Shown here: piece after piece, positions 1-50,515 of the stretch
Position numbering within the stretch: position 1 is the stretch's first letter
Layout of the letters: the number at the start of each line of letters is the position of its first letter
Assembly: GCA_017427185.1 (NCBI GenBank)
Contig: JAFRTJ010000019.1
Location: 1 to 50,515, forward strand
DNA: 50,515 bases
Direction of reading: 5' to 3'
Source of the DNA: Bacteroidaceae bacterium
GTDB lineage: Bacteria; Bacteroidota; Bacteroidia; Bacteroidales; Bacteroidaceae
The notes under the pieces: generated by a model
What the model saw: the letters and a program-made list of their open reading frames with translations, nothing else
Databases searched by the model: none
Told to the model about the DNA's origin: nothing
Program-made: the position numbers and the translations under genes

Positions 1-69
1 CATATTATATATATTTAGATATATATAATATGAATTTCTTTTTCAACTTTGCGTTGCTTGTTTTAGAAC

Positions 70-310
70 TGTAGCACTGTAGCACTGCAACGCTGCAACG
101 CTTGGGTGTCTTTCCTGATGTGGTTTGGATGAAGGTGCTGAGGGAATTTTTTCCCTCAGTAATTTTGCATTTGTTGGACTGGAAGGACCGCAAAGTGATG
201 TGGATGCAAATTTGCATTGACATATGCCTGTCTGTATGGGTTGAATTCAACGGGTCCAAATTTGGACTGGTTGGATAGAAGAGCCGCAAAGGTGGATGTT
301 GAAGGAGCTG
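70..310. repeat. Repeat-rich non-coding stretch before putA
   Basis: No convincing gene is seen in bases 1-498. Near 70-102 the octamer GTAGCACT occurs twice in tandem, followed by GCAACGCT twice. Two 14-bp perfect palindromes with AAATTT centres lie at 204-217 (ATGCAAATTTGCAT) and 254-267 (GTCCAAATTTGGAC), their centres 50 bp apart. TTGAATTCAA at 241-250 is a third palindrome. The stretches at about 174-217 and 262-303 are imperfect direct copies of each other (TTGGACTGG ... CCGCAAAG ... GTGGATG). The role is unknown; a decayed repeat or a regulator-binding region are both possible. Confidence 0.55.
138..159. terminator. Perfect hairpin with TTTT loop
   Basis: CTGAGGGAA (138-146) and TTCCCTCAG (151-159) form a perfect 9-bp stem around a four-T loop. 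It lies 340 bp before putA, so it most likely ends a transcript entering from the left of the window. There is no long T-run after it. Confidence 0.5.
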
Positions 311-440
311 ATCCATATGTTTTTGGTTGGGCGGTTACAAATCGAAAGTGTCCCTTCGCCCGCGCCTGTGTACCCATTTAACAGTTATCGTCTTCGTCAT
401 CGTTATCGTTATTTTTTCTTTGAAAAAAAACATGTAATGT

Positions 441-471
441 TTTGTGGTTCCAAAAAAAAGCTGTATATTTG
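441..471 (+). promoter_or_regulatory. Bacteroidetes-type promoter of putA
   Basis: TTTG at 441-444 is followed after 19 bp by TATATTTG at 464-471, a full match to the Bacteroidetes -33/-7 pattern. The start codon of putA lies 27 bp downstream, so the leader is short. Confidence 0.8.
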
Positions 472-498
472 TACTCAGAAAAACGCTAAGACATAATA

Positions 499-3400
499 AT
501 GACAGAACATCAATTTCCAACCATCGAGGAAGTCTTTTCATGGATGCGCAAGCTTTACGACGAGAGCTACTCCGGACTGACCAAGCTGGAGAAGAGCGAG
601 CAACATATGTATGGCACAATGGTCACCACCCCCAGTGACAAGAAGTTCATCGTGCGCATGCTTGACGAGACCAGTCAGATCCGTGACCGCCAGAAGTTGG
701 CAATCCGTGTGAAGGAACTCATCGACCAATACGGCATCCCTAAGTTCCTCGACTGCTTCGATCACGCTCTTTTCTGGATGTACCAGAAGTTTGCCTACCT
801 TCCTGTCTTCAATTGGGTGGCTGTGCCCATCATCAAGTGGCGTCTTCGCCGCGATACCAGCCGTGTCATCATCGATGCTGCCCGTCCCAGCCTGACGGAG
901 CATCTTGCCACCCGTTTCCATCAGGACATCGGGCAGAACGTCAACCTGCTGGGTGAAGTGGTTCTGGGCAACGGGGAGGCCGACAAGCGCTACCAGTCTT
1001 ACCTGGAGGCCCTGAAGGAGCCAGACATCAACTACATCTCCGTCAAGATCTCCGGCATCTATGCGCAGACGCATGCCCTGAACTATCAGGAGTGCTTCCC
1101 TGAGCTTGTCCGCCGCATGTCGGAGCTCTACCAGACGGCCATCGATTATCCCTATACCGATGTGAACGGTGTGACCAAACCCAAGTTCATCAACCTCGAT
1201 ATGGAGGAGTACAAGGATGCCCATCTGACCATGAAACTCTTCAAGGATGTCCTTTCCCTTCCGCAGTTCAAGAACTACGAGGCAGGTATCGTCGTGCAGG
1301 CCTATCTGCCCGATGCCGAAGGGTTCCAAAGCGAGCTCCTCGAGTTTGCCCGCAAGCGTGTGGAAGAAGGCGGTTCCCCCATCAAGATGCGCATCGTGAA
1401 GGGTTGCAACCTGGATATGGAGAACATTGTGAGCGACCTGCGCGGATGGCCCAATCCCGTGCGCCCCAACAAGACGGAGGTGGATGCCAACTACCTGCAC
1501 ATCATCGAGCGTGGCCTGAAGCCTGAGAATGCCCGCGTGCTGCACATCGGTATGGCTTCCCACAACCTCTTCACCATCTCTTACGCCTACCTGCTGAGCC
1601 AGATGTACCAGACGCCCAAGGACTGCTTCTGCTTCGAGATGCTCGAAGGTATGGCCAACCACGTGTGGAGGGCTCAGAAGAAACTGGGCAACCACGTCAT
1701 TCTCTACACGCCCGTCGTGAAGAAGGAGCATTTCCTCAATGCCATCTCCTACCTCGTGCGCCGCATGGACGAGAATACCGCTCCCGACAACTTCCTCACC
1801 CACAGCTTCTCGCTGAAGCCTGACACGAAGGAATGGAAAGAGCTGCAGCGCCAGTTCATCGAGGCCTACAACATGAAGGACCACCTTAACCATACTCCCA
1901 CACGCACGCAAGATCGCAACCAGCCCTATGTGGGACAGGAACCGAAGGACGAGATGGAGAACGAGCCGGACACCGATTTCGACCGTTTCTGCAACCAGCA
2001 ATGGGTGGAGAAGATATTTGCCAAGTGGAAGTCCGAGGGCAAGCCAGCGGAGAACAAAGCCGCATGGGGCGACTGGAAGCCTGGCGACCTGCTGCCTACC
2101 CAGTTGGGCGACGAGCTGGTCTACAACGACGATCGTGTCAGCTATTTCGACCGCTCCCAATCGGGCGATGTCCTCGTCTGCGAGATGTCTCGTGCCGGCG
2201 AAGAGCAGGTGCAGAAGATTCTCGACATCGCGGATGCCGATGCAGGACGTTGGCGCGAAACAACGGTGGAAGAGCGTCATCAAATCATGTATCGGGCAGC
2301 CAACATTCTGGGCCAGATGCGTGGCGACCTCAACGGCTCCATGTGTGCCATCACGGGCAAGACCATCGAGGAAGCTGACGTGGAGGTTTCCGAGGCCATC
2401 GACTACTGCCGTTTCTACACCACGACGATGAAGAAGTTCGATGCCCTTCCTGACATCGAGATGCGTGCCAAAGGTGCGGTGCTTGTCCTCTCGCCCTGGA
2501 ACTTCCCCTGTGCCATCCCCTGTGGCGGCGTCGTGGCAGCTCTTGCCTCAGGCAACACCTGTATCCTCAAGCCAGCTACTGTGGCAGCACCCATCGCCTG
2601 GCTTTTCGCCAAAGCATTCTGGGAAGCAGGTGTCCCCAAGCAAGCCCTTCAGGTCATCATCGCCAACCGCGAGGCAACTCCCTTGCTCACTTCCTCGCCT
2701 GTCGTCAAACACATCATTCTCACGGGTGGAACGGAGACAGCGCAAGCGCTGGCCCATGCCAATCCGCGCAAGCCGTTGTCGGCTGAGACAGGTGGCAAGA
2801 ACGTCATGATTATCTCTGCCAAGTGCGACCGCGACCACGCTATCATGAACGCTTGCCGTTCTGCCTTCGGCAATGCTGGGCAGAAATGCTCCGCCTGCTC
2901 TCTGCTGCTCGTGGAGCGTTCCGTTTACAACCATCCGGAATTCTTCGAGAAACTCAAGGATTGTGCCTCCTCGCTCAAGGTGGGAGGAGTTTGGAATGCC
3001 GGCAACATCGTTGGTCCCATGATCACCAACCACAACGAGAAGCTCGAGAAGGCTTTCCGTCTCGAACCTGGCGAGAAATGGCTTATCGCTCCTGAGTTCG
3101 TCGACGAGAAGCGCTACATCCTGCGTCCCACCATCAAGATAGGCGTGAAACCCGAATCCTTCACTTTCCGCACAGAGCTCTTCGCACCCCTTCTTGCCGT
3201 TGCTCCCTACGACACGTTGGAGGAAGCCGTCGATCTCGTCAATGGGCTTGATTATGGCCTGACTTCAGGTCTGCAGTCACTCGACGAACAAGAGCAGCGT
3301 TACTGGAAGAACCACATTCAGGCAGGCAATCTCTACATCAATCGAGGCATCACGGGTGCTGTCGTCAACCGTCAGCCTTTCGGCGGCATGAAACTCTCTG

Positions 3401-3987
3401 CTTTCGGCCCAGGATTGAAGGCAGGAGGCCCCAACTACGTGGCTCAGTTTATGACGATTACCGACAAGGCAGGCACCCAGACCGATTACCGCACTTCCTA
3501 TGCTGACTGGTATGAACGGGAGTTCCGTCACGCGCGCAACATCCAGCCTAAGATACGAGGCGAACAGAATGTCTTCCGTTATCTGCCTCTTGCTGGAGGA
3601 ATGGCTATGCGCCTCTTCGGAGACGAGACAAAGGAACAGGTGGAGATGGTATGTCTTGCAGCCAAGACTGTCGGCACGCCCCTCACCGTTTCTGCCGACG
3701 ATGGCAATGCCCTGCTCGCTACGGTACGCGAATTTGGTGCGATGACCGTCAATGAGAACCTTGCCGCTTTCTGTGAGCGCATCAAGCATTACGAACGTAT
3801 CCGCACCATCTCACGCGAAGTGCCCGATATCGTCTTCCAGGCTGCAGTCAACTGCGACAAGTATATCGCACAAGCGCTCCCTGTTCGCGACGGACGTGTC
3901 GAGCTTACCCACTACATCAAGGAACAGTCCATCTCGAACGAGTATCACCGCTACGGTTCACAGATCGAGGTGCCTGTCATCGAGTAA
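499..3987 (+). CDS. putA: Bifunctional proline dehydrogenase / L-glutamate-gamma-semialdehyde dehydrogenase
   Basis: This 1162-residue protein oxidises proline to glutamate in two steps: FAD-linked proline dehydrogenase, then NAD-linked P5C dehydrogenase. The PRODH part covers roughly residues 90-440 (for example ARPSLTEHLATRF, QAYLPDAEGF and FEMLEGMANHVWR). The aldehyde dehydrogenase part covers roughly residues 530-1010, with SPWNFPCAIP, the general-base glutamate E763 in AETGGKN and the catalytic cysteine C797 in GQKCSA. About 140 residues of unassigned C-terminus follow. No N-terminal DNA-binding domain of the E. coli PutA type is seen, so it is probably purely enzymatic. The start at 499 is supported by the promoter 27 bp upstream. 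It is monocistronic and convergent with the next gene. Confidence 0.95.
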   Translation: MTEHQFPTIEEVFSWMRKLYDESYSGLTKLEKSEQHMYGTMVTTPSDKKFIVRMLDETSQIRDRQKLAIRVKELIDQYGIPKFLDCFDHALFWMYQKFAYLPVFNWVAVPIIKWRLRRDTSRVIIDAARPSLTEHLATRFHQDIGQNVNLLGEVVLGNGEADKRYQSYLEALKEPDINYISVKISGIYAQTHALNYQECFPELVRRMSELYQTAIDYPYTDVNGVTKPKFINLDMEEYKDAHLTMKLFKDVLSLPQFKNYEAGIVVQAYLPDAEGFQSELLEFARKRVEEGGSPIKMRIVKGCNLDMENIVSDLRGWPNPVRPNKTEVDANYLHIIERGLKPENARVLHIGMASHNLFTISYAYLLSQMYQTPKDCFCFEMLEGMANHVWRAQKKLGNHVILYTPVVKKEHFLNAISYLVRRMDENTAPDNFLTHSFSLKPDTKEWKELQRQFIEAYNMKDHLNHTPTRTQDRNQPYVGQEPKDEMENEPDTDFDRFCNQQWVEKIFAKWKSEGKPAENKAAWGDWKPGDLLPTQLGDELVYNDDRVSYFDRSQSGDVLVCEMSRAGEEQVQKILDIADADAGRWRETTVEERHQIMYRAANILGQMRGDLNGSMCAITGKTIEEADVEVSEAIDYCRFYTTTMKKFDALPDIEMRAKGAVLVLSPWNFPCAIPCGGVVAALASGNTCILKPATVAAPIAWLFAKAFWEAGVPKQALQVIIANREATPLLTSSPVVKHIILTGGTETAQALAHANPRKPLSAETGGKNVMIISAKCDRDHAIMNACRSAFGNAGQKCSACSLLLVERSVYNHPEFFEKLKDCASSLKVGGVWNAGNIVGPMITNHNEKLEKAFRLEPGEKWLIAPEFVDEKRYILRPTIKIGVKPESFTFRTELFAPLLAVAPYDTLEEAVDLVNGLDYGLTSGLQSLDEQEQRYWKNHIQAGNLYINRGITGAVVNRQPFGGMKLSAFGPGLKAGGPNYVAQFMTITDKAGTQTDYRTSYADWYEREFRHARNIQPKIRGEQNVFRYLPLAGGMAMRLFGDETKEQVEMVCLAAKTVGTPLTVSADDGNALLATVREFGAMTVNENLAAFCERIKHYERIRTISREVPDIVFQAAVNCDKYIAQALPVRDGRVELTHYIKEQSISNEYHRYGSQIEVPVIE

Positions 3988-4017
3988 GCTTCTTGCGATA
4001 GGCAATCAGGGAATCAA

Positions 4018-4054
4018 GTCTCTTCCGCAGAGGATCAATCCAAGCGGAAGAGAC
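4018..4054. terminator. Convergent hairpin between putA and the MBL gene
   Basis: GTCTCTTCCGC (4018-4028) and GCGGAAGAGAC (4044-4054) form a perfect 11-bp stem with a 15-nt loop. It sits between two convergent genes and overlaps the last codons of the MBL gene. There is no clear T-run, so termination by this hairpin alone is an inference. Confidence 0.5.
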
Positions 4055-4949
4055 CTTCCACGCATGAGACGTGGTGCTCCTTTATCTGGAGACGGTCCAT
4101 CCAGTCGCGCGTCTTGATGGTGTTGAGTATTCCTGTGTTGAACCCTTTTCCCTGATCATTGTTCCATACCCAAAGAGGGGTGGGCCAAAGGCATGCACGG
4201 AACTTGATGGAGCGATAGAAGTCCTCGTCGCATCCGTTCTGTCCGTGATGTGCCATCTGGAGATAGTCGCAGTCGAGATCTGCCTTGTAAGGCGAGGCGA
4301 GAACCTTTTTCCCACATTCCACACCAGCATCTCCCAGGAAAACTGCCGATTTGCGTTTGTCCCACACACGCATAATCATAGAGGAATTGTTGTAAGGGTT
4401 GACGGTGAAATCATTGGACACGCTGAGAATCTTGAGTTGCATCCCGTCAAAGTCGAAGATGTCGCCAGGCTGCTGGATGTCAGTCACTTTGGCATCACAC
4501 TTGCTGAGCCTCTCGTAGAAATCCCGTGTTTTCTCAGCCTCTGTAGATTCTGCATCGATAACCTTGTCGATGAGGCTCGAGTGATAGATAGCCTTGATAC
4601 GCAGGTCTTGAGTGCCCTGTTTCAGTATCTCCCACAAGGCCCCCATGTGGTCGTCGTGAGGATGGGAGATGAACCAGGCCTCCACTTCGTTACCCAAAGC
4701 TCCGAGGAAACCACGCAGGGTGAATTCTTCTTCAGGGAACCCACCATCCATTACGATTACCTTTCCCCCTTTGGTGCGGAAGACGTAGCTGTTGCCGATT
4801 GTGTTGCGGTGCGAGGGAATCTGCCACATGGTGAAACCTGATCCTCGAGTGCTTTTGGCACTAACAGGCATAGGAGCAGAGGCAGCCATTGCAAGGCCAC
4901 TTGCCGCAAGGGCAGAATTGCGCAGAAATTCTCTTCTATTCAGACTCAT
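4035..4949 (-). CDS. Exported MBL-fold metallo-hydrolase
   Basis: The 304-residue protein begins with a twin-arginine-like signal (NRREFLRNSALAASG, then an Ala-rich segment), so export, possibly by Tat, is likely. The zinc-binding motif HxHxDH of the metallo-beta-lactamase fold is at H96-P-H98-D-D100-H101 (SHPHDDHMG). Later metal-ligand regions are FLGDAG and MAHHGQNG, the latter typical of ComEC-like MBL proteins. It lies 7 bp after the GH78-like gene and is surely co-transcribed with it, which suggests a role on a sugar or ester released in the same pathway. The substrate cannot be read from the sequence. Confidence 0.85.
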   Translation of the reverse strand: MSLNRREFLRNSALAASGLAMAASAPMPVSAKSTRGSGFTMWQIPSHRNTIGNSYVFRTKGGKVIVMDGGFPEEEFTLRGFLGALGNEVEAWFISHPHDDHMGALWEILKQGTQDLRIKAIYHSSLIDKVIDAESTEAEKTRDFYERLSKCDAKVTDIQQPGDIFDFDGMQLKILSVSNDFTVNPYNNSSMIMRVWDKRKSAVFLGDAGVECGKKVLASPYKADLDCDYLQMAHHGQNGCDEDFYRSIKFRACLWPTPLWVWNNDQGKGFNTGILNTIKTRDWMDRLQIKEHHVSCVEGLFRLD

Positions 4950-4956
4950 ATCATTT

Positions 4957-6780
4957 TCATTTTATAATTTTTACACCTTTGGGGGCTTTGACGGTTGTTT
5001 TGATTTTCCCATCAGGTTGCTTGACGTGCTTGATGCGGATCACTTCGCCGCTGGGAGTAGGATAGGTTCCCTCGACCCATTGCAAGTTGCCCAAATGGGG
5101 AGTGATACGGACCTTCTTGCAGCCAGGTTCCACTACTTCCACGCCCAGGATGTGGTGGCTCATCCAAGCTGTGGGGCCACTGGCCCATCCGTGACAAAGG
5201 CTATGGCGGAAGCCTACGTAGCAATAGCCTCCGAAGTCGCCGTGAATGTCATCCTTGCCTTTGGGCACAAATTCGTCGATGCGGCCAGCGTTCTTGGTCC
5301 ATTCGAGGTCGAAGTCCTCCCAGAATGTGGTGGCGCCCATGTCGAGCATGCCTCCCCAGTACTTGCTGATGATGTCGAGAGCCTGGTCGTATCGTCCGGC
5401 CTTGGCCAATGCCTCCAGCATGTAGAAGCCGTAGAAGGTGGAGAATCCCTTGGGGCCGCCCACCGAGATGTACTTCTCGCAGGCTTCCTTGGCATCCATT
5501 AATCCGGCGATGGCCATGAGAGCTGCAGCCTGTTTCAGGTCGTTCGGAGGCAGCACTTTCTTCTTCAACCGGTTCTCAATCTCGATACATTTCTTAGCGT
5601 GTGCTTCGTCGCCCAGCAGTTTGCAGAGTTTCTCTGCGTCCTGCAGCGCCCAGCAGAGTAGGGCACGATAGCCGGCTTCGACGCCTGGACCGTTCGGACT
5701 CGAGGGCCAGTCGAGGAAGCGGCTTGCAGCCAGATGTTCGCTGCCGTCTTCATCCACCTTCGAGTCGAAGAGATCCACGAGTCCAGTAATGTAGTCGCGA
5801 TGCTTCTCGATGAATGCTTTGTTTCCGTTCTGTACATACCAGTCGTACTGGATGATGAGGTACCACATCGAGTAGGCACTCATGCCGTTGAGCCATTGCG
5901 GGAGGGGATATTGCTGGACGGCCAGATCCAGGCTGCTATAGAAACTGTCATCGTTGCCGAAAACGGTGCTGATGGTGCTCGTTTCGGGATGCATGTCGCC
6001 CAGCCAGATGAGGCGGTCGCGCTTGATGCCGTCCCAGATGTTCTCTTGCATGTTGAGATGTACTGTGTAGGCTCCTGTCTGCCAAATCTGATTGAGACGG
6101 CTGTCGTTGCACGTAAAGGAACCCAGATAGGGGATGTTGCGATAGCGGAACACAGCGGTGGTTTCCTTCAGGTTCATGGTGGCTTTGCCCAGAAGGTCGA
6201 TGCGCACAAAGCGGAAGCCCGAGTTGCCCACCTCTATTTGCCCATAGCGCGGCACGAGGACAATCATATCGCGTATCGCATGGTCATTGGTGGCTGAGTA
6301 TTCTTTGCTCTGCCCGTATTGATTGCCTTTCTCGTTCGCAGGGCGACTGCTGACAAGCTCGCTGCATGTCTCGCTGAGCGATTCCCCTAGGCGGACTCTT
6401 ACCGTAAAGTAAGCGTCAGAGCCAGAACTGGTCACCAGTTTCAGACCTCCGTGCAGTTCACGCCCAAAGTCCAGAATGACGGATGCGGTGTCCTTCTCCG
6501 TGCTGCTCATCAGGCAGGTGCTGAAGTTTACCAAATCGGCCTGTTCGGTCGAGGCGTCCAGCAGGTTCTCGGTGTGCTGCAGGTTGCCCTTTGTCCACAC
6601 CACCTTTTGGGGACTGATGTAGGCACGTGTCATGATATCCTTGCGGAAATTGGCGCTGTCAGCCTTCAGGACAGGAGGAATGTACGTTTGAGCGATGACA
6701 GGTACGTAATTAAAGGCACAGAAAAGGGCCATCATAAGTTTCCTGGAGTCTAGGAAAGTGAAATAAGTTTTTAAGGACAT
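4957..6780 (-). CDS. GH78-like (alpha-L-rhamnosidase family) exported enzyme
   Basis: The 607-residue protein has a hydrophobic N-terminus ending near VIAQ (about residue 31). A lectin-like beta domain (LDFGRELHGGL, RLGESLSE) is followed by an (alpha/alpha)6 barrel beginning near LNMQENIWDG. The stretch DGIKRDRLIWLGDMHPE is typical of bacterial alpha-L-rhamnosidases and relatives, and the Asp/Glu residues there are candidates for catalysis. A C-terminal beta sandwich (VRITPHLGNLQWVEGTYPTP) closes the protein. A second possible start, MMALFC at 6735, would give a more compact signal peptide. The true substrate (rhamnose or another deoxy sugar) is uncertain. Confidence 0.85.
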   Translation of the reverse strand: MSLKTYFTFLDSRKLMMALFCAFNYVPVIAQTYIPPVLKADSANFRKDIMTRAYISPQKVVWTKGNLQHTENLLDASTEQADLVNFSTCLMSSTEKDTASVILDFGRELHGGLKLVTSSGSDAYFTVRVRLGESLSETCSELVSSRPANEKGNQYGQSKEYSATNDHAIRDMIVLVPRYGQIEVGNSGFRFVRIDLLGKATMNLKETTAVFRYRNIPYLGSFTCNDSRLNQIWQTGAYTVHLNMQENIWDGIKRDRLIWLGDMHPETSTISTVFGNDDSFYSSLDLAVQQYPLPQWLNGMSAYSMWYLIIQYDWYVQNGNKAFIEKHRDYITGLVDLFDSKVDEDGSEHLAASRFLDWPSSPNGPGVEAGYRALLCWALQDAEKLCKLLGDEAHAKKCIEIENRLKKKVLPPNDLKQAAALMAIAGLMDAKEACEKYISVGGPKGFSTFYGFYMLEALAKAGRYDQALDIISKYWGGMLDMGATTFWEDFDLEWTKNAGRIDEFVPKGKDDIHGDFGGYCYVGFRHSLCHGWASGPTAWMSHHILGVEVVEPGCKKVRITPHLGNLQWVEGTYPTPSGEVIRIKHVKQPDGKIKTTVKAPKGVKIIK

Positions 6781-6820
6781 TTTATATGTTTTTTTTTGTT
6801 GTTATTGGTCAAAATTGTTC

Positions 6821-6851
6821 CAAATATATACAAAAATGAGGGATGAACAAA
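6821..6851 (-). promoter_or_regulatory. Promoter of the GH78-MBL operon
   Basis: Read on the minus strand, TTTG (6848-6851) is followed after 19 bp by TATATTTG (6821-6828). This is a full -33/-7 match, about 40 bp before the GH78-like start codon, back to back with the rpoN promoter. Confidence 0.8.
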
Positions 6852-6868
6852 ATAATGGAAAAACAAAA

Positions 6869-6900
6869 TTTGGTCATTCCCAATATTTGGCCTATTTTTG
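6869..6900 (+). promoter_or_regulatory. Promoter of the rpoN operon
   Basis: TTTG at 6869-6872 is followed after 20 bp by TATTTTTG at 6893-6900. The rpoN start codon is 30 bp further on. Confidence 0.8.
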
Positions 6901-6930
6901 TGAAAAAATAGAAGAAAAGATAGAAAACTG

Positions 6931-8427
6931 ATGGCTCAGAACAATATCCAGTCACAGATTGATTTGCTTCAGCAGACTCAAATTCAGTCTCTTTCACCCC
7001 AGCAGGTGTTGACTGCCCGATTGACGGAACTTTCGATAGAGGCACTTCGTCAGCGCGTGGACAACGAGTGTATGGAGAATCCCTGGCTTGAGAAGAAGGA
7101 AGAGACAGGCAACGGACCTGACGACTACGAAAACACAGCTTCTTCAGAGGAAGAAGAGGGAGAGGTTGTCTATGGAGAGCGTCCCTATGAGTCCACCGAG
7201 GATGACAATGCTAGTGTGTATGGTTCGAAGGATGACATTCCGGCCTATCAGCTTTACACTCAGAATGGTGACAATACTCCTGAGAACATCGAGTATGGCG
7301 ACACACAATCTTTCTTCGACAAGCTGGAGAGCCAGATTTACGAGTATGACCTGACATCCGACCAGCGGGAGAAATTGAAGTACCTTATCGGGTCACTGGG
7401 TGATGATGGTCTGCTTCACAAACCTCTTTATCAGATAGCTGACGAAGTGGAGATTTATCAAGGACTGCAGACGACAGAAGAGGAAATGCAACAGCTATTG
7501 AAAGTGCTATGGCAGTTCGATCCTTTGGGAGTAGGAGCCCGATCGGTACAAGAATGCTTGCTCATCCAGATTCGTCACGACAAGGGAAATCCTCTTCAGC
7601 CGCTGATGGAGCGCGTGATACGCGATTACTACGATGACTTTATCCATAAGCGTTGGGATTTTATTGAGCAACGATTGCATTTGAGCCATATTGAGATGGA
7701 AGATCTTATCGCGAATCTGCTGAAATTGAATCCTCGGCCTGGGACATCGTTAGGGGAGAGTGTCAGTCAGGGCAGCCGCCAGATTACGCCAGACTTCTTT
7801 GCTAAGACTGAATTGGACGGTTCGGTCACTATGACTCTCAACGAAGACGGGGTGCCTGAGTTGAAGATCAGCGAGGATGCCTTGGATACCTTGAAATCTT
7901 TGGACACAAAGGATATGGCAAAATTGAGTCAGGCAGCCCAGGAGAACCTGCGTTTTACCCGCAGTTACGTGGACCGCGGTCAGATGTTCATCAATGCGAT
8001 GGGTCAGCGCAAGCAGAACATGATGAGCACCATGCTTGCCATCATCAAACTGCAGAAGGCATATTTCCGTACAGGAGATGATACCAGTTTGCGTCCCATG
8101 AAATTGGAGGATATATCAGAAATCACAGGACTGGATATCAGTACCGTAAGCCGTGTCTGCAACAGCAAGTACGTGCAGACGAGTTATGGCATCGTGCCTC
8201 TGCGGTGGTTCTTCAGCAAGGCTACCAAACAAGGTGATGAAGAAGTCTCGATTCGCATGATTCGGGCTGCTCTGCAAGAAATTGTGGAGAACGAAGATAA
8301 AAACTTTCCTTTGAGTGATGACAAACTGACAGAATTGCTGCGTGAGCAAGGATTTAATGTCGCACGTCGAACCGTGTCAAAATATCGTGAGCAGATGGGA
8401 ATTCCAGTAGCCCGCATGAGGAAATAG
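6931..8427 (+). CDS. rpoN: RNA polymerase sigma-54 factor
   Basis: The 498-residue protein is the alternative sigma factor that needs an AAA+ activator to open promoters. Region I is the N-terminal Gln-rich segment (LQQTQIQSLSPQQVL). An acidic region II follows at about residues 50-125, then the core-binding and DNA-binding parts. The RpoN box, ARRTVSKYRE at about residues 478-487, matches the family consensus with Ser for the usual Ala. It is the first gene of a five-gene run to cysS with gaps of 21-49 bp. No sigma-54 activator gene is seen in this window. Confidence 0.97.
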   Translation: MAQNNIQSQIDLLQQTQIQSLSPQQVLTARLTELSIEALRQRVDNECMENPWLEKKEETGNGPDDYENTASSEEEEGEVVYGERPYESTEDDNASVYGSKDDIPAYQLYTQNGDNTPENIEYGDTQSFFDKLESQIYEYDLTSDQREKLKYLIGSLGDDGLLHKPLYQIADEVEIYQGLQTTEEEMQQLLKVLWQFDPLGVGARSVQECLLIQIRHDKGNPLQPLMERVIRDYYDDFIHKRWDFIEQRLHLSHIEMEDLIANLLKLNPRPGTSLGESVSQGSRQITPDFFAKTELDGSVTMTLNEDGVPELKISEDALDTLKSLDTKDMAKLSQAAQENLRFTRSYVDRGQMFINAMGQRKQNMMSTMLAIIKLQKAYFRTGDDTSLRPMKLEDISEITGLDISTVSRVCNSKYVQTSYGIVPLRWFFSKATKQGDEEVSIRMIRAALQEIVENEDKNFPLSDDKLTELLREQGFNVARRTVSKYREQMGIPVARMRK

Positions 8428-8476
8428 CGAGAGAAAACGAAAAGAAGAACAAGAGAGAGAGAGAAAGAGACAAAAG
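8428..8476 (+). repeat. Purine-only-like GA tract between rpoN and the PAP2-like gene
   Basis: The 49-bp gap is almost all A and G, with an (AG)n run near 8449-8467. It may act as a loose ribosome-binding region for the next gene, or it may simply be slippage-prone sequence. Confidence 0.5.
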
Positions 8477-9088
8477 ATGAAAGCGGCAATCGTCATAGCA
8501 CGTATCTTGTCGACCCTGTTCAGGCCCACGTACTATCCCTTAATGAGTTTCGTGATTCTGTTCACGTTGACATACATGACTATGCTCCCCTGGGTATACA
8601 AATTATGGGTGTTGGGAATTGTCTACGTCTTTACCATCGCATTGCCATCGATTGGAATCTATTTCTATCGCACGATGAAAGGATGGAGTGCTTTGGAGTT
8701 GCGCCATCAGCACAAGCGTCTCGTACCCTATGCCATCAACATTTTATGCTATTTGTGCTGCCTTTACGTGATGGAAGCCCTCCATCTGCCTTCTTTCATG
8801 GGAGGAATCATTGTGGTGTCGCTGCTGATACAATGCATCTGTACCCTGATTACCATCTACTGGAAGATCAGCATGCATTCTGCTGGAGCAGGTGGCATCA
8901 TCGGTGCTTTGGTTGCTTATGCCGCCATCTTTGGTTTCAACCCCGTCTGGTGGCTATGTGGTGCTATCCTGTTGGCAGGTTTGGTCATGACGAGCCGAAT
9001 GCTGTTGCGCCAGCATACTTTATGGCAAGTGCTGGGTGGCGCCCTGATAGGTGTGATTTGTGGGTATGCAGGAATCATTTTGAAGTAA
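8477..9088 (+). CDS. PAP2-like integral membrane phosphatase
   Basis: The 203-residue protein has about six membrane segments. Its signature residues fit a divergent type 2 phosphatidic acid phosphatase: a K-rich first motif (HQHKRLVPY), MHSAG in place of the usual PSGH, and SRMLLRQHTLWQVLGG as the third motif with the catalytic His. A role in removing phosphate from a lipid carrier (for example undecaprenyl or phosphatidylglycerol phosphate) is an inference. It is 49 bp after rpoN and 21 bp before purE. Confidence 0.75.
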   Translation: MKAAIVIARILSTLFRPTYYPLMSFVILFTLTYMTMLPWVYKLWVLGIVYVFTIALPSIGIYFYRTMKGWSALELRHQHKRLVPYAINILCYLCCLYVMEALHLPSFMGGIIVVSLLIQCICTLITIYWKISMHSAGAGGIIGALVAYAAIFGFNPVWWLCGAILLAGLVMTSRMLLRQHTLWQVLGGALIGVICGYAGIILK

Positions 9089-9109
9089 TATCGAGTAGGA
9101 AAAAGAAAA

Positions 9110-9616
9110 ATGAATAGTATCGTATCAATTATCATGGGCAGTACCAGTGATTTGCCTGTCATGGAGAAGGCTGCCAACTTTTTGGATGAAATGGAGATTC
9201 CGTTTGAGATGAATGCGTTAAGTGCTCATCGCACACCTGACGAAGTGGAGAAATTCGCCAAGGGAGCTGAGGAACGGGGCATTCGTGTCATTATCGCTGG
9301 AGCAGGTATGGCTGCCGCTTTGCCTGGAGTGATTGCTGCCAGCACAACACTTCCTGTGATAGGAGTGCCCATCAAAGGTATGCTGGACGGGCTTGACGCT
9401 ATGCTCAGCATCATCCAGATGCCTCCAGGAATCCCTGTTGCAACAGTAGGAGTGAATGGGGCTCAGAATGCAGCTATCCTGGCCGCTGAGATCTTGGCTC
9501 TATCGAATCCTGAATTGGCTGAGAAGTTGAAGGCTTACAAGCTGGGATTGAAGCAGAAGATTGTGAAGGCGAACGCAGAACTTGCTGAGGTAAAGTATAA
9601 ATTCAAGACCAACTGA
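9110..9616 (+). CDS. purE: N5-carboxyaminoimidazole ribonucleotide mutase
   Basis: The 168-residue protein is the class I PurE mutase of de novo purine synthesis, converting N5-CAIR to CAIR in the cytoplasm. The hallmarks MGSTSDLPVM (phosphate loop), SAHRTPD (catalytic His) and GAGMAAALPGVIAA are intact, and the length is normal. It sits in the rpoN-cysS run, with a 35-bp gap to ispG. Confidence 0.97.
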   Translation: MNSIVSIIMGSTSDLPVMEKAANFLDEMEIPFEMNALSAHRTPDEVEKFAKGAEERGIRVIIAGAGMAAALPGVIAASTTLPVIGVPIKGMLDGLDAMLSIIQMPPGIPVATVGVNGAQNAAILAAEILALSNPELAEKLKAYKLGLKQKIVKANAELAEVKYKFKTN

Positions 9617-9651
9617 GTGGCTACTTCCTCCAGAAGCAGAGAAATAGAAAC

Positions 9652-11037
9652 ATGGCATACATAAGAAGAAAATCCCACGAGGTAAACATCGGAAGGCTGA
9701 AACTGGGAGGAGACAATCCCATCCGTGTGCAGTCGATGAACAATACTTCTACGATGGACACTCAGGGCAGCGTGAATCAGGTACTTCGTATTGCAGAAGC
9801 AGGTGGAGAACTGGTACGGCTGACCACACAAGGTGTCCGCGAAGCCGAGAATATGCGGCTTATCAGAGAAGGTGTCAGAGCTGCAGGGTGCAACGTTCCT
9901 TTGGTGGCTGACGTACACTTCAATCCTCGCGTGGCCGATGTTGCGGCGCTCTATTGCGAGAAGGTGCGTATCAATCCAGGTAACTATGTGGATGCAGCAC
10001 GTCAGTTCAAGCATCTGGAGTACACAGATGAGGAATATGCTCAGGAACTCGCGAAGATCGAGAAGCGGCTGATCCCTTTTCTTGACATTTGCAGACAGCA
10101 CAATACGGCAATCCGCATCGGCGTGAATCATGGTTCGCTAAGCGACCGCATCATGAGCCGTTACGGAGATACGCCTGAAGGCATTGTGGAGAGTTGTATG
10201 GAATTCTTGCGGGTCTGCATGCGCGAGAATTTCCTCAATGTGGTCATCAGTGTGAAAGCCAGCAATACTGTTGTGATGGTGCAGAGCATGCGCTTGCTGG
10301 TCCAGGAGATGGAGAAGGAAGGCATGGATTTCCCTTTGCATCTGGGAGTGACGGAAGCAGGAGAAGGCGAGGATGGACGTATCAAGAGTGCGGTAGGCAT
10401 CGGAGCCTTGCTGACGGAAGGTATTGGCGACACCATTCGTGTGAGTCTGTCAGAGGCTCCTGAAAAAGAGATTCCTGTGGCAAGGCGTCTGGTGGAACTG
10501 ATTCCTGAGTGTTCTGCCCTGCGTGAGAAAGCTGAGGCGGAAATCCATGACGATGCTGTCACTTTGGATTTGGAGGCAAGCTCTTTGGGTGATCTTCAGT
10601 TGAAGGCAGCGATGGCGGTGGGAGCACTTTTTATCGACAAGAAAGCCCACAAGTTGACAATCCGTTGCAAAGGCTTCTCGAAGGAAGTGCTGACTGACTT
10701 GGCTGACAGCATTTTGCAGGCTGCCCGAATCAAGTTTGTCAAGACGGAATACATCAGTTGTCCTGGTTGTGGCCGTACCCTTTATGATCTCGAGGGGACG
10801 ATTTCTCGCATCAAGGCTGCCACAGCCCACTTGAAAGGCCTGAAGATAGCCATTATGGGATGTATCGTGAATGGGCCAGGCGAGATGGCCGATGCAGATT
10901 ATGGTTACGTAGGTGCGGCTCGCGGGAAGGTGAGTCTCTACAAGAACAAGGTCTGCGTAAAGAAGAATATCCCTGAAGAGGAAGCCGTCAATCAGTTGCT
11001 GAAGTTCATTGAGGAAGATCAGGCACAGCAAAAGTAA
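9652..11037 (+). CDS. ispG: 4-hydroxy-3-methylbut-2-enyl diphosphate synthase, short-insert form
   Basis: This 461-residue enzyme of the MEP isoprenoid pathway reductively converts MEcPP to HMBPP. The N-terminal TIM barrel (PIRVQSMNNTST, LTTQGVREA, VADVHFNPRVA, RINPGN) and the C-terminal [4Fe-4S] domain are both present. The cluster ligands are C370 and C373 in SCPGCGRT and C404 in IMGCIVNGPGE, with E411 nearby. Between the barrel end (RVSLSEAP, near residue 265) and C370 there are about 105 residues, against about 30 in the E. coli type and well over 200 in most Bacteroidetes, chlamydial and plant enzymes as I recall them. The insert therefore looks strongly shortened. Reading frame and flanks are intact, so the gene is probably active. 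Confidence 0.95.
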   Translation: MAYIRRKSHEVNIGRLKLGGDNPIRVQSMNNTSTMDTQGSVNQVLRIAEAGGELVRLTTQGVREAENMRLIREGVRAAGCNVPLVADVHFNPRVADVAALYCEKVRINPGNYVDAARQFKHLEYTDEEYAQELAKIEKRLIPFLDICRQHNTAIRIGVNHGSLSDRIMSRYGDTPEGIVESCMEFLRVCMRENFLNVVISVKASNTVVMVQSMRLLVQEMEKEGMDFPLHLGVTEAGEGEDGRIKSAVGIGALLTEGIGDTIRVSLSEAPEKEIPVARRLVELIPECSALREKAEAEIHDDAVTLDLEASSLGDLQLKAAMAVGALFIDKKAHKLTIRCKGFSKEVLTDLADSILQAARIKFVKTEYISCPGCGRTLYDLEGTISRIKAATAHLKGLKIAIMGCIVNGPGEMADADYGYVGAARGKVSLYKNKVCVKKNIPEEEAVNQLLKFIEEDQAQQK

Positions 11038-11066
11038 GAGAATACATAATAAAAACGCAATAGAAG

Positions 11067-12563
11067 ATGCAACCATTATTGATTTACAACACGCTTTCGC
11101 GTCAGAAGGAGTTGTTCAAACCTCTCCACGAAGGTAGAGTAGGCATGTATGTCTGCGGCCCTACTGTCTATGGAGACGCTCATTTGGGACATGCACGTCC
11201 AGCTATAACCTTCGACCTTTTGTTCCGTTACCTGCAACATATTGGCTACAAGGTTCGTTATGTACGAAACATCACGGATGTAGGCCATCTGGAGCACGAT
11301 GCCGACGAAGGTGAGGACAAGATTGCCAAGAAGGCACGTTTGGAGCAACTGGAGCCTATGGAAGTGGCTCAGTATTACACGAATCGTTTCCATGAAGCCA
11401 TCGGAGCTCTCAACTGTCTGCCTCCCAGCATTGAGCCTCACGCTACAGGTCACATCATCGAGCAGCAGCAGCTGGTTCAGCAGATTCTGGACAATGGGTA
11501 TGCTTACGAGTCCAATGGGAGCGTGTATTTCAACGTGGAGAAATACAACAAGGATTACAAGTATGGAATCCTCTCAGGTCGTGATTTGGAGAACATCAAG
11601 GATGCCAGTCGCGAATTGGCAGGAGTGGGCGAAAAGAAGAATCAGGCCGACTTCGCGCTCTGGAAGGCTGCTCAACCTGAGCACATCATGCGCTGGCCAA
11701 GTCCGTGGAGCGATGGATTCCCAGGTTGGCATTGCGAGTGCACCGCGATGGGAAGGAAATACCTGGGCGAGCATTTCGATATTCATGGAGGTGGCATGGA
11801 TTTGATCTTCCCTCATCACGAGTGCGAGATAGCCCAGGCAGTAGCTTCTCAAGGCAGCCAGATGGTTCACTATTGGATGCACAACAACATGATCACCATC
11901 GACGGAAAGAAGATGGGCAAGAGCTACAACAATTTCATAACCCTCCCTCAATTCTTCGATGGCAGTCATCCCCTGCTGACTCAGGCATATACCCCAATGA
12001 CTATCCGATTCTTCATTCTGCAGGCTCACTACCGCAGTACAGTTGATTTCGGAAACGAGGCCCTGCAGGCAGCAGAGAAGGGATTCAGTCGACTGATGGA
12101 TGGCTACAAGGCAGTCTTGCGTCTGCAGGAGGGCCAGAAAGTGAAGGGACAGCCTCAGGTGGAGATGAAGTATGTGGACGAACTGCGTGAGAAACTCTAT
12201 GATGCCATGAATGATGACCTGAACAGTCCCATCGTCATCAGCAATCTCTTTGATGCTTGTCGCGTGATAAACTCTGTAATCGACAAGAAAGCAAGCATCA
12301 CAGCAGAAGTTGCGAAAGCTTTGGCAGACGTTTTCCACACCTTCGCATTCGACATCTTGGGGCTTACCCCAGAGACTGGCAACAGCAACAAAGCCCGCGA
12401 GGAAGCCTTTGGTCATGTGGTGGATATGATTCTGGAGCAACGCCAGCAGGCAAAGAACGAGAAGAATTGGGCCTTGAGCGATAAGATTCGTGATGAATTG
12501 GCTGCATTCGGGTTCGAGGTGAAGGACACCAAGGACGGCTTCTCTTGGACGCTGAACAAGTAG
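11067..12563 (+). CDS. cysS: Cysteinyl-tRNA synthetase
   Basis: This 498-residue class I synthetase charges tRNA-Cys. The HIGH-type motif is HLGH at residues 39-42. The KMSKS loop is KMGKS at 282-286, with Gly for the first Ser. Zinc ligands are C30 in VCGPTVYG, the Cys in WHCECTAM, and H/E in HHECEIAQ. The length is slightly above the E. coli enzyme (461). It is the last gene of the run beginning at rpoN, followed by a long intergenic repeat region. Confidence 0.97.
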
Positions 12564-12633
12564 CATTCTCTGAATCGTTTAATTTCAGTCACTTAATCGA
12601 ATCGTTCTCCCTCGTTCGCCCTGCGGACGGGGA

Positions 12634-12721
12634 CAACGTGTCGTAACGTGGATTTCAACGTGTTGAATCTGCTCTTTCAACGTGTTGATTTCCTCCTTTC
12701 AACACGTTGCAATACTACATG
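12634..12721. repeat. Array A: four CAACGTGTTG-type boxes, 22-bp period
   Basis: Boxes begin at exactly 12634, 12656, 12678 and 12700, a strict 22-bp spacing. The first is CAACGTGTCG, the next two are CAACGTGTTG, and the fourth is the reverse-complement form CAACACGTTG. The 12-bp spacers differ, but most end in TTT. The array lies in the 326-bp gap between cysS and the first ECF sigma gene. A near-identical arrangement occurs at 39902. No other gene-like content is seen in this gap. Confidence 0.85.
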
Positions 12722-12889
12722 GAACTGATTCTCCCTGCATGAATGTCAGCAAAGCCGATGCTGTGGATTCCATAGGTGTCTCCGTGTAGTATCGTCCGAA
12801 CAGAAAAACGAAAGAATAGTTTGGTCGGAGCCAACATTTTTTCATCTTCCCTACTTAACATTTCGTCCTCTTGTGCGTTATATTTACAG

Positions 12890-13384
12890 ATGACACAGCC
12901 TGAATTGGAACATACGATCCTAACAATGCGCAGCAAGATGATGCGTATTGCTGCAGATTTCTTCCACAATGAAGAGGATGCCGAGGATATCGTGCAGGAG
13001 GTTTGTGAACGTATGTTGAAACGGGGCTGGCATGAGGGCGACGATGTGAAAGCTCTGCTTGTCAGAGCCACAAAGAATTTATGTGTGAGCGTATGGCGAC
13101 GTCAAAAAATCCGCGTTATGGAACAATTGGCAAGCATCCCAGAACCTGAAGGTTATCATGTTGCCGATGCGGCCCTGTTGCAACAAGAAGGGTACGAGGC
13201 ACTGACGGATGCTATCCGACAACTGCCTCCTTCGGAACAAAGACTTATCCGCCTGAAGTGCGAAGACATGGGTTTGGATGAAATATCAAGACAGACAGGC
13301 ATTCCTAAACGGTCGGTTAGTGTCATGCTCAGCACAGCCAGAAAACGATTGTTGACTATCTTAAAGAGAAAAGAAAATGATTGA
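12890..13384 (+). CDS. ECF-type RNA polymerase sigma factor (operon 1)
   Basis: The 164-residue protein has sigma region 2 (AADFFHNEEDAEDIVQEVCE, about residues 24-45) and region 4 with its helix-turn-helix (LDEISRQTGIPKRSVSVMLS, about residues 127-146). The start at 12890 is chosen because region 1.2/2 begins there; a longer frame from 12776 adds a non-homologous tail. TATATTTA at 12879-12886 would be a near -7 box but is too close to the ATG to serve this start. It overlaps the next gene by 8 bp. Its target promoters are not visible. Confidence 0.92.
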   Translation: MTQPELEHTILTMRSKMMRIAADFFHNEEDAEDIVQEVCERMLKRGWHEGDDVKALLVRATKNLCVSVWRRQKIRVMEQLASIPEPEGYHVADAALLQQEGYEALTDAIRQLPPSEQRLIRLKCEDMGLDEISRQTGIPKRSVSVMLSTARKRLLTILKRKEND

Positions 13385-13736
13385 TAAGAATCTGATACAA
13401 CAAGCCGCCGAGGAGATAGATATCTTCCAGGCTGATCTGACAGAGGAATACGACCGTCTGGCAGCACTACGTCAGCGTAGTCTGCGTCTCTGGCCATTGG
13501 TAGCAGCTGCCTGTGTGGCAGGTGTTGTTGCCATATTCCTCGCCCCTCCAAGAGGAAAAGAAGAAGTTGAGTTCAGCCCTCCTATAGAGAGTGCAATGCG
13601 CAATGATTGGCAATACGGAGAAGAACATTCGATGCTCGAAGCTCAGCTCCTCTATCAGCAGGAGATAAAGGAAAAGGGCAAGCGACTGGCTGCCTATATT
13701 CAAGAACAGCAAAAAACTATAGAAGAACGGTATTAA
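13377..13736 (+). CDS. Single-TM partner protein of ECF sigma factor (operon 1)
   Basis: The 119-residue protein has an N-terminal cytoplasmic part of about 38 residues, one membrane helix (LVAAACVAGVVAIFLA, about residues 41-57) and a charged, partly coiled-coil C-terminus (QEIKEKGKRLAAYIQEQQ). No zinc-binding anti-sigma motif is seen. Its 8-bp overlap with the sigma gene and its equivalence to the 211-residue protein at 43105-43740 (WVTAACVAGILAFFL helix) suggest an anti-sigma or signal-relay role. That role is an inference. Confidence 0.75.
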   Translation: MIDKNLIQQAAEEIDIFQADLTEEYDRLAALRQRSLRLWPLVAAACVAGVVAIFLAPPRGKEEVEFSPPIESAMRNDWQYGEEHSMLEAQLLYQQEIKEKGKRLAAYIQEQQKTIEERY

Positions 13737-13740
13737 GAAC

Positions 13741-14904
13741 ATGAAGACTAGACACATAATATATATGTCGCTCTCAGCAATGAGCTTTGTCTCATGCACC
13801 CAAAATCTTTCAGAGAAGCCGGAGCATGAAATAGAGAGCCTCACAGAGTTGTTTGACAGTTTGGCAATGCGTGGAGCTTACCCACGTTTTAATATTGATG
13901 CCTTTGGAGATTCTGTCATAACTGAAGAATACGACTATTTCAGTTGCCTAGAGGATACTATGGGGGTTGACAGCCTGGATGTAGAGGAGTGGTATAAGCG
14001 TACGTTGGATAATCTTCCATCCGCCATAGACACGATAATTATTGATGGCGAGAAACATGCGACCTATCGTGATATAAAGACGGAACGACGCATGATTGAG
14101 AATCGCATCTTTTTGCTGCACAACGTATTTCCTTTAGTGGAAAAATTATGTAAAAGAGCACGAGAAAGCTATCGTTATATTACTCCTGATTCTATAGACT
14201 ATAGTGTCACCATCGCGAAGGAACCACAGAAGTTGCTGAGTTTCAAACGCTATAAAGTTACGAATCGTGATTATGACAATCTATTCCTGCGGTATACAGT
14301 CGAGAAACCTCTCAAAATAAAAACAAAGTCCAGTGACCCTAAACCCGTCCATGCTTTGCTCAAACAATTCCTGGCTGAGCAGAAGGACGTTAAGCAGTAC
14401 GAGGTGAACTATGAATGGGACAAAGGAGTACCTTTTCCTACGGAAGGGGAGTTTTATCACTCTGTTTCGCAGCGAAGGAAGCGTGGACCTGATTCGTTGG
14501 CTGCTTCTTTGGTAACAGGAACCTGTTATTTTATTCCCTTGAAGGGATCGAAAGCAATAGAAAGATTGGCAGATGAGTTTTGCAACCGTATGATTCGACT
14601 TTCCGCAGAAAAGCCAGTTCATCGCTCCAGGCTGACTACAAGGTTCCTTCCCGGGTCAGACATGAAGAAAGAATTACAGAATTATATAATTCACGATAAA
14701 AACACAAACCTTTTTATCTACGAAATAAAAGCTCAAAGATGCGAGGATGGTCTTCACATTCTGGAGCTCAATAATCCACAAGGGCAGCGTTACACAATAC
14801 CCGTTAGTTGGTGGGCTGTGATGCGCACGCATAATACCAAGATATTCTGGCGAAACAACGACAACAATCTGCCTTTGCAGAAGGTATCAGAGAATCCTTT
14901 TTGA
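13741..14904 (+). CDS. Predicted lipoprotein of ECF operon 1
   Basis: The 387-residue protein has a signal ending in a plausible lipobox (SFVSC, C19). No known domain is recognised. The C-terminal half (about residues 205-380) has a pattern I also see twice in the 611-residue protein at 41260-43095: Y-x-W/Y stretch, a 'GTCYFIPLKG'-like strand, a helix, then 'LFIYEIK ... LHILEL ... YTIPVSWW'. It follows the TM protein by 4 bp, and its stop codon abuts the stop of the next, convergent gene with no gap. It is probably the envelope component sensed or controlled by the sigma factor. Confidence 0.75.
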   Translation: MKTRHIIYMSLSAMSFVSCTQNLSEKPEHEIESLTELFDSLAMRGAYPRFNIDAFGDSVITEEYDYFSCLEDTMGVDSLDVEEWYKRTLDNLPSAIDTIIIDGEKHATYRDIKTERRMIENRIFLLHNVFPLVEKLCKRARESYRYITPDSIDYSVTIAKEPQKLLSFKRYKVTNRDYDNLFLRYTVEKPLKIKTKSSDPKPVHALLKQFLAEQKDVKQYEVNYEWDKGVPFPTEGEFYHSVSQRRKRGPDSLAASLVTGTCYFIPLKGSKAIERLADEFCNRMIRLSAEKPVHRSRLTTRFLPGSDMKKELQNYIIHDKNTNLFIYEIKAQRCEDGLHILELNNPQGQRYTIPVSWWAVMRTHNTKIFWRNNDNNLPLQKVSENPF

Positions 14905-16641
14905 CTATTGTTCGAACTCGCGGATGAAACGTTCTTGGGGATGACCCTCGCGATGCATGGCTTTGTACTGCTTCATTAGGCGGCGTAGCTCTTCCCAGGT
15001 GCCGTCCTTCAGCGACTCGGCCTTGTGGCGCATGCATTGCAGGTAGAGAGGCTGCATTCTGACGCGGTCCACCCGTTCGCGAATCTCGTCGGACTCTGCT
15101 GCCTTGCGTGCCTCTTGGAGGATGGCAAAGGCTTTTTGGGTGAACTCGTCGCTATATATCTCATGATTCTCAGTGATATAGATGCCAAAATGCACGTCGG
15201 GCTTCACAAGTGACTGGCAGAGGCGGTAGTAATCCATGATGTGTGGAGCTGCCTTGCCGTAGAAGCCGTCGATGAAGATGTTGACCAGCGAATCCACATC
15301 TTGATCGGGGTTCCAGAGTAGCTGGTTCACTGTCCATGCTTTCATCTCGTCGAACTCAGCACCTGCCGACTGATACTGTGCCTCCTCGAAAACGCCGATT
15401 GCCTTATTCTCACCAAAGACTCGGATGTTGGGTCCCAACACTTGGAAGTTGGGCCAGGGAGCCATGTACTGGGCGTAATCCACGATATAATCCCAAATAA
15501 AAAGATGTGGAGCCAACTCTGCCCATCCCCGTAGGTCACGCATGAAGGCCTCGTTCTGCGGACAGCCGGCATCCAACGGATGAGCAAAGCAACACTCGAT
15601 GCTGCATAGGCGGATTACCACATTATCGCGAGGCTTGATGCCTGTAGGTGGTTGGCGTGAATACTGGTAGGCGAAGGTGCCCACATACTTGTCTGGAAAC
15701 TCTTCCTTAACGGCATCGGCTACTTGATTGACAAACCAGACGATGATGCCAGAGTGTTGTCCTCCGTACTGTTGCTCGATGGCAGCACACTTTTCGCATT
15801 GGCAGAAACGGAAATTGTCGTTCTGCGAGAGGCTGTAGATGCGGAAGTTGGGATTCTCGCGCATGTACTGCTTCAGACGTGTCTTGCAAAGTTCCAATAC
15901 CTCAGGATTTGAGAGGCAGAGCTGTCCATAACCGTTGTATCGCTGTCCGTCACGCAGGCAGAAGTATTCAGGATGCGTCTCGTAGAACTCTTTGGTTGGG
16001 ACGAGTTTTTCCATCGTGTGGGCACCCCAGTAGGCCTCTATGTTGCCGTATTCATTAGTCACGGGACTCCATTTTGTGTTCTCGCGAGTGTGGGCGCTCC
16101 ATTCGGGTGCACCCTCTGCCACAAAATAGTTGCTGTAGCGATAGCCTATGAAGGGGCTTTCGGTATGGTTCAGGCGGGGAAGTTTCCATTGCTTGTTCTT
16201 GGGGATGACGGTACACTTGGGTGTGAGCCAATGGATGCCCAGCTCACGTTCCAGGAAAGTGAAGACACCATACATCGTACCGCGTTGGGAACCTCCCCAA
16301 ATGAAAAGGTTGTGGCCTATGGTGCGGATCGTGAAGCTTTCATCGTCCTTGTTAGGCTTCTGTGCTCCTGTCAGGGTAGCCACGCGCTCGTTGTGACCTA
16401 CATAAATACAATGTCCTCTTGTGTTGATGTCTGTTGTGACAGGAAGTTCCACACCACTCACTTGGTTGATATACTTTTGCAGTTCGCGTGCTGCAGTCTG
16501 TTCCGAGGTCGATGCCTCAGCAGAAATAACAATCCGGTAATTGCTTTTTCCGTTGTGGAAGAGCCAGTTGGCTGCAATGCTCTGCATGGGCATTATTGCA
16601 GTCAAGAGCAGGAAAAGGGATAAGAGAAAAGTTTTCTTCAT
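14905..16641 (-). CDS. DUF4838-type exported glycoside-hydrolase-like protein
   Basis: The 578-residue protein has a clear signal peptide (MKKTFLLSLFLLLTAIMP). An N-terminal GH20b/GH67N-like beta domain (SEQTAARELQKYINQVSGVELPV) precedes a DUF4838 catalytic-like domain with FLERELGIHWLTPKC, SLSQNDNFRFCQCEKC and WFVNQVADAV. The paired Cys in CQCEKC suggest a metal site. Start 16641 is chosen because it begins the signal peptide; an upstream ATG at 16683 would add a polar 14-residue tail. A TATTTTTG -7 box (16681-16688) lies 40 bp upstream. The substrate is unknown; a role in glycan breakdown is likely. Confidence 0.85.
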   Translation of the reverse strand: MKKTFLLSLFLLLTAIMPMQSIAANWLFHNGKSNYRIVISAEASTSEQTAARELQKYINQVSGVELPVTTDINTRGHCIYVGHNERVATLTGAQKPNKDDESFTIRTIGHNLFIWGGSQRGTMYGVFTFLERELGIHWLTPKCTVIPKNKQWKLPRLNHTESPFIGYRYSNYFVAEGAPEWSAHTRENTKWSPVTNEYGNIEAYWGAHTMEKLVPTKEFYETHPEYFCLRDGQRYNGYGQLCLSNPEVLELCKTRLKQYMRENPNFRIYSLSQNDNFRFCQCEKCAAIEQQYGGQHSGIIVWFVNQVADAVKEEFPDKYVGTFAYQYSRQPPTGIKPRDNVVIRLCSIECCFAHPLDAGCPQNEAFMRDLRGWAELAPHLFIWDYIVDYAQYMAPWPNFQVLGPNIRVFGENKAIGVFEEAQYQSAGAEFDEMKAWTVNQLLWNPDQDVDSLVNIFIDGFYGKAAPHIMDYYRLCQSLVKPDVHFGIYITENHEIYSDEFTQKAFAILQEARKAAESDEIRERVDRVRMQPLYLQCMRHKAESLKDGTWEELRRLMKQYKAMHREGHPQERFIREFEQ

Positions 16642-16680
16642 ATACATTATAATAATAGGTTTCTCATTTGAATCACTTCG

Positions 16681-16688
16681 CAAAAATA
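16681..16688 (-). promoter_or_regulatory. -7 box of the DUF4838 gene
   Basis: TATTTTTG on the minus strand. No clean TTTG is found 19-20 bp upstream, so this is a partial promoter match. Confidence 0.5.
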
Positions 16689-16800
16689 AGCATAATAGGC
16701 GAAATGTCGCAATCTTTTTGTCTTCAAATTAGGAATTTTATTGAAGTTTCGCTTGTTCCGTTTGTTTTTTTGCAAATTGCCGTTATTTTCCTCTCTTTTT

Positions 16801-16831
16801 TTTGCAGTTTCGATGATAATGCCTATTTTTG
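16801..16831 (+). promoter_or_regulatory. Promoter of the T9SS-tail exported protein
   Basis: TTTG at 16801-16804 and TATTTTTG at 16824-16831 are 19 bp apart. The start codon is 49 bp downstream. Confidence 0.75.
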
Positions 16832-16880
16832 CTGTGGTGTGTGATGTAAGCAGCTAAATACAACCACTAAATTAGAACCT

Positions 16881-17939
16881 ATGAAAAGAGTCATTTTTCT
16901 TCTGATGATAGCCATGATGACTACTCGTTTCTCCGCATTCGCCCAGAATGAGGAGGCAGGATTGTATGTGGGTGATGTTTCGAATTCTGGTTGCAAATCA
17001 CAAACAAGAAGTACAAGTGTCAGGGGAAATACCATTTTGAAGCTGACACGTGATGGCGATAACATATTCGGAGAACTCACCGATTTTTATGCAAATTGTG
17101 CAATCAGTGGAATCTCTGTCGAGTGTAAAGAAGACGACCATACGCTTAATATCATGGCGGAAGAACAATTCGAGGGATTTGAAAGGGCTGAATGTATATG
17201 CCCATACAATGTTTCCTTCACCTTATTCAACGCTAAAGAAGAGCAATACACTCTCATCGTGAATAATAAGAATCTAGGCAATGTGTCATTTGAGACTCAT
17301 TCTGTTGTGGAAATAGACATAACAACTTTGGAACAAGCCTATGAGGAAGGTTTTGAATATCCAGTCAAGATAAGAAATTTCAATTTTTATGAGTTGACGC
17401 AATGGATAAAACCATGTGAAGTTAGGAAACCAGAATTGGCGGCTTTCCATTATGCCAACTATGGAACGGAAGAGTTTTTGTATCTCAACTACAGACTACC
17501 CAAAGAATTTACCTATCTGGACAGTCAAGCAAAACTCGATGCAGACAGCACACTTGTGTTAGAAATTATTACAGACGGCAGTTCTGTGGAGGAATCTGAA
17601 AGGATTGCCTCTTTAACGATGGAGGTTGTTAATGTGGTTAAACCACTGAAGCACCTCAGACTGATTCACAAAGTGGTGGCAATAGGTGAGAATGGCATGA
17701 TGGACAAAGAAGTCATCACCCTGTACGAGGGTGACTTGAATTGGGTGTATGATCAAGTGAAAGCTATCGAGCTGAAAGATCTTTCTGAATGTAGGAAAAA
17801 TACATCTTCTAATGTCCAAAGCTTTATCTCCAATTCCCCTAACGAAGGCAGCCTTTATGACTTCACAGGTCGCCAAATCATAGGGCAACCGCAACGTGGC
17901 TTGTATATCCGTAACGGACGCAAGATAGTCATCAAATAG
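16881..17939 (+). CDS. Exported protein with T9SS-like C-terminal tail
   Basis: The 352-residue protein has a signal peptide (MKRVIFLLMIAMMTTRFSAFAQ). The mature part is rich in beta strands with several Cys (SGCKS, ANCAISGISVECK, AECICPY). It ends in LYDFTGRQI ... RGLYIRNGRKIVIK, which resembles the short C-terminal sorting tails common in Prevotella and related genera. Surface or outer-membrane delivery by type IX secretion is therefore suggested but not shown. The central domain is not recognised. Confidence 0.75.
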   Translation: MKRVIFLLMIAMMTTRFSAFAQNEEAGLYVGDVSNSGCKSQTRSTSVRGNTILKLTRDGDNIFGELTDFYANCAISGISVECKEDDHTLNIMAEEQFEGFERAECICPYNVSFTLFNAKEEQYTLIVNNKNLGNVSFETHSVVEIDITTLEQAYEEGFEYPVKIRNFNFYELTQWIKPCEVRKPELAAFHYANYGTEEFLYLNYRLPKEFTYLDSQAKLDADSTLVLEIITDGSSVEESERIASLTMEVVNVVKPLKHLRLIHKVVAIGENGMMDKEVITLYEGDLNWVYDQVKAIELKDLSECRKNTSSNVQSFISNSPNEGSLYDFTGRQIIGQPQRGLYIRNGRKIVIK

Positions 17940-17984
17940 TGTCAAAAGTCATTGGAAAGGAACAGCAAGGAGGAAGTCTTATAG

Positions 17985-18020
17985 ACGAAAAAAGGAAGCA
18001 GGCTGGCCTCCTTTTTTCGT
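17985..18020. terminator. Bidirectional terminator
   Basis: ACGAAAAAAGGA (17985-17996) pairs perfectly with TCCTTTTTTCGT (18009-18020), a 12-bp stem with a 12-nt loop and T-runs on both strands. It lies between two convergent genes. Confidence 0.85.
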
Positions 18021-18043
18021 GAATGTAGTGAGAATTTTCCTCC

Positions 18044-18436
18044 TTAGAGCTCTCGCTTAATCTTCTCTGCAATCTCCTGGAATTCCTCTGGAGTAAGCTT
18101 CAAATGGGGATTTGTGAAGCGCATGTCGGCTTCGCTCTGCATGGGAACCAGATGGATGTGAGCATGAGGAACCTCAAGACCAAGCACGCACTGGCCCACT
18201 TTCACGCAGGGAATGGCTTTCTTGATGGCGATGGCCACCTTCTTGGCAAAAACCTGCAAGCCGGCTATTTCTTCATCTGTAAGGTCGAAGATGTAGTCCA
18301 CCTCACGTTTGGGAATTACCAATGTATGGCCCTTCTGCAGAGGGCTGATGTCGAGAAATGCATAGTAATTCTCATCCTCGGCAATCTTATAGCTGGGAAT
18401 CTCGCCTGCTACAATCTTTGAAAAAATGCTTGCCAT
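18044..18436 (-). CDS. HIT-family nucleotide-binding hydrolase
   Basis: The 130-residue protein carries the histidine triad HAHIHLVP and the N-terminal FSKIVAGEIPSYKI ... DISPLQKGHTLVIPK typical of HINT/HIT nucleotide phosphoramidases and hydrolases. The start at 18436 begins the conserved MASIFSKI; an ATG at 18463 lies inside greA. It follows greA by 19 bp and is co-transcribed with it. Confidence 0.92.
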   Translation of the reverse strand: MASIFSKIVAGEIPSYKIAEDENYYAFLDISPLQKGHTLVIPKREVDYIFDLTDEEIAGLQVFAKKVAIAIKKAIPCVKVGQCVLGLEVPHAHIHLVPMQSEADMRFTNPHLKLTPEEFQEIAEKIKREL

Positions 18437-18455
18437 AACAATGCTTTTTATGGGG

Positions 18456-18926
18456 TTATTCATCGAAACTGATATTCAACACTTCCAGTTGAATGGTACC
18501 TGCTGGCACCTTTACTTCTGCCACATCGCCCACTTTCTTGCCCAAGAGTCCCTTGGCAATGGGTGTCTCCACGCTGATTTTACCAGCTTTCAGGTCGGCT
18601 TCAGTGGCACTGACGATGCGGTACTTCATCTTCATGCCCGTCTTGGCGTTTTTCAGCTCAACTGTAGCCAGAATCTGCACCGTGTCCGTGTCCATGTGGG
18701 TGGTGTCGATAATCTTTGCCTCCATGATTGTCTTCTTCAGGATGGCAATTTCTGTTTCCAACTTTCCCTGCCACTCCTTGGCGGCATCGTATTCTGCATT
18801 CTCAGAGAGGTCTCCCTTGTCGCGAGCCTCTGCAATCGCGGCACTGGCTGCAGGACGATCCACGCTCTCCATGTGCCTTAGTTTGGCTACCAATTCATCG
18901 TAGCCCTTCTGTGACATATAAGCCAT
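18456..18926 (-). CDS. greA: Transcript cleavage factor GreA
   Basis: The 156-residue protein rescues backtracked RNA polymerase. It has the N-terminal coiled coil with the acidic tip (GDLSENAEYDAAKE) and the C-terminal FKBP-like domain (SVETPIAKGLLGKKVGDVAEVKVPAG). The length is normal. It is the first gene of a two-gene operon with the HIT protein. Confidence 0.97.
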   Translation of the reverse strand: MAYMSQKGYDELVAKLRHMESVDRPAASAAIAEARDKGDLSENAEYDAAKEWQGKLETEIAILKKTIMEAKIIDTTHMDTDTVQILATVELKNAKTGMKMKYRIVSATEADLKAGKISVETPIAKGLLGKKVGDVAEVKVPAGTIQLEVLNISFDE

Positions 18927-18974
18927 ATCTATTTAATAATGTATAAAGTATCAGTTTCTGACGACACCGAAAAA

Positions 18975-18996
18975 GAAAAGAATCCCGACTCTTTTC
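18975..18996 (-). promoter_or_regulatory. Small hairpin in the greA leader
   Basis: GAAAAGA and TCTTTTC flank an 8-nt loop. On the minus strand this 7-bp stem is followed by a T-rich run. It lies between the greA promoter and start codon and could weaken transcription. The evidence is slight. Confidence 0.3.
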
Positions 18997-19038
18997 AGCC
19001 GGAACCCTTTACTGTCCTTTTTGTTATGTCTGCTGGTG

Positions 19039-19069
19039 CAAAGGTATGGATTATTTTCTAATCCACAAA
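19039..19069 (-). promoter_or_regulatory. Promoter of greA-HIT
   Basis: On the minus strand TTTG (19066-19069), a 19-bp gap and TACCTTTG (19039-19046) give a full match. The leader is about 105 nt. Confidence 0.8.
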
Positions 19070-19133
19070 CTTTTTGACCACAAATTTTGTCAAAACTGTT
19101 AAATCTGTAAAAAACAAACAGAGGTTGCAGAAC

Positions 19134-19835
19134 CTATCTGAGTTTCTCGATGACAGGAAGCAAGAGACGCTCCATGATGGCATAGCCCTCTGCATTGGGA
19201 TGTACGCCTGGCCTATCGTTGGCATATGCAGGATTCATCTCTGTGCCATCGGCTGTTACGAGAGCACTGAAATAGTCGACGTAGGGGATCTTGTTCTTCT
19301 TGGCATACGCCTGGACGCGAGCGTTCAAGTGGCGTATCTTTGTCATCGCGTCGGTCACTTCAGGCCTCCAGCTAAAGCCACCTGCCGGCAGACAGCTGGT
19401 CAGTATAACCTTGATTTTGTTGGCACGAGCAATATCCACCATACTCAGCACGTTTCCAAAGGTTTTGTCTTCATCGTATGGACCCGTATTGAGTGCGATA
19501 TCGTTTGTTCCGTAGTTGATGACTACAATCTTTGGCTTCAGGTTCACAACATCCTCGCGGAAACGCAGTAGGAACTGGTAGCTGGTCTGTCCCCCAATAC
19601 CACGGCCAATGATATAGGGATGGTCTTTGAAAAACTGAGAGCTGATGCGTGGCCAACCATCTGTGATGGAGTTTCCCATCAGGACTACACGCTTTGCTTT
19701 CTTGTCAGGAGCTCCCAATTCAACATTTGCTTGGCCGTAACGCCCGAAATTGGCAAACTTGTCATGTGTTTGAGCTAGCAGCGAAGGTGCGCAGAGGCAC
19801 AGGATAGCTGCAAAGAATAGAATACGTCTTTTCAT
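19134..19835 (-). CDS. Exported SGNH/GDSL esterase
   Basis: The 233-residue protein has a signal peptide ending near SLLAQ. Catalytic blocks are intact: block I MGNSITDGW (Ser56), block II GIGGQTS, block III YGTNDIA and block V DRPGVHPNAEGY (Asp/His). The family includes acetyl-xylan, rhamnogalacturonan acetyl and other carbohydrate or lipid esterases, so the substrate is open. TAACTTTG at 19881-19888 (minus strand) is its likely -7 box. Confidence 0.9.
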   Translation of the reverse strand: MKRRILFFAAILCLCAPSLLAQTHDKFANFGRYGQANVELGAPDKKAKRVVLMGNSITDGWPRISSQFFKDHPYIIGRGIGGQTSYQFLLRFREDVVNLKPKIVVINYGTNDIALNTGPYDEDKTFGNVLSMVDIARANKIKVILTSCLPAGGFSWRPEVTDAMTKIRHLNARVQAYAKKNKIPYVDYFSALVTADGTEMNPAYANDRPGVHPNAEGYAIMERLLLPVIEKLR

Positions 19836-19880
19836 AATACACTTTTATTTTATTTGATTGTTTTCTTTTATTTTCGTATG

Positions 19881-19888
19881 CAAAGTTA
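19881..19888 (-). promoter_or_regulatory. -7 box of the SGNH gene
   Basis: TAACTTTG on the minus strand, with only ATTG rather than TTTG 20 bp upstream. Confidence 0.55.
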
Positions 19889-20049
19889 GCCTTTTTCTTG
19901 ATATTTGTCAATTAATTCGCCTAAAATGTGATATTCTCTTATTCAAATGTCTCTCTTTTTCCTGATTCTGCATATCTTTGCATCAGAAACAAACAGGTTA
20001 ATGTTTTTTCTTCAAGGTAAAAGATTGTTGTTTTAGGTAAAAAGGAAAA

Positions 20050-20085
20050 CAAGAAAGGATGGATCGTGAGACCCATCCTTTCTTG
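20050..20085 (-). terminator. Terminator of the ABC exporter gene
   Basis: CAAGAAAGGATGG (20050-20062) pairs perfectly with CCATCCTTTCTTG (20073-20085), a 13-bp stem. On the minus strand it is followed by a T-rich run. It lies 20 bp after the stop of the ABC gene. Confidence 0.85.
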
Positions 20086-20104
20086 CTTTTAATGGAAACC
20101 TTTG

Positions 20105-21919
20105 TCAGTCAAATAGTTTTCCGTCTCCGTTTGCATCCAATGTGTGGGCAAGTTTGTCGATGTTCAGACTGCGGGCAGAGGCATCCACGATATCCTTGTA
20201 TACGCCACCCTTGCGATAGAGCTCATCTGGATTGCCCGATTGCTCCACACGTCCATCCTTGAGGGCATAGACGACATCGCTGTCGATGATTTGTGAGATG
20301 CTGTGGCTGATGATGATGACGGTGCGGTCGCGCTTGATGGCATCCAGACTGGCTTTGATTTGTTCCGTAGCAACAGCATCCAAACTTGCGGTTGGTTCGT
20401 CGAGGAAAATGATTGGAGGATTCTTGAGGAACATGCGTGCAATGGCGATGCGCTGCTGTTGGCCTCCAGAGAGAGCTGTGGCACGAGCCTTGAAGCCATC
20501 TGGTTGTTTCATGATCTGGTCATAGATGTAGGCTTTCTTTGCAGCCTCGACAACTTCCTCGTCTGTAGCATCAGGCTTGCCGTATCGGATGTTCTCCTCG
20601 ATGGTGCCCTCGAAGATATGATTTTTCTGCAGTACCAGACCAATGTTTTCGCGCAGATACTTCGTGTCCCATTCGCGCAAGTCCACCCCATCGAGTGTGA
20701 TGCGGCCGCAGTCAGGCTCGTAGAATTTGTCGAGCAGATTGATGATGGTGGATTTGCCTGCTCCAGAAAGTCCCACAAAGGCTGTGATGTGGCCACTGCC
20801 TATCTTCATGTTGATATCGTGGAGAGCCTTGGTTCCATTGGGATATGTGAAGTCAACGCCCTGGATCTCGAATTCTCCGCAAACTTTTTCTGGATGATAG
20901 GATCCAGTGGGTTCCGCCTCCTCCTTTGCCTCCAGGATATCGAAGAATCCTTCTGCATATATGAGTGCATCGTTGAGAGAGTCGAAGATGCGTTGCAGTT
21001 GGATGATGGGAGCTGTGACGTTGGAAAAGAGCATCACGTGGTACATGATCTTACCAATCGTCATTCCTGGGTACTGAATAAGCACCAGATAAGCGGTGAG
21101 AATAATGATGAGGACCGTACCTACCTGTTGGACGAAACTCTTTACTCCATCGAAATAAAACGATGTTCTGCGCACAAGCATTTGATTGTCGGTAAACTGC
21201 GTCTGTATGTCCCACTGCTTCTGGCTCTCGATGGGCTCGCGATTGAAGGATTTGATGACGTTCATGCTTTCGATGATGCTCACCACACCATTGGATTTCT
21301 GCTCACGGAATCTGCGCATGTTGGTGCGCCATCCCTTCAGACGGCGGGCCTGACGTACGGTGATCCATATATAAATAGGTACGATGAATAGGGCTGTCAG
21401 TCCCACATACACATTGGCCATAAACATCAATACAAGTGCCAAAAAGGCTGATGTGAAGAGCGGCAACAAGTCGATAAACACACTCTGAACGGTGGTGGAA
21501 AGCGATCCAACACCTTGATCGATGCGTGTCTGCAACTTTCCCGTTTCGTTTCCGCTGCGTGAGAAAAAAGCCATCCGGTAACTGAGGATGTGGTCGATGA
21601 TAGCCTGCGAAAGGTCCTTGCTGACCAGGATGCGCATACGTTCACCAAAATAGTTCTGCGCATAGCGGATGATGGCGGCCAGCAACTCCTTGCCCAGCAG
21701 GATGATGCTGATGACGGTAAGGATGTGGGCAGCCTTTGCCCAGGCGAATCCCTCAGGTTTCACCAGCGCATTGATGGCATCGACCGTGCGGTCGAGAACG
21801 ACAGCATTGACCTGTGCGATGAAGGACCCGATGAGAGTCAGGATCAGCGTTGCTATCACGAGCCACCTGTAGGGGCGGACATAGGGACCGATTTTCTTGA
21901 GTAAGAGGATAAGATTCAT
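20105..21919 (-). CDS. Type I ABC exporter, fused membrane and ATPase domains
   Basis: The 604-residue half-transporter has about six membrane helices in residues 15-320 and an ATPase from about residue 355. Walker A is GLSGAGKST (near 381-389), the signature is LSGGQQQRIAIA, Walker B is PIIFLDEP, and the switch His is in IIISHSIS. It resembles MsbA/LmrA-type lipid or drug exporters and probably works as a homodimer in the inner membrane. The substrate cannot be told. TAACTTTG at 21952-21959 on the minus strand is its -7 box. Confidence 0.92.
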   Translation of the reverse strand: MNLILLLKKIGPYVRPYRWLVIATLILTLIGSFIAQVNAVVLDRTVDAINALVKPEGFAWAKAAHILTVISIILLGKELLAAIIRYAQNYFGERMRILVSKDLSQAIIDHILSYRMAFFSRSGNETGKLQTRIDQGVGSLSTTVQSVFIDLLPLFTSAFLALVLMFMANVYVGLTALFIVPIYIWITVRQARRLKGWRTNMRRFREQKSNGVVSIIESMNVIKSFNREPIESQKQWDIQTQFTDNQMLVRRTSFYFDGVKSFVQQVGTVLIIILTAYLVLIQYPGMTIGKIMYHVMLFSNVTAPIIQLQRIFDSLNDALIYAEGFFDILEAKEEAEPTGSYHPEKVCGEFEIQGVDFTYPNGTKALHDINMKIGSGHITAFVGLSGAGKSTIINLLDKFYEPDCGRITLDGVDLREWDTKYLRENIGLVLQKNHIFEGTIEENIRYGKPDATDEEVVEAAKKAYIYDQIMKQPDGFKARATALSGGQQQRIAIARMFLKNPPIIFLDEPTASLDAVATEQIKASLDAIKRDRTVIIISHSISQIIDSDVVYALKDGRVEQSGNPDELYRKGGVYKDIVDASARSLNIDKLAHTLDANGDGKLFD

Positions 21920-21951
21920 TCTTTTCTATGCTTTTTTGCTGTGATGTGAGA

Positions 21952-21959
21952 CAAAGTTA
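21952..21959 (-). promoter_or_regulatory. -7 box of the ABC exporter gene
   Basis: TAACTTTG on the minus strand, 33 bp before the start codon. No matching -33 box was found. Confidence 0.55.
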
Positions 21960-22013
21960 CCTTTTTTTTCCAAATTATAAGGGCCGACGAGAGCTTTTCT
22001 CACGAATTTTGTG

Positions 22014-22021
22014 TAAGTTTG
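22014..22021 (+). promoter_or_regulatory. -7 box of the calpain-like gene
   Basis: TAAGTTTG lies 45 bp before ATG 22066. It rules out the much longer frame starting at 21928, because that start would be upstream of the transcript. Confidence 0.6.
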
Positions 22022-22065
22022 CAGAAGATTTCGATTTTTATATTCATAAAATCATGTGTAAAAGA

Positions 22066-23574
22066 ATGAAAAGATTACTCTTCCTAACAACAATCCTGCT
22101 GGCAGCAAGCAGCTCTGCCTTGGCTCAAAGGCTGCAGATTACCCTGAAAGACAAGTCTGTGGTTTCTTATGATATTGCAGACATCAACGTGATAGACATC
22201 ATGCCAGAATTGCAGCCTGGCGAGCTTTGGGGTGCTTGGTTCCTGGGTTTCCGCTCCACCACGAGCAGCAGTACCCACTACGATGGAACGGAGATGCTTA
22301 CCTTCACGGGATCACGTATGACTTGGTATAGGGCAAGCGGAGACGAGGTATACGACATTACCTACAGCGACGACTTCAAGACATTGAATTGCACCTCACA
22401 GGAAACTGGCAACGTTGAGAGCTACACCATCCTGGCCAACGAACCTGACCTGCTGGTGCTGAAGCGTGCCAGTTCCATACGATATTTCTACAAGTCTATA
22501 GAGGCTGCTCACAACGCAACGATGGTGAAGTTTCCTAATCGAAACGAATACACTGACATAAATCGTATCCTGAATCTGCGTTCGGGTTCCAGCAACTCCA
22601 CCGTGACCCCCATGGGCAAGCACTTCGAGAACAGGCACAAGACCACAGATGCTGATCGTGCCTGGCTGGCCGATCCCTCGAACCAACCCAACGTGAGTAT
22701 CTCTGGCCTTACCAAATGGGCGGGCAAGGCAGTCACTCTCTATCCCTATGGCGATCCCCAGCCTGCTGACATCAACCAGCACGCCATTGGAGACTGCTGT
22801 CTTTGTGCTGTACTGGCATCGTTTGCCTACAACTATCCAGACTACATCAAACACATCATTACACAAGAAGGAAGCACTCGTTTCACCGTGGCTATGTATG
22901 ACCCTCAAGGAAACCCAGTGAGCGTGACGGTTGACAACAAGTTCCTCTGCGATGGAAACAACAATATCGGCCAACTGACGGGTAAGAACAACGTTCCCAC
23001 TTGGGGAACTGTGCTCGAGAAGGCTATCATGAAGTGGGAAACCATCTATCAGTGCAATGGTATCGAAGGCATTGGCACAGAGCATGTCGCACCTCTTTTG
23101 ACGGGTTCTGGCAACAGCTTTGCCATCTCCCCTGGAACCCTTTTCAACAATGAGATGAAAGCTGTTCTGGAGTGGGCCATGCAGAACGGAATGATTGGCG
23201 TGGGAGGATTCAACAAGGGCGATTTGCTTTGCGGAACCCTGAATACTGTGACGGGCCATGCCTTCACGTTGATGTATACCACTGATCCTGACAACTATCT
23301 CTTCTCGATGCGTAATCCTTGGGGTATCACCTCAGTGGATGGTGTGCTGGAGATTCCCGACTATCGCTATATTGTGCAGACCATCGACTTTCGCCTGGTG
23401 TACCCTGGAGCTGCCAAGGAATTCCTCAAGCAGAACCAGACCGGTTACGTTGTTCCCAGGTTTGCTCCTAAGCAGGGTGATCTGGGTGTATCCAAGCGTC
23501 TGCTCCGCATGGCAGGCGTGAACAGCTATGCAGGCGAGACTGGCGATGATGCCTACAGTGATGAAGAAGAATAA
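22066..23574 (+). CDS. Secreted calpain-like (C2 family) cysteine protease
   Basis: The 502-residue protein starts with a signal peptide (MKRLLFLTTILLAASSSALAQ). After about 190 residues of unassigned N-terminal domain comes a papain-fold domain with calpain-type active-site blocks: Cys244 in HAIGDCCLCAVLASF, His398 in TVTGHAFTLM and Asn417 in MRNPWG. The GDC and RNPWG motifs are calpain hallmarks; the usual Trp after the Cys is replaced by Cys. An in-frame ATG at 22054 is an alternative start. Known bacterial relatives include Tpr of Porphyromonas gingivalis. The C-terminus ends in acidic residues without a sorting tail. It leads a tight row with bcp (23-bp gap). Confidence 0.85.
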   Translation: MKRLLFLTTILLAASSSALAQRLQITLKDKSVVSYDIADINVIDIMPELQPGELWGAWFLGFRSTTSSSTHYDGTEMLTFTGSRMTWYRASGDEVYDITYSDDFKTLNCTSQETGNVESYTILANEPDLLVLKRASSIRYFYKSIEAAHNATMVKFPNRNEYTDINRILNLRSGSSNSTVTPMGKHFENRHKTTDADRAWLADPSNQPNVSISGLTKWAGKAVTLYPYGDPQPADINQHAIGDCCLCAVLASFAYNYPDYIKHIITQEGSTRFTVAMYDPQGNPVSVTVDNKFLCDGNNNIGQLTGKNNVPTWGTVLEKAIMKWETIYQCNGIEGIGTEHVAPLLTGSGNSFAISPGTLFNNEMKAVLEWAMQNGMIGVGGFNKGDLLCGTLNTVTGHAFTLMYTTDPDNYLFSMRNPWGITSVDGVLEIPDYRYIVQTIDFRLVYPGAAKEFLKQNQTGYVVPRFAPKQGDLGVSKRLLRMAGVNSYAGETGDDAYSDEEE

Positions 23575-23597
23575 CCATTCCACTCAGAAAGCAAAAC

Positions 23598-24059
23598 ATG
23601 AAAGTTGGAGACAAAATACCTGATACTTTGGGTGTCGACCAGAATGGGAACCCCATCAAGGCAAGCGACTATAAAGGGCGCAAGGTCATATTGTACAGCT
23701 ATCCTAAGGCAAACACTTCCGGCTGTACGGCTGAAGCATGTTCCCTCCAGCAGCATAAAGCTGAGCTGGAGGCTGCTGGCTATTCCATCATTGGTGTTAG
23801 CAAGGACCGCATCGAATTGCAAAAGAAGTTTGCTGACAGCTATTCTTTGGAATTCCCTCTCATTGCAGACACTGACACCACCCTGCTCCAGCAACTGGGA
23901 GCATGGGGTGAGAAGGTGGCTTGTGGCCGTCGCACCATAGGCATCCTGCGCACCACGTATCTGGTCAACGAGGACGGAATCATCGAAAAGATATTCACCC
24001 CCAAGGAAATCAAGACAAAAATACATGCTGAACAGATTTTGAGTTACATCAATCAATAA
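23598..24059 (+). CDS. bcp: Thiol peroxidase of the Bcp/PrxQ type
   Basis: The 153-residue peroxiredoxin reduces hydrogen peroxide and organic peroxides with thioredoxin. The peroxidatic Cys43 is in ANTSGCTAEAC and the resolving Cys48 is five residues on, the usual PrxQ spacing. The common TPGC is TSGC here. It has no signal peptide, so it is cytoplasmic, unlike the calpain-like protein before it. Gap to the next gene is 18 bp. Confidence 0.93.
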   Translation: MKVGDKIPDTLGVDQNGNPIKASDYKGRKVILYSYPKANTSGCTAEACSLQQHKAELEAAGYSIIGVSKDRIELQKKFADSYSLEFPLIADTDTTLLQQLGAWGEKVACGRRTIGILRTTYLVNEDGIIEKIFTPKEIKTKIHAEQILSYINQ

Positions 24060-24077
24060 AAGACCTTTTCAACAGCC

Positions 24078-25133
24078 ATGAAACGCAAGATTGCAATTTT
24101 GGGCGCAGGAATGATGGGCTCTGCCCTGGCTTTTCCTGCTGCAGAGAATGGAAACGATGTGCGCATCATTGGAACCTGTCTCGACGACAGCATCATCGAT
24201 GGGTACATCCAGACACACAAACACGAGAAGTTCTGCAGGAAGTTCCCTGACAATGTGACGTACCACTACTTCCGTAACTGGAAGGAAGCTGTGGAGGGGT
24301 GTGACTTCGTGATTGGAGGCGTGTCGTCGTTTGGAGTCGATTGGTTCCTCGAGGAAATCCTCACTCAGCTGAACCCTGAGTTGCCCGTATTGAGCGTGAC
24401 AAAAGGACTTCGCGCCACCGAGGATGGAACCCTTCTCTCTTACCCAGGCTTCTGGGAGAGCGAGTTGGCGAAACGTGGTATAAAGCGCACGATCTGTGCC
24501 ATTGGCGGCCCCTGCACCAGTTACGAACTGGTCTTTATGGACCCATCGGAAGTGGCGTTCTGCGGAAAGGACAACGATGCTCTGCGCATGATGAAGGAAG
24601 CCATGCAGCGCCCCTATTATCACATCTCCCTGACAAACGACGTCATTGGGCTGGAAAGTGCGGTCGCACTGAAGAATGCCTATGCGATGGCTGTTACGCT
24701 GGCTGTGGGACTCAACACGCGTTGGCATGGTGAAAGCGAGCCCCAGCACTATAATTCCCAGGCAGGAACGTTCACGCAGGCCGTACGTGAGACGCATGCT
24801 CTCATGATGTTGCAAGGGGGGACGTTTGAATCAGAGTGCATTGGCTTGGGTGATCTCTACGTGACCATTTTCAGCGGACGTACACGCAGATGTGGCGTTC
24901 TGATGGGGCAAGGATTGAACTACGACGAGGTGACTGAGGCATTGGCAGGCATCACGCTGGAAAGTCTTGTCATTACGCGTGTTATGGGAAATGCAATCCG
25001 TAGGAAAGCGGAACTGGGACTCGTTGACCTGAAGGACTTCCCTTTGCTCATGCATATCGTAGACATTCTCGACAAGGGAAAGGCTGACGCTGACCTTCCG
25101 TGGGAGGCTTTCACGTTTGAGCATCTCGACTGA
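24078..25133 (+). CDS. gpsA: NAD(P)-dependent glycerol-3-phosphate dehydrogenase-like protein
   Basis: The 351-residue protein has an N-terminal Rossmann fold (ILGAGMMGSALAFPAAENG), the KG of VTKGLRATEDG, the GGPCTSYE substrate loop and the catalytic Lys of ALKNAYAMAV. This is the GpsA-type fold that forms or oxidises sn-glycerol 3-phosphate. It departs from the usual form in the longer and atypical GPCTSYELVFMDPSEV and ARG-poor C-terminal region. It lies next to an OPA-family organophosphate transporter (33-bp gap), so it may serve catabolism of imported glycerol-phosphate rather than, or as well as, lipid synthesis. Confidence 0.8.
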   Translation: MKRKIAILGAGMMGSALAFPAAENGNDVRIIGTCLDDSIIDGYIQTHKHEKFCRKFPDNVTYHYFRNWKEAVEGCDFVIGGVSSFGVDWFLEEILTQLNPELPVLSVTKGLRATEDGTLLSYPGFWESELAKRGIKRTICAIGGPCTSYELVFMDPSEVAFCGKDNDALRMMKEAMQRPYYHISLTNDVIGLESAVALKNAYAMAVTLAVGLNTRWHGESEPQHYNSQAGTFTQAVRETHALMMLQGGTFESECIGLGDLYVTIFSGRTRRCGVLMGQGLNYDEVTEALAGITLESLVITRVMGNAIRRKAELGLVDLKDFPLLMHIVDILDKGKADADLPWEAFTFEHLD

Positions 25134-25166
25134 CGTTTCCATCTTCCTCGAAAAGTAACGGCTGAT

Positions 25167-26507
25167 ATGCAGACAAAACACACCTTCAAGCATTGGCAGT
25201 GGAGAGTCATCATCTGTTCGATGATAGGTTACTCCATGTTCTATTTCGTGCGCAAGAACTTCTCATTTGCTATGCCTGCTTTGGGAGAAGCCTATGGAAT
25301 CACCAACACCAGCTTTGGCATCATCCTCTCACTGGTGGGCATCATCTATGGCATATCTAAGTTCATCAACGGTTTCATCGCTGATCGCGCCAACGCCCGT
25401 TGGCATCTTGTCATTGGCCTCACGATATGTGCGCTGCTCAACTACATCTTTGGTTTCAGCGCAGATCTCAGCCATTGGATAACAGGTGCTTCGCAGGGAC
25501 CTGACTTTGTCAACTCGATGGTGGTCATCATGGCAGTCCTGCTTGTCTTGAACAATATCTTCCAAGGATGCGGATTCTCACCCTGCAACCGTCTGATGGT
25601 ACATTGGGTACCCCCCAAGGAACTGGCGACAAAGATGAGTTTCTGGAACACCTCCCATTCCATTGGGGCAGGGCTTGTTTCTGTCCTTTGCGGCTATATC
25701 ATAGGTAGCGGAATGGGTTCAGGAACTGGCACGATGGCGTGGCAATGGTGCTTCTGGATTCCTGCCGTCATCGCGTCGCTGGGTGTGTTCTTTATCCTCG
25801 TCTCTTTGCGCGACACGCCCACTTCCGTTGGTCTCCCGGAATTGCCAGATACGAAGACGGAACTCGACGAAGACGACAGCCCTGAGGCTTTCAAGGCGTT
25901 CATCCGTAAGAAGGTCTTCCAGAATCCCATCGTGTGGATTCTTGCTTTGACCGACCTGTTTGTCTACATTGTGCGCTTTGCTGTCTTGGATTGGGGTCCC
26001 ACGTTTCTCCAGAACCGTGCGATTCCCCTCTCTCCCCAGTTGGCAGGGTGGACCATCGCAATCTTCGAGATAGCAGGATGTGCTGGAATGATGTGTGCGG
26101 GATGGGTGTCTGACCGTTTCTTTGGTGGAAAGGCCCAGCGCGTTTGTGCCATCGAGATGGGCATCGTAGCCCTTTGCCTGGTTGCTCTCCACCTGTTGCC
26201 TGCTGATGCGAGCAGTGTGTTGGTGCTTGTCCTGTTGGCTGTCGCTGGTTTCTTCCTCTATGGGCCTCAGGCTCTGCTGGGTGTTGTGGCCGCCAACCAA
26301 GTGACGAAGAAAGCCGCCTCGTCGGCTGTTGGCCTGATAGGTCTGATGAGTTACGTCTCTGTCATCTTCACAGGTGCTGGCTTGGGCTGGTTCTCGGACC
26401 ATTTCGGCTGGGACTATCTCTTCATCCTCATGAGTGGCGTAGCCATTGTGGGAGGACTGACGGTGGCTCTTTTGTGGAACATCAAGGATGACGGATACAT
26501 CCATTAA
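25167..26507 (+). CDS. OPA-family organophosphate:phosphate antiporter (GlpT/UhpT/UhpC type)
   Basis: The 446-residue MFS protein has about 12 membrane helices. MFYFVRKNFSFAMPAL, FINGFIADRANARW and the QGCGFSPCNRLMVHWVPPKE segment are characteristic of the GlpT/UhpT/UhpC group. The likely substrate is glycerol 3-phosphate, given the dehydrogenase gene directly upstream; hexose phosphates remain possible. It ends 12 bp before the convergent DUF4421 gene. Confidence 0.88.
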   Translation: MQTKHTFKHWQWRVIICSMIGYSMFYFVRKNFSFAMPALGEAYGITNTSFGIILSLVGIIYGISKFINGFIADRANARWHLVIGLTICALLNYIFGFSADLSHWITGASQGPDFVNSMVVIMAVLLVLNNIFQGCGFSPCNRLMVHWVPPKELATKMSFWNTSHSIGAGLVSVLCGYIIGSGMGSGTGTMAWQWCFWIPAVIASLGVFFILVSLRDTPTSVGLPELPDTKTELDEDDSPEAFKAFIRKKVFQNPIVWILALTDLFVYIVRFAVLDWGPTFLQNRAIPLSPQLAGWTIAIFEIAGCAGMMCAGWVSDRFFGGKAQRVCAIEMGIVALCLVALHLLPADASSVLVLVLLAVAGFFLYGPQALLGVVAANQVTKKAASSAVGLIGLMSYVSVIFTGAGLGWFSDHFGWDYLFILMSGVAIVGGLTVALLWNIKDDGYIH

Positions 26508-26519
26508 GTCTAATCCAGC

Positions 26520-27512
26520 CTACAGTCGGATTCCGTAGAAGAAACGTGCACGCCACTTGGTGTTCTCGATCTCCAGGTTCTTCTTGTTGCCTATGTTGGT
26601 GAAATTGAAAACCATCGAGAGGCCCGTGAACATGTTTCTTTTTATCTGGCGAACGACGGAGCCACGTGCTGTGAGGATGACCTCTGGGAAATGGTAACGG
26701 AGTGGAATGCGTGTGTTGTCGAGAGTTAGCGCTGTGTTGCTGAAGACGATGAATGTGGGCAGGGATGAGAGATGAATCAGCCAATTCTTTGCAGGCACGT
26801 AGTTGTAGCCATACCCGCCTCCAACACCAATGTTGGTTATGTTGAAACGGAAATTCTCCTTGCTGTTCGCCTCGCCCCTCTGTCCCTGTGCAGAAAGAGC
26901 CAGCAGGAAGCTTCCTGCCGATCGGCGCTGGATGTAGCCTTGGGAGAGTGCGGCAGGATAGGAGAAGCGGCGGTTGTTGAAGCAATAATAGCCGTTCAGG
27001 TTGAGCGTCTTCAGCGAGAGTATGTCTGGAGGCAGGTTTGCCCGATTTTGTCCGCCTTCCTCACTCCATCCCTTGAAGTTGTGGGCAGAATGATAGATGA
27101 ACTCGAAGCCAAAGCTTTTGCCGTAGGACAGCAGATTCAGCTCGTAGTCGCTGTATCGTCCCAGCAGTTTGGCAGGATTGAGTGCGACGCTGACAGAAAA
27201 CCCCACGTAGTTCACGGCCAAACTGAGTGTGGATTTGTAGTCTGCTTTCAGTTTCGTTTGGAAAGGTATATCGTTTCTGACTGCCTCTGCCCCAATCTGT
27301 GCTCCAGAGACATTGGCCCTGCCTATGATTGTGAACCTGGTGGTTGGGCGTGTCACGTAGGCTGTGTCCACATTAGCATTCCTGTATCGAGCCGTCAGCA
27401 CGCTGTCGACGAGCCGTATCCGTGCGAAACGATCTTTGGCACAAACCTGTGTGTCTATCCCGCTTGCGAGAAAAACGCACAATGCAATGAGTATCTTGGC
27501 AGGTAATCTCAT
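26520..27512 (-). CDS. DUF4421-type outer-membrane protein
   Basis: The 330-residue protein has a signal peptide (MRLPAKILIALCVFLASG) and many amphipathic beta strands, with aromatic C-terminus FYGIRL, as expected of a barrel. The motif pattern (VNYVGFSVSVALNP, GYCFN-like strands, GGGYGYNYVPAKNWLIH) matches the DUF4421 family of Bacteroidetes. The ATG at 27512 is preferred over 27527, since the TAACTTTG -7 box at 27525-27532 overlaps the upstream one. Its function is not known. Confidence 0.8.
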   Translation of the reverse strand: MRLPAKILIALCVFLASGIDTQVCAKDRFARIRLVDSVLTARYRNANVDTAYVTRPTTRFTIIGRANVSGAQIGAEAVRNDIPFQTKLKADYKSTLSLAVNYVGFSVSVALNPAKLLGRYSDYELNLLSYGKSFGFEFIYHSAHNFKGWSEEGGQNRANLPPDILSLKTLNLNGYYCFNNRRFSYPAALSQGYIQRRSAGSFLLALSAQGQRGEANSKENFRFNITNIGVGGGYGYNYVPAKNWLIHLSSLPTFIVFSNTALTLDNTRIPLRYHFPEVILTARGSVVRQIKRNMFTGLSMVFNFTNIGNKKNLEIENTKWRARFFYGIRL

Positions 27513-27524
27513 ACTTGTAGGCAA

Positions 27525-27532
27525 CAAAGTTA
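27525..27532 (-). promoter_or_regulatory. -7 box of the DUF4421 gene
   Basis: TAACTTTG on the minus strand ends 13 bp before ATG 27512, so the leader is only a few bases long. Confidence 0.6.
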
Positions 27533-27690
27533 CTGATTTTTCCTGTATGCAGGAACATTTCTGCCTTTTTTTTCCTTCTTCCCCTCACTTTCCTTGCTGA
27601 AAATCAAATCTTTCTCATTCGGCAGACACTTTTGCCTGGATAGTTTCGAAAATGTCTCTCCATTCTTGTGCGATATCGTATTTTTTGTTG

Positions 27691-27698
27691 TACCTTTG
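27691..27698 (+). promoter_or_regulatory. -7 box of the FNT gene
   Basis: TACCTTTG ends 3 bp before ATG 27702. Transcription would begin at or near that codon, so translation may start at 27714 or 27723 instead, or the mRNA is leaderless. Confidence 0.6.
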
Positions 27699-27701
27699 CC
27701 C

Positions 27702-28334
27702 ATGAAAAAAAGAATGAATGATATGACACCATCTCAGAGATTACTCAGGGAAATTTTCCCCTTAGCCATCTTGGCAGGCATTTGCATCTCCATCGGATGC
27801 GTTGTGAACCTTCGCGTGGGAGGCGTGGCTGGAGCCGTGCTCTTCGCCTTCGGCCTTACGACCGTGGTCTACTACGGCTTGAAGCTCTACACCGGCACGG
27901 CAGGCTTTATCCGCCGCCAGGGCGACTGGTCCATGCTGGCTGTCGTTCTGCTGGGCAACATCGTGGGTTGCTGGTTCACCGCTCAAATGATATCCTACGC
28001 ACAGCCAGATTGCATCGCGCCAGCCTCTGCCATTCTCGAAGGACGCTTGGCTAAAGGTCCTTGGGCATGCTTCCTCTTGGCAATCGGCTGCGGGTTCATC
28101 ATGACCACAGCCGTAGAGTTTGCCCGCAAGGGTAAGATGCTTACCCTCCTGCTGGGTGTTCCTGTCTTCATCCTCTGTGGTTTTGCCCACTCGATAGCCG
28201 ATGCCTTCTATTTCCTCGTCTCGCCTGCGGAGTCGCTGATGCAACCCATGGTGCTGGTCGTTTATCTTTGCGAGGTGCTGGGTAATTTCGTGGGCTGCAA
28301 TCTCTACCGCTGGATGCTCTTGCCCTCGAAATAG
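27702..28334 (+). CDS. Formate/nitrite transporter family channel
   Basis: The 210-residue protein has six membrane segments and the FNT signatures: GNIVGCW and LGNFVGCN half-helix breaks, and CGFAHSIADAFYFL with the central pore His. It should form a pentameric channel for formate, nitrite, lactate or hydrosulfide. Length is somewhat short for the family (about 250-280). The starts at 27714 and 27723 (both ATG, in frame) are plausible given the promoter. No formate or nitrite enzyme gene is adjacent. Confidence 0.85.
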   Translation: MKKRMNDMTPSQRLLREIFPLAILAGICISIGCVVNLRVGGVAGAVLFAFGLTTVVYYGLKLYTGTAGFIRRQGDWSMLAVVLLGNIVGCWFTAQMISYAQPDCIAPASAILEGRLAKGPWACFLLAIGCGFIMTTAVEFARKGKMLTLLLGVPVFILCGFAHSIADAFYFLVSPAESLMQPMVLVVYLCEVLGNFVGCNLYRWMLLPSK

Positions 28335-28451
28335 GCCAGACGCAAATGTTAACAACTAATAAAAAACGCTGAGAACTAAACGTAAATGTTAAATTTGTGG
28401 CAGCGCGGCTCGTTTTTCTGGATGCCCAAAGGGAAGGGGGACGAAAATGCA

Positions 28452-28459
28452 TAACTTTG
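28452..28459 (+). promoter_or_regulatory. -7 box of the BlaI-like gene
   Basis: TAACTTTG lies 22 bp before ATG 28481 and supports that start over the in-frame ATG at 28397. Confidence 0.6.
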
Positions 28460-28480
28460 CATCAAGAAAACCGAGAAACG

Positions 28481-28891
28481 ATGAAACAAACCCTTTCAAA
28501 GAAACCTCTCACGCATGCTGAGATAGAGATTATGAATGTCCTGTGGGACAGCCCGCAGGCTCTCACGGTACACGAGATTGTGGATTGCTTCCCAGACTCC
28601 CCGCCAGCCTATACCACCGTAGGCACTTTCCTGAAGATTCTCGAGGCCAAAGGCTACGTGGAGCATCGTCGAAAGGCAGGAACAGGACGCACTTTCTGTT
28701 TCTCGCCCCTAATGAGCCGTGAGAAATACATTTCCCAAGTCCTGCATGACGTGAAGGACTCTCTCTTCAGGAATTCCACGAAGGCCCTCTTTTCCTTCCT
28801 CATCCAAAGCGAGGAGCTGAGCGACGAGGAGCTGCGTGAGATCATGGAGATGATGGAAAGCAGGGATGAAACGCTTTCGCGCAAAAACTGA
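28481..28891 (+). CDS. BlaI/MecI/CopY-family repressor
   Basis: The 136-residue protein has the winged-helix DNA-binding domain of the Penicillinase_R family (LTHAEIEIMNVLWDS, SPPAYTTVGTFLKILEAKGYVEHRR) and a C-terminal dimerisation and cleavage region. Such repressors are normally paired with a BlaR1/MecR1-type membrane protease gene. None lies in this window: the next gene runs the other way. It may be an orphan regulator, or its partner lies elsewhere. Confidence 0.88.
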   Translation: MKQTLSKKPLTHAEIEIMNVLWDSPQALTVHEIVDCFPDSPPAYTTVGTFLKILEAKGYVEHRRKAGTGRTFCFSPLMSREKYISQVLHDVKDSLFRNSTKALFSFLIQSEELSDEELREIMEMMESRDETLSRKN

Positions 28892-28919
28892 TAGGTTTCT
28901 AACATACTATACCCACTCC

Positions 28920-29060
28920 CTTTGGCGTTATTATATAAGAGGAAAGCTTAGGCAAGTTTTTTGACTTTTGGCTTCCTCAGTCGTATAATAGACAGAAACG
29001 CATTAAGTGATTTCTCGTGTAAGTTCAATTAGAGTTAATACAAAGTTTATGAGAAATCGG
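28920..29060. other. Structured intergenic stretch after the BlaI-like gene
   Basis: Two imperfect inverted repeats are visible: GAGGAAAGC near 28940 with GGCTTCCTC near 28970, and GATTTCTC near 29010 with GAGAAATC near 29051. No open reading frame is convincing. It could be an untranslated RNA or a 3' end region; nothing decides between these. Confidence 0.35.
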
Positions 29061-29067
29061 CTCGAGC

Positions 29068-29103
29068 AAAACTTCTGCCACCTGGGAAGGCCGCAGAAGT
29101 TTT
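29068..29103. terminator. Terminator between convergent BlaI-like and ExbB-like genes
   Basis: AAAACTTCTGC (29068-29078) and GCAGAAGTTTT (29093-29103) form a perfect 11-bp stem with a 14-nt loop, A/T-rich on both sides. It suits both directions. Confidence 0.8.
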
Positions 29104-29163
29104 CTCTCTTTCATGATGTTTGAGTCAGGCGACGGTTGCATCGCTTGACAGGAACGTGTTCCG

Positions 29164-29529
29164 CTATATCCTGGGTTTCTGGCAGAGGTAGGCTATCTGG
29201 GAGACAATGAAGATGATGATGCCGTAGATTATCGGAACGAGCACGCACTTGTATCCGCCATATATGACGGCAGGTGGCATCAGATTGGATGGGGAAATGT
29301 CGCCCGCCTCATTAAAGGCTCTGTACGACTCTTGCAGGACGCCATACATCTGATAGAGGCCCATGGCTCCAAAAAGGAAACCGCAGGCCAGCGAGATGAG
29401 GCCAATGTTGCGAACCCAGGCTGGGGCTTTCCATGCTGCCAAGAAAACCAGCGCCAACAAAAGGGTAAGGGCAGACATGCAGAGAGGATTGCCCGAAACA
29501 AAGAAATCAGTAATTGCTGTCATAATCAT
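29164..29529 (-). CDS. Small MotA/TolQ/ExbB-like membrane protein
   Basis: The 121-residue protein has three membrane segments (about residues 17-31, 39-60 and 95-115). The order GFLFGAMGLYQMY ... ISPSNLMPPAVIYGGYKCVLVPIIYGIIIFIVS resembles the conserved core of ExbB/TolQ proton channels (short Bacteroidetes form), but it lacks the long cytoplasmic loop. ATG 29523 is an equally good start. No ExbD partner lies next to it. It is divergent from the LytTR regulator, and the shared upstream region holds repeats, so control by that regulator is likely. Confidence 0.65.
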   Translation of the reverse strand: MIMTAITDFFVSGNPLCMSALTLLLALVFLAAWKAPAWVRNIGLISLACGFLFGAMGLYQMYGVLQESYRAFNEAGDISPSNLMPPAVIYGGYKCVLVPIIYGIIIFIVSQIAYLCQKPRI

Positions 29530-29590
29530 AAAGTTTTAATTTGGTTGAACATTTTGTCGTCGTAGCAGCTGCTTGTTTTGAATTCGATGG

Positions 29591-29622
29591 CAAAGGTACG
29601 CCATTAGGGCTTCGAGAGCAAA
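29591..29622 (-). promoter_or_regulatory. Promoter of the ExbB-like gene
   Basis: On the minus strand, TTTG (29619-29622), a 20-bp gap and TACCTTTG (29591-29598) give a full match. Confidence 0.8.
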
Positions 29623-29635
29623 AATTTTGGCTGTT

Positions 29636-29680
29636 AAAACCCCTCGTTTGCTTGCCAAAACCCTCTATAAGGGGATTTTG
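29636..29680. promoter_or_regulatory. Candidate LytTR operator: direct repeats 21 bp apart
   Basis: AAAACCCCTC at 29636-29645 and AAAACCCTC at 29657-29665 are direct repeats 21 bp (two helical turns) apart. A further part-inverted copy, GGGGATTTTG, is at 29671-29680. They lie between the divergent promoters of the ExbB-like and LytTR genes. LytTR proteins usually bind paired direct repeats about two turns apart, which fits. Confidence 0.55.
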
Positions 29681-29715
29681 ACTCTTTAGAAGGGCTTTCG
29701 TACAGAGGAATTTGC

Positions 29716-29723
29716 TATCTTTG
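29716..29723 (+). promoter_or_regulatory. -7 box of the LytTR gene
   Basis: TATCTTTG ends 8 bp before the ATG, so the leader would be very short. A TTTC at 29696-29699 is a poor -33 candidate. Confidence 0.6.
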
Positions 29724-29731
29724 CAGGCGAA

Positions 29732-30445
29732 ATGAAACGCTCGTCACTTATTCTTTCCTATTGGATGGTGGCATTGATCCTGTTTGCCATCGTATTGTCC
29801 AGCACGGGCTACTCGTTTGCCGACGCCTTGTTTCTTGCCAGCTCGCTTATGCCAGTGGCCGTACTGTTCCGTTACCTGATGGCACAGATACGTTTCGCCT
29901 CGCGTTGGCAAGGAATACGTGATGTGTGTTTCCTCGCATTATTCATTCTCACGATGGCTTTCCTTGCCGTTCATCTGGCACATACCCTGATACTGGTTCT
30001 GCGTCGCCAGTTGTATGAAACCGATCTGGTAGTTTCTCCCATATTGCTCAATCCCGTTTTCCTGTTGGCCATGCTGCTGATGATTATCGTGGGCGATTAT
30101 TTCTTTGGGCATCTTATCGAGCAGCGTATGCCGATGGAAGAGGAAACGATAACCTTCACCAGCGACCGTCAGCCTGTGATGCTTCTGCAGCAGGAGATCC
30201 TCTATGTGGAGAGTTGTGATACGGAAACGTGGGTTCATGCTACGGAGGGCCGCCGCTATCGCAACAAGCGTTCCATCTCCACCTGGGCCCATCTTTTGGG
30301 CAATGATTTCCTGCGCATCCATCGTTCTTATCTTGTCCGCATTACTGCCTGCCAAGGGCGAGAAGGTGAGAGCGTTGTGCTGGGCGATGTCCGCCTCCCC
30401 GTTTCCCGCAAGTATAAGGCCATAGTTCAGGAAGTGTTGGGCTAA
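29732..30445 (+). CDS. Membrane-anchored LytTR-domain transcription regulator
   Basis: The 237-residue protein has four membrane helices in the first 127 residues, then a LytTR DNA-binding domain (about residues 140-237) with ILYVESCDTETWVHATEGRRYRNKRSIS and DFLRIHRSYLVRI. No receiver or histidine kinase domain is seen, so it likely senses an envelope signal directly or through the membrane partner. It is divergent from the ExbB-like gene, with repeats between them. Confidence 0.88.
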   Translation: MKRSSLILSYWMVALILFAIVLSSTGYSFADALFLASSLMPVAVLFRYLMAQIRFASRWQGIRDVCFLALFILTMAFLAVHLAHTLILVLRRQLYETDLVVSPILLNPVFLLAMLLMIIVGDYFFGHLIEQRMPMEEETITFTSDRQPVMLLQQEILYVESCDTETWVHATEGRRYRNKRSISTWAHLLGNDFLRIHRSYLVRITACQGREGESVVLGDVRLPVSRKYKAIVQEVLG

Positions 30446-30520
30446 TTCATTCCCCTTTTTGAACCTAGAATATCTAGAATATATAGATCATCCAGTTCCT
30501 TCGCCCCCCCCCAAAAAAAT

Positions 30521-30552
30521 GAATCCGCCGCTCTTCACAGAGTGACGGATTC
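30521..30552. terminator. Bidirectional terminator between LytTR and barrel genes
   Basis: GAATCCG (30521-30527) and CGGATTC (30546-30552) pair, with an inner CTCT/AGAG stem. A-rich and T-rich runs flank it. The two neighbouring genes are convergent. Confidence 0.75.
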
Positions 30553-30594
30553 GAAAAAGATTCTTTTATTTATGTACTATGTACTAGTATGTTA

Positions 30595-31275
30595 CTAGAA
30601 ACGATAGCCGTAAATAATGCTCAAGTTGAAGTTCTTCATTGGATCAACGGCATATCCGGATGCCTCTTTCCATGCTTTGCGATAGTCCTTGGTGTACATG
30701 TCGGTGATACCCCAGTCGCAACCCAGAGTCAGAGAGTGGTGGTTGATATACTCGGCACCTACGCGGAAGCCCAGTCCGAAGTCGAAGCGCTGGATGTCGC
30801 CAAAACTGCCGTCATCCTTGCGGAAGAAGCGGGTCTTCACGTCGTCCAACAAATCATCATCGTAATCAAGAATGGTCTTGCCGTTGATACCCAGGGCGAA
30901 GTAGGGACCAAAGTCGGTATACACGCCAAAGTCGTTGGAGAAGTTGTAGCGGTAACCTACATGCACAGGGATCTCCACGTAGCAGGCACGTGCTTTCATT
31001 GTTGCGGCCAAGCCTTCAGATTTTGCACCCTTCATGGTGTAGTTGACACCTGCGTTGACAAATACGCCGTGACAATCAGGAAGCATGTATTCGCCACGTG
31101 CTCCCAGATTGAAGCCAGGCTTGATGTCGGCATTTGTGCCACCTGCACGGAAATTACTCAAGTTCAAACCAAAAAGTCCCTGGAAGGTCAGACCTTCCTC
31201 TGGCTCATTGTCCAAAGCCATTGCGCTCGTGGTCATTGCAACCATTGCGACAATCAAAGTGAAAATTTTCTTCAT
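30595..31275 (-). CDS. Outer-membrane beta-barrel protein (PorT/OMP_b-brl type)
   Basis: The 226-residue protein has a signal peptide (MKKIFTLIVAMVAMTTSAMA). It then shows alternating strands such as GFNLGARGEYML, VNAGVNYTMKG, YVEIPVHVGYRYNF and GVYTDFGPYFALGI, and ends in the outer-membrane-type YGYRF. This is the common 'porin family' barrel of Bacteroidetes, of unknown cargo. Start 31275 begins the signal peptide and fits the promoter at 31309-31339; an upstream ATG at 31338 is not possible with it. Confidence 0.88.
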   Translation of the reverse strand: MKKIFTLIVAMVAMTTSAMALDNEPEEGLTFQGLFGLNLSNFRAGGTNADIKPGFNLGARGEYMLPDCHGVFVNAGVNYTMKGAKSEGLAATMKARACYVEIPVHVGYRYNFSNDFGVYTDFGPYFALGINGKTILDYDDDLLDDVKTRFFRKDDGSFGDIQRFDFGLGFRVGAEYINHHSLTLGCDWGITDMYTKDYRKAWKEASGYAVDPMKNFNLSIIYGYRF

Positions 31276-31308
31276 AATCAAATCTCTGTTTAATTGAACA
31301 AATCTGTG

Positions 31309-31339
31309 CAAAGATAATGCAAAACTTGCAATTGCCAAA
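31309..31339 (-). promoter_or_regulatory. Promoter of the barrel protein gene
   Basis: On the minus strand, TTTG (31336-31339), 19 bp, then TATCTTTG (31309-31316): full match. Confidence 0.8.
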
Positions 31340-31414
31340 CCTTTTAGGGCAGAATATTTCTCTTTCTTTAAAAATTTCTTGGTTTCTGGTAAAAGAATAG
31401 TACGGATAAGAGGC

Positions 31415-34159
31415 TCATTCCAGTTTCTTGTAGTCGGAAATGTTCTCTACTCCCTGGATGTCGCGCTCGTTTGCGGGCGAGGTGAGCAGGCTTACAAGTT
31501 CGTTGGGCAACAGGGAGGCGATAGGGTTGAAAGAGGGGGAGGCGCTGTAGTCAAGCAGAGCCTTCTTGTAGGCGGCTCCCTCGGGCCACTGGCTGATGCG
31601 GTCCAGGTCGGTGGTGGTGAGCAGGAGTTTGCCATCCCCCACTTTGAACTCCATGAGGATGCCCAGCAGATGGTTGCGCTCCACGTTGTCGATGGCCTGA
31701 ATGAGCGGGCGATAGCGGTCAGAGATGGCATCGAGGATGAGCGGACGGCTGAAGCGGGCAATGGGCCACCACTGGTAATCGGAATGCCCCTCTGTGGGGA
31801 AACCGCGGAAGAGGGGATGCTGAGCGTCCATGAAAAGACCGAGGGTGCCTGGCGAGACGGGCTGATGGTTGCGTTCGCTGATGGTCTTGAACATCGCATA
31901 GTTCCAATAGTCTGGCGTGAAGAGCCCTCCTACGCTCTGTTTGGCGATGAGGGCGCTGTCGGGCTGCAGGATGACGGTCTCGCCCTTGGCCAGAGAAGCC
32001 AGCGCGACATCCAGGCGATGCTCGATGCTGTGGATGGCAATGGTTTCTGTCTTGGGATATACCCAGACGTGGTATTCGTTGAGGTAATCGCCGAATTCGA
32101 GGGTGAGGACATACATGCCAGGACGTCGGATGGTGGTGAGCGGACAGGTGAAGCGAACCGTTTCGGAAAGTCCTCCCTGAGGGACGCGCACTCCAGAGAA
32201 GGTGAGGTCGGAACTGAATTCCCCGCCTGCGAGGACGCAATGGATGGAACCCTCCTGAGGCTCCTCGAGGAAATTGCTGACGCAGAGGTCAGCGACAAAG
32301 GTCTCGTCGTTGCTCCAGCAGAATTTGTCCATCAGGGCAAGCGGAACGAGAGGCGATACCCATTGGCACCATTTCTCTGGCTCCACGAGGCCCTTACTGT
32401 CGCCAAACGCATCGAGAATGCCACAGAGCGCGCTCCCCTGCCCGGGATAGTCCTTGAGGTCAAGCATCTGGTAACCGCCAAAACCAGGCGTGCGGAGACA
32501 ATACTCGATGTCGGCCTTGTCGCACTCCACCACAAACTGCCCATTCGCCTGATGGAAGGCTTCTGCTTGGTCGGTGAGGTGATTCTGCTGGAGACGGCTG
32601 CGGAAAACTTCCAGGTTGTAGGGGTAAAGGACGCCTGTGTACTTGGGAATCTCTGTGTAGTCGGGATAGACTTGGAATTGGCAAGTCTCATGGCTGACGA
32701 TGGGAACGGGACAAAGGCGGGCGGCTGTGCTGTAGTTGGCACGCGTGTTGGGATGCGTGTTGTTGAGCATGCCTCCCTGGTCAGCATCGGCAAAGGAGAA
32801 ACTGCTGCGAGTCTGGGTACTGTAGCCTTCGCCCCCTCCCACGCGACACGTGACCATGTAATCCTCGCCCGGATGAACTCCTTGCCAGCCAAGGGTGTTG
32901 TTGGAGCCGAAAGTGTAGAGATGGCGGTTGTCGCGCTGGCGCCAACACTCAACCCAGCCACGCATCATCTCGTGGTCGCCCCACAGTTCATTGCCAATGC
33001 CGAGTGCCATGAAACTGGGATGATTGCCAAACTGGCGGAGAATGCCGTCTGCCTCGCGAAGAAGGGACTGGTTGAGTTCCTGCGTATCCTCGTTCAGCGT
33101 CCCCCAGACAGGCAGTTCCACCTGCAGGTAAATGCCCATGCTGTCGGCTGCCACGAAGGCTGCTTCCGTGGGTGTGTAGCTGTGGAAACGGAAATGGTTG
33201 AGCCCATAAAGGCGGGCGGTCTTGAAGAGACGCATCCACGTCTCCACATCCGTAGGACAGTAGGCGGTGAGGGGGAAGACGCAACCGTCGTGGGTGCCGC
33301 GCAGGAACGTGCGCAAGCCGTTGATGGTAAACTGGGTGCCTTTTGTGCCAAAATTGCGGAGCCCGAAAGTAACCTCCTCTGACCCGATGCCATCGAGTTG
33401 GGCTTTGAGGGTATACAGGACGGGATGGAACTCGCTCCACGACTGGGCATCCTTTCCCAAGTCGAGGCGCATTTTCAGGGTGTTCTCGCCTTCTTGGAGC
33501 ACCATGCGCTGGGCGGCGTTCTTCCCTCCACAGGAGAGCCGGAAAGTGGCCTTGCGGCCATGATCGGCCAGGACCTGCATGCTGACCATCACGGTATGGG
33601 ATTCTTCGTCAGGGAAGACGTCGGTATGAAGAATACGGCTCTTGGCAAGCGAACGGATTTCCATGCGGCCCAGGATGCCATTCCAGTTGGTCTGGGTTGC
33701 GTCCGTCCAGGCATGGGAGCCTCGGATTTCTGCTGGCACAGAAGTGCTGCGATTGTCCACGCGGACACGTATCTCGTGGCGTCCTGCCTTGAGTCCTTTC
33801 AACTGATAAATGTGGGCAGCATGGAGATGATACTGGGAGCCGATGCTGTCGCCATCAATCCATAGCGTGGTTCCCTTCGTGCGCTCCAGATAGACTTCGA
33901 GCAACTGGTCACTCATTGAGCGCGGCAGGTTGATCTCACGCGTATAATGGACCACACCCTCGAAAGGCCATAGGCGGGTGAGTTGGCTTGTCGTGCTGGT
34001 GGAATGCTCTCCTGAACCCAGATGATTCTCGTCGGTAGTGCCGGGAAGTTGGCAGTCCCCCAACTCTGTGTGCCACGTTCCAGCCAGGGAGACCACTTCA
34101 GCCTTCAAAGCGGCAGATGAACTGAAAAGGAGAATCAAAAGGTATGCTTTTTTTATCAT
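31415..34159 (-). CDS. Glycoside hydrolase family 2 enzyme, exported
   Basis: The 914-residue protein has a signal peptide (MIKKAYLLILLFSSSAALKA), a jelly-roll sugar-binding domain (SLAGTWHTELGDCQLPGTTDEN, VDNRSTSVPAEIRG), an Ig-like domain and a TIM barrel. The likely acid/base is Glu391 in GIGNELWGDHE, and the likely nucleophile is Glu491 in VSHETCQF. Families of this kind remove beta-galactose, beta-glucuronic acid or beta-mannose residues; the specificity here is unknown. It is transcribed divergently from the GH3-GH31 pair, with only 103 bp between start codons. Confidence 0.9.
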   Translation of the reverse strand: MIKKAYLLILLFSSSAALKAEVVSLAGTWHTELGDCQLPGTTDENHLGSGEHSTSTTSQLTRLWPFEGVVHYTREINLPRSMSDQLLEVYLERTKGTTLWIDGDSIGSQYHLHAAHIYQLKGLKAGRHEIRVRVDNRSTSVPAEIRGSHAWTDATQTNWNGILGRMEIRSLAKSRILHTDVFPDEESHTVMVSMQVLADHGRKATFRLSCGGKNAAQRMVLQEGENTLKMRLDLGKDAQSWSEFHPVLYTLKAQLDGIGSEEVTFGLRNFGTKGTQFTINGLRTFLRGTHDGCVFPLTAYCPTDVETWMRLFKTARLYGLNHFRFHSYTPTEAAFVAADSMGIYLQVELPVWGTLNEDTQELNQSLLREADGILRQFGNHPSFMALGIGNELWGDHEMMRGWVECWRQRDNRHLYTFGSNNTLGWQGVHPGEDYMVTCRVGGGEGYSTQTRSSFSFADADQGGMLNNTHPNTRANYSTAARLCPVPIVSHETCQFQVYPDYTEIPKYTGVLYPYNLEVFRSRLQQNHLTDQAEAFHQANGQFVVECDKADIEYCLRTPGFGGYQMLDLKDYPGQGSALCGILDAFGDSKGLVEPEKWCQWVSPLVPLALMDKFCWSNDETFVADLCVSNFLEEPQEGSIHCVLAGGEFSSDLTFSGVRVPQGGLSETVRFTCPLTTIRRPGMYVLTLEFGDYLNEYHVWVYPKTETIAIHSIEHRLDVALASLAKGETVILQPDSALIAKQSVGGLFTPDYWNYAMFKTISERNHQPVSPGTLGLFMDAQHPLFRGFPTEGHSDYQWWPIARFSRPLILDAISDRYRPLIQAIDNVERNHLLGILMEFKVGDGKLLLTTTDLDRISQWPEGAAYKKALLDYSASPSFNPIASLLPNELVSLLTSPANERDIQGVENISDYKKLE

Positions 34160-34179
34160 ATTCTTGTGCTTTTTAGTCA

Positions 34180-34237
34180 CAAAGATAAGGATTTTCAAAA
34201 CCCAACTTGCGAATCCACAATGTTTTTTTTACTTTTG
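34180..34237. promoter_or_regulatory. Divergent promoter region GH2 / GH3
   Basis: TATCTTTG on the minus strand (34180-34187) serves GH2, and TACTTTTG on the plus strand (34230-34237) serves GH3. The -33 boxes are weak in both, which suits a promoter that needs an activator. Confidence 0.6.
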
Positions 34238-34262
34238 TAGCAAACATTCAAATAAAATCAAC

Positions 34263-36626
34263 ATGAAAATGAAATGGAAAGCATTTGCTGCGGTAATCGC
34301 CATCATGGGCTTGACCGCAAGTTGCCAGAACCGGCAGAGTAGTCACCAACCCTCGATTCCATCGGACAAGGACGTGGAAAGTCAAGTAGAGAAAATCCTG
34401 TCGCGTCTGACGCTGGAGGAGAAAATCGGACAGATGTGTGAGCTTACCATCGATGCCATTCAGGCAATGGGCCAGGAAGGATTCCAGCTGGACGAGGAGA
34501 AACTGAAGCTGGTGTTCGATACCTGCAAGGTGGGCAGTATCCTGAATGTCCCCCTTGGGATGGCTTCTACCCCCGAAGTGTGGTATAATCTGATTCACAC
34601 GATAAACCTGCGTAGCGAGGAACAATGCAACGGTGTGCCTCAAATCTATGGAGTCGACCAGATTCATGGTGCATCCTATTGCTGGGGCGCCACTTTCTTC
34701 CCACAGGAAATCAATCAGGCTGCCAGCTTCAACCGTGCCATTCCTTATCGGGTAAACGAGATTGCGGCCTACGAGAGCCGTGCCTGCCTGATCCCCTGGG
34801 TTTACTCGCCTGTGATGGATTTGGGGCGCAACCCAGCCTGGCCACGCATGTGGGAAAGCTATGGCGAGGACAGTTACCTGAACGCAGAAATGGCTGTGCA
34901 GGCTGTGAAAGGTTATCAGGGCGACAATCCCAACCATATCGATGCCAATCATGTGGCTGCCTGCCTGAAGCACTACATGGCCTATGGAGTGGCTCTCTCG
35001 GGAAAGGACCGCACCCCAAGCTATATCCCTGACCGTGAGTTGAAGGAGAAATACTTCGAGCCATTCAAACGTTGTGTGGAGGCTGGAGCTCTCTCGCTGA
35101 TGGTGAACAGCGGAAACAACAGCGGAGAACCTTTCCACGCCAGCCATAAGTTCCTGACGGAATGGCTGAAGGAAGGCTTGAATTGGGATGGTATGATCGT
35201 GACGGACTGGGCTGACATCGAGAATCTCTATTCGCGCGACCACGTGGCAGCCAGCAAGAAGGAAGCCATCGAGATGGCCATCAATGCGGGTATCGACATG
35301 AGCATGGACCCCTACAACGTGAACTTCTGCCGCTTGCTGAAGGAATCTGTCGACGAAGGCAAGGTGAGCATGGACCGCATCAATGATGCCGTTCGACGCA
35401 TTCTTAGGCTGAAGGTCCGCGTGGGACTCTTCGACAAGAACACGTGGGACGTGTCCTTCGCAGAGCTTCAGAAGCAGTATCCTGATTATGGAAGCGAGAA
35501 GTTCGACCAGGAAGCCACCAGGATGGCAGAGGAGACGATGGTGCTGCTGAAGAATGAAAACGAGATCCTCCCCCTGAAACCTGGAGCCAAGATTCTGGTG
35601 ACAGGACCCAATGCCAACAGTTTCCAGGCGCAGAACGGCGGTTGGAGCTACAACTGGCAGGGGACGCGCGCTGACGAGGCTTGCGTGGCTATCGGAAAGT
35701 ATCATACTTTCTATCAGGCATTGGCTGAGAAGCTGGGTGCCGAGAATGTGAAACTCGTCGAGGGAATCACGTATCAGAACGTCTACAGCAAGAGCGAGCT
35801 GGAGAACGAGCCAAACATTCCTGCCGCCGTAGCTGCTGCTCGAGGCGTGGATGTGATTCTGGCATTTGTGGGCGAGAATTCCTATGCTGAGACGCCTGGC
35901 AACATCAACGATCTGACACTGAGTCAGAATCAGCAGAACCTGGTGAAAGCGTTGGCGGCAACAGGCAAACCTATCGTGATGGTTCTCAACGAGGGCCGTC
36001 CTCGCATCATCCGCGAGATTGAACCCCTCTGCCAAGGTGTCATCGATGCTTTCCTGCCAGGAAACTATGGGGGCGATGCGTTGGCAAATCTGCTTACTGG
36101 CGAGGCCAACTTCAGCGCCAAGATGCCTTTCACCTATCCCAAGTACGTCAACAGCTTTGCCACCTATGACTACAAGCCTTGCGAGAACGTAGCCACGATG
36201 GATGGTGCCTACAACTACGATGCTGTGATGGATGTGCAATATCCCTTTGGTGCTGGCTTGAGCTACACTACGTTTGCCTACAGCAACCTGAAGGCTGACA
36301 AAGAGGAGTTCCTGCCAGGCGACGAGATTACGTTTAGCGTGGATGTGAAGAACACAGGAAACGTGGCTGGTAGCGAGCCCGTATTGCTCTTCATCAGCGA
36401 CATGGTGGCAACGTTGACTCCCGATGTGAAGCGTCTGCGCGGCTTCGAGAAGGTCAGCTTGCAGCCTGGCGAGTCTACTACTGTCAGCATGACCGTGAAG
36501 GCAAACGACTTGGCCTTCGTGGATAATGATGGCGACTGGCTGCTGGAGGAAGGTGACTTCCGTGCCGCAATCGGCGACCAGCACATCACGTTCAGGTGCA
36601 ACGCGACAAAGAAGGTTCTCAGGTAA
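34263..36626 (+). CDS. Glycoside hydrolase family 3 (beta-glucosidase/xylosidase type) lipoprotein
   Basis: The 787-residue protein starts with a lipoprotein-like signal (MGLTASC, Cys21). The GH3 N-terminal barrel follows, with GVDQIHGASYCWGATFFPQEI, YSPVMDLGRNPAWPRMWESYGED, KHYMAYG and the nucleophile Asp315 in GMIVTDWADIE. The C-terminal sandwich (VLLKNENEILPLKPGAKILVTGPNA) and a fibronectin-III-like tail complete it. Start 34263 is chosen because it begins the signal; the frame is open back to 34038. It leads an operon with GH31 (71-bp gap). Confidence 0.93.
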   Translation: MKMKWKAFAAVIAIMGLTASCQNRQSSHQPSIPSDKDVESQVEKILSRLTLEEKIGQMCELTIDAIQAMGQEGFQLDEEKLKLVFDTCKVGSILNVPLGMASTPEVWYNLIHTINLRSEEQCNGVPQIYGVDQIHGASYCWGATFFPQEINQAASFNRAIPYRVNEIAAYESRACLIPWVYSPVMDLGRNPAWPRMWESYGEDSYLNAEMAVQAVKGYQGDNPNHIDANHVAACLKHYMAYGVALSGKDRTPSYIPDRELKEKYFEPFKRCVEAGALSLMVNSGNNSGEPFHASHKFLTEWLKEGLNWDGMIVTDWADIENLYSRDHVAASKKEAIEMAINAGIDMSMDPYNVNFCRLLKESVDEGKVSMDRINDAVRRILRLKVRVGLFDKNTWDVSFAELQKQYPDYGSEKFDQEATRMAEETMVLLKNENEILPLKPGAKILVTGPNANSFQAQNGGWSYNWQGTRADEACVAIGKYHTFYQALAEKLGAENVKLVEGITYQNVYSKSELENEPNIPAAVAAARGVDVILAFVGENSYAETPGNINDLTLSQNQQNLVKALAATGKPIVMVLNEGRPRIIREIEPLCQGVIDAFLPGNYGGDALANLLTGEANFSAKMPFTYPKYVNSFATYDYKPCENVATMDGAYNYDAVMDVQYPFGAGLSYTTFAYSNLKADKEEFLPGDEITFSVDVKNTGNVAGSEPVLLFISDMVATLTPDVKRLRGFEKVSLQPGESTTVSMTVKANDLAFVDNDGDWLLEEGDFRAAIGDQHITFRCNATKKVLR

Positions 36627-36697
36627 GCCTCCTTTCTCCCTTGTGGGGATGACTCTTTAGGGAAACCATTGTAAGCAATTATATCATCAGACAGAAT

Positions 36698-39600
36698 ATG
36701 AGAAGATTCCTAAGATGGATGGCACCCGTGGGGCTGCTCGTCCTGACAGCCTGCGGAAATCCGGCAGACGCACCTGACGGCGTGGTGGTTCGCATGAGGC
36801 ATCCCCACCAGACAGAGGATACGCCCCTCAAGATGGTCAGGCTCCAAGTGTTGGGCGAGAAGATAATCCGTGTGACTGCCACCGCTGAGGAGAGATTCGC
36901 TGACAGGCAGAGCCTCATTATTGTGCCTCAGCAGAAGAACGTGTCGTATGAGGTGGAAGAACACGATGATACCGTGACTTTAACGACTCGAAAGATGAAA
37001 GTCAACGTGTTGTCTTCCACTGGCAAAGTCTGGTTCACGGATCTGGAAGGAAATCTTATCCTGAGCGAGACGGAAAGCGAAAGCAAGACTTTCCGTCCCT
37101 ATGAGACAGAGCAGACGTCGGCCAATGGGAAAGCCCAGCAGTACCACGGATGGACTACCCGTCTGGTCTTCGATTCTCCAGCGGATGAAGCCTTCTATGG
37201 ACTCGGACAGCATCAGGCGGACGAGTGGAACTACAAGGGACGCAACGAGGAACTCTTCCAGTACAATACCAAAGTGAGTGTTCCATTCGTGGTGAGCAGC
37301 CGAAATTATGGCGTGTTGCTGGACAGCTACTCGCTCTGCCGCTTTGGCAACCCAAAGGATTACAGCCAGTTGCAGGACATCTTCACTCTCTACGACAAAG
37401 AAGGGGAGGAAGGGGCCTTGACAGGTACCTACACCTCGCCTGACAGGGAAACGCTTGTCCGCCGTGAGGACAGTCTCTACTTCGAGAATCTGAAATCCAT
37501 CAGGAACCTGCCTGAATTCCCTCTCTACAATGCCAAAGTAAGCTACGAGGGCGAACTGGAGCCTAAGGAGAGTGGCGAATACCGTTTCATACATTATTAT
37601 AGTGGCTACCAGCAGATTTACATTGACGGGAAACCCATCTACTCCACGCTGACGCAACAGGATGCTCCCATCTGGCGGACTGCCTGGAATCCCAATGCCA
37701 GGAAATTCAGCATGCAGATGGAGGCTGGCAAGCGTTATCCCCTCAGGGTGGAATGGACTCCTGATGGAGGCGAAGCCTACTGCGGACTCCGTGCCTTGGC
37801 TCCTGTGGGCAGCGAGGAGCAGCAGAAACTCTCCCTGTGGAGCGAGATGTCGCAACAGTTGGATTATTATTTCGTATGGGGCAACGATTTGGATGAGGTC
37901 ATTCATGGGTATCGCACGTTGACAGGCAAGGCTCAGGTGATGCCTCGCTGGCTGATGGGCTACTGGCAGAGTCGCGAGCGATACAAGACCCAGAGCGAAA
38001 TATTGGATGCGCTGGACGGTTTCCGCACTCGTCAGTTACCCATCGACAACATCGTGATGGACTGGAACTATTGGGTGCTGGACAGTTGGGGGGCCTTCGA
38101 GTTCGACCCAGAACGATTCTGCGATCCTAAAGGAATGATAGACACCATACATGCCAACCACGCCAAGATCATGATCAGTTGCTGGCCCAAATACTACCTG
38201 ACGGTGGACAATTTCAGGGAGCTCAACGACAAGGGTTACATCTATCAGCAGAGCATTCGCGACAGCCTCAACGACTGGTTGGGTTTCAAGTATGCTTTCT
38301 ATGACGCTTATGCTCCTGAGGCACGAAAGATTTTCTGGCGACAACTTTATGAGAAGCTGGGCACGATAGGTATGGATGCCTGGTGGATGGACGCGTCTGA
38401 GCCCAACGTACGAGACTGCACGGACATGGAGTATCGTAAGCTGCTCTGCGGCCCTACGGAATACGGCAGCAGCGACGAGTTCTTCAATGCCTACAGTATC
38501 GTCAATGCTGAGGCCATCTACGATGGTCAGCGTGGCTACGAGACGGCTTTGGAGGAGCATCGAAAAGTGTCTGACGAGGAAGTCAGCAGCATGTGGCTGC
38601 AGGAACATGCCTCGTGGAACCAGAACGGATTCGGCAACACTTTCAGCCCCAACAATACACGAGTCTTTCTCCTGACCCGCAATGGATTCGCTGGAGAGCA
38701 ACGCTACAGCACAGCCACGTGGAGCGGCGACATTGGCACCCGCTGGGAAGACATGAAGGCACAGATAACTGCTGGACTGAATTTCAGTATCGCAGGCATT
38801 CCCTTCTGGAGTCAGGACATTGGAGGATTCTCCGTAGAGAAGCGGTTCGAGGCTGCTCAGCGGCTCTTCGACGAGACACGTCAGGAGAATGCCGACTTGA
38901 AGGAATGGCGCGAACTGAATGCCCGCTGGCACCAGTGGGGAGCCTTCACTCCCATGTATCGCGCTCATGGTCAGTTCCCTTATCGCGAGCCTTGGAACAT
39001 CGCTCCTGAAGGGCATCCTGCCTACGAGAGCATCCGCTACTACCTGGAACTTCGCTACCGCCTGATGCCTTATCTCTACAGCATGGCTGGCTGGGTACAC
39101 TTCCAGGACTATACCATGCTGCGTCCTCTGGTGATGAGTTTCGGCTATGACAAGAACGTGAAGGACATTGGCGATCAATTCATGTTTGGCCCTTCGCTGA
39201 TGGTGAATCCCGTCTACACCTACGGGGCACGTTCTCGCGAGGTTTACTTCCCCAGCGGGCACATCTGGTATGACTTCTATACGGGTAAGGTAGTAAGTCA
39301 GGGTGGAGAGAAGAAAATCGTGGAGGCTCCCTACGGCCGTGTCCCTGTCTTCGTCCCCAGCGGTGCCATCCTGCCTTTTGGCCCCAGCATGCAATGGAGC
39401 GATGAGAAGCAAGCCGAAAACATCCGTCTTTATGTTTATCAAGGAGCCAATACGGACGGTGAGTTCCTTCTCTATGAAGACGAGAACACCAACTATGGCT
39501 ACGAGGCAGGCCGCTATGCCATGATTCCCGTTTCTTATGAGGAAGCATCCCAGCGCCTGACCGTTGGTGATCGTCAGGGCGAATTCCCTGGTATGCTGAA

Positions 39601-39727
39601 AGACCGCCTCTTCACCATCGTTTTCGTCTCTCCTGACAATCCTGTAGCTTACGATCCTGAGGCACAGGGAATAGAGGTGAAATACGAAGGGAAAAAGATA
39701 GAGAGAAGCGCAGAAAAGGGATTGTAA
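36698..39727 (+). CDS. Glycoside hydrolase family 31 with PA14 insert, likely alpha-xylosidase
   Basis: The 1009-residue lipoprotein (lipobox LTAC, Cys19) has a GH31 N-terminal sandwich (DEAFYGLGQHQADEWNYKG), a PA14 insert at about residues 240-370 (ESGEYRFIHYYSGYQQIYIDG) and the catalytic barrel. MDWNYWVLDSWGAFEFDPERF and the nucleophile Asp565 in DAWWMDASEPN are intact. A PA14 insert in GH31 is known from the alpha-xylosidases of Bacteroides ovatus and Cellvibrio that act on xyloglucan. With the GH3 gene before it, xyloglucan or isoprimeverose breakdown is a fair inference. Confidence 0.92.
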   Translation: MRRFLRWMAPVGLLVLTACGNPADAPDGVVVRMRHPHQTEDTPLKMVRLQVLGEKIIRVTATAEERFADRQSLIIVPQQKNVSYEVEEHDDTVTLTTRKMKVNVLSSTGKVWFTDLEGNLILSETESESKTFRPYETEQTSANGKAQQYHGWTTRLVFDSPADEAFYGLGQHQADEWNYKGRNEELFQYNTKVSVPFVVSSRNYGVLLDSYSLCRFGNPKDYSQLQDIFTLYDKEGEEGALTGTYTSPDRETLVRREDSLYFENLKSIRNLPEFPLYNAKVSYEGELEPKESGEYRFIHYYSGYQQIYIDGKPIYSTLTQQDAPIWRTAWNPNARKFSMQMEAGKRYPLRVEWTPDGGEAYCGLRALAPVGSEEQQKLSLWSEMSQQLDYYFVWGNDLDEVIHGYRTLTGKAQVMPRWLMGYWQSRERYKTQSEILDALDGFRTRQLPIDNIVMDWNYWVLDSWGAFEFDPERFCDPKGMIDTIHANHAKIMISCWPKYYLTVDNFRELNDKGYIYQQSIRDSLNDWLGFKYAFYDAYAPEARKIFWRQLYEKLGTIGMDAWWMDASEPNVRDCTDMEYRKLLCGPTEYGSSDEFFNAYSIVNAEAIYDGQRGYETALEEHRKVSDEEVSSMWLQEHASWNQNGFGNTFSPNNTRVFLLTRNGFAGEQRYSTATWSGDIGTRWEDMKAQITAGLNFSIAGIPFWSQDIGGFSVEKRFEAAQRLFDETRQENADLKEWRELNARWHQWGAFTPMYRAHGQFPYREPWNIAPEGHPAYESIRYYLELRYRLMPYLYSMAGWVHFQDYTMLRPLVMSFGYDKNVKDIGDQFMFGPSLMVNPVYTYGARSREVYFPSGHIWYDFYTGKVVSQGGEKKIVEAPYGRVPVFVPSGAILPFGPSMQWSDEKQAENIRLYVYQGANTDGEFLLYEDENTNYGYEAGRYAMIPVSYEEASQRLTVGDRQGEFPGMLKDRLFTIVFVSPDNPVAYDPEAQGIEVKYEGKKIERSAEKGL

Positions 39728-39901
39728 TAGGCTGCAAGATTCAATTTTGTCAAGATTTCAGAAGATGTTTCTTCGATAAGGAAAGAGGATTGACCTTCTC
39801 TCTGCCAACCTCTTTCCCTGTAAGGGACTTGCTTGCATAAACATCAGATTAATAGACTGCTATATCAAGTCACGGCAATCTTTCTTTTCCCTTTGAAAAG
39901 A

Positions 39902-39989
39902 CAACGCGTTGTCTTTGAGATTTCAACGTGTTGTCTTTGAGATTTCAACGTGTTGAGTTGGCAAAGTCAACGTGTCCCATCCACTGATG
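39902..39989. repeat. Array B: four CAACGTGTTG-type boxes, 22-bp period
   Basis: Boxes begin at 39902 (CAACGCGTTG, a perfect palindrome), 39924, 39946 (both CAACGTGTTG) and 39968 (CAACGTGTCC): exact 22-bp spacing as in array A at 12634-12721. The first two units share the spacer TCTTTGAGATTT. The array follows the GH31 gene in a gene-free gap. Confidence 0.85.
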
Positions 39990-40036
39990 GGAATATCCTC
40001 CTCCTGCCCCTCATTGATTTTTTTCATGAACGCAAA

Positions 40037-40180
40037 AATGCCCTACACTCTACACCAGCACCATGTAAGACCTTGATGGTCAGCAATTTGCACGGGTGTA
40101 GGGCGGTGTAGGTAGCCTACACCCATGTATCCTGTTGATAGCCATCGTGTTACGGGGTCCGGTGTAGGGTGTAGGCTATT
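40037..40180. repeat. GTGTAGG inverted-repeat element
   Basis: GCCCTACACTCTACACC starting near 40040 faces GGTGTAGGGTGTAGGC near 40160-40176 as an imperfect inverted repeat. Inside it, GGGTGTAGG and CCTACACCC form a second one near 40095-40123. The heptamer GTGTAGG or its complement recurs at least six times. No protein-coding evidence is seen. It may be a non-autonomous mobile or recombination-prone element. Confidence 0.6.
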
Positions 40181-40207
40181 TTTGAGTGGATGCGAATTAT
40201 GATGAAC

Positions 40208-40322
40208 ATACAGATACAGATACATACAGATGTTTTCAGGAAAATTCTCACGCGTACATATATGCGCATATGTACGCAGGAGTATTTTTTCAGAATATTG
40301 CCGTATCATCTGTATCTGTATT
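40208..40322. repeat. Large palindromic element
   Basis: Outer arms ATACAGATACAGAT (about 40208-40222) and ATCTGTATCTGTAT (about 40308-40322) enclose GCGTACATAT (40252-40261) and ATATGTACGC (40268-40277), a perfect 10-bp stem with a 6-nt loop. The whole 115 bp could fold as one imperfect cruciform. Together with the GTGTAGG element just before it, this accounts for most of the 600-bp gap between GH31 and the DUF6734 fragment. Confidence 0.6.
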
Positions 40323-40326
40323 TCCC

Positions 40327-40539
40327 TCATTCCCTTCGTGCCCATAAGGGAAAGCGCAGCTTATCGATGAGGATGCGCTTTCCCTCGGAGTCGGTATAAA
40401 GCGCAACCTCATCGTAGTGCTCGCGTAGACTGAGGCAACTCAATGCTCAGGACATCAGATTGTACTCGGGGGGAAGCCAGCCGAAGGTGCTTCTTGTCAA
40501 ATCGGCTTTTGCCGTCCAGAAGGTCTGTACGATTCTCAT
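40327..40539 (-). pseudogene. Fragment of a DUF6734-family gene with in-frame stop
   Basis: Reading the minus strand from ATG 40539, codons 1-30 begin MRIVQTFWTAK and reach GWLPPEYNLMS. Codon 31 is TGA, where I expect TGG (Trp), and the frame then continues ALSCLSLREHYDEVALYTDS to codon 70. This is the N-terminus of the DUF6734 family (about 300 residues in Bacteroidales, glycan-gene associated). The similarity ends near codon 64, where the palindromic element begins. It is thus broken twice: by a nonsense change and by loss of the rest. It starts 3 bp after the stop of the 228-residue gene. Confidence 0.8.
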
Positions 40540-40542
40540 CTC

Positions 40543-41229
40543 CTATTTTGAAAACGATTGCACAAAGGTTCCTGGTTGAAGATGCTGGTAATTGTTTTTT
40601 GTTTTCGTGAAAATACGGATGATAGAGAATTCTGGAAGATCCTTCAATGTCTCTATGTCAGTCGATTCTGTCATTTCAACACGATATATGAATTCTGGAT
40701 CAAATTTATACAGTTTCTCTCTGTTTGGGATAATGAATTTATTGACGGTATAGATGCATCTTTCTTTTGCCTCTGGGAAATATTTCTTTTTGATATCCTC
40801 AAGGGTCATCCAATCAATTTTTTTGCCATTCTTGTATGATTTGCGATTGAGGATGATGTTGAATTTGAATGGGACACCATCAAAAACGGTGTCAGGATGT
40901 TCAACATATCGGTTTATTAAAAGAGAATCGTTATTATAGCCTATGCCTTTAACCATGAAAGGATATTCGTTGTCTTCAATCCATCCATCATCAAACTCTT
41001 TCAGACTATCGCAGTCCACACCTAACATCACGGGACCAACAAAAACTCCGTCTATGCAATGTCCTACGCTGCGGATAGCAAGAAATTTATCGGGCATATA
41101 TTCATATCCATGGTTTTTAGTGCGACCATTATTTGGCTCATATTCTGTGTAGTATTGTGGTGAATATTGTTGGGCATACACAGCGTTGTTGATTAATGCC
41201 CAAAATGCTAACCAGAAGATCTTTTTCAT
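40543..41229 (-). CDS. Exported protein of ECF operon 2, TonB-plug-like end
   Basis: The 228-residue protein has a signal peptide (MKKIFWLAFWALINNAVYAQ). The core is not recognised. The C-terminal part (YTVNKFIIPNREKL ... FDPEFIYRVEMTES ... SIIRIFTKT) has the rhythm of a TonB plug domain ('I-x-x-I-x-V ... I-x-I-x-T-K'), which occurs in many soluble Bacteroidetes exported proteins. It follows the 611-residue gene by 30 bp and is the last intact gene of the operon. Confidence 0.65.
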   Translation of the reverse strand: MKKIFWLAFWALINNAVYAQQYSPQYYTEYEPNNGRTKNHGYEYMPDKFLAIRSVGHCIDGVFVGPVMLGVDCDSLKEFDDGWIEDNEYPFMVKGIGYNNDSLLINRYVEHPDTVFDGVPFKFNIILNRKSYKNGKKIDWMTLEDIKKKYFPEAKERCIYTVNKFIIPNREKLYKFDPEFIYRVEMTESTDIETLKDLPEFSIIRIFTKTKNNYQHLQPGTFVQSFSK

Positions 41230-41259
41230 AATCGTTTGTTTTTATGTTTATAAATGAGG

Positions 41260-43095
41260 TTATTTCCGTTTGTTCAAATACTTTTTCTTGCCATATCTGT
41301 AACTGATGATGTTGTACCATTCTTCAGGAATGAGATATTTGCCCTCCACTTTGTCGATGCAAAGCAAGCGGAACTGATTTGTCTTTTTGTCACTCCAGCC
41401 GATGATGCGGTCGGTGATGCGTACGTTGCTCTCATCTAATACGATGTGAAAGGATTGGTTTCTGTTTGAGAAAGTTTGATTAAACATATAATCCATAAAA
41501 ATTGCATGTTTCTGAAGATTATTGGCCGATGTCAAGACATAGAGCCTTCCATCCACTTTCCCCATGCTTTCCGGGTGCAACTTCTTGCCATATTCGTAAT
41601 GGACTTTATGTTCCTCAATACAGGCCGAGTCTTTCATCTGAGCGATGAATCTGTCTACCCATCGGGTGTCGAACGGCATAACATGGGGTGAAGGGTTGGG
41701 CTGGTCGATAATAACCTGCATGTAAGCCGTAAGACTGTCTCCTTTACCATAAAATTTGCAGAGAAGGTGTCGAATGGGCTTTGAATTCTCTTCGCCCGTT
41801 AGTTCCAGGGTGTCTCCTTCGGCCGTATGCGATTCCTTATGCTGGATGTTGACGAGCGGATTGTTTACCAGTTGCCTCCTGATTTCGTTGACAGATTGTC
41901 TGTCAATATTTGACTGGATTGTCTGGATTGTACGATACGACTCTCCACCGATCCACTCAAGTCTCTTGTGATTGTTTTTAAAAAAAACATAGATTGTATT
42001 CCCCCAAAATGGTTCACTCGATACCACGGGGGGAAGTACCTGTTGCAATTTCTCATAGTCAGGCACACGTTCAACCTTTCCATGATCGTAGGAAAGCATT
42101 GTCTCGTAGTCATTGGGCAGAGCAAATGTGGAGTCTACATGGTCAACAAAAAGGATGGTATATCGGCCAAATATATCTTTCTTGCTATAAACATGCTCAT
42201 GGGTTACATCGGGGGAACTATATTTGATTCCTTGGTTAGGGGTTTTAAATATAATGGTTTTCTTCAGACCTCTATCATATATATAATCGAATTGTCTGTC
42301 CCGATGACTTAGCAGATAATTGCTCAGTTCCTGATGCAGGGTGATGGCAGCATTATCGGCTTTCTCTTGGGGGATGATGTAGAGGATGCCGCTGCAAGCC
42401 CCCTCCAATACTTTGAATCTGTCACCTCCCTCGAATTGCGTATTGTCAAGGGAGACATAGGTGTATCTCGTCAGGTGATCCAGTCCATCTTCCTGAGTAT
42501 TGTAGCTGTAAGAAACTGGATACGCCTCGCCACCAAACTCTCTCGCTATCTTGGCTATCATGGGTTTGACAGGTTTAATGTCAAGTACTTTGCCGCAACT
42601 TTCCTGATCCGTACTATTAGAATACCTGACTTCTATTCTGCTTTCCCCTTTTCTTTGGGGATAATAATAGAAAAGAGCCACTTCTTTGCCTTCGTAACAG
42701 AAATTCCTGTCATCGCCAACGAGTTTTGTGGTTCTGCGTGAATCTTCGGACAAAGACAACGCATAGCGGATACTGTCTTCCGTGCCATTAGTCGTTTGCA
42801 GATGGTGGCAAGCCACGGCATCGGCAGAGGCATCGATGAAATACTGCATAATGGTATCCTTCAGCTGTTGCAGGTGGTAACGGTCAATCGGTTTGTCCCG
42901 TTGGGTATAAAAAGATTTATTCCATACCCAAATCTCGTAGATATCATCGTTCGTGCGATTGACAGTAGAATTGGACAGTTCTTCGGGATGGTTCTTCTCC
43001 AGGTACTGTATCAGCTGACGGATGCTGTTATCGTTTTGCGCATCGATAATGAGGGCTTGCATCAGTATAGTCAAGATAAAAATATAGCGTCTCAT
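41260..43095 (-). CDS. Large exported protein of ECF operon 2, duplicated module
   Basis: The 611-residue protein has a signal peptide (MRRYIFILTILMQALIIDAQ). No known domain is recognised. Two tandem modules can be made out by eye: residues about 190-345 (CSGILYIIPQEKADNAAITLHQEL ... IFGRYTILFVDHVDSTFALPNDYETM) and residues about 435-600 (GRLYVLTSANNLQKHAIFMDYMF ... NQFRLLCIDKVEGKYLIPEEWYNI). The shared end is a 'lxxhDxVxxxxxLPxxYxxxxSYxxGK' pattern. The lipoprotein in ECF operon 1 seems to have one such module. It is 9 bp downstream of the one-TM protein. Confidence 0.75.
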   Translation of the reverse strand: MRRYIFILTILMQALIIDAQNDNSIRQLIQYLEKNHPEELSNSTVNRTNDDIYEIWVWNKSFYTQRDKPIDRYHLQQLKDTIMQYFIDASADAVACHHLQTTNGTEDSIRYALSLSEDSRRTTKLVGDDRNFCYEGKEVALFYYYPQRKGESRIEVRYSNSTDQESCGKVLDIKPVKPMIAKIAREFGGEAYPVSYSYNTQEDGLDHLTRYTYVSLDNTQFEGGDRFKVLEGACSGILYIIPQEKADNAAITLHQELSNYLLSHRDRQFDYIYDRGLKKTIIFKTPNQGIKYSSPDVTHEHVYSKKDIFGRYTILFVDHVDSTFALPNDYETMLSYDHGKVERVPDYEKLQQVLPPVVSSEPFWGNTIYVFFKNNHKRLEWIGGESYRTIQTIQSNIDRQSVNEIRRQLVNNPLVNIQHKESHTAEGDTLELTGEENSKPIRHLLCKFYGKGDSLTAYMQVIIDQPNPSPHVMPFDTRWVDRFIAQMKDSACIEEHKVHYEYGKKLHPESMGKVDGRLYVLTSANNLQKHAIFMDYMFNQTFSNRNQSFHIVLDESNVRITDRIIGWSDKKTNQFRLLCIDKVEGKYLIPEEWYNIISYRYGKKKYLNKRK

Positions 43096-43104
43096 TATTG
43101 TCGA

Positions 43105-43740
43105 TTATTTTTGATTATCAATCTTTTGAAATACCTCATCGCATTCCCGTTGCAGATTCTCAGACAAAACCATGTACTCCTCCATCGGGTCTGGACGAGA
43201 GTTCACACCGAACAGGCTGTCAACAGAAATCAGGTCGCTCTGGTCGTACTCTTCTTCTTCGTTGTCTGTGGTGGATTGCATTGGATGGACACCAGCAAGG
43301 AAGGAGTCAGGCAGCACGTCTCCTGTCTCCATCTGCTGCGGTTCTTGCGGTTCTTCCTTTACGGGGCTACTGATTTGTGCCGTTGCCTGATCCGTTGGAA
43401 CTTCCCTTCCACTCTTTGGGAGAGTCAGGAAGAACGCAAGAATGCCAGCCACGCAGGCTGCCGTTACCCAAGGCCACAAAACAGCGCGACGAGGTTTCCG
43501 TTGGGTAGCCAACATGATTTGGTCAAACTCCTGAGCCTTCTCTTCTGACAAGTTGAAATCATCGGCTGGGCGGGAAGTGGCGAGTACCAATTGGCGCACC
43601 CTCTCTTCATCGGCAGATAAAGTCTCGCGAGTGTGCAAATAGAAGTCAACAAGTGCCTGTTCCTCGGCTACAGAAGTTTCCGCATCCAGATAACGCTGAA
43701 TAAGTTGCTGACGCAATTCTCTGTTATTTAGATCATTCAT
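43105..43740 (-). CDS. Single-TM partner protein of ECF sigma factor (operon 2)
   Basis: The 211-residue protein has an N-terminal helical part of about 88 residues (QQLIQRYLDAETSVAEEQALVDFY, the start typical of Bacteroidetes anti-sigma-like proteins, without zinc ligands), one membrane helix (WVTAACVAGILAFFLTL, about 91-107) and an acidic, low-complexity periplasmic tail. The start codon overlaps the sigma stop codon by 4 bp (ATGA type). It probably restrains or tunes the sigma factor; this is inferred from position and topology. Confidence 0.8.
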   Translation of the reverse strand: MNDLNNRELRQQLIQRYLDAETSVAEEQALVDFYLHTRETLSADEERVRQLVLATSRPADDFNLSEEKAQEFDQIMLATQRKPRRAVLWPWVTAACVAGILAFFLTLPKSGREVPTDQATAQISSPVKEEPQEPQQMETGDVLPDSFLAGVHPMQSTTDNEEEEYDQSDLISVDSLFGVNSRPDPMEEYMVLSENLQRECDEVFQKIDNQK

Positions 43741-44240
43741 TTTTGTCCTCCTTTTCTCAGTATTTCAAGCACAGCTCTCCGCGCTGCGGAAATCATGGTC
43801 TTCGTGCTTTGTTTAGTGGTGTTGCAAATGGTTGAAATCTCGTCTAAATTCATGCCCTCGGCTCGCATCTCCAGCATACGACGCTGGGTGGCAGGCAACT
43901 GGCTGAGAGCCAATTGAATTATAGTCTCCATATCTTGTGTGATGAGGTTTTGATCGGCCTTTCGGAAGTCCTGTATATCAGTACCTTCCAATGGTTCTAA
44001 CCTCATGCGCTGGTGTCTCAAATGATCGACACATACGTTTTTCGTTATGGTAACAGCCAACGCTTCAAGACTCTTATATGAATCCAGTTGCTCGCCCATC
44101 TGCCAAAGTCTGAAGAGAGCATCTTGCACGATGTCCTCAGCCTCCTCCACCATTTGTTGCTCTGCCAAGAATCGCTCACATAGTTTTATCAACCGTGGGC
44201 GCACATCGTTGGCTAACTGCTCAAACGCTTTTATCGTCAT
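43737..44240 (-). CDS. ECF-type RNA polymerase sigma factor (operon 2)
   Basis: The 167-residue protein has region 2 (AEDIVQDALFRLWQ, about residues 34-47) and region 4 (LSQLPATQRRMLEMRAEGMNLDEISTICNTTKQSTKTMISAARRAV). It is the first gene of a four-gene operon. TACCTTTG at 44279-44286 (minus strand) is its -7 box. It is a paralogue in arrangement, and loosely in sequence, of the sigma factor at 12890. Confidence 0.93.
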   Translation of the reverse strand: MTIKAFEQLANDVRPRLIKLCERFLAEQQMVEEAEDIVQDALFRLWQMGEQLDSYKSLEALAVTITKNVCVDHLRHQRMRLEPLEGTDIQDFRKADQNLITQDMETIIQLALSQLPATQRRMLEMRAEGMNLDEISTICNTTKQSTKTMISAARRAVLEILRKGGQK

Positions 44241-44278
44241 TTATGTATATCTCTATAATGATAGACGTAAAAACATCG

Positions 44279-44286
44279 CAAAGGTA
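44279..44286 (-). promoter_or_regulatory. -7 box of ECF operon 2
   Basis: TACCTTTG on the minus strand, 39 bp before the sigma start. No standard -33 box is seen at 19-20 bp, so the operon may be under another sigma factor or self-controlled. A plus-strand TATCTTTG lies at 44307-44314 with no intact gene after it. Confidence 0.55.
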
Positions 44287-44478
44287 AACTAAAAAATGAT
44301 AAAAAGTATCTTTGCGATAAGAAACTTTCACATAACGTTTCACATCGTCTTTTTCGCATCCAAATGGGAACCTCGAAGATGATTCTTACACTATTCTGTC
44401 CTTCTACATCAGAAAAACCTGAGAATGTTTTCTTGGCAGAGAGATTTTCATTATCTTTACCACGCAAGTTGATGAAGA

Positions 44479-44542
44479 TGTAACATTAAAAGTGAATCTT
44501 TCGGAAATGCATAAGAGGGTGAAAGCTGAAAGCACATTTTTC
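44479..44542. repeat. Two sequence blocks shared with 48395-48549
   Basis: TGTAACATTAAAAGTGAA (44479-44496) matches 48395-48412 except for one base. GTGAAAGCTGAAAGCAC near 44519-44535 matches GTGAAAGGTGAAAGCAC near 48527-48543, with TTTTTC following in both. The 385-bp gap 44241-44625 otherwise holds no gene that I can support. Confidence 0.6.
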
Positions 44543-44625
44543 AAAATAGATTTTGGGCGGATGAAAAAAACTCATCACTCATCACCTTGGACTATTAAGG
44601 TACGAATTACCAATAGAATAAGAGG

Positions 44626-44923
44626 GTAAGCGTATCCGCTGTGACGCCTTGCGTGCTAGAGTGCTTTCCATTTGTCTGGCAATAGTGCCCTGTATTCCTT
44701 GATGTCCGTGTTGGGTTGCATCAATGCAGCCCTGTTGATGACATCGGAGATGTACCCGATGAAGTTGATGCCCAGGAGCCTGCACGAGCAGGCCAGCGAA
44801 TAGAACATGGCTGCTCGCCCTGCTCCCTTGTGGGATCCTAAGAAGAGCGAGTTCCTCCTTGAGAGCGATATGTACCTGTTGAGCCTTTCTACAAGGTTGT
44901 TGTCCAGATTGCAGTCGCCTCTA
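44626..44923 (-). mobile_element. IS66-family remnant, one end only
   Basis: The terminus GTAAGCG at 44626-44632 is the typical IS66-family end. It is followed on the minus strand by the last 86 or so codons of an IS66 transposase. The other end and about 90% of the element are gone: at about 44922 the sequence changes abruptly to an ORF6N-type gene. The target duplication cannot be confirmed, because the other end is lost. Confidence 0.85.
44656..44921 (-). pseudogene. IS66 transposase, C-terminal fragment
   Basis: The frame reads LDNNLVERLNRYISLSRRNS, then LFLGSHKGAGRAAMFYSLACSC, ending in YRALLPDKWKAL. DNNxVE with its catalytic Glu and the GSxxGxxRAAxxYSL block are IS66 transposase hallmarks. 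Only the end of the DDE domain and the C-terminus remain. The upstream codons of the open frame are antisense to the ORF6N-type gene and not real. Confidence 0.88.
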
Positions 44924-45391
44924 GAACAGCACCAAACGGAAACGGATGAAAAAGTCAACCAAATATTGACTACCATTGAGGAACACTTTCCCAAGCTCCC
45001 GCCAGAGCAGATTTTTGCCACTGGGTGCGTATGGGACGCATGGTCCTACGTGTCAGATTTGGTAAGAAGTGCCAAGAAGCGCATTGTACTGATAGACAAT
45101 TTCGTGGATGACCGCGTGCTCTCTCTCTTGGACAAACGTGCGGATAATGTGGAAGCTACGATTCACAGTCGCTACTATGAGCCGTTCCAAACAGACTTGA
45201 AAAAGCACAATAATCAGTATCGAGAAATCCAGTTTGTACAATTGCCGCATAAGAACCACGATCGCTTCCTGATTATTGATGATGATGTCTATCTCCTTGG
45301 TGCCAGTGTGAAGGATATGGGTATAGGTTTGTGTGCTGTCACGAAGCTGCAGGTTTCACCTGAAACGATATTGCCACTTCTCTCGCCTTAA
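44924..45391 (+). pseudogene. ORF6N-type gene, C-terminal fragment
   Basis: About 155 codons remain, with DEKVNQILTTIEEHF, PPEQIFATGCVWDAWSYVSDL, IVLIDNFVDDRVLSLLDKR and NHDRFLIIDDDVYLLGAS. This is the C-terminal PLD-like part of Bacteroidetes ORF6N-domain proteins. The N-terminal ORF6N DNA-binding domain is missing and its place is taken by the IS66 end. The frame is open back to 44807, but codons before about 44924 are the reverse strand of the transposase. Confidence 0.8.
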
Positions 45392-45461
45392 GCAGATACC
45401 TTTCCCACAACTCAACGTGCTGACGCTCGATGACTTTAATGAAACGCTTAAATAAAGAGAA

Positions 45462-45490
45462 ACCCCAGCAAGAAGTGATCCTGCTGGGGT
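45462..45490. terminator. Bidirectional terminator
   Basis: ACCCCAGCA (45462-45470) and TGCTGGGGT (45482-45490) form a perfect 9-bp stem with an 11-nt loop, between the ORF6N fragment and the convergent MG2-type gene. Confidence 0.8.
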
Positions 45491-45536
45491 ATGAATCCTG
45501 AGGTTTAGGAGTTTTCTTCGTTTACTTTTACGTCTT

Positions 45537-48347
45537 CTATTTGCTCCAGAGCAGGGTGCCGTCGCTGGCTTGCCCCTCTGCCTCCACGCTGATTTGGGTG
45601 GTGCGTGAGTTGTTGTAGAAGGTGATGCGGGCCTGTCCGTTCTCGTCGAGCTGCAGGTTGGGATTCCAGTAGAGCGTGCGGCGGTAGTCTGTGGGCTCTG
45701 GCGGTGTCTGCTTCGAGTAGTCAGGGGAGTAGAACTCGGCGGGATAAGCGAAGCCAGGGAGGATGTAGCGGCGGTCACGATAAACGGGACGTCTGGCACC
45801 ATTGGGATATGGATAAAGGACGATTGTCGTTTCAGGAACATCGGATCCCCAATATTGTTGGGAACCTTCCTTCCGTGGATAATAGTCAGTGTATATGAGG
45901 ATCTTATCCAAAAGACCAAGGTCTTTATATTCCTCCATCTCTTCTGGAGAAGATTCATACTTTTCCGTTTCATACAACTCATCATCCAAAGACTTAATGT
46001 GATCCTCGTGTGAGCCAACAGAGAAGGAATGAAGATATTTGGAATGATAGACAGAATCTTTGGGTATGTCCTGGAGATTCATGAGGCATCGTCTTGTGTA
46101 TCCCAGCCCATAACGTACCATGATATTGGTCGGATTTGCGCTAACGCCCATATCGGCAATATAGGAAATGGCTATGGCTCTGTCCTCATCCAAATTAATC
46201 CAATCGTTATTGTTCATCTGAATATAACTGAATCTTCCGAGGCGATAGCCTTTAAAGTCCTCATCCATATAATCAGAATAAATGTATTTCATTCCAGCGT
46301 CATATGCATGATTCACCGCGTCATAAGCGTCAAGGATGAGAGCCGGTTGCGAGTCGTCAAATTTGCGCAACCCGCTAAAGCGGGAATGTATCTTCACCTC
46401 ACGCATCTGATGGGTGCCGTCGGCCAGTACGTCTGACTGTAGGCCTGGGCTGTTGTCTGGAATCCCATTCAAATGGTTCTGGTAGAAGGTATAAGGTTTC
46501 ACAAATCGCGGATATGGAAAGTTTATCCGGACATGGAATTCCGAGAGACTTATCGGATATCTTTTAACGTATTCTTTGGGTCTGTCCTCATCGTTATTCA
46601 GTTCGTGTACCCATTCATATTCTTTTCCTCTTTTCCACTTTGTCGTATCTGAGGCACTGAGATAGAACAATGCATCACCATCATACGCTGGCAGACTCAT
46701 GGTAAACCGTCCGTTGATTGTTTCCATCTCACCGATACTTCTTTCCTGTCTGCCAGGGATGTCCAGTTCTGCATGTATCTTCACCCGCTTCTTGGCGAGT
46801 TCCGGTTCAATGATTTTACCACCTTTGCCCTTCCAATATGAGTTGTTGCTGATGGTACCTGTGATTATAGGTGTCTTTTCCATCGGCTGTTTTATCGTCC
46901 AGTCACCCTTTACGGCCATATCCTGCCAAACGAAGCGGCGCCAGCCCTGCGTCATCATAAGTAGGTCTAGACCAAGACGATGCTCCTCATCGTTCTTTTC
47001 GAAGTACCAGCCAGGGTTGGGGATAAAGCCTTTTATCTCGCTAGCCAGCAGCATCTCCGTCATGATGTTTCCATTGTCAAACAAAGCATCTGCCTGATAA
47101 CTGTCGCGAACAGCCAAAGACAAGCCTCCTCCGATTCCCTTCTTATGGATAGATGAGGTTACCTCCATTTCGATTCTTTCGTAGGGTTTGTATTCGTCCT
47201 TCAGTCCTGAGACAGTTAATGTGGGGGTTGCCAGTTCCGGTTTGGTCACAAAGAACAACCTGTCTGCCCAAACGCGCCCCTGTGTGTCGAATACTGTCAC
47301 TTGGTGGATGCCTGCCTCCAATTTTGCATTATGAATTGTGATCTGTGAATTATGAATCAGCTCAAATGCCTCCACTTTCCCTTCGTGCATCACTGTCATA
47401 GCCAGGCTGTCAGGCGTGAGACCAACGACATTCGCATGTATGGTAATGTCCTCACCTTCTTGCCTCACCTGCACGGCTACGCCCTGTTCTTCCGGCTTGG
47501 GCAGTTTGGCCGTCACCTTCTGTCCGTCTTTCGCGGTAAAGGTCACATCACGCTCCATTCCCTTTTCAGGAATGAGGGTAAACATGCCGCGGCCTCTGTT
47601 CACAGTCTTTACCTCCTCATTGCCCACCATCAGGGTACCTTCTAAGTGTTCTCCATCCGACATCGCCGCCTCGAAGGCTACCCTGTTCTCCACTCCAGCC
47701 ACCAAATTGCCTCCCTCAGGGAAGAGCGTAAGGCTCATTTTCCAATACTTCTCGTCCATATCCTTGTTGAAGTAACGGCGCAGGGGACGCAACGTCATGT
47801 CATGATCAAAGGCACCCTTTTGTGCTGGTTTGTCATAGACAGGGAAAACGCGGCTGTAAAGCTTGTCGTAATCCTTGTAGAAATCCTTCTCAAATTCCTT
47901 GTTCAGAAACCATTTACTGGTCCTGACATGTTTGTGCTCATACAACCCCCAGTTAAGCTGCCAGCGGGTGTATGCTCTAAGCTCGTAGAATCCGCTGTAC
48001 ATAATATCCTTATCCAGGGCAAAGAATCCGTTCCCCCATCCCTCTTTCATTTCAATGAGCTTGCGCTCTACCAGATAGCCTTCGTTGTTATATAGTTCCG
48101 CATAAAGCACATTACTTACCCTTGATGGCTCATCGGTATTCGTCTGCCGTGTATAGGCAGAGAACCAGATGGTGTCGCCAAGGAAATAACAGGTGTTATC
48201 CATGTGGACAAACACCTTTTCCTGAGGGATCTCCCGTCCGAATCTCTCCAACCGCTCTGCCAAAGAATTCAGCCCATTACTTTGCTGTGCCCAGCCGTTA
48301 AGCGTGAACAGGCAGAACAGGATACTGAAAACAATGTGCCTAATCAT
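45537..48347 (-). CDS. MG2-type exported protein of the Bacteroidetes TonB-plug/macroglobulin group
   Basis: The 936-residue protein has a signal peptide (MIRHIVFSILFCLFTLNGWAQ). The N-terminal MG2-type domain (QEKVFVHMDNTCYFLGDTIWFSAY, SNVLYAELYN) is followed by macroglobulin-like domains (SLTLFPEGGNLVAGVENRVAF) and a middle TonB-plug-like part (about 660-760). The C-terminal end DYRRTLYWNPNLQLDENGQARITFYNNS is typical of the group. Residues 330-342 (LIHNSQITIHNAK) come from an AT-rich repeat, described as its own feature. It has a TAACTTTG -7 box at 48380-48387 (minus strand). The function of the group is not established. Confidence 0.85.
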   Translation of the reverse strand: MIRHIVFSILFCLFTLNGWAQQSNGLNSLAERLERFGREIPQEKVFVHMDNTCYFLGDTIWFSAYTRQTNTDEPSRVSNVLYAELYNNEGYLVERKLIEMKEGWGNGFFALDKDIMYSGFYELRAYTRWQLNWGLYEHKHVRTSKWFLNKEFEKDFYKDYDKLYSRVFPVYDKPAQKGAFDHDMTLRPLRRYFNKDMDEKYWKMSLTLFPEGGNLVAGVENRVAFEAAMSDGEHLEGTLMVGNEEVKTVNRGRGMFTLIPEKGMERDVTFTAKDGQKVTAKLPKPEEQGVAVQVRQEGEDITIHANVVGLTPDSLAMTVMHEGKVEAFELIHNSQITIHNAKLEAGIHQVTVFDTQGRVWADRLFFVTKPELATPTLTVSGLKDEYKPYERIEMEVTSSIHKKGIGGGLSLAVRDSYQADALFDNGNIMTEMLLASEIKGFIPNPGWYFEKNDEEHRLGLDLLMMTQGWRRFVWQDMAVKGDWTIKQPMEKTPIITGTISNNSYWKGKGGKIIEPELAKKRVKIHAELDIPGRQERSIGEMETINGRFTMSLPAYDGDALFYLSASDTTKWKRGKEYEWVHELNNDEDRPKEYVKRYPISLSEFHVRINFPYPRFVKPYTFYQNHLNGIPDNSPGLQSDVLADGTHQMREVKIHSRFSGLRKFDDSQPALILDAYDAVNHAYDAGMKYIYSDYMDEDFKGYRLGRFSYIQMNNNDWINLDEDRAIAISYIADMGVSANPTNIMVRYGLGYTRRCLMNLQDIPKDSVYHSKYLHSFSVGSHEDHIKSLDDELYETEKYESSPEEMEEYKDLGLLDKILIYTDYYPRKEGSQQYWGSDVPETTIVLYPYPNGARRPVYRDRRYILPGFAYPAEFYSPDYSKQTPPEPTDYRRTLYWNPNLQLDENGQARITFYNNSRTTQISVEAEGQASDGTLLWSK
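47322..47360 (-). repeat. In-frame AT-rich repeat insertion within the MG2-type gene
   Basis: Minus-strand codons 330-342 read LIHNSQITIHNAK. The DNA is two tandem-like copies of an ATTCATAATTCACAG-type sequence, widely scattered between genes in Bacteroidetes. Flanking residues (GKVEAFE and LEAGIHQVTVFD) look like normal MG domain, so it appears to be an insertion that keeps the frame. Confidence 0.6.
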
Positions 48348-48379
48348 TTGATTTCTCTTTGATTCTATCCCTATCGACG

Positions 48380-48387
48380 CAAAGTTA
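48380..48387 (-). promoter_or_regulatory. -7 box of the MG2-type gene
   Basis: TAACTTTG on the minus strand, 33 bp before the start codon; no good -33 box. Confidence 0.55.
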
Positions 48388-48394
48388 GCGAAAT

Positions 48395-48549
48395 TGTAAC
48401 ATCAAAAGTGAACTTTTTTTTGATTTAATACCATTTTGTGACGTAAAATCATGATTTGCCTCATTCTCCATAAAATTCTTATCGATAAAAATGGATGTAA
48501 TAAATCTGTTCGTACTTATGAAGATTGTGAAAGGTGAAAGCACTTTTTC
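48395..48549. repeat. Partner copy of the blocks at 44479-44542
   Basis: TGTAACATCAAAAGTGAA at 48395-48412 and GTGAAAGGTGAAAGCAC from 48527, with about 115 bp between them against about 22 bp in the other copy. A weak third copy of the first block (TGTAACATTCAAAG) occurs near 49670, upstream of the next gene. No gene is supported in 48348-48622. Confidence 0.6.
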
Positions 48550-48622
48550 ATAAGATATTTTGGGAAATATGGAAAAATATTCGTGGATAAGAACTATAGC
48601 AGAAATGAGGAAAAAAAAATAA

Positions 48623-49633
48623 TCAATGATAATACCGAATGTTGCTCCCTGTTACCTGTACATTGTTCTGGGGATGAGTCCCATAGGGAAGGACTACGAT
48701 TCGCATCTGGGGACAACGGAAGAACATGTCGTAGCAGAAGTTTTTGCGCTTTGCAAAAGACAGGAAAGTATAGGTCCCATCCTCATTTTTGCGCAAGCGG
48801 TGTCCCTTACAACGCTTAATCCTGTATTTCCTGATGTCTTTCCAGTAAGGTCCTGTCCTTTCCTCGCTCTCTTTCTCGTTGAGGCGATAAACTGCCACAG
48901 GGAAAGAGCCAGAACGGATGTAGTTGCGGTCATAGGCCTGCGGAGCCATTCCACTCATGTCCTGAACGTCATTTGTAACGGAATGCAGCCCTACCACCAA
49001 TTCCTTTTCAGCATCCTCCAAAATCAAATAGGGTCTGTCATCGTTTACGATATTTGCATCCAATAGTTCCAATCTCGATAGTCTGCCCTTTCCTCCATCT
49101 CCTCCTGCCATGCGTCTAAGCGTCAGAATATCTGTTGAGTTCAGATTACCCTTTATCTCCAAGTACGAACAGGTATCCTGCTGCTCCTGAGTAAGCAATT
49201 CTGCCAGTGTGCCAGCATCCTTCACACATACAACGGTTTTTCCTTCTCCCAGATAGTAGTTGTGGGTGAATGGGATGGTCACTTCCACCAGACTCTTGAC
49301 GGCAAAAGTATTCCCGTTTGTGCCTTGGGTTGTGGCAGGTTCCCATGCAGGCATGGATTTTATCAGACGTTTCACCTGACGCACAACACGCTCTTTCGCA
49401 TTCTTCGGTATGATCACTTTACTGAACACCGCTGTTCCGTCTTCTTCTATCAGGAGCTCGGCTACTACACAGAAATCCTTCCGACTCTTAAAGGAGCCTG
49501 TATAATCCACACTCTCACGGAAGAATTGCTGCAATGCCTTGTCCCCACCAGGGAACTGAGCATCACGAACTTCCTGGGCGTAACTACAGCAGAGGAAACT
49601 CAGGAAGAGGAGGATAGTTGATAATTTTTTCAT
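48623..49633 (-). CDS. Exported TonB C-terminal-domain protein with BspA-like N-repeat part
   Basis: The 336-residue protein has a signal peptide (MKKLSTILLFLSFLCCSYAQ) rather than a membrane anchor with a proline-rich linker. Residues about 25-120 match the TonB C-terminal domain (AQFPGGDKALQQFFRESVDY, VAELLIEEDGTAVFSKV, SMPAWEPATTQG, VEVTIPF). Residues about 130-215 resemble the N-terminal part of BspA-type proteins (AGTLAELLTQEQQD, LEIKGNLNSTDILTLRRMAG, LSRLELLDANIV). The end (about 215-336) is not recognised and carries no leucine-rich repeats. TAACTTTG at 49655-49662 is its -7 box. Confidence 0.75.
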   Translation of the reverse strand: MKKLSTILLFLSFLCCSYAQEVRDAQFPGGDKALQQFFRESVDYTGSFKSRKDFCVVAELLIEEDGTAVFSKVIIPKNAKERVVRQVKRLIKSMPAWEPATTQGTNGNTFAVKSLVEVTIPFTHNYYLGEGKTVVCVKDAGTLAELLTQEQQDTCSYLEIKGNLNSTDILTLRRMAGGDGGKGRLSRLELLDANIVNDDRPYLILEDAEKELVVGLHSVTNDVQDMSGMAPQAYDRNYIRSGSFPVAVYRLNEKESEERTGPYWKDIRKYRIKRCKGHRLRKNEDGTYTFLSFAKRKNFCYDMFFRCPQMRIVVLPYGTHPQNNVQVTGSNIRYYH

Positions 49634-49654
49634 AATTATTCAATATAGACGATG

Positions 49655-49662
49655 CAAAGTTA
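49655..49662 (-). promoter_or_regulatory. -7 box of the TonB-C/BspA-like gene
   Basis: TAACTTTG on the minus strand, 21 bp before the start codon. Confidence 0.55.
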
Positions 49663-49776
49663 GCATTTTTGTAACATTCAAAGAAACAAACGTTCAAACA
49701 TTTGACTTAGGGTCGAATTTCTTCACGACTCAGCAAATTAAATGCAAGCATTCTTTGCATTCGCTGCTCTAATATT

Positions 49777-50515
49777 TCACTTCACCAGCACAGCCCTTTT
49801 GTTCTGGATATAGATTCCCTTCGATGGTTTCTTCTCCAGCCTGCGGCCTGAGAGGTCGTAGAGGGCGGAGGAAGTTTCAGGCATGGAGGTGGACAGGATA
49901 CCTTCAGGCAAGCCCTCTACTATGTTCTCAAAGTCCATCCAGCCTTCCGTTGCCTTGTACTTTTCTGATGTCCCTTTGGGCACATATAATGTGGCATCCA
50001 TGAATACGTACTCGCTGAATGTTGCAGAAAGCGATGATTTACCCTGAATCCCAAAGGGCTCTTCTATCAACGATATGACTGTCGTGATGTTTTCGCATTC
50101 TCCAAACGCAACATTTCCAATGCTTGTCACACCGCTGCCTATAATCACGGAAGTCAGACTATTGCAGCCAGAAAATGCATAAGCTCCAATTTTTGTCACG
50201 CTGTTGGGAATAGTCACTGAGGTTAGGCATTCGCAAGAATGGAACACAGCATTTTCGATGGTTGTCACGCTGTTGGGAATCACCACGGAATCCAGATTGC
50301 TGCACTCGCGAAAGGCAAAACTTTTTATGGTGGTCACGCTGCTGGGAATCTCTACAGATCTCAGACTGGTGCAACCCCAGAACATACTTGATTCGATACT
50401 CGTCACATTGTTTGAAATGGCAACGGAAGAAAGGCTTGTGCAGTTTCTGAACAGACTTTCACCAAGAGTTGTCACACTGTTGGGAATGTCCAAAGAAGCC
50501 AGACTGCTGCAGTCA
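49777..50515 (-). CDS. BspA-family leucine-rich-repeat surface protein, cut by the right edge
   Basis: The frame is open to the right edge (codons for DCSSLASLD at 50515-50490), so the N-terminus and signal lie outside. At least six 23-residue BspA-type repeats are visible, of the form NSVTxIGxxAFxxCxxLTSVxIP (69 bp each, about 50085-50515). A linker (EYVFMDATLYVPKGTSEKYKAT) and the tail LYDLSGRRLEKK ... KGIYIQNKRAVLVK follow, a T9SS-like sorting end. BspA proteins bind host or bacterial surfaces. Confidence 0.9.
   Translation of the reverse strand, partial: DCSSLASLDIPNSVTTLGESLFRNCTSLSSVAISNNVTSIESSMFWGCTSLRSVEIPSSVTTIKSFAFRECSNLDSVVIPNSVTTIENAVFHSCECLTSVTIPNSVTKIGAYAFSGCNSLTSVIIGSGVTSIGNVAFGECENITTVISLIEEPFGIQGKSSLSATFSEYVFMDATLYVPKGTSEKYKATEGWMDFENIVEGLPEGILSTSMPETSSALYDLSGRRLEKKPSKGIYIQNKRAVLVK

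Follow-up and report, generated by a model that had tools for sequence, protein, structure and literature searches.

The window (the whole 50,515-nucleotide stretch of Bacteroidaceae DNA that was analysed) carries two operons whose coordinates confirm the gene order of the original prediction: an ECF sigma factor gene, a gene that overlaps it and codes for a protein with one transmembrane (TM) segment, and a gene for an exported protein. The overlap in operon 2 is between the sigma (44240-43737) and one-TM (43740-43105) genes. The features are as follows.

12853..12882, plus strand: operon 1 promoter-like element, ACTTAACATTTC-N10-GCGTTATA, which stops 8 nt short of the sigma start
12890..13384, plus strand: operon 1 ECF sigma factor (Pfam Sigma70_r2 and r4_2; best NCBIfam model sigma_PG0214, under its cut-off)
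13377..13736, plus strand: operon 1 one-TM protein, 119 aa, predicted anti-sigma, TM at about residues 41-57
13665..13688, plus strand: RGERL-type box IKEKGKRL, residues 97-104, in the operon 1 C-terminal tail
13741..14904, plus strand: operon 1 exported protein, 387 aa, predicted lipoprotein (Cys19), one module
40543..41229, minus strand: exported-looking ORF, 228 aa, behind operon 2, a candidate operon member
41260..43095, minus strand: operon 2 exported protein, 611 aa, signal peptide, two modules (about residues 21-350 and 364-611)
43105..43740, minus strand: operon 2 one-TM protein, 211 aa, predicted anti-sigma, TM at about residues 91-107
43108..43191, minus strand: operon 2 one-TM C-terminal tail, EYMVLSENLQREC type, without a strict RGERL box
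43737..44240, minus strand: operon 2 ECF sigma factor (Pfam Sigma70_r2/r4)
44264..44291, minus strand: operon 2 promoter-like element, TAGTTTACCTTTG-N7-TTTACGTC

ECF sigma factors are plentiful in such genomes, this one holding about 18 strong matches. For the two sigmas considered here the best NCBIfam model is sigma_PG0214 (NF058625), at 102.9 and 118 bits, both under its curated cut-off of 130 bits. The one-TM and exported proteins of both operons match nothing at curated Pfam or NCBIfam cut-offs, and the 228-aa ORF (41229-40543) found no family in a Pfam search. Both one-TM proteins contain AACVAG, as had been noticed, and Pfam and NCBIfam searches bore out the statement that neither a matching anti-sigma family nor a TonB receptor is present. 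A third operon coding for a sigma, a one-TM protein and a module protein lies elsewhere in the genome. Judged by normalised similarity (sigma 0.23, one-TM N-terminus 0.12, tail 0.10, exported protein 0.02), operons 1 and 2 are not close paralogues.

The exported proteins had been said to share a pattern, once in the 387-aa and twice in the 611-aa protein. This count stands at profile level, where hhalign relates the 387 family to the 611 family (probability 94, E 1.5e-7) and to its N half (95, E 4e-8), and the N half of the 611 family to its C half (98, E 4e-14 and 8e-13 in two comparisons). The literal string IxxxxxLPxxY is absent from both proteins, the conserved end being [LI]Pxx[WY]. On these profiles the exported proteins form one superfamily and the common module is real, whereas plain BLASTP finds no relation between the 387-aa and 611-aa proteins (E 0.21). 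An absent profile relation, or a match to a known anti-sigma system, had been named as the outcomes that would tell against the original prediction; neither was observed, as the profiles relate the proteins and no curated anti-sigma family was matched. Sequence searches of Pfam and the PDB gave no match to the superfamily, a large group of exported proteins missing from Pfam. Both proteins are predicted to be alpha/beta; no PDB chain was matched by sequence, and fold matches are weak. Neither protein matches DUF4252 or DUF6108 in Pfam, and hhalign against small sets of DUF4252 (PF14060) and DUF6108 (PF19603) aligned short N-terminal stretches only. A simple rule predicts signal peptides for 61 of the 62 module proteins; Cys19 of the 387-aa protein is invariant in 19 alignment rows, and this protein looks like a lipoprotein. 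Of 399 Bacteroidaceae genomes, 80 carry the superfamily, and none of the genomes sampled beyond Bacteroidaceae does.

The survey of relatives that had been suggested showed that the trio recurs, and 62 operons were compared. By automatic calling, 73 of 112 module genes lie directly after a sigma and a one-TM gene, in loci that were gathered through the module, not randomly; because some loci overlap, a few of the 112 are truncated duplicates. The claim of an undescribed envelope system is supported in part: a recurrent trio carries an unnamed module, but operons 1 and 2 are not alone in their gene order, since further sigma/one-TM/exported trios in the same genome have other partners (one is DUF6108) and Porphyromonas gingivalis has sigma/DUF4252 runs. 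PMC10101095 gives these runs (PG_0214-0216 and PG_0985-0987) as a sigma, a putative anti-sigma or hypothetical protein, and DUF4252.

These operons show the one-TM protein to be chimeric: the N-terminal part co-varies with the sigma, whereas the final 40 residues do so with the exported protein. Mantel values on rank similarity across the 62 operons are 0.63 for sigma and N-terminus and 0.52 for tail and module, with the four cross terms at 0.14-0.24. In partial tests, the tail retains 0.50 with the module given the sigma and 0.12 with the sigma given the module; the N-terminus retains 0.62 with the sigma given the module and 0.06 with the module given the sigma. Among the 45 pairs with module similarity above 0.5, sigma similarity falls below 0.25 in 12 and tail similarity in none; conversely, of 88 pairs with sigma similarity above 0.6, 32 have module similarity below 0.25, and none has so low a value for the N-terminus. 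Four DNA comparisons place the switch point in or after the TM segment: L047/L153 are 95% identical across 1624 bp from a start within the TM codons, L118/L050 and L049/L050 reach 85% identity, also starting within the TM, and L151/L137 are 95% identical across 1431 bp, from the sigma into the linker, stopping short of the tail. As the N-terminus follows the sigma and the other end follows the partner, the three proteins probably relay a signal through the membrane, and from these sequence comparisons the halves of such relays appear to have been swapped in evolution.

An RGERL-type box, whose pattern was composed after the module tails had been read, occurs in 51 of 62 tails with a module next and in 0 of 46 other sigma/one-TM tails (34/39 versus 0/32 after removal of similar proteins; Fisher 4e-15). 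Seven of the 11 module-next tails without the box belong to the 611 family, which holds operon 2; the EYMVLSENLQREC-type tail is alike in seven operons of this family. Ahead of the sigma gene lies a two-block element shared within sigma clusters, that of operon 1 being common to 5 loci with an operon-1-type one-TM N-terminus. The element of each operon is itself, at 0 mismatches, the sole genome site within 3 mismatches; a control search with the pattern reversed also yields one site, so the search is blind to weaker targets.

According to PMC7406223, class I anti-sigmas (ASDIs) adjoin only 6% of Bacteroidetes ECF sigma factors. No curated ASDI family in Pfam or NCBIfam matched the one-TM proteins by sequence profile. 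In FecI-FecR-FecA (PMC9249621) a sigma is joined by a membrane regulator, N-terminus in the cytoplasm and C-terminus in the periplasm, and by an envelope partner; in FecIR and its Pseudomonas kin the signal enters at the regulator's C-terminal end and the regulator is proteolysed. The trio is alike in having a sigma, a predicted one-TM membrane regulator and a predicted envelope partner, and its gene order and N-terminus/sigma co-variation would fit a FecIR-type one-TM regulator that adjoins its sigma and may have an N-terminus specific for it. It differs in that the one-TM tail is short and the partner is not a TonB receptor: at cut-off, Pfam shows in neither exported protein the TonB-dependent receptor and signalling domain that make up the third FecIR component, and no FecR model is among the Pfam/NCBIfam matches of the one-TM proteins up to E 1. 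In gene order, and probably in the group of its sigma, whose best though sub-threshold NCBIfam model is named after PG0214, the trio agrees with PG_0214/0215/0216 and PG_0985/0986/0987; PMC11410844 lists a Prevotella bivia sigma with DUF4252 genes of adjacent locus tags. DUF4252, however, has no profile relation to the module and is paired with another tail. Same-order pairs of an ECF sigma and a membrane anti-sigma are also described from Bacteroides and Phocaeicola, namely the EcfO-type pair (PMC9308784) and those with Dma dual-membrane-spanning anti-sigmas (PMC13088901); these anti-sigmas are single proteins reaching from cytosol to outer membrane. Here the predicted anti-sigma and the exported part are separate, the one-TM proteins having 119 and 211 aa and one hydrophobic segment. 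In the sigma-E system RseA is a one-TM anti-sigma whose proteolysis is gated by a periplasmic partner, RseB. The trio would be analogous in its predicted one-TM anti-sigma and periplasmic partner, but no relation came out of searches of curated families and PDB sequences or of fold comparison, which gave weak matches only.

Each operon probably encodes a three-part envelope-signalling switch, made of a sigma, a predicted anti-sigma and an exported partner, and the best reading is that it works much as FecIR or RseAB do, without their known parts. The N-terminal part of the one-TM protein would keep the sigma in the cytoplasm, while in the periplasm the exported protein would probably dock on the tail and serve as the signal-input subunit. 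A change in its state, through ligand, damage or titration, would unlock the anti-sigma, probably by regulated proteolysis as with FecR. The released sigma would then probably use the conserved element to transcribe the operon that encodes it, so raising the supply of its sensor. We favour "docked = off" as the sign. Recombination within the TM segment, or shortly behind it, would create new couplings of input to output.

The same tail-module coupling would be expected if the exported module, which might be an effector and not a sensor, were merely gauged by the tail, free module on the tail keeping the sigma off and its consumption or titration causing more to be made. This homeostat, from which the switch differs mostly in emphasis, seems to us rather unlikely. 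Tandem module copies in some loci (e.g. L149, L113) speak for it, as does the element whose only close site precedes the operon itself, so that the regulon may extend no further than this operon; but other targets could have promoters with over 3 deviating bases, and several sigma clusters are common to operons with differing third genes, so the sigma type is not tied to one effector. Another account is that tail and module, being adjacent on the DNA, would be co-transferred by recombination even without contact, the tracts that move the module gene carrying the last codons of the preceding gene and the tail having no role. Unbroken homology from the TM to the module end in three chimeric comparisons agrees with this. 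We nevertheless hold it to be improbable, as the box statistics, the tails and their codons, and the tails of other partners argue against it: in 124 of 125 pairs conservation is higher in the tail than in the 40 residues ahead of it, the box persists even where the modules can hardly be aligned, its codons vary synonymously, and no tail/module break occurs among the 45 alike-module pairs. For other partner families, in 17 pairs with unlike sigmas and homologous third genes, no tail falls below the 93rd percentile of the background, and 15 of the 17 reach at least the 99th.

It strikes us as very improbable that the one-TM protein serves as a membrane anchor or co-activator instead of an anti-sigma, with the module being a common envelope protein that does something unconnected. 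No curated anti-sigma family matches the one-TM proteins, and the sole "anti-sigma factor" model listed, NF052375, is far under its cut-off (14 of 100 bits); yet their genes overlap the sigma genes, their N-termini co-vary with the sigmas without exception among the 88 pairs, and the P. gingivalis gene adjoining sigma PG_0214 is named a putative anti-sigma factor in PMC10101095.

Returning to the three-part switch, one might speculate on a plug-and-play code in Bacteroidota, in which the last ~40 anti-sigma residues would be an address read by one exported-partner family, recombination at or close to the membrane segment would let each address, standing for a stimulus, be wired to any of the sigmas, standing for responses, and DUF4252, DUF6108, Spy-like, TonB-receptor-like and further unnamed partners would have addresses of their own, the RGERL-module one being the largest alphabet here; taken together, we give these proposals an even chance. 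If true, such a code would allow input partners to be assigned to anti-sigmas from sequence, and would explain the rewiring of envelope sensing within a lineage by half-swaps at the membrane. The natural chimeras are a ready set for testing it and for sensor building in gut commensals. Other arrangements of the module speak against the switch: it lies upstream of four sigma/one-TM pairs without the RGERL box (L093, L099, L103, L133), has no sigma called nearby in L114 and, twice, in L145, and in genus g186 follows a BlaI/M56-type pair instead.

Operons 1 and 2 have the positions and gene order first proposed for them, with a clear ECF sigma factor in both (Pfam, NCBIfam) and the AACVAG motif in both one-TM proteins, the predicted anti-sigma factors; neither these nor the exported third-gene proteins of the two operons reached a curated Pfam or NCBIfam cut-off. 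The original prediction also held that the exported proteins share a pattern. Their homology is real by profile, but the literal IxxxxxLPxxY is found in neither protein. Profile comparison joined the family of the 387-aa protein of operon 1 (19 relatives found, 18 aligned with the query) to the N half of the family of the 611-aa protein of operon 2 (36 found, 33 aligned; probability 94, E 1.5e-7); it also linked the 611-aa protein's halves with one another (probability 98, E 4e-14). A third family (55 found, 49 aligned), consisting of lipoproteins likewise encoded behind a sigma factor and a one-TM protein, is related to the 387-aa family and to both 611-aa halves (97, 99.7 and 99.6), and contig C47 of the same genome carries a third operon belonging to it. 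We call the domain common to these proteins the module. Cys19 of the 387-aa protein is invariant across the alignment of query and 18 relatives. Although the predicted structures of the two exported proteins are usable (mean pLDDT 81 and 80), fold comparison of both models gave no convincing match, and a PDB sequence search with the proteins gave no matching chain. Elsewhere in the genome, a 465-aa exported protein behind a sigma/one-TM pair (L035, contig C70) bears a loose likeness to the module by eye, but the two do not align.

Read across 67 called one-TM genes, the tails revealed a common C-terminal box, approximately (D/E)-I-R-x-R-G-E-R-L-x-x-x-I (the RGERL box), behind N-termini of many unlike kinds. 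Module-less tails were taken from the other sigma operons of the same genome, the sigma operons of six relatives and extra pairs in the fetched loci. After filtering, 109 sigma/one-TM pairs were available in all, and before correction the box was counted in 50 of 61 tails with a module next to the pair versus 1 of 48 without. After correction (L139 dropped, L046 relabelled as having its module behind a miscalled 12-aa ORF, and four module-upstream pairs set apart), the box is present in 51 of 62 tails with a module next, in 0 of 42 with another or no called third gene and in none of the 4 set apart. Because the pattern was written after the module tails were seen, it is the absence from these 46 that carries the information. 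Removal of similar proteins left 34 of 39 versus 0 of 32 (Fisher test, 4e-15). Seven sigma clusters contain operons both with and without a module: in six the box occurs in module members only (two module members of one cluster are without it), and the seventh, to which operon 2 belongs, has the strict box in none of its members. Among pairs of intermediate module similarity, the tail is more conserved than the preceding 40 residues in 124 of 125 (mean 0.40 versus 0.19). In 50 tails the box glycine, fixed by the pattern, is encoded by all four codons, and the arginine and leucine codons vary.

Co-variation was measured on 62 operons using 17 sigma clusters, after exclusion of L139, whose frame is broken, of an artefact of 45 aa, of rows lacking a called sigma gene or a whole module, and of doubtful tails (including L127, L129 and L055). 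Sigma similarity correlates with that of the N-terminus (0.63) and tail similarity with that of the module (0.52), versus 0.14 to 0.24 for the four cross terms. All six correlations lie at the permutation floor (p = 0.002) because related operons share descent, and it is therefore the contrast between terms that counts, not p. In partial correlations the two strong links stay (0.62 and 0.50), whereas the cross links mostly vanish (0.06 and 0.12). Of 45 pairs with module similarity above 0.5, the sigma factors fall below 0.25 in 12 and the tails in none; conversely, among 88 pairs with sigma similarity above 0.6, the modules fall below 0.25 in 32 and the N-termini in none. The eight relatives of the 387-aa protein in the set are distributed over four sigma clusters.

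The same division is visible in DNA-level breakpoints compared in four operon pairs. L047 and L153 share a 1624-bp stretch of 95% identity that starts within the TM codons and runs to the module end, with nothing matching upstream; L118 and L049, each compared with L050, follow this pattern at 85% identity. In L151 and L137 the arrangement is reversed: 95% identity extends over 1431 bp covering the sigma gene, the N-terminus, the TM and part of the linker, and the linker holds a further matching piece of 39 bp. Their identity stops 126 and 75 nt ahead of the last 40 codons, beyond which the modules are dissimilar (0.14) and the tails weakly alike (0.30), with the box in both. In all four pairs the switch point is in or after the TM and ahead of the tail.

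The tail rule was also examined in 34 operons with other third genes, where 17 of 522 unlike-sigma pairs have homologous third genes. Their tails all lie at or above the 93rd percentile of the rest, 15 of the 17 at or above the 99th, and 16 of the 17 N-terminus pairs are inside the background's 95th percentile. The strongest tail pairs are L044/L047, L187/L219, L187/L209 and pairs whose long third genes resemble, by eye, TonB receptors with STN-like tails, and which would constitute a Fec-type positive control; the weakest are L032/L214 (98th) and L044/L195 (93rd). Five loci (L216, L202, L193 and, in the same genome, L018 and L037) encode a small exported protein, Spy-like by eye, behind the sigma/one-TM pair and have a conserved tail of their own type, approximately DYAMxDNxDIYxxL. 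Another own-genome locus (L033, contig C57) has the order sigma, one-TM, DUF6108, 512-aa exported-looking and 283-aa protein, with a tail ending in LQLNEFFGK.

These sequence comparisons fit a one-TM protein acting as a membrane adaptor with two specificities, for the sigma factor on one side and for the exported partner on the other. The module would be the input subunit, docking on the one-TM tail, and the sigma factor would drive its own operon. Such a three-part switch would be likened in its working to RseAB and also to FecIR, but the tested Fec features are absent (no TonB receptor, no FecR domain), in agreement with the earlier view that the operons do not fit the FecIR type. As for the system being undescribed, the gene order is already known from the DUF4252 operons of P. 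gingivalis (PMC10101095); the literature searched showed neither the module family nor the tail box nor the swapping of halves.

Alignment of upstream DNA in four sigma clusters revealed in each its own two-block element. That of operon 1, ACTTAACATTTC-N10-GCGTTATA, is found in the five loci of its type (the cluster's other members being outside the alignment), and all 11 of the third-operon type carry CAACCTTTTG. The operon 2 element, a TAGTTTA..CTTTG-like block plus TTTACGTC, stands out clearly in six operons with the module and is degenerate in L034 and L153, where the third gene is a different one; the fourth cluster's element is present in most of eight. Genome-wide, with up to 3 mismatches allowed, the consensus of operon 1 and that of operon 2 each match a single site, the one at their own operon, without any mismatch; the search is blind to weaker targets, since backwards-pattern controls also find one site each. 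The result suggests autoregulation, with other close sites few or absent, but falls short of proof.

Automatic ORF calling places 73 of 112 module genes immediately after a sigma/one-TM pair; the total of 112 counts some truncated second copies where loci overlap. Reading by hand 13 module genes in 12 loci, drawn from the remaining or doubtful ones, we found an RGERL-like tail upstream of the module, missed by the caller, in five more (L150, L155, L136, L051, L053), and one in L127 in a different frame from the called one-TM gene; L128 and L142 also have such a tail. Several cases are genuine exceptions. The tail of L129 is degenerate. In a subgroup (L133, L099, L093, L103) the module lies ahead of the sigma pair and no box is present in the tail; L134, with its one-TM gene cut off, resembles it. 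The gene preceding the module in L133, L134 and L099 ends in a common DFRRTLYWEPN block. The module of L114 and two in L145 have no called sigma gene nearby. In genus g186 (L082:20-2901), the place of the sigma/one-TM pair ahead of the module is taken by a Penicillinase_R (BlaI-like) repressor and a Peptidase_M56 (BlaR1-like) membrane protein, and L111, L131 and L123 look alike; in such loci the module may work in a second type of signalling system. Around operon 2 lie three further ORFs:

40543-41229, minus strand, 228-aa ORF, exported-looking, following the 611-aa gene after 30 nt
44807-45391, plus strand, 194-aa ORF beside operon 2, no Pfam match at E 0.001
45537-48347, minus strand, 936-aa ORF beside operon 2, no Pfam match at E 0.001

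The 228-aa ORF, which has no Pfam family, may be a fourth gene of operon 2.

A profile combining 18 diverse module members matched, at E 0.001 and with at most five candidates per genome scored, 80 of 399 family genomes, spread over 14 of 30 genera; of the 207 high-quality genomes it matched 33. In an order-level sample, where six listed genomes are inside the family and the rest of those shown belong to other families, the only match at E 1e-5 among 393 genomes was the one studied here; the module is thus confined to the family, as far as sampled. Ten loci of named relatives come from uncultured Bacteroidales entered under the names Bacteroidales, Bacteroidaceae, Prevotella or Prevotellaceae; some are labelled as rumen or omasum samples.
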